From a virus, in the IMG/VR virus record IMGVR_UViG_3300032073_000173, positions 1 to 28,531 of that record: a stretch of DNA of 28,531 bases; one strand, given 5' to 3'. Position numbers and translations under genes: made by a program. Under the pieces are notes generated by a model, which made no database searches, was not told the origin of the DNA, and saw nothing but the letters and a program-made list of their open reading frames with translations. Positions 1-28,531 of this stretch are shown here, piece by piece (within the stretch, counting starts at the first letter, position 1; the number at the start of each line of letters is the position of its first letter).

Positions 1-3000
1 ATACGATATTGGACCCATCCTCTATAAGCATCTGCTCCAACTGTCCCTTTAGCAAAATATAAACTCGCGCTATGAGAAGAGCCAGCAAAAATACTCATGC
101 CTTGTGCTGCCGATCCATCACCGACAACAAGGTTGTTGCCCCCACCTACAAAATCTTGTGGATTATTGTTTCCAATGCCCACCCTATCGCCAAACAATCC
201 AGAGATTCCAGAGATGTGTGGTCCTGTAGAAAGAATCGAGGTGCTTGTGCTGTTACCGCGATCAGTAACAGTTTGTAAAGTGTCATTCTCCGCAGGAGAA
301 TCACCTGAAAGGAGATAAGGAACACCGTTATTTGTTATGCGATTACCAACACCCGTGCCTAAGAAGTTACCAGATCCAGAGATGTCGCCTCTAACGTCTA
401 ATAAAGTTAGAGGAGTTTCTGTTCCTATACCAACCTTGCCATCAGACTTAATCTTCATTGCTACGGCATTATTACCAGCTATGAATCTAAGAGCGCCATT
501 AGATGAAGTGGTCGCCATATCGAAAGTTTCATTGGTCGTAAAACCAAAGTAACCAACACGGGTGGTGTTATTACCCATGTAATACTGTTGATAAGCTCTA
601 ACTGATGCCACATCTCCTGCCGAAGAATCAGAGAACCTTAAAAACTCATCTGTTCCATCACTATTCTCTAAATGTAGTCTTACTTGAGGACTATCTGCTC
701 CTATACCTACATTGCCTCCTGGTTTAATAACCAATCTAGGATTAGTTTCTAATGCTCCACCTTCTGCTATTCTAAAAGAAGTATCAGTGCCATCTTTCCC
801 TATGGCAAAATTATCACTGCCATCTGTTTGAAATTTCAGTATAGCGTCTCCCCCAGAAGGATTAATTGCCATATATGCAGTTCCAGCATTAGATCTATTT
901 ACGGTAAGGACATCTTGTCCAGCTTTAGTAATAGAAGCTCCACCATTAAGGCTAACAGCATTGGTGGTAGTTGCTCCTCTATCAGTAACAGTTTGTAAGG
1001 TGTCAGCTTCTGCTGGGTTATTCTCTCCAGTGAGAACAGGAACGCCACTAACGAATAATCCTTGCCCGAACATGCCGCTAGTTGGAACATAAACCCCACC
1101 TGCGAAATCAAAGACCGCAGTATGTTCGCCGCTTGAATTATGATCTCTGTTTTGTCCGTCTGCAAAAACAGTAGCTCCTTCATGACCAGCTCTTGCTTTT
1201 CTTCCAGCAGCGATAGTGTAATCTCCACTAGCTAGATTTTCGTAGCCCCCCACTACAGTCGCAGAATTTCCCGTGGCTGTATTTCCTACTCCTCCTAATA
1301 TAGAAGCAGCGTTACTCGCCCCATGTATAGTGTTAGTTCCACCTGCGCCAACGAAGCCCATCGACCCATATAATTTATTTTGAACTCCTCCCGCAATAGT
1401 ACCTGCATCGACAGAGCCAGAAATAGTATTTGTATCGCCTCCAACAATAATATTTTTATTTCCACCTGCAATTTTATTAGTATGTCCACCCGCTATAACA
1501 CTAACACTAGCGCCTGAAATTAAGTTGTCTCTACCTCCCCCAATGAATCCAGCATCTTCAGAGCCACCGTTCCTAATATCGTTATTGTAACCTCCTACGA
1601 CAGCAGAATATTTAGCATCAATAATATCAACACCAGAACCACCACCAATAAAGTTAAAGCCTAAAGTCTCACCTGATATGAGGTTAAACCCTCCTCCAAC
1701 TAAAGTATTAAAGTGTCCACTAATAGCATTTCCTGTTCCCCCAAGAACAGCAGATCCTGTAGCTGGAGAAGCTCCAATAATTTCAGCAGACGCTCCAATG
1801 GCTACTGCTTGATTTGGGAACAAAACAAAAGTGTTACTATGTGCTGATTTAATCGATTCTACGTCTGCTCCAAGAAGCAAACCCTCTGGGGAATCCGTAG
1901 AGTAACTAATTGATTTATCAGTGTCTCCATTGAAGATAATCTTTGATCCATTATAATTAATATCAGTAGTTGTAGCATTACCCCTGTCTACAACATCTTG
2001 CAAAGTATCCGAGCCGCCACCTCCCGCTGCGTCACCAGAGAGTAAATAAGGTATACCTGTGGGGCCAGTTAATCTTCCCGCTTCTCCTGTTCCTAAAGCG
2101 TTACCACTAACATTTAAATTACCACCATCTGCGTCGTCTCCTTCTAATCCTCCTTCGATTGTAAAATCTCCCACAAGGGTTTGGTCCCCTTGGTTATAAA
2201 GATTTAAATCGGGGCCTTCATTTTCAGGCTCAAGAGTAAACGGCCCAATAGTAAATAATTCTTCATTAAATCCTACCTCACTATCAGCTGCTAATTTAAA
2301 GAATAAACCTGTTCCTTCTGGGATGCCATCATTAGCAGTTAATCTAATCTTTTGTCCCTCTTGTATAGAGTTTAAAGGGAAGTTACCTACTAAAGTCCCC
2401 CTATTTGTTTCTAATTCTCCACTAGTGCCATAATATAAAACAGCATCTCCTAAAGATGTAAAGTTGGGAGATTCATTAAACCCCAAATCTAATTCAATAA
2501 ACCCTGTGACACCAGAAGAGTTTATAGGTTGATTATTAAAATATTTTATAGCATCATTTCTAGCTGCTGTATTAGTTATCGATCCTGTATTTGGAGGATC
2601 GAGATTTGTATAAGTTTCATTTAAAACGGTTTCTCCTGAAGCTCTGACAAATACTTTATCAAAAGTGGCAGTGTTAGCGTATAAGTAAAATTCACTAGTA
2701 TGAACACCACCATCTTCGTTTACCACTTCATTCCTGATACCAAAGTTTCTAGTGAAAGAGCCAAAAACATCTATGTTTTGTGATCTGGAAAAAGAAAAAG
2801 TAGAATCCCCTCCGATTCGGTAATCGGCAAAAGCTACAGTTCCATTTGTATTTAGAATGCTTAATCGTTGCCCACTAATAAATGGGTCGGCTGCTATTTG
2901 AGACGCTGAAGAAAGAAGCTCTCCGTTTCTATTTAAAATACTAAACTGTAAAGTTATATCAGCCCCTTCTGTATAAACTCCACTACCAGTTGTGATTTTT

Positions 3001-3524
3001 GTTAAATCGGCACTGTCGGGGGTAAAAGAAGTTTCAAATTCGTAAATCTCGCGAGTAGTAAAGGTGCCTTCGTAATATCCGTCAGTGGATATATCCCCTG
3101 CTGTTGTTCCTATCCCTATCTTTCCTGTTTCCCAAGTAGATGAGCCTTTATAAATAGCATATAAAGCTCCTGAATATTCAGTTCCTTTTTCGAAATTATA
3201 TATGGGGACAGTTGTTCCTATCCCATAATAACCTGTGGCCTCCGCTCTTAAATCTCCGATTGGTTCTGAAGCTCCAATTGAAGTAACTGATCCCGTGTAA
3301 ATATTCGAAGGGAATGGCGGTGCAAATACCAGAGGCATTGCTGTAGTAGCTATACCTACAGCACTTACAAATTCTACGTCATTCCAGCCCGAAGCTTGGG
3401 CTTTTGCATTTAAATATCCTCCTGCACCTGTAGCCCCAGTAGCAAATTCTCTAGCGCTTTTTGCATAAACATATGCTCCGTCAGCCTTACTTAATTTTAA
3501 TACTGTATATCCTGTTTGGTTCAT
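1..3524 (-). CDS. Long trimeric tail fibre protein, C-terminus beyond the window
   Basis: The minus strand stays open from ATG 3524 to base 1, about 1174 codons, and no stop is reached. The start overlaps the J-like stop as TAATG. The N-terminus (MNQTGYTVLKLSKADGAYVY) leads into a beta-rich shaft. Residues from about 600 to 790 hold many GG..N..SG repeats like the YadA-type head (LGGTGNAISG, VVGGYNNDI, VVGGYENLASG). GIGTxxP repeats of the kind found in tail fibres follow, then LYFAKGTVGADAYRGWVQYR. That last motif usually sits just before a C-terminal S74 intramolecular chaperone, which I therefore expect to the left of base 1. Three modules with DTLQ(T/D)V(T/V)DRG recur near 1973-2057, 959-1053 and 233-326. 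Likely role: receptor-binding fibre on the tail tip, last gene of the L-K-I-J operon seen here. The family is clear; the receptor is unknown. Confidence 0.85.
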   Translation of the reverse strand, partial: MNQTGYTVLKLSKADGAYVYAKSAREFATGATGAGGYLNAKAQASGWNDVEFVSAVGIATTAMPLVFAPPFPSNIYTGSVTSIGASEPIGDLRAEATGYYGIGTTVPIYNFEKGTEYSGALYAIYKGSSTWETGKIGIGTTAGDISTDGYYEGTFTTREIYEFETSFTPDSADLTKITTGSGVYTEGADITLQFSILNRNGELLSSASQIAADPFISGQRLSILNTNGTVAFADYRIGGDSTFSFSRSQNIDVFGSFTRNFGIRNEVVNEDGGVHTSEFYLYANTATFDKVFVRASGETVLNETYTNLDPPNTGSITNTAARNDAIKYFNNQPINSSGVTGFIELDLGFNESPNFTSLGDAVLYYGTSGELETNRGTLVGNFPLNSIQEGQKIRLTANDGIPEGTGLFFKLAADSEVGFNEELFTIGPFTLEPENEGPDLNLYNQGDQTLVGDFTIEGGLEGDDADGGNLNVSGNALGTGEAGRLTGPTGIPYLLSGDAAGGGGSDTLQDVVDRGNATTTDINYNGSKIIFNGDTDKSISYSTDSPEGLLLGADVESIKSAHSNTFVLFPNQAVAIGASAEIIGASPATGSAVLGGTGNAISGHFNTLVGGGFNLISGETLGFNFIGGGSGVDIIDAKYSAVVGGYNNDIRNGGSEDAGFIGGGRDNLISGASVSVIAGGHTNKIAGGNKNIIVGGDTNTISGSVDAGTIAGGVQNKLYGSMGFVGAGGTNTIHGASNAASILGGVGNTATGNSATVVGGYENLASGDYTIAAGRKARAGHEGATVFADGQNRDHNSSGEHTAVFDFAGGVYVPTSGMFGQGLFVSGVPVLTGENNPAEADTLQTVTDRGATTTNAVSLNGGASITKAGQDVLTVNRSNAGTAYMAINPSGGDAILKFQTDGSDNFAIGKDGTDTSFRIAEGGALETNPRLVIKPGGNVGIGADSPQVRLHLENSDGTDEFLRFSDSSAGDVASVRAYQQYYMGNNTTRVGYFGFTTNETFDMATTSSNGALRFIAGNNAVAMKIKSDGKVGIGTETPLTLLDVRGDISGSGNFLGTGVGNRITNNGVPYLLSGDSPAENDTLQTVTDRGNSTSTSILSTGPHISGISGLFGDRVGIGNNNPQDFVGGGNNLVVGDGSAAQGMSIFAGSSHSASLYFAKGTVGADAYRGWVQYR

Positions 3525-6500
3525 TAGAGAATCGTTATTCTATCTAAAAATGATTTAGAAAATGTTAAAGTTTCTTCATATAAAACGAAAATTCCAGAGG
3601 ATGCATAATCGGAATCGAAATATGCATTACCTCCTCCTCCTGCGTTGTTACCTAGTGAGTTCACACTAAAATTAAATACACCTACTTGATTGAGACCAGT
3701 AAATAGACCACCAGTGGTAGTTACTGAATCATCAATCACCTGCCCATTAGGAAGGGTTAACATCATATTATAACCTGTGCTATTATCTACTTCGGTCCAC
3801 ATCCCTGTGATAGCGAAAGTTGCATCTGAAGCATTTGGAACTCCTGTAGTAACCGAATCAATCATCGGAGCATCTAGTGTTTTATATGTAACACCATTAA
3901 TTGTTTGTGCGACTTGATAGCTGTAAGTATTAGCTTTATCTTCGATACTAATATTTTTATCAATTAAATTAAATTTACCAGTGTCGTATTTTGTAGCTGT
4001 TACCAAATATTCATTAGGAGCCTCCTCTTTCATAGAGATGACTTTATACATAAATGGACTAGCGTCTTTTATTTGAAATTTTGCAGGACTTCCTAACTTT
4101 ACGAATGGTAAAATACTTGGTATGTTAAAACCAGAAACTATTGACCCATAAGTTTGATCAATTATAGAGCCTGTTACGCTTAAAACAGCCATTTGGTCTG
4201 GGTTTATTGCGGAAATTTCAGATGCTGTTATACCTCTCGTGTAAGTATTTAAAGACGTTATGCCGCTGAATACAGCGGCGGCTCCTCTTCCAGCGCCAGT
4301 GGCAGTCATGTTTATAGCCGCCAAGTTCCCAGTATTTAAATCGGCTAGCGTTTGAGTGCCTGTTAATTCAGATATAAAATCTCCAGATGCTAAATCAAAA
4401 GCGCTCTTATTGTTTTCGCCAGTTCCAGAAGCAAATATCCAACCAGTTACTCCTGTTTCGAAATAAAGATAAGTCCCGCTTTCGTTTAATCCTGTATATA
4501 AACCATACTCTTGGAATCTAGTATCATTTAAGCCTGTGGCTTCCGAGTATCCTGCTGTGTATCCTGAAAATCCATAATCTCCCGTGTATCTGACGTAGGC
4601 AGCAGTATCCATGCCTGTCACTGTAAAGCCATAATATCTTTGTCTAATCGAATTTGCAATTAGATCTAAATCCTCATAAGAATCTGCTCCTGTTGGATTA
4701 TAAACGCTTAATACTCCATCCATTGATGAAGAATTAAATTGATTAGTCAGTCTGATTGTTTCAGCCTCTAAATCGACAGCTAATACCTTACCAAAATTCG
4801 CTTTATTGGTTTTTAATTCATCTTCAATTACTACAAGATCTCCAGGTTTACATAAAAGGCTTTCAAGTCCTGCGGTAAATGCAACTTGTTGATTCTCTTT
4901 TATCTTGGAGAAGATTTGATGTTGAGCGGTTCTGCGAGCCATCGCTCTAGAAGTGATACCAATACCTTCTATTTTTTTCTTAAAGATTCCCCGCTCTTTA
5001 ATATCTTCCTCGTCCTCTACAACTTCGATTTTTGGTGAGAAGTTATCAAACCTGTCCCTATATCCTACCTCTATACAGTTGAATTGTTCGTCTCTCCTGT
5101 TGTTTGAATAAAAGAAGAGTCCATCTTTAACGCTTTCATTTGTAAAAAGATTTACAGCTTCTCTAGGTCTATCATCTACAAAATTTATTTCTGAATTACT
5201 AAAAAATGTTCTACCTTTAAACAAAGCAGCAATAGTATTAATCGCATCAAAAATCTTTTGACCTTGATCAAAGACTATATTGCACGAAAATCTGGGTTCC
5301 TTACCGCCTCGCCCGTCACTAACTCCCTCGAAATATCCATTATCATCAACAGCATCACAAAATCTTCCTATTTTATATAATTGCCATTTATTAATTGTGT
5401 CTTTATCTAAATGAGAACCCATTCCATACCTAGAGTTTGTAAGTAAATCATACAAAATCCAAGCTGGGTTATCTGTCCACATTAACTCTTCGTGGAAAGA
5501 GCCATTCCAATCTCCCTTGTAAACTAATTTATTTTCTTGGCTCGTATTATCAAAAAGCTCTTGGTTAGCGTAATATCTTTTGTCTACGCCTTTTTTCACA
5601 GGAAAATAATTATTAGGTACTTTTACTTTTTTTAATTTACAATCATAACTTCTTCTAGGGATATTGCCAAAAGCCCTAGAGTCTAATTTAGTTCCGACTA
5701 TAGCAGAAAAAGGATAAGGAAGGTCTACCCCAATTATTTCAGTTACTTTCCTTACTGAAACTGTTTTCGCTAATAAAACAGAATTAGATTCGTAAGAAAG
5801 TTTTGTTACTTTAACATATCTCTTTTGCGTGCTGTCTTCATCTATGGTTCCAGCTTCTATACCCTCCTCTCCATCTGCGCTTAAAACAGATTGTTTGCTA
5901 GTTATTGTTTCAGGTAGCTGAAAAGGTTGAGATAAATAATCTAAACTATCATCTGCACCATTAAGCTCTACCACAAATTCTCTTCCACTTGTGGCTTGGT
6001 AGTCAGGATTACCAATATCAATTAAAGTGTTTCCCTCGATGAGAGCTACAATACGATAAGTATAAGTCCTGAAAGGTATCTGTCCTTCCGAGCCGTCACT
6101 TTTCTTTCCTATTTTTCCAGTTTCGACCTGTATGTTTAATACTGTCGGGAAGGTGGTTCCTATAGAAAGGTCTTTATTACCTTCACCTCTTCCTGCTCTG
6201 ACTTCATCTACATCTTTTATTAAAGTATCTTTTAACTCTGTTATATCTAAGGTTATAAATACTTGATCTACATTAGGGTTGTAAATAGTATGAACGACAG
6301 GAATAGCTCTTTCGTCAAATGCCGCTAAAGAGTTTTCTCCCCAATCTGAATAATTTCTTGTGATTGCGCGAGCATCTTTTCTTTGATCATCGCTACCCTC
6401 ATTCAAAGGCAAGCTTTCTATTAAATCTGTATTATAATTTGTCGCGGTTTCGCTTAAAACACTGTCTCTTGTTAACATTAATGAGTTAGCCGCAATCCTT

Positions 6501-8182
6501 TGTGGAGCATTGCTTTGAGCGCCTATTGTATTAGGGTTACCGTCAGCTTTAGCTGTGCCGAAAGGTCCGAACAACTCTCTGTCATACATGTGATCTATAA
6601 AGACTTTGTTGAAAAACTTAAATGGATCTTGTGATTCTGTTCCTTTTTTTAATTCTGCTAATACATTACTGTAATTATATTTTAAATTAGTGGGATTAAA
6701 ATTATTAATGGTCGCGTTTTCTGATATGAGACTATCAGTTATCTCAAGAGTTTTAGCGTATTTAAAAGAATTTAAATCGCTTAAAGCGCTTATGACTGCT
6801 CTAGGGATTGTGTAAGTGTAAGCGTTTCCATAAGGGAAGTCGTTTCCTCTGTCAGTTCTAACAAAGGTTTCGGTAGGATCATTTAGAATTGGAAACTCAA
6901 AAATCAAAAAGCCATGCATGACTCCAGTTAAAGTGCCATCTGAATCTATCTCTGGGCATGTTACATCAGTAACTCTCATCCCAGCGTTTTCCATGACCGC
7001 AATTAAGTTGAATCCGCTTTGAGATCCAACGGGGAAAGTGGTCATATTGAATAAATCATTTCCATCTACAATAGATTTATTTAAATTACTATTTGAATCT
7101 TCTACTTTTACTATAATAACCCCTCCGTATTCTTCTGGGTTTAAATAATTTTTGAGTAAATTTGATGCATTAGAATTACCCATGCTGAAACCAAGGCGTT
7201 TTAAAGCTCTTAAAGCTAAATCTTTCTGGACTATGTTACCACCGAACTGATTGTTATTAGCGTATAAGCCATAAATAGTATTGAGTTCTGGGAACGCTAC
7301 TTCATTTATTTTTTGTTCGTTTTGATCAAAGATTTTTCTCTGTTCCGTGAGCCACCCACCAAGCCTGATCGTAAAATCTAAATCAGGTTGGAAAGAAAAG
7401 ACGAATTTAGATGAAGCTAGAGTTGTATCTGCCCATAAAAGACTGCCTAATGTTCCGTTAGCTCTACTATCATCTCTAAATGCTGCATTAGAATCGCTAT
7501 AACCAGTTTGGTTTTCACCATTTAAATACCATTGGAATGTTTGTGCTCCAGCAGCCCCTCTATATTTGATAAATCCCCTTATGTATAAACCGAAGTCTGA
7601 TTCTTGCGCTGGAACTAAAGGGGTTGTAGGGTTTGCATGTCCATGTGGTTCACCCCTATTATTTTCCCCTCGGACATGAATATTTGTAGTTTCTCTTATA
7701 AAAACCATAGCCACATCCACGCTTGAGGAACCTTCGTCATTATCTGGACCGCCAGCAGTGCTAGAGTTTAAAGTCGTTATTTTTCCGTCTGAACTTCGCT
7801 TTACAGATTCTTTTACTTCTTGGAAAAATTCACTACAAAACGCCACTCCTTTAGTGCCATCCAACTCCATGTTAAGAGTTTCTATAGTTTCAGCTTCTAA
7901 AGTAGTTAATTGATCTAGTTCTCTAGGGGAATCTGTAGTGACAGCCACCGCAGTATCATCTAAATAAATACCTTGTAGCATTTGTAAACCGTCTACAGTT
8001 TCTCCGTTAGCGTTTACCAAACCTTCGATTGGGCCATCACTAATTAAATCTAATGTTTCTGCGTAGCTATAAGATGCTCCATATTGCAACTCTCCCATAA
8101 CAGGAGGTTTATAAATAGGAGGTTTTGGTTTTTTACTGCCACCGCCCCCAGCGATACTAATCTTTTTTAATAGATGCTTCAT
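3524..8182 (-). CDS. J: Tail tip host-specificity protein, lambda J-like
   Basis: 1552 residues against about 1130 in lambda J. The N-terminus has a glycine/lysine stretch followed by PVMGELQYGASYSYAETLDL and ISDGPIEGLVN, the typical J opening. Residues around 870-1110 contain the conserved core (NPAWILYDLLTNSRYGMGSH, GRFCDAVDDNGYF, FSCNIVFDQG, KPGDLVVIEDE). A Tyr/Gly-rich stretch from about residue 1150 to 1330 is inserted before the closing core strand (SPFMYKVISMKEEAPNEYLV), and fibronectin-like beta sequence ends the protein. J forms the central tail fibre at the baseplate hub and contacts the host receptor. Start and stop overlap the neighbours as TAATG on both sides, so I and the fibre are probably translationally coupled to it. 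The extra length lies mainly in the N-terminal half and the Tyr/Gly insertion. Confidence 0.88.
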   Translation of the reverse strand: MKHLLKKISIAGGGGSKKPKPPIYKPPVMGELQYGASYSYAETLDLISDGPIEGLVNANGETVDGLQMLQGIYLDDTAVAVTTDSPRELDQLTTLEAETIETLNMELDGTKGVAFCSEFFQEVKESVKRSSDGKITTLNSSTAGGPDNDEGSSSVDVAMVFIRETTNIHVRGENNRGEPHGHANPTTPLVPAQESDFGLYIRGFIKYRGAAGAQTFQWYLNGENQTGYSDSNAAFRDDSRANGTLGSLLWADTTLASSKFVFSFQPDLDFTIRLGGWLTEQRKIFDQNEQKINEVAFPELNTIYGLYANNNQFGGNIVQKDLALRALKRLGFSMGNSNASNLLKNYLNPEEYGGVIIVKVEDSNSNLNKSIVDGNDLFNMTTFPVGSQSGFNLIAVMENAGMRVTDVTCPEIDSDGTLTGVMHGFLIFEFPILNDPTETFVRTDRGNDFPYGNAYTYTIPRAVISALSDLNSFKYAKTLEITDSLISENATINNFNPTNLKYNYSNVLAELKKGTESQDPFKFFNKVFIDHMYDRELFGPFGTAKADGNPNTIGAQSNAPQRIAANSLMLTRDSVLSETATNYNTDLIESLPLNEGSDDQRKDARAITRNYSDWGENSLAAFDERAIPVVHTIYNPNVDQVFITLDITELKDTLIKDVDEVRAGRGEGNKDLSIGTTFPTVLNIQVETGKIGKKSDGSEGQIPFRTYTYRIVALIEGNTLIDIGNPDYQATSGREFVVELNGADDSLDYLSQPFQLPETITSKQSVLSADGEEGIEAGTIDEDSTQKRYVKVTKLSYESNSVLLAKTVSVRKVTEIIGVDLPYPFSAIVGTKLDSRAFGNIPRRSYDCKLKKVKVPNNYFPVKKGVDKRYYANQELFDNTSQENKLVYKGDWNGSFHEELMWTDNPAWILYDLLTNSRYGMGSHLDKDTINKWQLYKIGRFCDAVDDNGYFEGVSDGRGGKEPRFSCNIVFDQGQKIFDAINTIAALFKGRTFFSNSEINFVDDRPREAVNLFTNESVKDGLFFYSNNRRDEQFNCIEVGYRDRFDNFSPKIEVVEDEEDIKERGIFKKKIEGIGITSRAMARRTAQHQIFSKIKENQQVAFTAGLESLLCKPGDLVVIEDELKTNKANFGKVLAVDLEAETIRLTNQFNSSSMDGVLSVYNPTGADSYEDLDLIANSIRQRYYGFTVTGMDTAAYVRYTGDYGFSGYTAGYSEATGLNDTRFQEYGLYTGLNESGTYLYFETGVTGWIFASGTGENNKSAFDLASGDFISELTGTQTLADLNTGNLAAINMTATGAGRGAAAVFSGITSLNTYTRGITASEISAINPDQMAVLSVTGSIIDQTYGSIVSGFNIPSILPFVKLGSPAKFQIKDASPFMYKVISMKEEAPNEYLVTATKYDTGKFNLIDKNISIEDKANTYSYQVAQTINGVTYKTLDAPMIDSVTTGVPNASDATFAITGMWTEVDNSTGYNMMLTLPNGQVIDDSVTTTGGLFTGLNQVGVFNFSVNSLGNNAGGGGNAYFDSDYASSGIFVLYEETLTFSKSFLDRITIL

Positions 8183-8784
8183 TAGGTCGGGTCTACTCTA
8201 TTACCAATGAAAACAGGGTTTGATACCTTACCTGCTACCGCTTTCTGTGGAGATTGATGTTGAGGGAATGATTTGATTGTGGCTTGGATTACTTGAGAGC
8301 CTACTTTCAATCGGCCATATCCAATAGGAACTGGAGAGCCTTGACTGGCTACGTTGACTGTGTTTGTGAATATTAATGACGATTTAGAAGCATTAGCTTC
8401 AATCTCCAAAGCTTCGACTTCAGGTTTTGGGGTTAGAGCGTATGAAATAACAGCAAAAAATAAAGCGCTAGCTATATTAGCTAATAAAGCACTTCCTCCT
8501 ACTAGCGGTAGGAAAAATGCAGGTCCAGATCCAGCTATAGCGGGAACCAAGTCTATTGTTTCGGGGCTTCTAACTCCAGAAATATGCTCTTCTTGAGTGA
8601 CTCTTTTTTTATTAATGATAATATCATAACAGAATCCTTGTTTTTGTAATTCTACTAATCTTTTAACAAATCCGCTTTTATTACAATCTATAGCTTCTAA
8701 TACATTTTTTGGGTTTGGTAAGCTAAATTTAAAAGAGCTTCCATATTCCCGTGCCAGAATTCCATGTATTTTTACTAGAGTCAT
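8182..8784 (-). CDS. I: Tail assembly protein I-like (TAPI)
   Basis: 200 residues. The first 70 form a ubiquitin-like beta-grasp segment (VKIHGILAREYGSSFKF ... GFVKRLVELQKQGFCYDI). A Gly/Ala-rich hydrophobic hinge follows (GPAFFLPLVGGSALLANIASALFFAVISYAL, residues about 88-118). The C-terminus carries the family signature NTVNVASQGSPVPIGYGRLKVGSQVIQA. Lambda gpI is needed for tail tip assembly but is not kept as a major virion part. The order K-I-J is exactly that of lambdoid tails. The start overlaps the K stop as ATGA and the stop overlaps the J start as TAATG. The match is by order and motif. Confidence 0.8.
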   Translation of the reverse strand: MTLVKIHGILAREYGSSFKFSLPNPKNVLEAIDCNKSGFVKRLVELQKQGFCYDIIINKKRVTQEEHISGVRSPETIDLVPAIAGSGPAFFLPLVGGSALLANIASALFFAVISYALTPKPEVEALEIEANASKSSLIFTNTVNVASQGSPVPIGYGRLKVGSQVIQATIKSFPQHQSPQKAVAGKVSNPVFIGNRVDPT

Positions 8785-9200
8785 TTTACAGCCTTAATCC
8801 TTTCTAGTATATTTACATCCGCTTCTATGGTTTTGGGCGTATAAATATTTATTTTTTTTGTATTTAAGCTATAAATCAAAAAAGGTTGGCAGCAATTGTC
8901 AGACATTTTAACATCAAATTCTGATTCAGTCTCGTCTCCTAGTATATGGCTATGGAAAACTGCCACCATATCGTAAGAATCTTTAAACAGAAGATAACTT
9001 AAAGGGTTAATTAAAAAATATGATCTAGGGTCATCGGATGCATTATCTTCTAACTGAATAATAAATTCTTTGTTTTTATGATCATAGCCTAAAAACCCAC
9101 ATATCTCCTTTGTGAAATGCTTATGAGCTATTTCTTTTATCTTATGAAGAGCCGAAACCTCCCCTTTACACTTGTGCGTTTCTGCCATAGCTAAATCCAT
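8781..9200 (-). CDS. K: Tail assembly protein K-like, JAB/MPN metalloprotease domain only
   Basis: A complete JAMM zinc protease motif is visible: Glu32 in KEICGFLGYD, then HSHILGDETESEFD, which fits H-x-H-x7-S-x2-D (His83, His85, Ser93, Asp96). It is followed by DNCCQPFLIYSL, typical of phage K proteins. Lambda K joins this JAB domain to an NlpC/P60 peptidase. Here the protein ends soon after the JAB domain, so the NlpC/P60 half is absent. I chose ATG 9200 because AGGA lies 4 nt upstream; a GTG at 9218 or an ATG at 9188 are alternatives. It starts inside the end of the L gene and its TGA overlaps the start of I as ATGA. Probable role: tail tip maturation, or peptidase-assisted entry. Confidence 0.8.
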   Translation of the reverse strand: MDLAMAETHKCKGEVSALHKIKEIAHKHFTKEICGFLGYDHKNKEFIIQLEDNASDDPRSYFLINPLSYLLFKDSYDMVAVFHSHILGDETESEFDVKMSDNCCQPFLIYSLNTKKINIYTPKTIEADVNILERIKAVK

Positions 9201-11232
9201 CAGTTCCTGGGAATCCACCGAATCTTGGGTGTTCGGGGGTAGGGTTTTCTAAAAGGGTCTCGGGAGCTTCTTGATAAGTTTCCTGAATACCTTGGAATTC
9301 TCCGCTACCTGTCAAATGATACGGCCCCGCAGTATGAATATCCAGCATACCAAGAGTGCTTCCAGCGACAATACCTGTGCTTGCATCCCACCAAGCTACA
9401 AGTCCCTCACCTGTAATTGATTCAAAATTTCCACTACATTCGTAATAATCCCGAGGCGCATAATCAAGAGAGTTACTTGTTTGGTTCGGGGTTCTTATTC
9501 TTTTATATAAGAAATTTATCTCTTCTTCATTAATAACTCTATTCCAAACTGCCCAAGGCCCGATACAACCATTCATAGAAGTTGTATAAGCAGCGTTTGG
9601 GTTTTCATAACCTAGTGTTCCTTGGTAATATTCTACTGCGCCCAACATAAAAGTTTGAGGCAGAGCTTTTTTTCCACCATCCCAAGTCATAGCTTCCCTC
9701 TCGCTTAAACTAGCAAAGTTGCCTTGGTTTGTTGCTAATAAATTTGTCCCACGAGTAGATTCATTACTAGCTGATTGACTAACTCCATTGACATAGAATT
9801 TTATAAGAGTGTCTTGATTGTCACCTTGTCCGTTAATAAAATTTGCAGTATCCGTACTGTTTGTTATAATATATTGAACCCATTCTCTTGAATCGCCTCC
9901 ATTTTGTTTAGCGTGTAAATTTACCTTCCTATAGGCGTTTTTGGAGCTATCGTCATCAGTACGGTCTAAAAGGTAGCCTACATAACCAGCAGATATATTG
10001 TTTGTGTTGCTGCCTCTAGCATTTCTTCCATTAGATGTGGTAGCCGAGTTAATATTTAAAAATCTTGAGTTAGGCCAACTACCATCATCTTTAGCGGAAG
10101 TGCTAAAAACTCCAGCTCCCACAGGACTGTTGTCATTTATATTAACCCAACCCATAATTGTCCACTGACCAGTGAAATGACCTGTAAGCCCCTGCACAGT
10201 TGAATGAAATAAACCTGTATGAGTTGGGATATCATCATCCTCGCTTTTCATACCTGATATTAACACTCCGCTAAATCCGCTTTGTATGTTTTGCCCTGCT
10301 ACAAAACTTACCAAATCAACATCATTAAATCTTTTACGGCAAGCTGACAATTTTTTAGTGCATCCATCTTTTTGCCAATAGCTTGGGTTTCCATCTGGGG
10401 ATTGACCGCTATTGTCAGCTACACAAACAAAAGCAGTTTTAAGAGGACTTCCTACTTGATTGGGGGTCGCAGGTAGAATGATAGTGGGGCTTTCTTGTAT
10501 AACCACATCACCTTTCACATATTCTCTCCCCGCACTCCATAAGGCAGAAGGGTCATTAAAAAAAGAAACTGGAGAGTTCGCAGGTTTTTTATAATTAGGG
10601 ACAACTGGGCCTCCAGTTGGATCAAGAAAATTTTCGCCATCATCTCTTTCGATAGGTAATCCTGCATATCGGCAGCCTTCTCCTCTGTATTGCCAATAAC
10701 AAAATTTAGAAACTATACTCCTGTTATTGACTGTGAAATTTTCCAAGTCTAGCGGTGAGTTTAACTCAAACTCAACAAATATTTTTGATTCTTGGGTTTT
10801 ACGACCCATCAACCAAGTCTCATCTGTTAATTCTGCTTTTGGATCTGGTGTCCCGAATGGATTTCCACCTTCAAAGTTTACGTCATCAATGAATTTTACA
10901 GATACCCTTTTCCTGATTATTTTAGCGTTTTTAAAATCTTTGTAATTTTGTAGGAAATTTGTAATTATATTATTTTTATTAGCTACTCTTATTTTAGGTC
11001 TAGCTAATTTACCATCAGCTAATATATCAAAACCTTCTGATTCTATAGCTAAAGGCAAATATTCAACACCCTGCCATACTATAGATTTTTCATAAACACT
11101 TCCTCCGTGAAAACCTAAAAATAAAGTAGGTTTGTTGATTCTATCAGGGAAAACCCTAAATAACTCTAGTACAGATGTAGGTTGTAGATCTAAAAGACTA
11201 CTCGCTACTTTGTTTTTTCCTTCTGCCGCCAT
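9166..11232 (-). CDS. L: Minor tail protein L-like with inserted LamG/concanavalin-like domain
   Basis: 688 residues, far longer than lambda L (about 232). The N-terminal 200 residues match the L family: LDLQPTSVLELF, then FCYWQYRGEGCRYAGLPI. Cys178, Cys187, Cys291 and Cys298 fit the four ligands that hold the Fe-S cluster in lambda gpL. Between the cysteine pairs, REYVKGDVV...FVCVADNSGQSP...YWQKDGC resembles a CBM5/12-type carbohydrate-binding insert. After CRKRF (about residue 302) a 360-residue beta-rich region intrudes (FTGQWTIMGWVNINDNS, IKFYVNGVSQS, MNGCIGPWAVWNRVINEEEI), typical of LamG lectin-like folds. The normal L ending RFGGFPGTDGFSYG resumes at about 668. First gene of the minus-strand tail operon, directly downstream of a GTGTAATT motif. 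The L assignment is firm; the LamG call is by pattern. Confidence 0.83.
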   Translation of the reverse strand: MAAEGKNKVASSLLDLQPTSVLELFRVFPDRINKPTLFLGFHGGSVYEKSIVWQGVEYLPLAIESEGFDILADGKLARPKIRVANKNNIITNFLQNYKDFKNAKIIRKRVSVKFIDDVNFEGGNPFGTPDPKAELTDETWLMGRKTQESKIFVEFELNSPLDLENFTVNNRSIVSKFCYWQYRGEGCRYAGLPIERDDGENFLDPTGGPVVPNYKKPANSPVSFFNDPSALWSAGREYVKGDVVIQESPTIILPATPNQVGSPLKTAFVCVADNSGQSPDGNPSYWQKDGCTKKLSACRKRFNDVDLVSFVAGQNIQSGFSGVLISGMKSEDDDIPTHTGLFHSTVQGLTGHFTGQWTIMGWVNINDNSPVGAGVFSTSAKDDGSWPNSRFLNINSATTSNGRNARGSNTNNISAGYVGYLLDRTDDDSSKNAYRKVNLHAKQNGGDSREWVQYIITNSTDTANFINGQGDNQDTLIKFYVNGVSQSASNESTRGTNLLATNQGNFASLSEREAMTWDGGKKALPQTFMLGAVEYYQGTLGYENPNAAYTTSMNGCIGPWAVWNRVINEEEINFLYKRIRTPNQTSNSLDYAPRDYYECSGNFESITGEGLVAWWDASTGIVAGSTLGMLDIHTAGPYHLTGSGEFQGIQETYQEAPETLLENPTPEHPRFGGFPGTDGFSYGRNAQV

Positions 11233-11238
11233 ATTTTA

Positions 11239-11246
11239 AATTACAC
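11239..11246 (-). promoter_or_regulatory. GTGTAATT motif, candidate late promoter of the tail operon
   Basis: On the minus strand GTGTAATT is followed by six bases (TAAAAT) and the ATG of the L gene at 11232. The same GTGTAA(A/T)T-N6-ATG layout occurs at 16325, 17466 (minus) and 23116 (minus), and with N8 at 13346. No TTGACA-like box lies upstream. It is the only candidate start signal I see for the whole L-K-I-J-fibre operon. Confidence 0.55.
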
Positions 11247-11256
11247 TTCATTAGTA

Positions 11257-11262
11257 TATAAT
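11257..11262 (+). promoter_or_regulatory. TATAAT -10 box upstream of the rightward gene at 11274
   Basis: A perfect TATAAT sits 11 bases before the GTG start at 11274, in the divergent region between the tail operon and the lysis side. The -35 position is A/T-rich with no TTG. It is weaker than the other class A promoters. Confidence 0.4.
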
Positions 11263-11273
11263 ATAAAAAAGAA

Positions 11274-11984
11274 GTGAAAATTACACAGGTAAAAGAGAGA
11301 GCGGAAGTGTGGCCACATTTTTATGAATTTTGTGTTAAATCTAAACCTTATGATTTCTGTTCCATCAAATCTAAATCCATAAGAGACAATAAAATAAAAG
11401 ATATTTTTACAGAATTTTGTTCTTATAGAGTCTATAAAGCCCAAGAAAACAATACACTTATAGGCTTTTGTTTCATTAAAGAAGAGGAAAAGTGTTTGGA
11501 TGTAGCTTTTATCTTCGGTATTTGGCGAAGTGTAAGAAGTTCTAAACTAATACAGGCAACTCACGAAATATTTAACAAAGCCTTACAAGATTGTAATAAA
11601 AATTATTTAAAAAGCGAAATTCGGCGAACTTTTAAAGTCAAACCTTACAAAAAATGGATTGAAAAGTATGACAAAAGCGCTATTATTTTTAACGACGATA
11701 ACAATACTGTAGTTTGGTGTAATAAAAATATCATGACCGTTAAATTTAAAGTAGTAGGAGCAAATAAAACAACAGAACACCTCATGGGGAAAGAACTTCT
11801 CTTATGCACAACACAAATACATCCTCACGGTTTAATGAGGGAATTCAATGATGGAGAAAAAACTTACTTTTTAGATGAAAAAGGGGTTGACTTCATGTCT
11901 GAAGCGGTTTTACTGAATGGACTTCTCTCTGATAATGAGAACAATGTAGGCAACATCTCTTTACAATTCATACCAAACGAATGA
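11274..11984 (+). CDS. Possible GNAT-like acetyltransferase, phage protein
   Basis: 236 residues starting at GTG. The first 140 residues have an alternating beta/alpha pattern reminiscent of GNAT folds: the strand NTLIGFCFIKEEEKCLDVAFIFG, then helix SSKLIQATHEIFNKALQDC, then the strand KNYLKSEIRRTF, then the helix KPYKKWIEKYDKSAIIF. I see no clear acetyl-CoA R/QxxGxG/A loop, so catalytic activity is doubtful. The last 90 residues (from NIMTVKFKVVG) look like a separate beta-rich domain I do not recognise. It diverges from the tail operon across a 41-bp gap, and its TGA overlaps the next start (ATGA). It could be a tail-associated accessory gene. Function is a weak inference; the gene itself is well supported. 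Confidence 0.6.
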   Translation: MKITQVKERAEVWPHFYEFCVKSKPYDFCSIKSKSIRDNKIKDIFTEFCSYRVYKAQENNTLIGFCFIKEEEKCLDVAFIFGIWRSVRSSKLIQATHEIFNKALQDCNKNYLKSEIRRTFKVKPYKKWIEKYDKSAIIFNDDNNTVVWCNKNIMTVKFKVVGANKTTEHLMGKELLLCTTQIHPHGLMREFNDGEKTYFLDEKGVDFMSEAVLLNGLLSDNENNVGNISLQFIPNE

Positions 11985-12181
11985 AATCAAAACCTATCCT
12001 TTACAGGGTATATACAAAGAAGGGCGACTATCATCATGGGTATAGCGCGAAGTTAGAGGGATCTCGCAAGTGGGCTATTGATTGCGCTAAAACAATTCGA
12101 GGTCGAGTAACAGAGGTCTATGATGATGTAGATGGCCCTGAAGAGTCAATATTTGACTTCAATAAGAAAGCTAAAAGCTAA
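11981..12181 (+). CDS. Small hypothetical phage protein
   Basis: 66 residues, basic N-terminal half (LYRVYTKKGDYHHGYSAKLEGSRKWAIDCAKTIRGRV) and acidic C-terminal end (DDVDGPEESIFDF). No known motif. It starts by ATGA overlap with the acetyltransferase-like gene and ends by TAATG overlap with the spanin-like gene, so it belongs to the same transcript. No membrane segment or signal peptide. Function unknown. Confidence 0.6.
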   Translation: MKSKPILYRVYTKKGDYHHGYSAKLEGSRKWAIDCAKTIRGRVTEVYDDVDGPEESIFDFNKKAKS

Positions 12182-12450
12182 TGCTTTCGATAATTAAATC
12201 TGTTTTAAAATCACTAGAATTATTTTTAAATATTAAAAATAACAAATTCTACTATGATATTCATAGAGAACATAACGAAAGAGAGGACAAACTTATAAAT
12301 GAAATTGAAAAACTTAGGCAAAGTGGCGCTAGTGGGGACGCTGATAGGGCTGACCTCCTGCGCCAGCGACTCGACTCTGAACGTAAACAATTTAAACATC
12401 TATCAACCTTCTACTCTAAGAGTGACGAAGGGGACTCTGATTCAGACTAA
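12181..12450 (+). CDS. Coiled-coil protein, possible inner-membrane spanin (Rz-like)
   Basis: 89 residues. The first 20 (MLSIIKSVLKSLELFLNI) are hydrophobic to amphipathic. They are followed by a highly charged helical stretch with heptad-like spacing (HREHNEREDKLINEIEKLRQ, then RADLLRQRLDSERKQFKHL) and an acidic tail. Length, a membrane-near N-terminus, a coiled coil and a lipoprotein gene embedded in the +1 frame match the Rz/Rz1 arrangement of lambdoid lysis cassettes. The N-terminal segment is weaker than a classic transmembrane helix, so it may instead be a peripheral partner. The start overlaps the upstream stop as TAATG. A holin and an endolysin lie downstream. Confidence 0.55.
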   Translation: MLSIIKSVLKSLELFLNIKNNKFYYDIHREHNEREDKLINEIEKLRQSGASGDADRADLLRQRLDSERKQFKHLSTFYSKSDEGDSDSD

Positions 12451-12541
12451 AGACGGTATTTATAGCCCTCAAACTGATGAAGTCTGGCATTCAGATGCTA
12501 GATATAGACGCTTAGAAAGAGAAATTTACTCGGGAAAATGA
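12299..12541 (+). CDS. Small lipoprotein, candidate outer-membrane spanin (Rz1-like)
   Basis: 80 residues with a textbook lipoprotein signal: MKLKNLGK, hydrophobic VALVGTLIGLTS, and a lipobox LTSC with Cys21. The mature protein is about 60 residues (IYQPSTLRVTKGTLIQTKDG, then DEVWHSDARYRRLERE). It begins inside the preceding gene in the +1 frame and overlaps it by 152 bases, as Rz1 genes overlap Rz. After export and lipidation it would sit in the outer membrane and, if a spanin, pair with the coiled-coil protein to fuse membranes during lysis. It is not proline-rich as in lambda Rz1. The lipoprotein call is strong; the spanin role is inferred from the overlap and the lysis context. Confidence 0.65.
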   Translation: MKLKNLGKVALVGTLIGLTSCASDSTLNVNNLNIYQPSTLRVTKGTLIQTKDGIYSPQTDEVWHSDARYRRLEREIYSGK

Positions 12542-12547
12542 TTTTTA

Positions 12548-12588
12548 GTGTAAATTTTACTTGATAATCATTACAAAACTGTAATAAT
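12548..12588 (+). promoter_or_regulatory. Promoter region of the outer-membrane barrel gene
   Basis: TTGATA (12561-12566), a 16-base spacer, then AATAAT (12583-12588), eight bases before ATG 12597. The 16-base spacing matches four other candidate promoters in the window. A GTGTAAAT motif at 12548-12555 lies just upstream, so this gene may answer to both promoter classes. Confidence 0.45.
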
Positions 12589-12596
12589 AGAAAAAT

Positions 12597-13286
12597 ATGA
12601 AAACACTACTAGTTGGTCTTATGACCGTATTGGGCGTTGCTTTTAGCATCGCAGGTTCTGAAGCTACAACTCTTGCAGATAATATTTCTGTAGAGGCTGG
12701 AGTTTCTTATAGCGATTTTTCAACCAGTGGAGGTTTAGCCGTAAGAGATGAAGCTTTTGGTTATTCTCTACTTCTCGGCGCTCCTGCCGCTGGAGGCGCA
12801 TTGTCTGTAGGTGTAGATCTGTATGAAACAGATGATGACACTGATGCAGATATTTCCGTCTCTTGGGGAAAGCCTGTAAGCATTTTAGGTCAACCTTTGC
12901 AAGCGGAAATTTATTTCCAAAAGATTGAATCTGCTTTTGGAGGTTGGGAAGAAGTCGGTCTTGGACTCACTTATTCTCATGAGCTTGCTGATTTAACAGC
13001 TAGCGTTTGGCATGAGCTTGGTTCTAGCGCTTCTTATGGAGTAGAGCTTACTCTTTCTCGCGCTTTTGAGACCCCAGTGGAGAACCTGACTGTTAGTCCA
13101 TTTATCACATCTAACCTTGCAGATTCCTACAATGCTCTAGAAGCTGGCGCTACTGTTGACTATGATTTCGGAAACGGTCTTTCAGCGGGAGCTAAAGTTT
13201 CTTACAATCATAATGATGTAGATAATTCTCCTTATAGTCTCGACCACGATTGGAATTTCGGGGTAGGGTTTAACTACAAATTCTAA
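12597..13286 (+). CDS. Phage-encoded outer-membrane beta-barrel protein
   Basis: 229 residues. An N-terminal Sec signal peptide is evident (MKTLLVGLMTVLGVAFSIAG, then SEA). The rest alternates hydrophobic and polar residues in amphipathic strands with short Gly/Asp/Ser turns (SVEAGVSYSDFS, FGYSLLLGAP, LQAEIYFQKIE, GLGLTYSHELADLTASVWHE, GLSAGAKVSYNHNDV). It ends FGVGFNYKF, a terminal-aromatic signal used by BamA for barrel insertion. About ten to twelve strands are plausible. Known precedents are Lom and Ail-like proteins and the phage PA-2 Lc porin, which change the host surface or block superinfection. The gene has its own promoter-like signals and is closed by a strong terminator, so it is a single transcription unit inside the lysis region. 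The barrel call is strong; the role is inferred. Confidence 0.75.
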   Translation: MKTLLVGLMTVLGVAFSIAGSEATTLADNISVEAGVSYSDFSTSGGLAVRDEAFGYSLLLGAPAAGGALSVGVDLYETDDDTDADISVSWGKPVSILGQPLQAEIYFQKIESAFGGWEEVGLGLTYSHELADLTASVWHELGSSASYGVELTLSRAFETPVENLTVSPFITSNLADSYNALEAGATVDYDFGNGLSAGAKVSYNHNDVDNSPYSLDHDWNFGVGFNYKF

Positions 13287-13312
13287 CCGTAATTTAAAAA
13301 AATTGTAATTAA

Positions 13313-13338
13313 AGCCTCCCGAAAGGGGGGCTTTTTTT
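13313..13338 (+). terminator. Rho-independent terminator after the barrel gene
   Basis: Stem AGCCTCCC, GAAA tetraloop, GGGGGGCT (one T-G wobble), followed by seven T. It closes the barrel gene and is directly followed by the holin promoter motif. Confidence 0.85.
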
Positions 13339-13345
13339 ATATCTG

Positions 13346-13353
13346 GTGTAATT
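13346..13353 (+). promoter_or_regulatory. GTGTAATT motif, candidate late promoter of the lysis genes
   Basis: GTGTAATT lies eight bases before the holin ATG at 13362, immediately after the terminator at 13313-13338. Because transcription is stopped just upstream, a new start is needed here, which supports promoter activity of this motif. Confidence 0.6.
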
Positions 13354-13361
13354 AATTAAAC

Positions 13362-13679
13362 ATGGAACCTGAAAAGTCTATTTTAAAAGAGTTTTTAAAT
13401 GGGGGATGGTTAGTACCTTTGGTTGGTGCTGCTGCCATGTTTGCTAGACTTTTGTCAGGGAACAACGAACTCTCATTAAAACAACAGTTCAAAAGAGTAA
13501 TTACAGCAGCTATAGCTGCGGGCATTGCTTGGTTTGTATTAGAACAAACAGATGTCTCTTCGCTTACAAAAGCAATCACTTATGGTATTATTGGTGTAAT
13601 TAGTCCAGAAGTAATTAGTGGTATTGTGCGGCTCGGAGAAAGATTCGCTAAAAACCCAGAAAAGTTTATTAAAAGATGA
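13362..13679 (+). CDS. Holin
   Basis: 105 residues with three likely hydrophobic segments: GGWLVPLVGAAAMFARLL (about 14-31), VITAAIAAGIAWFVLEQ (46-62) and AITYGIIGVISPEVISGIV (71-89). It ends in a charged tail (RLGERFAKNPEKFIKR). The layout resembles LydA/superfamily III holins, which open the inner membrane so that the endolysin reaches the cell wall. It overlaps the next gene as ATGA and is two genes upstream of the endolysin. The start is set by the ATG after the GTGTAATT motif. Subfamily is uncertain. Confidence 0.7.
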   Translation: MEPEKSILKEFLNGGWLVPLVGAAAMFARLLSGNNELSLKQQFKRVITAAIAAGIAWFVLEQTDVSSLTKAITYGIIGVISPEVISGIVRLGERFAKNPEKFIKR

Positions 13680-14281
13680 GACCTAAGTTTATTGTTTATT
13701 GTTTAGCAGCGATTTGTTTCGCTTTCGCGTGGAAAGGTTTGATACTCACAGAGGATATCGATTCCACATTAAAAGAAAACGCTCGACAATCAGAGTCGTC
13801 CATCATGGAGATCGGCATGTGTTTTGATTGGTATGGAGTTATTATTGTTAACTCTGTAGTTAAAACTTCACATGGAGTTATTACTCCTCTGGAGATGGTA
13901 GATATACTAGAAGAAGAGAGGGTTTATAAAAACGAGTATTTAGAAGCGTATAAAAAAGATATTACTTCTGATGAAATAGAATTTTCTGAATTTGTTTTTG
14001 AGCAAGAAGAAAAAATAACTCTTTATGTGGATAAACTTATTGAGTGGGGGAAAGCTGGAGAGGTAAACAAAATTAAAGCTTCAGTACCTTTGATGTATGA
14101 AATGACTGATCCAACTATTGATGCTATTAACAATATTATGGATACTAAAATGTATTATAATGAAGCCCAGTCTGAAATTTTAAATGATAAAATAAGCAGT
14201 TACAGAGACTTTATGATATTAACTATTGTTTTATGTTTTGTCATGTCTGTGTGTGCTGGGTTTAGTAGAAGGTGCGCGTAA
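13676..14281 (+). CDS. Two-TM membrane protein with periplasmic helical sensor-like domain
   Basis: 201 residues. One hydrophobic segment at each end (FIVYCLAAICFAFAWKGLIL, 5-24; DFMILTIVLCFVMSVCAGF, about 178-196) flanks about 150 residues rich in acidic helices. The topology is an N-in, periplasmic domain, C-in hairpin, and the domain looks like a four-helix bundle of the 4HB_MCP/Tar type. There is no HAMP, kinase or methyl-accepting domain after the second membrane helix, so it cannot signal as a receptor does. It lies between holin and endolysin, overlapping both (ATGA before, TAATG after), so a lysis role such as antiholin is likely by context. A distant i-spanin is another option. Fold and role are inference. 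Confidence 0.65.
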   Translation: MRPKFIVYCLAAICFAFAWKGLILTEDIDSTLKENARQSESSIMEIGMCFDWYGVIIVNSVVKTSHGVITPLEMVDILEEERVYKNEYLEAYKKDITSDEIEFSEFVFEQEEKITLYVDKLIEWGKAGEVNKIKASVPLMYEMTDPTIDAINNIMDTKMYYNEAQSEILNDKISSYRDFMILTIVLCFVMSVCAGFSRRCA

Positions 14282-14901
14282 TGAATTTTAAAGGTAAAAA
14301 AGAAGTTGTAAAAGCTGTTCAGAAACTTCTCGGGGTTTCTGCTGATGGAGCGGATGGCCCTGTTACTTGGAATGCTATCTTAGCCCAGCTATCAACCAAA
14401 GAGCCTTCGGTTAAAACGGGTAGTATCCCAGAGAAAATGATTCAGTTAGCTCGGGAAGAAATAGGGGTTTCCGAAGTAGATGGCAGTAATTGTGGCCCTA
14501 GAGTAGATGAGTACAAAGCCGCAACTTGGCTAGATGCAGATAAAGGCTGGCCTTGGTGCGCCGCTTTTATTTGTTGGTTAGTGAGAGAGGCAATAAATGG
14601 AGAAGATATTCTTTTTAAGAGGCCGAGAACGGCTGGGGCGTGGGATTTCGAAAACTGGGCTAAACAACAGTCTGGCAAAGGCGTAGAGCTTCGCAAGCCC
14701 ACTAATGAAGATATCAAGGCTGGCGACATTGTTATTTTTTCTTTTTCTCATATAGGTTTAGCGGTTAAAGATATTGATTCTAGTGGCTATGTTGTTACTA
14801 TAGAGGGAAATACGAATGGAGCGGGAAGTAGAGAAGGCGGTTCTGTCTTAGAGAAAAAGCGTCATGTTTCTAAAATAAGAAGCAGAATAAGAATAGTTTA
14901 G
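14281..14901 (+). CDS. Endolysin: peptidoglycan-binding domain plus CHAP amidase/endopeptidase
   Basis: 206 residues from ATG 14281, which overlaps the upstream TAA as TAATG; a GTG nine bases earlier is possible but less fitting. Residues 5-38 (EVVKAVQKLLGVSADGADGP, then VTWNAI) form a PG_binding_1 domain. The CHAP core has catalytic Cys93 in GWPWCAAFICWLV, His157 in FSFSHIGLAV, and EGNTN at 175-179 carrying the third polar residue. No signal peptide is seen, so it depends on the holin for export. It cleaves the host peptidoglycan at lysis. It is the last gene of the lysis operon that begins at 13362. Confidence 0.88.
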   Translation: MNFKGKKEVVKAVQKLLGVSADGADGPVTWNAILAQLSTKEPSVKTGSIPEKMIQLAREEIGVSEVDGSNCGPRVDEYKAATWLDADKGWPWCAAFICWLVREAINGEDILFKRPRTAGAWDFENWAKQQSGKGVELRKPTNEDIKAGDIVIFSFSHIGLAVKDIDSSGYVVTIEGNTNGAGSREGGSVLEKKRHVSKIRSRIRIV

Positions 14902-14929
14902 TAGACATATAGTATTCGCTATATATAAT
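14902..14929 (+). promoter_or_regulatory. Sigma70-like promoter, TAGACA-N16-TATAAT
   Basis: TAGACA (14902-14907), 16 bases, TATAAT (14924-14929), then six bases to ATG 14936. It starts one base after the endolysin stop. A start point seven bases after the -10 would coincide with the start codon, giving a leaderless mRNA. Confidence 0.6.
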
Positions 14930-14935
14930 ACTTTG

Positions 14936-15232
14936 ATGGATAAAATCGACATCAAAGTTAATAGTAACGACATCTTTAATTTTGTTGTTGGAAACTCTGT
15001 TTTTGATCCTATTGAAAAATGTATCGACCCTACAAGGTATGAGGTGTTCGATTCTTTTGTTTATGATAACAACACTCAAGAGAAGATTGTCCAGAGCCAT
15101 CAATATCAAAAGTTTTGTTGGGAAGTTACAAAGCTTAAACAGTTAACCGAAAAAATGGAAAGAAGAGAAATAGAAAGTGTGTGTGAGGAAATTGCTGAAA
15201 TCGCACCTACATATGTTCTTTTAAATGTATAA
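14936..15232 (+). CDS. Hypothetical protein behind an early-type promoter
   Basis: 98 residues from ATG 14936; a TTG one codon earlier is less likely. Two Cys, no membrane segment, a helical C-terminal half (VTKLKQLTEKMERREIESVCEEI). I do not recognise a family. It is the first gene after the TATAAT promoter and is separated by only five bases from the nuclease-like gene, so it probably shares its transcript. Confidence 0.55.
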   Translation: MDKIDIKVNSNDIFNFVVGNSVFDPIEKCIDPTRYEVFDSFVYDNNTQEKIVQSHQYQKFCWEVTKLKQLTEKMERREIESVCEEIAEIAPTYVLLNV

Positions 15233-15237
15233 AAAAT

Positions 15238-15738
15238 ATGACTACATTACCTATCAGAAAAGAAATATATAATTACAGTAAAAAATTAGTAGACGAAAAC
15301 AATTTTGGGCAAAGAGGTAAGGATGATGGTAGTCCTAAAGAACAATTTATAGGTATTCTTTCTGAAAACATGGTAAGGCAATATTTAGGTCATAAATTAA
15401 TTGAGCCTAAAGGTTTTGATGGGGGCTACGATATAATGTATAACGACCTACGCACTGATATAAAATCAATGAATAGAACTGTAGATCCTAAACCTTTTTA
15501 TATAAATAATGTTTTTGATATTCAATTAAAGCACGAGTCTGAAGCTTATATTTTCACTTCGTTAAATACCAAAAAGAAAAACTTATCTATTTGTGGATGG
15601 GTCACCAAAGAAGAATTTAAAAACAGGGCTTCTTTTTATCCAAAAGGCACTGTCAGGATGAGAGGGAGAGAGCCTTTCCCATTAAGAGCAGATAACTGGG
15701 AAATTGAAAACAAAGATCTAAATGAATTTAGTAAATGA
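15238..15738 (+). CDS. PD-(D/E)XK nuclease-like protein
   Basis: 166 residues. A conserved acidic helix (Glu43 in LSENMVRQYLG) is followed by DGGYDIMYNDLRTDIKSM, where Asp65 and Asp74-Ile-Lys76 fit the catalytic D...D-x-K of the PD-(D/E)XK fold. A beta strand with a basic turn then follows (EAYIFTSLNTKKKNLSICGW). Such proteins act as restriction-like nucleases or Holliday junction resolvases on Mg2+-bound DNA. There is no additional DNA-binding domain. It overlaps the pyrophosphatase gene by 17 bases. A second protein with the same motif lies at 16629. The fold call is moderately sure; the substrate is unknown. Confidence 0.6.
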   Translation: MTTLPIRKEIYNYSKKLVDENNFGQRGKDDGSPKEQFIGILSENMVRQYLGHKLIEPKGFDGGYDIMYNDLRTDIKSMNRTVDPKPFYINNVFDIQLKHESEAYIFTSLNTKKKNLSICGWVTKEEFKNRASFYPKGTVRMRGREPFPLRADNWEIENKDLNEFSK

Positions 15739-16324
15739 TATTCCGATAACATCGGACGGTTACGAGCATGTTAATTGTATAGTGGAGATCCCAAAAGGGA
15801 CCAACACTAAATACGAATATGATGAGAATTTAAATATATTTAAATTAGATAGATGTCTTGTTTCTTCTCTCCAATACCCAATCAATTACGGGTTTATTCC
15901 ACAAACGATTGCATTAGATAATGATCCGCTTGATGTTTTGGTTTTTAACCATGACCCCATCGAAAGAGGTAGCCTAGTCTCTTGTCGTATCCTTGGGGTT
16001 TTGGGGTTTGTGGACGGAGGAGAAATTGATAATAAAGTAATCGCAGTTCCTCATTGGTCTCCTATAGAAAAATACAAAACAGTTCATGATATTGAGTCTG
16101 CTCACCTAAAGATATATCGGCAGTTTTTTAAAATATATAAAATCGACAGAGATTCTGACACTAAAGTGGGAGATTGGAAGTCCAAGGGTGTGGCTATAAA
16201 AATTACCGAAGATTCTCATGAAAGATGGAAAAAAGCTAATGCAGAAAAATTTCATAATGAATGGGCAGAAAGGCAGTTTTGGAGAAGAATCAGAGATAAA
16301 AGTTACATAGTTCATCCTGATTAG
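15722..16324 (+). CDS. ppa: Inorganic pyrophosphatase, family I (soluble)
   Basis: 200 residues. It hydrolyses pyrophosphate to two phosphates, pulling DNA and RNA synthesis forward. The family signature DNDPLDV is at 66-72. All catalytic residues of the E. coli enzyme have counterparts: Glu22, Lys30, Glu32, Arg44, Tyr52, Tyr56, Asp66, Asp68, Asp71, Asp98, Asp103, Lys105, Tyr139 and Lys140. YPINYGFIP and VDGGEIDNKVIAVP are typical core motifs. It is therefore expected to be active, not a relic. It overlaps the nuclease-like gene upstream. The C-terminus (from about 160, HERWKKANAEKFHNEWAERQ) extends slightly beyond the minimal core. A cytosolic auxiliary metabolic gene, unusual in phage of this size. 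Confidence 0.9.
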   Translation: MNLVNDIPITSDGYEHVNCIVEIPKGTNTKYEYDENLNIFKLDRCLVSSLQYPINYGFIPQTIALDNDPLDVLVFNHDPIERGSLVSCRILGVLGFVDGGEIDNKVIAVPHWSPIEKYKTVHDIESAHLKIYRQFFKIYKIDRDSDTKVGDWKSKGVAIKITEDSHERWKKANAEKFHNEWAERQFWRRIRDKSYIVHPD

Positions 16325-16332
16325 GTGTAAAT
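16325..16332 (+). promoter_or_regulatory. GTGTAAAT motif, candidate late promoter
   Basis: GTGTAAAT is followed by AACAGT and ATG 16339, the same N6 spacing as at the tail operon. It starts one base after the pyrophosphatase stop, which suggests that the small membrane gene is switched separately. Confidence 0.55.
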
Positions 16333-16338
16333 AACAGT

Positions 16339-16521
16339 ATGGATACTATTCTTCAACTAGTTCAAGATAACCCTTGGTTTGGAGTTGTTACAGCCGCGAT
16401 TGCTTTAGCTTCCGCTGTAGCTGCTGCTACCCCTACCCCTGAAGAGGGATCTGTGTGGTCGAAAATTTATAAATTTATCGATTGGGCCGCATTGAATGTC
16501 GGGAAAGCCAAGCAGAAATAG
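16339..16521 (+). CDS. Small membrane protein, holin-like
   Basis: 60 residues. One hydrophobic segment, WFGVVTAAIALASAVAAATP (13-32), follows a short polar N-terminus. A conserved-looking tail then follows: TPEEGSVWSKIYKFIDWAALNVGKAKQK. I recognise this as a common phage small membrane protein type (NPW...A...PTP..G..W.K.YK..D..ALN.GKAKQK), sometimes annotated as a holin. It carries its own late-type motif upstream and a terminator downstream, making a one-gene unit. It could be a second holin, an antiholin or a structural membrane protein. Confidence 0.65.
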   Translation: MDTILQLVQDNPWFGVVTAAIALASAVAAATPTPEEGSVWSKIYKFIDWAALNVGKAKQK

Positions 16522-16553
16522 TCTACGGATTGTTTTTACATTAATCTCTAGAC

Positions 16554-16581
16554 ACCCCCTTCCCTTGGGATAGGGGGTTTT
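16554..16581 (+). terminator. Rho-independent terminator
   Basis: ACCCCCT-TCCC, loop TT, GGGA-TAGGGGGT pair with a single-base bulge, followed by TTTT. It lies 33 bases after the holin-like gene and ends 13 bases before the next promoter. Confidence 0.75.
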
Positions 16582-16593
16582 GCTGTATACTTG

Positions 16594-16621
16594 TTGCTTA
16601 AAATTAATTCCGAGCTACAAT
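16594..16621 (+). promoter_or_regulatory. Sigma70-like promoter, TTGCTT-N16-TACAAT
   Basis: TTGCTT (16594-16599), 16 bases, TACAAT (16616-16621), seven bases to ATG 16629. Same spacing as the other class A promoters; it predicts an mRNA starting at or next to the start codon. Confidence 0.55.
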
Positions 16622-16628
16622 ACATCTT

Positions 16629-17165
16629 ATGATTTCTAATAAAGCAAAAGGTTTATCAGGTTTAAGTCATGTGGCTCACACCAAGAAGCTAATGGATGAG
16701 TCTGTTAAAAGGTATCAGCATTCTTGTTTATCAGCAGGTTTATCTATTAAGAAAACAGGTAAAACTCAAGATATCGGACATGTAGATTTTGTAGTAGAGG
16801 GAGAGACTGTTGATTTAAAAGGGTTAAAAAACTCTACGAGGGAAGGTAAAATACTTTTAGAGTTTTTAAATGTGGGGGGGAAAACTGGATGGTGTAATGA
16901 AAGCGGCACTCCTGTATGGATAGCATTTGATGTGGGAGCTTTCTTCTTGCACGTTAAAAACTCCGACCTGTACAACCTAGCAAAAGAAAAATGTGATTTA
17001 AGAGATACAGTTACACGAGTAAATGAGTGTCTGTATAAAGGTTATAGACGCAAAGGAAGAAAAGATTTAATGTCTATGGTGACCCTTCAAGATGTATTTG
17101 TGGGCGAGTGCGAGCATTGGATTTTACCCTATCAGGAATATGAACTTCCTATTGAGAGTGTTTAA
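16629..17165 (+). CDS. PD-(D/E)XK nuclease-like protein (second copy of the fold)
   Basis: 178 residues. DIGHVDFVVEGETVDLKGLKN gives Asp53 and Asp62-Leu-Lys64, fitting the D...(D/E)-x-K core. It is followed by a strand rich in aromatic residues (LLEFLNVGGKTGWC, PVWIAFDVGAFFLHVK) as in phage resolvase-like nucleases. The N-terminal 40 residues are helical and basic. It is not obviously paralogous to the protein at 15238 outside the motif. Its TAA overlaps the TAA of the convergent gene at 17162 in a shared TTAA. It has its own promoter. Substrate unknown; a Holliday junction or replication-fork role is one possibility. Confidence 0.6.
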   Translation: MISNKAKGLSGLSHVAHTKKLMDESVKRYQHSCLSAGLSIKKTGKTQDIGHVDFVVEGETVDLKGLKNSTREGKILLEFLNVGGKTGWCNESGTPVWIAFDVGAFFLHVKNSDLYNLAKEKCDLRDTVTRVNECLYKGYRRKGRKDLMSMVTLQDVFVGECEHWILPYQEYELPIESV

Positions 17166-17452
17166 GGGTAAGCTGTGAAGTTGCCTGTTCCTAAATAACT
17201 AAAACCCCCATCAAAGGGTCTAATTAATAATCCTGTTGTCGCTGGAGCGCTTCCCGTCCAAGATGATTCAAGGTTAAAAACATTTCGGTTATATTCTCTA
17301 ATAAGGTGTTGAGCATCCCATCCACCTCCTAAGTTTCCTGTCCCTTGCCCACTAAGCAAATACATGCCAGTTACCTCGGCCCGAAAAGTCGCCCAATCAC
17401 CAGATTGTATTCCCGTGCTAGAATGTATTTCACTCAATAAGTCGTTCGGCAT
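17162..17452 (-). CDS. Isolated minus-strand late gene, possible small virion protein
   Basis: 96 residues, no Cys and no membrane segment. Rich in Gly, Ser, Thr and aromatics (SGQGTGNLGGGWDAQHLIREY, then RPFDGGFSYLGTGNFTAYP), a composition like that of tail and decoration proteins. I recognise no family. It is transcribed against its neighbours. The ATG at 17452 is preceded by GTGTAAAT-N6, the same motif as the tail operon, so I infer late expression and a structural role. The end overlaps the convergent nuclease-like gene by four bases. Confidence 0.6.
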   Translation of the reverse strand: MPNDLLSEIHSSTGIQSGDWATFRAEVTGMYLLSGQGTGNLGGGWDAQHLIREYNRNVFNLESSWTGSAPATTGLLIRPFDGGFSYLGTGNFTAYP

Positions 17453-17458
17453 ACTAGA

Positions 17459-17466
17459 ATTTACAC
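17459..17466 (-). promoter_or_regulatory. GTGTAAAT motif, candidate late promoter
   Basis: On the minus strand GTGTAAAT, then TCTAGT, then ATG 17452. It serves a single isolated gene, so it cannot be a by-product of operon structure. Confidence 0.6.
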
Positions 17467-17493
17467 TTTTTTTTGAAATCTTGAAAAATTCTC

Positions 17494-17521
17494 TTGACGC
17501 ACTTATAATTGTAAGTATAAT
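17494..17521 (+). promoter_or_regulatory. Strong sigma70-like promoter, TTGACG-N16-TATAAT
   Basis: TTGACG (17494-17499), 16 bases, TATAAT (17516-17521), six bases to ATG 17528. It is the best consensus match in the window and the likely start of the long early transcript through the small-protein array. Confidence 0.75.
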
Positions 17522-17527
17522 CCCTCC

Positions 17528-17659
17528 ATGCTATTATGGATATTTATTGTCACCGCCTGGATAGCGTTTGTCCTATTAATTTGTCGGTGTATGGGTATTA
17601 ATTCTGCACATGACCGCTTTATCGAGGAACAACAAAGAAAAAAAGAAGAAAATAAATGA
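17528..17659 (+). CDS. Small single-pass membrane protein (43 aa)
   Basis: MLLWIFIVTAWIAFVLLICR forms one membrane helix, followed by a short charged helix ending EEQQRKKEENK. The start is six bases after a strong -10 box. The stop overlaps the next start (ATGA), the same coupling as in neighbouring genes, which supports it as real despite the small size. Probably N-out or N-in with a cytosolic basic/acidic tail. It could be a host-takeover peptide. Function unknown. Confidence 0.6.
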   Translation: MLLWIFIVTAWIAFVLLICRCMGINSAHDRFIEEQQRKKEENK

Positions 17660-17889
17660 AACAACAGCTATACGAAATGCTTCGATCTGAAGCAATCGCA
17701 GACAGAAAGAAAGCCCGACTTTCTCTTGAGTTGCTTATTGACCATCCCGCAGGTATCGGTGATCATTCCACAGATGATTACTGGAAAAATGCTAGACAAG
17801 CCCTAGATCTTTTAGTTGATGCAGACGAGAGAATCGAATCACTTAAAAAATATTTTCCTGACGAACATGTGTCGAGGATAGACTCATGA
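17656..17889 (+). CDS. Conserved small phage protein (HP.GIGDHS family)
   Basis: 77 residues, all helical, with LELLIDHPAGIGDHSTDDYW followed by a leucine-rich acidic helix (ALDLLVDADERIESLKKYF). I recognise the HP.GIGDHS motif as one seen in small conserved phage proteins of unknown function. No membrane segment. Coupled by ATGA to the preceding membrane peptide. Confidence 0.7.
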   Translation: MKQQLYEMLRSEAIADRKKARLSLELLIDHPAGIGDHSTDDYWKNARQALDLLVDADERIESLKKYFPDEHVSRIDS

Positions 17890-17898
17890 CTGTAATAT

Positions 17899-18006
17899 AT
17901 GTCGAACACTTCCCCTAAAATCGACATGTCCCGACTAGAATCTTTTATTTATTTGTTGTTTTTATTATTTGCTTTTGTATTATTGATGAGTTTACTATGG
18001 AAATAG
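17899..18006 (+). CDS. Small single-pass membrane protein (35 aa)
   Basis: Reading from ATG 17899: a nine-residue polar leader, then MSRLESFIYLLFLLFAFVLL and MSLLWK, one strong membrane helix. An internal ATG at 17926 would give 26 residues with the same helix. It overlaps the next start by ten bases, as do other pairs here. One of several micro membrane proteins in this stretch. Confidence 0.45.
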   Translation: MSNTSPKIDMSRLESFIYLLFLLFAFVLLMSLLWK

Positions 18007-18236
18007 ACGCTTCGACTCTTTGTGAAGAAGCTATTAAGTTTGATGGCTTAGATAGGTGCTTGATCGGGACAGATCAAAGAGGGTATCTTGTTTATTCCTT
18101 TCAAAAAATAGTTGACTACTTTCAGAATGAGGGTATGAGTTTAGATGATGCCGTTGAATATACAGAGTTCAATGTTGTAGGAATAAAACCCGACCACTAT
18201 ACAGTGGTCTATGATTTAATAAAAAATGAAATTTAA
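17997..18236 (+). CDS. Conserved hypothetical phage protein
   Basis: 79 residues, acidic. FDGLDRCLIGTDQRGYLVYS is followed by KIVDYFQNEGMSLDDAVEYTEFNVVG, a pattern (LD.C.vG...R...lvYs..kiid.f...GMs.eeA.Ey.eFN..G) that I recognise from many phage hypothetical proteins. Soluble and probably an early protein. Overlaps the next gene by 11 bases. Confidence 0.72.
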   Translation: MEIDASTLCEEAIKFDGLDRCLIGTDQRGYLVYSFQKIVDYFQNEGMSLDDAVEYTEFNVVGIKPDHYTVVYDLIKNEI

Positions 18237-18528
18237 TTACTATAAAATAGGATACGGTATATTTAGTTTGCTTGCAGGACTAACGGTTGGTGTTCTTTTG
18301 GCATTATTTGTGGGGTTATCTACTTTTTTTAATTCTCTTATTGCATTTCCTGTGCAAATATACAAGCAATGCGTGCAAGTAGCCCATACTAAAAGAATGG
18401 AAAAGCTTTTTGGCCTCTCTGAAAATCATCAATTTGGAGATTTTAAACAACCAAGTGAAGAATCTATTTGGGATAAACACATAGAAAGAATGGAAGAGAA
18501 GAAAGCCCGCAATCAAAATGAAAATTAG
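18226..18528 (+). CDS. Membrane protein with N-terminal hydrophobic hairpin
   Basis: 100 residues. A long hydrophobic stretch from about 9 to 42 (YGIFSLLAGLTVGVLLALFV, then GLSTFFNSLIAF) could form one long or two short membrane helices. It is followed by a charged cytosolic tail (HTKRMEKLFGLSENH ... ERMEEKKARNQNEN). No known family. It overlaps both neighbours, so it belongs to the 17528 transcript. Confidence 0.6.
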   Translation: MKFNYYKIGYGIFSLLAGLTVGVLLALFVGLSTFFNSLIAFPVQIYKQCVQVAHTKRMEKLFGLSENHQFGDFKQPSEESIWDKHIERMEEKKARNQNEN

Positions 18529-18610
18529 TAATGAGTCCCTCTCGATCATACTAACTATTTTAATTGGTTTGGTTATAGCATTGTTTACTTTAATAATTAA
18601 GCCCTACTAA
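18518..18610 (+). CDS. Micro membrane protein (30 aa)
   Basis: MKISNESLSI then ILTILIGLVIALFTLIIKPY: one membrane helix occupying most of the peptide. It overlaps the end of the preceding gene by 11 bases. The reading frame is the only good one in the 100-base gap before 18629. Function unknown; small size limits certainty. Confidence 0.45.
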   Translation: MKISNESLSIILTILIGLVIALFTLIIKPY

Positions 18611-18628
18611 CTAAACACATAAACACAA

Positions 18629-18811
18629 ATGAATAATAAAACACTAGCCACTATTAACGCGCTTTGTATTGTTTTTCCGATGCTTTTAGGGGCAGGGGAA
18701 GAACTCACAGGGAAACCATTAACCAATCCATTATTAATTGGTGTCGTCGGTTTATTGATGATTATTTTTGGTCTATGGACTTCGATCAGACTAGGTAAAC
18801 AGCCTGACTAG
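18629..18811 (+). CDS. Small two-TM membrane protein
   Basis: 60 residues, with hydrophobic segments at 8-22 (TINALCIVFPMLLGA) and 33-54 (NPLLIGVVGLLMIIFGLWTSI) joined by EELTGKPLT. Ends with a basic tail. No motif. An 18-base gap follows the preceding micro gene and a hairpin follows it. Confidence 0.55.
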   Translation: MNNKTLATINALCIVFPMLLGAGEELTGKPLTNPLLIGVVGLLMIIFGLWTSIRLGKQPD

Positions 18812-18817
18812 TATTAA

Positions 18818-18848
18818 GGCGGTCGTAGTAATAAAATCTGCGACCGCC
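18818..18848 (+). repeat. Perfect 8-bp inverted repeat upstream of the MazG-like gene
   Basis: GGCGGTCG (18818-18825) and CGACCGCC (18841-18848) enclose a 15-base AT-rich loop. The right arm ends seven bases before ATG 18856. No T-run follows, so it is not an ordinary terminator. It could be an operator or an RNA stem controlling start access. Confidence 0.6.
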
Positions 18849-18855
18849 ATTTAAA

Positions 18856-19260
18856 ATGAAGCTTGATAAACTTAAATACCAAATAGAAGCCGAGAGTCCA
18901 TATAATGATGGATGGACTAAAGATTTTTACCAAAAAATAATAAACACGATGAAATCGAAATCGTTCGAAGAACTAAATATAGATGTCCTTAAATGGGCAG
19001 AAGAAAGAGGGATCTTTACTAAAGGAGATTCTTTGGCTCAATTAGCCAAGACTCAAGAAGAGTTAGATGAAACAATTCAAGCAGTTAAAGATCAAGACGA
19101 TGTAGAAATTGCTGATGGTATTGGTGATATGTTGGTTACTATTATTATCGCCGCTAAAATGACGGGGTTCGATCCTGTTGCTTGTCTACAACAGGCATAC
19201 AATGAGATTAAAAACAGAAAAGGTAAAATGATTGATGGTCAATTTGTAAAAGATGTCTAA
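18856..19260 (+). CDS. mazG: MazG-like NTP pyrophosphatase
   Basis: 134 residues. After a 40-residue N-terminal extension, the all-alpha NTP-PPase core shows KTQEELDETIQAVKDQD (the ExxE pair) and EIADGIGDMLVTIIIAAK (the ExxD partner), then the typical ending LQQAYNEIKNRKGKMIDGQF with FVKD. MazG enzymes hydrolyse (d)NTPs to NMP and pyrophosphate; phage copies are linked to nucleotide pool control or ppGpp lowering. The pyrophosphate produced would feed the phage pyrophosphatase at 15722. It overlaps the next gene by eight bases. Confidence 0.85.
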   Translation: MKLDKLKYQIEAESPYNDGWTKDFYQKIINTMKSKSFEELNIDVLKWAEERGIFTKGDSLAQLAKTQEELDETIQAVKDQDDVEIADGIGDMLVTIIIAAKMTGFDPVACLQQAYNEIKNRKGKMIDGQFVKDV

Positions 19261-19759
19261 AAAAACTTTAATTAAATCTTTAGCGGGTGGTGTTTTGTGC
19301 GGGTTTTTAATATACGCATTCATCCAAATCTTTTTATTCTTTATCGAGGATGAATTAGATTATGATGAAATGATCGATGGAATTATTGAAAATCGTTCAT
19401 CTGTATTAGAGGATAAATATAGTATAAAAGAAGAGCAAGTTCACCCCATTGATTTCGACGATCCAGAGGTGGCGATGGTCACATTCAAATATGAAATTAG
19501 AATACAGAACTCATACGATGATGAGCAATTAGAAGTCTTGCCCACTATAGAGGATGTTTTAGATTATCTAAGTGAGTATAGCAGATTTCATGAAGACTTG
19601 TATGTATATGATATGGAAACAAGAGAATTAGTTCTTGATTCCAAAACTTATGGCCAAATTAGACAGGAGTTATTAAACCACCAAGATTTATTGATCGACG
19701 CTTCTAATAATCCTGACAAATATACAGACGAAGAAATATTCCAACTGCTTGTAGACTAA
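19253..19759 (+). CDS. Single-pass membrane protein with acidic domain
   Basis: 168 residues. A basic N-terminus (MSKKTLIKSL) and one helix AGGVLCGFLIYAFIQIFLFF (11-30) are followed by about 135 mostly acidic residues with mixed alpha/beta pattern (EDKYSIKEEQVHPIDFDDPE, then VAMVTFKYEI). Positive-inside rules put the acidic part in the periplasm. No family recognised. It overlaps MazG before and the next gene after (TAATG). Confidence 0.6.
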   Translation: MSKKTLIKSLAGGVLCGFLIYAFIQIFLFFIEDELDYDEMIDGIIENRSSVLEDKYSIKEEQVHPIDFDDPEVAMVTFKYEIRIQNSYDDEQLEVLPTIEDVLDYLSEYSRFHEDLYVYDMETRELVLDSKTYGQIRQELLNHQDLLIDASNNPDKYTDEEIFQLLVD

Positions 19760-20067
19760 TGAAATATATACTTATATCCGTATGCATTATAACTGTTACT
19801 AGTTTAATGTATTTTAAAAGAGAAAAAATTACTTTTGATAAAGAACTGGTGGTGACTTATAACAAACAAAATAAAGAAATCCCAGTGAAGGTTACCCTTA
19901 CTAAATACCAACTCGAAAAGATGCTGAACATGGTTGACGAAGAGTATGGGTATGGTGGTCCTGCCGCACCGCAAGATAGCTTTACCTTTACTTCAATAGC
20001 TAAAGGCAATCAGCATTCAGAAGAATATAGTATTTCTTCTACGCATTTAGCTAGGAAGCCGAAATAA
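19759..20067 (+). CDS. Hypothetical membrane-anchored or exported protein
   Basis: 102 residues. MKYILISVCIITVTSLMYF is a signal peptide or anchor. A beta-rich part follows (VTYNKQNKEIPVKVTLTKYQ), then a Gly/Pro turn (GYGGPAAPQDSF). It is coupled by TAATG to the preceding membrane protein, so both may act together at the inner membrane or in the periplasm. Unknown function. Confidence 0.58.
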   Translation: MKYILISVCIITVTSLMYFKREKITFDKELVVTYNKQNKEIPVKVTLTKYQLEKMLNMVDEEYGYGGPAAPQDSFTFTSIAKGNQHSEEYSISSTHLARKPK

Positions 20068-20068
20068 A

Positions 20069-20629
20069 ATGGCACGTAAATTTAACCCAATGCCACCGCT
20101 AGAAGAATTAAAAGAATTCTTAGATTATAATCCAGATACAGGGATATTCACTTGGATAAAAAAACTACATAGAAGAATGCAAGACCGACTTATCGGTCAA
20201 GAAGCAGGGGTAATGAACTCATGGAATTATTATATACAAATTAGATTTAAAGGTCACCAATATCGAGCGCATAGATTAGCTTATTATATGCATCATGGTA
20301 TAGACCCACTGGAAAAATTTGTAGACCATATAGATGGCGACAAGAGTAATAACAAGATTAATAATTTAAGATTAGCGACTAAATCTCAAAATGGTAGAAA
20401 TCGTGTTAATTTACCTAGTAATAATACTAGCGGTGTAATAGGAGTGTGTTGGGATAAAAAACCTAAAAAGTGGAAAGCATTAATTATGATTAACGGGAAA
20501 ACAAAACATTTAGGGTATTTCATTAATAAAGAAGATGCAATAAAAGCTCGTAAAGAAGGAGAGATAAAATATTTTGGTGACTTTCGGCGCAGAGAGCCAG
20601 AAAAAGCAATAGAATATCTTAAAAAATGA
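20069..20629 (+). CDS. HNH homing endonuclease with AP2 domain (copy 1)
   Basis: 186 residues. Order: an N-terminal NPDTGIFTW segment, HRLAYYMHHG (66-77), the HNH core VDHIDGDKSNNKINNLRLAT (85-104, His87 catalytic), then an AP2-type DNA-binding domain SGVIGVCWDKKPKKWKALIM ... LGYF (121-151). Such free-standing endonucleases cut intron-less or intergenic sites and copy themselves. It directly precedes a diverged copy of itself and is coupled by ATGA. It breaks the otherwise functional early block and looks like an insertion. Confidence 0.9.
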   Translation: MARKFNPMPPLEELKEFLDYNPDTGIFTWIKKLHRRMQDRLIGQEAGVMNSWNYYIQIRFKGHQYRAHRLAYYMHHGIDPLEKFVDHIDGDKSNNKINNLRLATKSQNGRNRVNLPSNNTSGVIGVCWDKKPKKWKALIMINGKTKHLGYFINKEDAIKARKEGEIKYFGDFRRREPEKAIEYLKK

Positions 20630-21138
20630 AACATAAACCATTACCACCACTAAAACAATTAAAAGAATTCTTACATTATAATCCAGATACAGGGATATTA
20701 ACTTGGAAGAAATCATGTAATCAGGTAAATGTTAGTCAAGAGGCAGGAACAGTAGATAGTGGTGGGTATAGGCACCTTATATTTAAACGTGAAAAGTGGC
20801 AAACTAACAGACTGGTTTATTATATGTATCATGGTACAGACCCCTTAGAAAATCAGGTAGATCATATAAATCATGATAAAGCAGACAACAGGATTGAAAA
20901 TCTTAGATTAGCTAGTATCTCACAAAATAAGAAAAACTCTAGGATATATAATAATAATAGTTCTGGTGTAACTGGAGTCTATTGGTATCCAAAAAGTCAA
21001 AAATGGACTGCCAAAATTTGTATTAATAGCAACGGTAAACTCACCCACCTAGGATACTTTACTAATAAAGAAGATGCAATAAAAGCCCGTAGAGAAGCAG
21101 AAATAAAATATTACGGTGAGTTTCGGCGCAGAAATTAA
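20626..21138 (+). CDS. HNH homing endonuclease with AP2 domain (copy 2)
   Basis: 170 residues with the same domain order: NPDTGILTW, HNH core VDHINHDKADNRIENLRLAS (78-97, His80), then AP2 SGVTGVYWYPKSQKWTAKI. The second copy has TNRLVYYM where the first has AHRLAYYM, so a usually conserved His is replaced by Asn. The N-terminal 40 codons and the C-terminal 30 codons are nearly identical in DNA sequence between the copies, which implies recent tandem duplication or conversion. The main catalytic His is kept, so it may still cut. Confidence 0.88.
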   Translation: MKHKPLPPLKQLKEFLHYNPDTGILTWKKSCNQVNVSQEAGTVDSGGYRHLIFKREKWQTNRLVYYMYHGTDPLENQVDHINHDKADNRIENLRLASISQNKKNSRIYNNNSSGVTGVYWYPKSQKWTAKICINSNGKLTHLGYFTNKEDAIKARREAEIKYYGEFRRRN

Positions 21139-21141
21139 TTT

Positions 21142-21279
21142 ATGAAAGAAGAAGAAAAAAGTATTTGTTGGCTTGGTGTTATCCCAGAAGGAATGAAAGA
21201 TGAGATGCGCTATCCAACAGAAGAAGAAATAGATAAATTTTTAGAAGAAGCAGAAAATGACGAGCAAACAACTAATTGA
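21142..21279 (+). CDS. Small acidic protein (45 aa)
   Basis: MKEEEKSICWLGVIPEGMKD then EMRYPTEEEIDKFLEEAEND. Very acidic and soluble. It starts three bases after the endonuclease stop and overlaps the next gene by 23 bases. The reading frame is typical of the neighbouring genes in composition. No family. Confidence 0.5.
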   Translation: MKEEEKSICWLGVIPEGMKDEMRYPTEEEIDKFLEEAENDEQTTN

Positions 21280-21688
21280 ACTACATGATCAAACCTGCAA
21301 ATCCTGTAGGGACATCATGCTGAAGAAAAATAATGATTATACTGGCGGCAAGAAAGCTACAGATATATTTGCTAATTTTAATTCATCTAAAATTCTAGAC
21401 ATCCATCCTGTGCAGGGATTACTCTTGCGTGTGATAGATAAGGTGCAGAGAATCCGCTCCTTTACTAACGACAAAGAACTATCTGTTCCAAATGAGACAG
21501 TGGAGGACGCTTGCGATGATATTGTAAACTATGCCATCCTTGCTAAAGCAATGCTCTTGGATGAAAGAGCTAAGAAACTTCCAACTGGAGAAGAAGAGGT
21601 CACAGCAGAAAAGCGTATGAATGTTATAGGTAAAAATGGGAATGAAGGTTTACACTACTCCCAGATCGAACAAGAAAATGCCAAATAA
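21257..21688 (+). CDS. DUF1599 / nucleotide modification-associated domain 1 (Nmad1) protein
   Basis: 143 residues. CKSCRDIMLKKNNDYTGG, then FANFNSSKILDIHPVQGLLLRVIDKVQRI and ETVEDACDDIVNYAILAKAM are the core of the DUF1599 family. The family has been linked by comparative genomics to DNA base modification or hypermodified nucleotide handling. It is helical and soluble. The C-terminus from QIEQENAK is encoded by a copy of the dispersed GATCGAAC...CAAATAA repeat, whose TAA is the stop codon. It overlaps the cupin gene by 11 bases. Family call is good; the role is not proven. Confidence 0.75.
   Translation: MTSKQLIELHDQTCKSCRDIMLKKNNDYTGGKKATDIFANFNSSKILDIHPVQGLLLRVIDKVQRIRSFTNDKELSVPNETVEDACDDIVNYAILAKAMLLDERAKKLPTGEEEVTAEKRMNVIGKNGNEGLHYSQIEQENAK
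21664..21688 (+). repeat. Dispersed GATC...AAATAA repeat, copy at end of Nmad1 gene
   Basis: GATCGAAC, ten bases, CAAATAA (25 bp). Same orientation and layout as copies at 22672 and 22703 and in 27251-27376. It covers the last codons and stop of the gene. Confidence 0.6.
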
Positions 21689-22019
21689 TAAGTATAAAAT
21701 ACATGATGTAGGAGGCTCTGTAATAAAAGATAACAAAACTTATCTTCTTAAGGATAATAAAACATTAAAGAATCTTGTATTAACTAGCACATTGCTTAAG
21801 CCTGACAAAGAAACACGGGGACACTCCCATGTAGGACAGGAAGAAATTTATTATTTTATTGATGGCGAAGGAGAAATGATTCTAGGAGAAGAATCTTTCG
21901 ATGTTGTAGCTGGAGATGTCGTTCTCATACCAGATGGAGTCTTTCACAAAGTAATTAATCCTAGCTTAAACCGATTCTTATATTTTGTTTGCGTATTTGA
22001 CGGCAAGAGAAATCATTAA
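21678..22019 (+). CDS. Cupin-domain protein
   Basis: 113 residues from ATG 21678, giving an 11-base overlap with Nmad1; ATG 21636 would add 14 residues of no evident value. Cupin motif 1 is TRGHSHVGQEEIYYFIDGEG with His-x-His and Glu, and motif 2 is GDVVLIPDGVFHKV. The four metal ligands are therefore present. Small single-domain cupins may be sugar or keto-acid isomerases, dioxygenases or ligand sensors. Next to an Nmad1 protein a role in nucleotide or base modification is possible but unproven. Confidence 0.82.
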   Translation: MPNNKYKIHDVGGSVIKDNKTYLLKDNKTLKNLVLTSTLLKPDKETRGHSHVGQEEIYYFIDGEGEMILGEESFDVVAGDVVLIPDGVFHKVINPSLNRFLYFVCVFDGKRNH

Positions 22020-22205
22020 ATGTATTTTAGAAAAGAGATCGAAGCCATCGCAGAATTAGCGAGCGAAGAACATCCGATTAAGATTGCTCACTGGGCAATT
22101 AAAAATAAAAAAGAAAGACTAGAAGAGGTTTTTCAGTTCAGATCAAAAACATTTAAAGATCTAGAAGATTATCTTGATTACTGTGTCAAAGACTCTATAA
22201 GTTAA
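22020..22205 (+). CDS. Small helical hypothetical protein
   Basis: 61 residues, helical and charged (EIEAIAELASEEHPIKIAHW, then AIKNKKERLEEVFQF). It starts on the base after the cupin stop. No family or membrane segment. Confidence 0.6.
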   Translation: MYFRKEIEAIAELASEEHPIKIAHWAIKNKKERLEEVFQFRSKTFKDLEDYLDYCVKDSIS

Positions 22206-22207
22206 CT

Positions 22208-22696
22208 ATGAATATATTTGTTGTAGATGCCAACCCCAAGACCGCAGCACAACAATTGTGCGATAAGCACGTTGTTAAGATGATTTTAGAGTCAGCACAG
22301 ATGCTTTGCGCTGTCTTTCCCAATGGCGATGCTCCATACAGGAGAGCGTTCTACAATCACCCTTGCACCAAATGGGCTAGAGAGTCAGTAGAGAACTACG
22401 AATGGTTAATAGATCATGCTTATGCCATGTGCCAAGAGTATACTAGACGTTACGGTAAGGTGCATAAGTCTCTTGATGCTATCCAATGGTGTGGATCTAA
22501 TTATCATAAGCTAAATATACCACGCAAGGGATTGACTAAATTTGCACAAGCAATGCCCGAACAATACAAAAACGATTGTTCAGTTACAGCTTACCGTTCT
22601 TATTATAACGGGGAGAAAGCTTACTTCGCTAAGTGGAGTAAGAGGCAAACCCCTTCTTGGTTTAGTCCCCAGATCGAATCATCTTGCACCAAATAA
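22208..22696 (+). CDS. Conserved phage protein resembling pyrimidine dimer glycosylase (Pyr_excise) family
   Basis: 162 residues. MNIFVVDANPKTAAQQLCDKHVVKMILESAQML matches, in layout, the N-terminus of Pyr_excise proteins (A..LD.kr..K...E..Q.l). It is followed by NHPCTKWARESVENYEWL, EYTRRYGKVHK and YRSYYNGEKAYFAKWSKRQT with a Trp/Phe end (PSWFSP), motifs shared by many marine phage homologues. If the family holds, it would act on damaged or modified bases. The last eight codons coincide with a dispersed repeat. The conserved phage family is sure; the enzymatic call is tentative. Confidence 0.6.
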   Translation: MNIFVVDANPKTAAQQLCDKHVVKMILESAQMLCAVFPNGDAPYRRAFYNHPCTKWARESVENYEWLIDHAYAMCQEYTRRYGKVHKSLDAIQWCGSNYHKLNIPRKGLTKFAQAMPEQYKNDCSVTAYRSYYNGEKAYFAKWSKRQTPSWFSPQIESSCTK

Positions 22697-22727
22697 GTGC
22701 CAGATCGAATGATATTTTTCCAAATAA
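22672..22727 (+). repeat. Two tandem copies of the GATC...AAATAA repeat
   Basis: GATCGAAT-N10-CAAATAA at 22672-22696 and again at 22703-22727, 31 bases apart. The first overlaps the 3' end and stop of the preceding gene. The second is noncoding and is followed by about 45 bases of A/T-rich sequence. Confidence 0.6.
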
Positions 22728-22772
22728 ACGATTAAAAATTAATTAAAAAAAATAAAAAGTTAATAAAATTAA

Positions 22773-23102
22773 TTAAATACTTTTTTTAATGTAACCTAAC
22801 AATTTTATTTGTGTAATTAGATTCGAAACATTAGTAACACAAATCTTTTTTGTCGTTACGGTGAGCGGATAATTCATCTCCGTATCTAATCTTATTCCTT
22901 CTTCTTTTATCTCTGGCGAAATGATTTCTGACACGAAATCGTATAAACCTTTTTCTTTTAATAGAGAATAGAAGTAATCTCTTTGTTCTTTCTGCGCTTC
23001 GACGATGACATCCATGCCATAATGAAGCTTGGCTACGCTTGTCAGATACCTAAAATATAATCCTTCGTTTGTGGTGAGTTCAGAAACTACTATTAGGGTC
23101 AT
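22773..23102 (-). CDS. Isolated minus-strand late gene, function unknown
   Basis: 109 residues, mixed alpha/beta: TLIVVSELTTNEGLYFRYLT, then DVIVEAQKEQRDYFYSLLKE and KGLYDFVSEIISPEIKEEGI. No catalytic motif or membrane segment that I can defend. The middle (LLKEKGLYDFVSEIISPE) faintly resembles HAD-type regulators, but the DxD motif is missing. The ATG at 23102 is preceded by GTGTAATT-N6. It is divergent from the AT-hook/RuvB block and convergent with the glycosylase-like gene. Confidence 0.6.
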   Translation of the reverse strand: MTLIVVSELTTNEGLYFRYLTSVAKLHYGMDVIVEAQKEQRDYFYSLLKEKGLYDFVSEIISPEIKEEGIRLDTEMNYPLTVTTKKICVTNVSNLITQIKLLGYIKKSI

Positions 23103-23108
23103 ACATTT

Positions 23109-23116
23109 AATTACAC
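23109..23116 (-). promoter_or_regulatory. GTGTAATT motif, candidate late promoter
   Basis: On the minus strand GTGTAATT, then AAATGT, then ATG 23102. It is the fifth example of the motif near a start codon, and it lies in an 87-base divergent gap that also holds a class A promoter on the plus strand. Confidence 0.6.
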
Positions 23117-23152
23117 AAAAGAATTTAAATTAAAAAAAACTCAAAAAAACGC

Positions 23153-23180
23153 TTGCGCCTATATTTTAAATGGATATAAT
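23153..23180 (+). promoter_or_regulatory. Sigma70-like promoter, TTGCGC-N16-TATAAT
   Basis: TTGCGC (23153-23158), 16 bases, TATAAT (23175-23180), nine bases to ATG 23190. It is probably the start of the AT-hook/RuvB/peptidase transcript. The leader would be about three bases. Confidence 0.68.
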
Positions 23181-23189
23181 AGACGGCAT

Positions 23190-23423
23190 ATGAACGAAAC
23201 ACCTAAGAAAAGAGGTCGCCCTGCGGGTTCAACTTCATTTACCAGAATCAAACTAAAAGATCTGGCTGATCAGTTGGGACAGCAAGCGACTATTGTAGTA
23301 TCCAAGCGGTGGTTAGAAGAGATTGGCTTGACAGTCGATGCTTCTCCCACTAAAACAGAATCAATCCAAGAAGCGACAGAGCCAGAGGAGAAAATCCAAT
23401 TCTCTGTCAATACATTTGAGTAA
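23190..23423 (+). CDS. Small AT-hook protein
   Basis: 77 residues. KKRGRPAGSTS near the N-terminus is an AT-hook (RGRP core), which binds the minor groove of A/T-rich DNA. After it comes RIKLKDLADQLGQQATIVVS, then KRWLEEIGL, a pattern common in phage small DNA-associated proteins, then an acidic tail. It is the first gene of the 23190 unit and overlaps the RuvB-like start by one base, so it may bring the ATPase to DNA. The motif is clear; the partnership is inferred. Confidence 0.72.
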   Translation: MNETPKKRGRPAGSTSFTRIKLKDLADQLGQQATIVVSKRWLEEIGLTVDASPTKTESIQEATEPEEKIQFSVNTFE

Positions 23424-24343
23424 TGAGCAAAACTACTGATATGTTTGAGGGTCTTATAGGACAAGACACATTAAAAACCAGACTAGGCTTTTATAAAGAA
23501 GCCAAACAAGCTACTGGCACACTTCCTTTTCTTCTTTTCAATGGAGCAAAAGGGTTAGGCAAGACAGAGTATGCAAAAGCATTTGCTAAAGCTCTAGGTA
23601 AACCCATGATTGAAATTAATTGTTCTACTATTCGTAATGCAGAGCAGTTCTTTGAACAGGTTTTTATTCCTGCGATTCTGGATAAAGATGTTACCATTCT
23701 ACTGGACGAAGCACACGCACTACCGAAGGATTTAGAAATGTCGTTTCTGACTATCTTCAATGTCGAGGGAGCTAAGACCAAACGATTTGAATTTGGTGAA
23801 TCAAGTTTCTTGTTTGACTTCCAAAGGCAGACTTTCTTGTTTGCGACTACGGAATTAGACAAATTGTTTCCTCCTTTTAAGGATCGCCTCACCCAATTAG
23901 ACTTTGAACCATATACTTCAGAGCAGTTGGGAGGCATCATTGCAAAGAAGTTAGACTGGATTACATTTAATGATGGAGTGATGGTTGACATTGCCGAAAC
24001 AGTTAGAGGTAATGCACGGTCTGCTATAAAAAGATCTTTAGAAATTAGTTGTTACGCTGAAGTTAATAACAGATCTAACTTCGGCAGAAAAGACTGGAAA
24101 GAATTGTGCGATCTCTTGGGCATCATGCCTTATGGTATCAATCATACCGAGCTACAGGTTATGCGTATCCTCAAGGATCGTGGAGCTTGCACCTTGCAAA
24201 TGATTTGTGCAGTCACTGGAATGTCTAGGACAGCTATACAGAAAGATGCAGAAGTCCACTTGTTAAAGAATGGTTTTATGAAGATAGATGGTAAGAGAGA
24301 GATCACAGGTAAAGGAATTAAAGCATTAGAGAGATTAAGTTAA
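23423..24343 (+). CDS. ruvB: RuvB-like Holliday junction AAA+ ATPase
   Basis: 306 residues, slightly shorter than bacterial RuvB (about 335). Walker A GAKGLGKT (41-48), Walker B TILLDEAHAL (Asp95-Glu96), sensor 1 FLFATTEL (138-145), and the arginine finger in PFKDRLTQL (Arg155) are all present. The C-terminal winged helix follows the RuvB order (HTELQVMRILKDRGACTLQM, then the terminal EITGKGIKAL). RuvB drives branch migration with RuvA in bacteria. I see no ruvA or ruvC beside it, so it may use the host RuvA or the phage AT-hook protein. The PD-(D/E)XK proteins could supply a resolvase. Confidence 0.85.
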   Translation: MSKTTDMFEGLIGQDTLKTRLGFYKEAKQATGTLPFLLFNGAKGLGKTEYAKAFAKALGKPMIEINCSTIRNAEQFFEQVFIPAILDKDVTILLDEAHALPKDLEMSFLTIFNVEGAKTKRFEFGESSFLFDFQRQTFLFATTELDKLFPPFKDRLTQLDFEPYTSEQLGGIIAKKLDWITFNDGVMVDIAETVRGNARSAIKRSLEISCYAEVNNRSNFGRKDWKELCDLLGIMPYGINHTELQVMRILKDRGACTLQMICAVTGMSRTAIQKDAEVHLLKNGFMKIDGKREITGKGIKALERLS

Positions 24344-24660
24344 TGACCAAAAAGAAAACATATAGTTTACCCTCCACAATAACAGTTGGAGGCATGAAGT
24401 TCAAGATAGAATTCAAAGAGATGGATGACTATGGAGAGATGGATTTTGATAAAAAGATTATTTGTATTAGGAAAGGTCTTAGTCCAGAGGATCAACTAGA
24501 TACTTTGATTCATGAAGCTCACCATGCGGCTTTAGGCATCAGTGGCTTATCGAACATTCTTGATTGTGAGAATACAGAAGAGGCTTTAGTAAGAATCGTA
24601 GATTATATGGTTATTCCTATTGTCAAAGAAGAATATAAGAAGTATATTAACGGCAAATGA
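24343..24660 (+). CDS. HExxH zinc protease-like protein (IrrE/ImmA-like)
   Basis: 105 residues. Short beta strands (TVGGMKFKIEFKEMDDYGEM) lead to DTLIHEAHHAALGISG with the HExxH zinc site (His57, His61) and then an acidic helix (CENTEEALVRIVDYMV) whose Glu could be the third ligand. This layout matches many phage IrrE-like/minimal gluzincin proteins. No HTH domain. It overlaps RuvB by one base and the next gene by ATGA. Confidence 0.7.
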   Translation: MTKKKTYSLPSTITVGGMKFKIEFKEMDDYGEMDFDKKIICIRKGLSPEDQLDTLIHEAHHAALGISGLSNILDCENTEEALVRIVDYMVIPIVKEEYKKYINGK

Positions 24661-24797
24661 GCGAAGAAAAAACATATTATATTGCACGCAGAGATTACCA
24701 GACAACTGCGCTTTTCATTGTTGACGATGAGGGTGAGGTATTATCCGAACCAATGGAGACAATGGATGAAGCAATGAAAGCTTTAGAAGAAATATAA
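24657..24797 (+). CDS. Small acidic protein (46 aa)
   Basis: MSEEKTYYIARRDYQTTALF then IVDDEGEVLSEPMETMDEAM: a short beta hairpin and an acidic helix. It starts by ATGA overlap with the protease-like gene and ends by TAATG overlap with the next. Both couplings favour a real gene. Confidence 0.6.
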   Translation: MSEEKTYYIARRDYQTTALFIVDDEGEVLSEPMETMDEAMKALEEI

Positions 24798-25072
24798 TGC
24801 AGAAGAGCAAATTATTTACAGTAGTAGACAAAGCAGGACAAAACAAAACTGTTTGTTGGTTGGGGAATGATCAATTTTCAGAGGACATTAAAACCTTTGA
24901 TCCAGACAGAGACGAAGATTTAGATTTAGTTGATTTAGATTCTGTCATTAGTTATTACTTCGAGAAGGATGAGCTAACCGAAGATAATGATTTGATTGGT
25001 ATGAATTGGGATGGGAAAGAGGATGATTACACAGTGATCGAAAAGATCATTCACACACATATTATTAATTAA
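24797..25072 (+). CDS. Acidic hypothetical protein
   Basis: 91 residues, very acidic (FDPDRDEDLDLVDLDSVISY, then YFEKDELTEDNDLIGM). No motif or membrane segment. Strong acidity could suggest a DNA mimic, but that is speculation from composition alone. Coupled by TAATG to the preceding small gene. Confidence 0.6.
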   Translation: MQKSKLFTVVDKAGQNKTVCWLGNDQFSEDIKTFDPDRDEDLDLVDLDSVISYYFEKDELTEDNDLIGMNWDGKEDDYTVIEKIIHTHIIN

Positions 25073-25088
25073 TTTAAAAGAATTTAAA

Positions 25089-25601
25089 ATGAGCAAAGGA
25101 TATACAAAACAAGAAGTATTGGAGTGGCAAGGTTGGGCCGAGAAGAGAAAAGTAATAGGACATATAGAATATGAGGTATTTTTGAGGAATGGATCAGAGG
25201 AGGGACAATTTGATGTAGACGTAAGAAAAGATATTGTTGATTCTAATAATGATATCGCCAACGGTGGTGAGTATATCGAAGGAGAGATCTTTGATGATTA
25301 CGATAAAGCGAAAGAAAGATTCTCGCAGTTTGTAAAAGAATATTTGGCGACAGGTGAACAGGTTGGCCACAACAATGAAGTAGAAATGGATAGGATGGCA
25401 GAGAAAGAAGGCAAACTTTTTCCAGTGAACCAAAGGAAAGCGTTATATCCTAATCTTGTCGGGAAAGAGGTAAAGTTAATAGAAAGAATTAGAAACATTT
25501 GCTCTACAAATGTAGATGTAGATTGGCTAGAGAATGATGCCAGTGAGGAATTCGCACGAATTGTTAAATTAATACAGGGGGAGATGAACGATGAAGTTTA
25601 A
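25089..25601 (+). CDS. Hypothetical early protein
   Basis: 170 residues. The N-terminal half is beta-rich and acidic (IEYEVFLRNGSEEGQFDVDV), and the C-terminal half is helical (QRKALYPNLVGKEVKLIERI). No catalytic motif. It follows a 16-base gap. An internal start is possible but the first ATG fits the spacing. Confidence 0.6.
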   Translation: MSKGYTKQEVLEWQGWAEKRKVIGHIEYEVFLRNGSEEGQFDVDVRKDIVDSNNDIANGGEYIEGEIFDDYDKAKERFSQFVKEYLATGEQVGHNNEVEMDRMAEKEGKLFPVNQRKALYPNLVGKEVKLIERIRNICSTNVDVDWLENDASEEFARIVKLIQGEMNDEV

Positions 25602-25608
25602 AGTATAA

Positions 25609-25764
25609 ATGAAAAGACTTTATAAGATTAAGATACTAGGTGGAGAAGAAGACGGCAACGTGAAAGGTTACTTCACAGAGGAGCAATTACCCAAAGCAAT
25701 CGACCTAATGACACAGAAATTTGGAAAAGATTGGGCATTCGACATACAAGAAGCAAATGACTAA
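25609..25764 (+). CDS. Small hypothetical protein (51 aa)
   Basis: MKRLYKIKILGGEEDGNVKG then YFTEEQLPKAIDLMTQKFGKDWAF. A beta hairpin and a helix. Placed between two clear genes with a seven-base gap before and an eight-base overlap after. Unknown function. Confidence 0.55.
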   Translation: MKRLYKIKILGGEEDGNVKGYFTEEQLPKAIDLMTQKFGKDWAFDIQEAND

Positions 25765-25969
25765 AGAAGAGTTTTACAACGACAAAGGAGAAAAAGTTGA
25801 GTTACACAAGTGTGAGGGGGGCGATTTCTATACCAACCCAAAGTATTGGGACTGTGAGTGTGAGGAAGATTATATCCACCTAAAAACAAAAAGACAATAC
25901 TGCTCCAAGTGCAAGTCCCTTCACTTCGAACAACCAGATTCGAGACAAAACGAAATAGATGCCCAGTAA
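25757..25969 (+). CDS. Zinc-ribbon-like small phage protein
   Basis: 70 residues from ATG 25757, chosen because it overlaps the preceding stop by eight bases; an upstream ATG at 25721 is unlikely. Cys residues are arranged as WDCEC...YCSKCK, then EQPDSRQNEI. The two Cys pairs fit a zinc ribbon, and the QPDSR.NE ending is common to a family of small phage proteins that I recognise but cannot name. Probably binds nucleic acid or protein. Confidence 0.7.
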   Translation: MTKEEFYNDKGEKVELHKCEGGDFYTNPKYWDCECEEDYIHLKTKRQYCSKCKSLHFEQPDSRQNEIDAQ

Positions 25970-26405
25970 TCACATAAGCAACAAGCCATATCACGACTGG
26001 TTAAAAGAACAAGCTAAATGCAAGTATCCTGTTACCTGCGAGCTTAACAACAAATGCATGGAAGAATTAATTTTATTAGCAAACAACAATAGAAACAACA
26101 ACATGAAAGCAACCATCAATATAACAGACACTATGCTCAATAAGAGTATAATTGACGCAAACAAATCAGTTTGTGAGCTAGCCAAACAATTCTCTTTTGA
26201 TTATTCAGAAGAAGAGAGTGGAGCCAAGCATCTAGTATCGGGTAAGTATCCTGATGGAACAGAAGCAAAGGTAACATTCTATAAGGCTAAGACCAGAGGA
26301 GACAAGAGAATCTCTATTACCAAACTAAAGCATCAAGCAGAGGCAGGTGATGTAGTAACACTCCAAAAGAATCGGGGCAAGATTAAGATCCTTATTAATG
26401 ATTAA
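25959..26405 (+). CDS. Conserved hypothetical phage protein
   Basis: 148 residues from ATG 25959. The C-terminal 100 residues (MKATINITDTMLNKSIIDAN ... SGAKHLVSGKYPDGTEAKVT) look like a separate conserved phage unit; an internal ATG at 26103 could be its own start. The first 48 residues have three Cys (QAKCKYPVTCELNNKCMEEL). I keep the longer frame because it overlaps the preceding gene by 11 bases, as is usual here. Confidence 0.6.
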   Translation: MPSNHISNKPYHDWLKEQAKCKYPVTCELNNKCMEELILLANNNRNNNMKATINITDTMLNKSIIDANKSVCELAKQFSFDYSEEESGAKHLVSGKYPDGTEAKVTFYKAKTRGDKRISITKLKHQAEAGDVVTLQKNRGKIKILIND

Positions 26406-26499
26406 GATTTTGTTGATATGGTGGAGTCTGGGATTCGTCCCTGTAATTATACTTTATTGTTTAATGTGTTCCTTCACTAAACTAATTAAAGAACTATGA
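26398..26499 (+). CDS. Micro membrane protein (33 aa)
   Basis: MIKILLIWWSLGFVPVIILY then CLMCSFTKLIKEL: one membrane helix with a short basic tail. Overlaps the preceding gene by eight bases and the next start by four (ATGA). Third to fifth member of a scattered set of micro membrane proteins. Confidence 0.55.
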   Translation: MIKILLIWWSLGFVPVIILYCLMCSFTKLIKEL

Positions 26500-26648
26500 T
26501 GGTAGAAGAACTATACGATGTAAAGATATTGGAGATGGCTAGAATAGCTTGTGCTTCAATACCAGAAGACCTGTGTGAGCAGATGGATTTGTCTGATGAT
26601 TTCTTTATTGAGATCAGAGATTACATACAAGATAAACTAAATGAGTGA
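26496..26648 (+). CDS. Small acidic helical protein (50 aa)
   Basis: MMVEELYDVKILEMARIACA then SIPEDLCEQMDLSDDFF. Two adjacent ATGs could serve; 26496 gives the ATGA overlap. Helical, soluble, no motif. Ends with an eight-base overlap of the next gene. Confidence 0.55.
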   Translation: MMVEELYDVKILEMARIACASIPEDLCEQMDLSDDFFIEIRDYIQDKLNE

Positions 26649-26853
26649 TTACAAATCTCCAGATGAGCTTATCAGAGAGCTTGTAAACGTCCTGTCATCT
26701 GCTGAAGCAGATCTTATAGCACTACGTCAGGTAGACAATTCTCGTAGGACTAAAGAGACACTAGGAGAGATATACAGAGTAAAAGAACTAGTAGAATACA
26801 ATAGCAAGTATTCCAACGCCAAGAGTATAGATTTATTCAACCGCCGTTTGTAA
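26641..26853 (+). CDS. Small coiled-coil hypothetical protein
   Basis: 70 residues, almost all helical (SPDELIRELVNVLSSAEADL, then YRVKELVEYNSKYSNAKSID). Last gene of the block that begins at 23190. Its stop lies inside a perfect 14-bp palindrome. Function unknown. Confidence 0.6.
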   Translation: MSDYKSPDELIRELVNVLSSAEADLIALRQVDNSRRTKETLGEIYRVKELVEYNSKYSNAKSIDLFNRRL

Positions 26854-26860
26854 TTACAAA
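26847..26860 (+). repeat. Perfect palindrome TTTGTAATTACAAA over a stop codon
   Basis: TTTGTAA and TTACAAA join without a spacer. A near copy of CGTTTGTAATTACA occurs 34 bases later (CGTTTGTAACTACA). It looks like a protein-binding site. The rest of 26861-27029 has no gene I can support, only A/T-rich sequence and a weak TATAAT at 27012-27017. Confidence 0.45.
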
Positions 26861-27029
26861 AACCCTTTTCTTTTCATTCGTTTGTAACTACAGAGAGTAT
26901 AAGATACATAGAGGGGAATATATAAGAGAATATACTATGGACATAGGAAATCCTGTATATAGTCAGAATAGCTTACTCCTTACTCTTTTTAATTAATTAA
27001 ATACCTTTTAATATAATTTAAAACAATTT

Positions 27030-27155
27030 ATGGACAACGGAACACCTTGGGGGACTATTATTCTATTCTTTTCATTCATTTTACTTGCCTTCTGTAAGGG
27101 GGAAAAGACATCACATAGAGACGAAGAGATAGACGATTACTGGTCTGATGGTTAG
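27030..27155 (+). CDS. Small membrane protein (41 aa)
   Basis: MDNGTPWGTIILFFSFILLA then FCKGEKTSHRDEEIDDYWSDG: one membrane helix and an acidic tail. It stands apart from the operon before it, with TATAAT 12 bases upstream of the ATG. The tRNA gene begins 13 bases later. Confidence 0.5.
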   Translation: MDNGTPWGTIILFFSFILLAFCKGEKTSHRDEEIDDYWSDG

Positions 27156-27168
27156 GATATAAGACCAA

Positions 27169-27241
27169 GGGTGTGTAGCCCAACGGCAGAGGCAACAGAC
27201 TTAAAATCTGTAAAGTGCGGGTTCGAATCCCGCCACACCCA
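27169..27241 (+). tRNA. tRNA, anticodon UAA (Leu codon UUA) with short variable loop
   Basis: A 73-base cloverleaf: acceptor GGGTGTG/CACACCC (seven pairs), D stem GCC/GGC with GG in the loop, anticodon stem ACAGA/TCTGT with loop CTTAAAA, a five-base variable loop AAAGT, T stem GCGGG/CCCGC with loop TTCGAAT, and discriminator A. U33 and the loop fix the anticodon as UAA. CCA is not encoded. Standard leucine tRNAs have a long variable arm; this one is class I, so its charging is open. A phage tRNA for UUA fits the A/T-rich coding. Confidence 0.9.
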
Positions 27242-27250
27242 GATCGCCCA

Positions 27251-27376
27251 GTTCAACCAAAATAATCTAAATAAACAAAAAGTGCGGATCGACCGAGATT
27301 GCCTTAAATAAACGTCAGGTCAACCGCACGTTATTAAATAAGCGATTAGCCAGATCAACCGAAACATTCTAAATAA
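27251..27376 (+). repeat. Cluster of four degenerate direct repeats
   Basis: Copies at 27251-27274, 27287-27311, 27318-27341 and 27353-27376 share G(A/T/G)TC(A/G)ACC, 9-10 bases, TAAATAA. Spacing is 31-36 bases, and each TAAATAA is followed by A/G-C/T-like bases and often GATTAG. A decayed fifth copy follows. This is the body of the gap between tRNA and the next gene (27242-27505); I see no protein in it. Iteron-like, but function unknown. Confidence 0.65.
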
Positions 27377-27473
27377 GTGATTAGGCGCAATCAAACAATA
27401 AGTTTTGTTGGTTTGTGTTTCTGTAATAAACTGTTTTGTTTTGTGCGTGTATTTTTTATTAATTTAAATGTTG

Positions 27474-27494
27474 ACCACCACCGTAGGTGGTGGT
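27474..27494 (+). repeat. Perfect 9-bp hairpin before the gene at 27506
   Basis: ACCACCACC, loop GTA, then GGTGGTGGT. It ends 11 bases before the ATG and no T-run follows, so it is more like an operator or an RNA switch than a terminator. AGTGTAACGGC lies between it and the start. Confidence 0.6.
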
Positions 27495-27505
27495 AGTGTA
27501 ACGGC

Positions 27506-27775
27506 ATGACTGAAACACCAGAATATCCATTACCGACTGTCCATATGAATGGCACAGGCAAACAAAGTCTTTTAAGTGATTACGAGAAAGTCGCTGATAG
27601 ACTCGACGAACTTCTCGAAGCCTTCCAGAGTATGCATTTCCACCCAAGAGATTATTATGTCGGCGGTGATGAAGCTTTCCGTAAAGCCATGAATGAGAGA
27701 TCGACCCATGCAATCGCACTCAATCAATTCCACGCATACATCATGGCTCACCTCGTCCATTTAAACAACCAGTGA
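27506..27775 (+). CDS. Conserved phage protein (PLPTVHMNGT family)
   Basis: 89 residues, helical. YPLPTVHMNGTGKQSLLSDY, then FHPRDYYVGGDEAFRKAMNE. I recognise the PTVH.NGT...L..dY and PRDYY motifs from a widespread phage hypothetical family. His-rich (seven) but no defined metal site. Overlaps the next small reading frame as GTGA. Confidence 0.75.
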   Translation: MTETPEYPLPTVHMNGTGKQSLLSDYEKVADRLDELLEAFQSMHFHPRDYYVGGDEAFRKAMNERSTHAIALNQFHAYIMAHLVHLNNQ

Positions 27776-27834
27776 TAGAAGTTTTTGTTTTAACCATTCT
27801 ACTATTAATAACAGCACTAAGAAAATGGACTTAA
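27772..27834 (+). CDS. Possible 20-aa membrane peptide
   Basis: From GTG 27772: MIEVFVLTILLLITALRKWT, essentially one membrane helix with a basic end. It overlaps the preceding stop (GTGA) and the following start by ten bases. It is too short to be sure. Support comes from coupling and from the similar peptides elsewhere in the window. Confidence 0.3.
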   Translation: MIEVFVLTILLLITALRKWT

Positions 27835-28307
27835 TTAAACTACATAAAATAAAAGAGTTTGCTCTGGAGGAGATGGACAAGTGGGGCATAGCTCATTGGA
27901 AATTTGTATGGGATACTAGGGCAGTGCGTCGATACGGCCAATGCAGATACCGCAGGAAAGAAATAGGTATAACTAAGAAACTAGCCAACATCAATACAAT
28001 AGAAGAAACAAAAGATGTTGTTCTCCATGAGATCGCCCACGCACTTACAGGCCCAGGACATGGGCATGACCTCGTATGGAAACGTATGTGTCGGAAGGTC
28101 GGGGCCAGACCAGAGAGATGCTACAAGCCTGAAGATAAAGGCGGGACAGTTAAAACAATAAAAGGAAAGTATAAGCTAGTTAATAAAGATACAGGGAAAG
28201 TATATAGATATTATCATCGCAGACCTAGAACAAGGAATTGGGATGGTCTATGGTTGGTGGGTAAGAAACAAGAGACCGAGGGAAAGTTGCAGGTCGTAAG
28301 AGTGTGA
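27825..28307 (+). CDS. SprT-like zinc metalloprotease-like protein
   Basis: 160 residues. An N-terminal helical region leads to VVLHEIAHALTGPGHGHDLVWKRMCRKVGA, which carries HExxH (His68, His72) and the GH..xW feature with third ligand His79 or His81 as in SprT/Spartan proteins. A basic C-terminal half with Arg/Lys/Tyr-rich strands follows (VYRYYHRRPRTRNWDGLWL), likely DNA-binding. Spartan-type proteases remove DNA-protein crosslinks; phage homologues are common but untested. Last gene of the window, followed by a terminator. Confidence 0.8.
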   Translation: MDLIKLHKIKEFALEEMDKWGIAHWKFVWDTRAVRRYGQCRYRRKEIGITKKLANINTIEETKDVVLHEIAHALTGPGHGHDLVWKRMCRKVGARPERCYKPEDKGGTVKTIKGKYKLVNKDTGKVYRYYHRRPRTRNWDGLWLVGKKQETEGKLQVVRV

Positions 28308-28322
28308 CATAATAAGAGGCAG

Positions 28323-28342
28323 GATCAAATAGAATCAAATAA
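28323..28342 (+). repeat. Short copy of the GATC...AAATAA repeat
   Basis: GATCAAAT, five bases, CAAATAA. It is five bases shorter than the other copies and lies between the last gene and the terminator. Confidence 0.4.
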
Positions 28343-28350
28343 ATAACAAG

Positions 28351-28377
28351 CCCGCAGTAATGCGGGTTTTCTTTTTG
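28351..28377 (+). terminator. Rho-independent terminator after the SprT-like gene
   Basis: CCCGCA, GTAA loop, TGCGGG, then TTTTCTTTTTG. It ends the rightward operon. Confidence 0.8.
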
Positions 28378-28406
28378 TCTTTTACAGAATCCAAGTCATA
28401 AGTCAC

Positions 28407-28474
28407 TGATACTCAACGAGTTACGGGGGGCCAGCCCCCCGCCCCGCGTAACCCCTTGATACTCAAAGGGTTAC
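28407..28474. repeat. GC-rich palindrome flanked by 18-bp direct repeats
   Basis: TGATACTCAACGAGTTAC (28407-28424) and TGATACTCAAAGGGTTAC (28457-28474) match at 16 of 18 bases, 50 bases apart. Between them GGGGGGC/GCCCCCC form a hairpin, and GTTACG (28420) pairs with CGTAAC (28447). The patch is far richer in G+C than the rest. No gene is visible from 28308 to the window end; this is the only structure there apart from the repeat copy and the terminator. Confidence 0.6.
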
Positions 28475-28531
28475 AACTGTATTCTAGACGTAGCTAGAGC
28501 TGAACAATTCGTTTACTTCTTTTATGAGATT

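Follow-up and report, generated by a model that had tools for sequence, protein, structure and literature searches.

A conserved GTGTAA motif as a candidate phage-sigma-dependent late promoter element in uncultured marine phages

The sequence GTGTAA(A/T)(A/T) is probably the −10-like core of phage-sigma-dependent late promoters in a widespread group of uncultured marine phages with genomes of roughly 100 kb. This reading draws on features of the sequences themselves, namely the motif, its conservation, its gene specificity, its spacing, the lack of a −35 box and the two sigma-like genes that the phages carry. A literature search, mainly of open-access papers, returned no earlier report of the motif or of the combination of a phage sigma factor with leaderless mRNA.

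The analysed stretch of 28,531 nt, here called the window, belongs to a record that consists of only this 28.5-kb fragment. The preliminary description had placed GTGTAAWT exactly 6 nt upstream of the ATGs at 11232 (−), 16339, 17452 (−) and 23102 (−) and 8 nt upstream of the ATG at 13362, and these positions were confirmed. The motif sites (putative late promoters) and the elements around them are as follows.

3524..8182, minus strand: central tail fibre J gene, in the tail-tip operon of L (phrog_31, 5e-99)
9166..11232, minus strand: minor tail protein L gene (PF05100, 2.3e-39; phrog_18, 4e-50)
11239..11246, minus strand: late promoter motif GTGTAATT, N6 to ATG 11232 of the L gene
13311..13334, plus strand: intrinsic terminator, directly upstream of the holin promoter
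13346..13353, plus strand: late promoter motif GTGTAATT, N8 to ATG 13362 of the holin gene
13362..13679, plus strand: holin gene (phrog_6384 holin, 4e-4)
14272/14281–14901: endolysin gene, after the holin gene (phrog_9589 endolysin, 3e-15)
16325..16332, plus strand: late promoter motif GTGTAAAT, N6 to ATG 16339
16339..16521, plus strand: 60-residue gene, holin-like by eye only (Pfam search, no match)
17162..17452, minus strand: 96-residue gene, alone on its strand (Pfam search, no match)
17459..17466, minus strand: late promoter motif GTGTAAAT, N6 to ATG 17452
17494..17530, plus strand: sigma70-type promoter of the early class, TTGACG-N16-TATAAT-N6-ATG, with the same start-codon spacing as the late motif
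22773..23102, minus strand: 109-residue gene (Pfam search, no match)
23109..23116, minus strand: late promoter motif GTGTAATT, N6 to ATG 23102
23153..23192, plus strand: sigma70-type promoter TTGCGC...TATAAT-N9-ATG, upstream of the gene at 23190

The L gene is the first of a tail-tip operon (L, K-like, I-like and J) that runs on the minus strand from 11232 down to 1. The copy at 13346 follows directly behind a terminator, whose stem ends 12 nt upstream of the motif, and the copy at 16325 directly behind a stop codon, the TAG at 16322–16324 that ends a pyrophosphatase gene; both placements had been noted beforehand. The gene at 23102 (−) had also been called the holin, a naming that the family search does not support. 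In the whole window there are 11 copies of GTGTAAWT against 2.43 expected, a count reached in 0 of 100 shuffles. The complete arrangement GTGTAAWT-N6-ATG occurs four times, whereas over 300 dinucleotide shuffles it averaged 0.05 and never exceeded 1, and the probability that at least four of 11 motifs fall at exactly +6 is 2e-5. The remaining copies are not start-proximal and lie mostly inside coding sequence. A second GTGTAATT at 11279–11286 (−), considered as a tandem promoter, was set aside because it runs into the coding start of the gene that diverges at 11274 and because the GTG of the matching copy is lost in one relative (G015).

We compared the window with 34 related contigs of up to 104 kb, in which the motif recurs. 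An unbiased census of conserved 5-mers upstream of genes returned GTGTA and TGTAA as the commonest. GTGTA before the ATG is kept in 17 of 118 gene families, and the value for six control 5-mers is 0. Of 15 orthologues of the L gene, 14 have the motif seen at 11239 within 32 nt of the ATG (over all loci it has 56 instances; in that survey the family 'MSVIFKVVG...' was left out, its conservation being that of in-frame coding), and the motifs at 13346, 16325, 17459 (−) and 23109 (−) are kept in 14 of 14, 14 of 16, 8 of 11 and 8 of 9 orthologues, respectively. The motif columns are invariant, while the flanks average 56–94%. The group-wide core is GTGTA(A), with a variable terminal 'WT', and diverged phages, whose sigma A proteins are 53–62% identical, keep this core as GTGTAATATAA before the same genes. 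The expected enrichment ahead of head and tail genes was borne out, since the motif is kept before the tape measure, tail-tip L, holin, portal-like and head genes, and also before the operon carrying the terminase. Most carriers belong to virion, packaging or lysis functions, and they lie behind a strand switch more often (32% versus 10%). Some have roles outside the virion (the ribonucleotide reductase small subunit, a Clp ATPase and PhoH), and the class may be described more exactly as 'phage-sigma-dependent (middle and late)' than as 'late'. As the preliminary description had stated, no −35 box accompanies the motif: across the gene families of the relatives the upstream columns all stay within about 0.3 bit.

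The early genes of the same phages carry sigma70 promoters of the form TTGCG-N16/17-TATACT, in which the −10 box ends 6 nt upstream of the ATG. The arrangement TTGnn...TATAMT ending 6 nt before ATG was found in 63 cases and in none of the shuffles. The two signals avoid each other, with 205 genes carrying the late signal only, 112 the sigma70 signal only and five both. At 166 loci, the ATG follows GTGTAAWT at +6 in 77 cases and at +8 in 44, compared with 0–2 cases at +5 and +7. Since the early −10 boxes also end 6 nt from the ATG, the late motif would itself be a −10 element, and the mRNAs would be leaderless or nearly so. This agrees with the placement typical of leaderless promoters, a −10 element 6–7 nt before the start codon: the spacing is N6–N8 in most late families and N6 at the sigma70 promoters. 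Shine–Dalgarno signals upstream of the starts are barely above control. The leaderless late mRNA proposed in the preliminary description is supported by the common spacing, which equals that of the early −10 boxes, but some sites lie 13–26 nt from the ATG, and their transcripts would have a short leader.

Two sigma-like proteins, sigma A and sigma B, are encoded by these phages. Sigma A, which is ECF-like, is found in every contig with the PhoH head operon, where its gene lies downstream of a GTGTAA promoter, 3′ of PhoH and in the same GTGTAA-driven operon as the terminase. A small Zn-ribbon protein gene adjoins it. The match to Sigma70 region 2 (PF04542) reaches 24.2 bits against a cut-off of 24 in one contig (G001), and all 11 diverse members tested match Sigma70_r2 at E <= 1, although the diverged members fall short of that cut-off. 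At the C-terminus, Pfam r4_2 is matched weakly by two of 11 members. The first structure model was poor, and a wider alignment gave a better one, for which ECF sigma factors lead the PDB matches, with a Foldseek E of only about 0.01 and a whole-chain TM of about 0.25; both values are weak because the model does not fix how its two domains lie to one another. Residues 156–229, the C-terminal part of the model (pLDDT about 85–93), give a TM of 0.70 by target length and an rmsd of 2.1–2.9 against a sigma −35-binding domain, in keeping with a region 4 helix-turn-helix. Sigma A is modelled as a single-chain ECF-like sigma factor that contains both region 2 and region 4, and is predicted to bind core RNA polymerase and to direct initiation. 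Sigma B, assigned by weak profile matches, is present in nine large contigs and two of the diverged clade, and its gene has a near-perfect sigma70 promoter (TTGACA-N16/17-TATAAT). A tblastn search of 50,697 phage records with both proteins gave no match, cultured phages included. Comparison of sigma A with sigma B by hhalign also gave nothing, the profiles being shallow.

We propose that sigma B and the other early genes would first be transcribed from TTGCG/TTGACA-N16/17-TATAMT promoters by host RNA polymerase carrying the host's sigma70. The host core polymerase would then be redirected to the GTGTAA elements, without the need for a −35 box, by a phage sigma, either sigma B, sigma A or both in series. 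Transcription would start about 6–8 nt downstream of the motif, at the ATG or no more than a few bases from it, so that most late mRNAs would have no leader or one with no room for a Shine–Dalgarno site. The transcription start site, the timing and the sigma factor that reads GTGTAA are predicted here from sequence features. The preliminary description had left the choice between a phage factor and an altered RNA polymerase. The phage factor is supported by the virion-gene specificity, the conservation in diverged phages, the location at transcription-unit starts, the spacing shared with sigma70 −10 boxes and the two sigma-like proteins. The altered or phage-encoded polymerase is not; a search for a T7-type RNA polymerase (PF00940) gave no match, but the control genomes gave none either, so the search says nothing either way. 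A broader scheme, which we put forward tentatively and hold to be somewhat doubtful, is that nearly the whole transcriptome is leaderless, with both promoter types about 6 nt from the ATG, and that a late cascade of single-chain two-domain sigma factors, sigma B then sigma A, reads GTGTAA without a −35 box and without the T4 clamp machinery; a review has commented that T4-like phages lack a fused late sigma of this kind (PMC2988020).

The motif might instead serve an alternative sigma factor of the host, whose promoters the phage would exploit late, with the phage sigma-like proteins serving elsewhere; such a sigma could read a promoter lacking a −35 box. We nevertheless regard this as unlikely, since the phages have two sigma-like genes, one of them wherever the head operon is present, and since the motif is rare in a bacterial MAG of 4.1 Mb linked to a relative (G046), with 26 copies against 13 in the reversed control, a linkage in which the binning may be wrong. 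A phage activator that binds the DNA at GTGTAA and brings in the unmodified sigma70 polymerase of the host, in the manner of lambda CII, Mor or C2, would also explain the missing −35 box, as at activated promoters, and the Zn-ribbon gene beside sigma A offers a candidate. This is improbable, because GTGTAA ends where the early −10 boxes end and would therefore occupy the −10 position itself, leaving no separate sigma70 −10 box.

Reading the motif as a translation-initiation signal, a non-Shine–Dalgarno ribosome element in the mRNA, would fit its position 6–8 nt before the ATG, where ribosome signals lie, and the weak Shine–Dalgarno signals of these phages. However, the motif marks only the 17 families, mostly of virion genes; its carriers cluster at transcription-unit starts, early genes have a sigma70 −10 box at the same spacing instead, some sites are more distant, and GTGTAA does not pair with the anti-Shine–Dalgarno CCUCC. 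This explanation is therefore very improbable. Chance or composition might be suspected for an AT-rich 8-mer in an AT-rich genome, but the shuffles, reversed controls and conservation refute it for the whole set and leave it a negligible probability.

The phages form a group that is represented by hundreds of marine contigs and by no cultured isolate. One MAG contig points to a Bacteroidota host, but this is disfavoured, since the promoters of the early genes and of sigma B are of the classical sigma70 kind and the MAG shows no clear enrichment of the motif. The group would provide a new candidate pair of phage sigma and promoter, together with regulatory rules (TTGCG-TATACT-N6-ATG for early genes, GTGTAA-N6..8-ATG for late ones) from which gene timing and start codons could be read straight from sequence. 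It would also be a natural case of phage mRNAs that are apparently leaderless almost throughout, which bears on translation start in the host.

Known systems share parts of this arrangement. T4 late promoters (TATAAATA) have an 8-bp −10-like element, no −35 box and a phage sigma on the host core polymerase (PMC1524935, PMC2988020), and the likeness lies in a short −10-like element without a −35 before late genes. However, the motif here is GTGTA(A)WW and does not follow the T4 consensus. T4 gp55 matches phrog_234, and neither sigma A nor sigma B does; hhalign against gp55 gives a probability of about 0–1% with these shallow profiles. Sigma A joins regions 2 and 4 in one chain. A clamp-loader-like gene (phrog_168) is present here as in T4, but the gp45 clamp profile PF02916 gives one sub-threshold match of 13 bits (G021) and no clear clamp, the tail genes are lambda-like, and the ATG spacing predicts leaderless mRNA. 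The late promoters of phiKZ and AR9 (TATG; AACA-N6-TA/G) are also short, late-specific motifs without a −35 box. However, they are read by phage multisubunit polymerases (PMC5312081). AR9 mRNAs are not leaderless, with leaders of 26–491 nt. The sigma70 extended −10 (TGnTATAAT) likewise has TG followed by a TA-rich element and does not need a −35, whereas here GTG abuts TAA, the invariant core is GTGTA, the motif marks late genes only, and ordinary sigma70 promoters are used as well. Finally, phiEco32 and 7-11 combine a phage sigma, a short −10-type motif (TAATGTATA; TG-TGATGT-TATA) and sigma70 for early genes (PMC4331800). The consensus here differs from TAATGTATA, and sigma A and sigma B have no tblastn match among the phage records searched, but the phages of the window would share with phiEco32 and 7-11 a phage-encoded sigma, a short −10-type motif and sigma70 early genes.

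The window, a 28.5-kb virus record from IMG/VR, contains 11 copies of GTGTAAWT against 2.43 expected. As the preliminary description had claimed, four lie exactly 6 nt 5′ of an ATG that opens a reading frame (16339 on the plus strand; 11232, 17452 and 23102 on the minus strand), and a fifth lies 8 nt upstream of ATG 13362. In 300 dinucleotide-preserving shuffles of the window, sites with six intervening nucleotides (N6) averaged 0.05, with a maximum of 1, and p = 2e-5 for at least four at exactly +6, given 11 motifs. The described context also holds, with a terminator stem (13311–13334) preceding the holin-gene site and a stop codon directly 5′ of the site for ATG 16339. The annotated genes and the early-type promoters of the window are as follows.

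Minus strand: tail-tip operon of L (PF05100), a K-like gene, an I-like gene and J, by family matches
Opening at ATG 13362: holin gene, then endolysin, by family matches
17494–17530 and 23153–23192: sigma70-type promoters near an ATG (N6 and N9)

The minus-strand operon is a tail operon, as proposed. A family profile search gave no match for the small genes opening at 16339, 17452 and 23102, and the naming of the last as the holin is not supported. Nearby, the window carries a phage-borne inorganic pyrophosphatase (15722–16324; PF00719, 6e-48) and, as unusual cargo adjoining the lysis genes, a 229-aa protein (12597–13286) whose signal-peptide-like start and beta-barrel-like sequence were judged by eye. 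The gene has a sigma70-like promoter plus GTGTAAAT 41 nt upstream, the latter kept in three relatives. The neighbouring genes 20069–20629, which matches HNH endonuclease families, and 20626–21138, which looks like its tandem copy, share similar starts; a tRNA-Leu (TAA) gene lies at 27169–27241.

Using three window proteins as queries, we found about 160 related viral loci, including contigs of 104, 96, 90 and 67 kb. The window has no DNA match to a cultured phage; cultured phages show distant similarity, in tail proteins only, and by sequence none is near it. Across the related loci the spacing recurs, with ATG at +6 in 77 cases and +8 in 44, against 0 at +5 and 2 at +7, raw counts that relatedness inflates, so that family counts are the safer figure. 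GTGTAAWT-N6..8-ATG is present in 19 of 20 large contigs, and the reversed pattern is almost absent. In an unbiased census of 5-mers conserved within 32 nt of ATG, based on mechanically called, clustered genes of 34 contigs and one metagenome-assembled (MAG) contig, GTGTA and TGTAA ranked top. GTGTA is retained by 17 of the 118 gene families, ATGTG, CACAT, GTGAT, GATGT, TGGTA and GTTGA by none and TACAC by three. The consensus is a GTGTA core, followed by A (93%) and then mostly A/T. From GTGTA to ATG the distance is mostly 9–11 nt (N6–N8 counted from the end of the 8-mer); smaller groups lie at 13–16 and 22–26. The five core columns show no variation in the examined families, whereas the 25 flanking columns average 56–94%. 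Over the census families, every upstream column stays at or below about 0.3 bit, so there is no −35 box, in agreement with the earlier reading.

Among the carriers are two clusters of the tape measure, tail-tip L, holin and a tail-fibre-like gene. On the head side they include a portal-like protein encoded behind TerL, a gene for a virion structural protein and two genes that follow the putative major head protein, these head-side assignments drawing on gene order and weakly matching profiles. PhoH, also a carrier, is the first gene of an operon that continues with a Zn ribbon, sigma A (an ECF-like phage protein), a 349-aa protein and TerL. The proposed late-gene specificity is supported in that most carriers are virion, packaging and lysis genes; however, a ribonucleotide reductase small subunit and a Clp ATPase are carriers too, as is a DUF5824 gene. 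The upstream neighbour is on the opposite strand for 32% of carriers versus 10% of other genes. Therefore, the class comprises virion and some metabolic genes, and is best called late or phage-sigma-dependent.

Sigma70-type promoters (TTGCG or TTGAC-N16–18-TATAMT) are numerous in the same phages. Over all genes, 112 carry sigma70 signals, 205 carry GTGTA and 5 carry both (about 15 expected if independent). In contig G003, the early-looking module (37.6–43.3 kb; L178–L179) has sigma70 signals only, and the virion genes have GTGTA. In 63 cases the early −10 box stops exactly 6 nt short of the ATG, compared with 0 in shuffled sequence. Because N6 is the normal distance from −10 box to start point, both classes predict that transcription starts on, or right next to, the A of ATG. 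Early promoters (TTGCG/TTGAC...TATACT) mostly show this spacing, so early mRNAs are also predicted to be leaderless; Shine–Dalgarno sequences are hardly above control. One diverged member, L313 (CAKZOO010000020.1), was binned, perhaps wrongly, into a Flavobacteriaceae MAG; the promoters of relatives argue against such a host.

There are two candidate readers. Sigma A is a Sigma70_r2 protein of 225–253 aa that occurs in about 300 viral contigs; no contig with the PhoH head operon lacks it. Its model, built from a wider alignment (A3, 30 sequences), predicts the helices of regions 2 and 4 with confidence; its best-matching PDB entries are ECF sigma factors (SigH, RpoE) with modest E-values, and the C-terminal domain matches a −35-binding domain with a TM of 0.70 in a model that does not place the domains relative to each other. 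In diverged relatives, whose sigma A is only 53–62% identical, GTGTAATATAA or GTGTATAATA precedes these PhoH, portal, structural and head genes; the motif core persists along with the sigma. A small Zn-ribbon gene (L166:3916–4254 in contig G001) overlaps the sigma A 5′ end and adjoins sigma A in relatives; its product is a possible sigma partner or anti-sigma. Sigma B (203 aa), present in nine large contigs and the diverged clade, contains YDPxRxTKFSTHLANQTKWKCLN, by eye like sigma region 2.3–2.4, and a region-4-like C-terminal end; profile matches are weak. Its promoter is near-perfect sigma70 (TTGACA-N16/17-TATAAT). The leader of about 110 nt (L177:5940–6162 in G003, with orthologues in 8 other contigs) opens with a conserved hairpin, CCGTGAAACGG, just past the −10 box, runs up to a GTG or TTG start codon and looks like a stabilizing or regulatory 5′ element; the predicted mRNA is clearly a non-leaderless early transcript. 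In the simplest circuit, whose order of steps we infer, sigma70 would drive early production of sigma B, GTGTAA would then be read by sigma B, sigma A or both, and sigma A would itself be produced from a GTGTAA promoter.

T4 late promoters consist of an 8-bp element with no −35 and are recognized by host core carrying a phage sigma (PMC1524935, PMC2988020). The promoters proposed here resemble them in the short 8-bp element without −35 and in a putative phage sigma on host core. A RuvB/clamp-loader-like AAA ATPase of the window (23423–24343; phrog_168, 9e-16; 75–99% conserved across the group) would matter if, as in T4, late transcription depends on a clamp. Profile comparisons, including profile–profile alignments of shallow depth, gave no gp55 homology for sigma A or sigma B, and a search for a gp45 clamp in this group gave no clear match. 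Since, in addition, consensus and sigma sequences differ from those of both T4 and phiEco32/7-11, we class these promoters as neither T4-type nor phiEco32-type; the likeness to the phiEco32/7-11 sigma promoters lies in their mode of working (PMC4331800).
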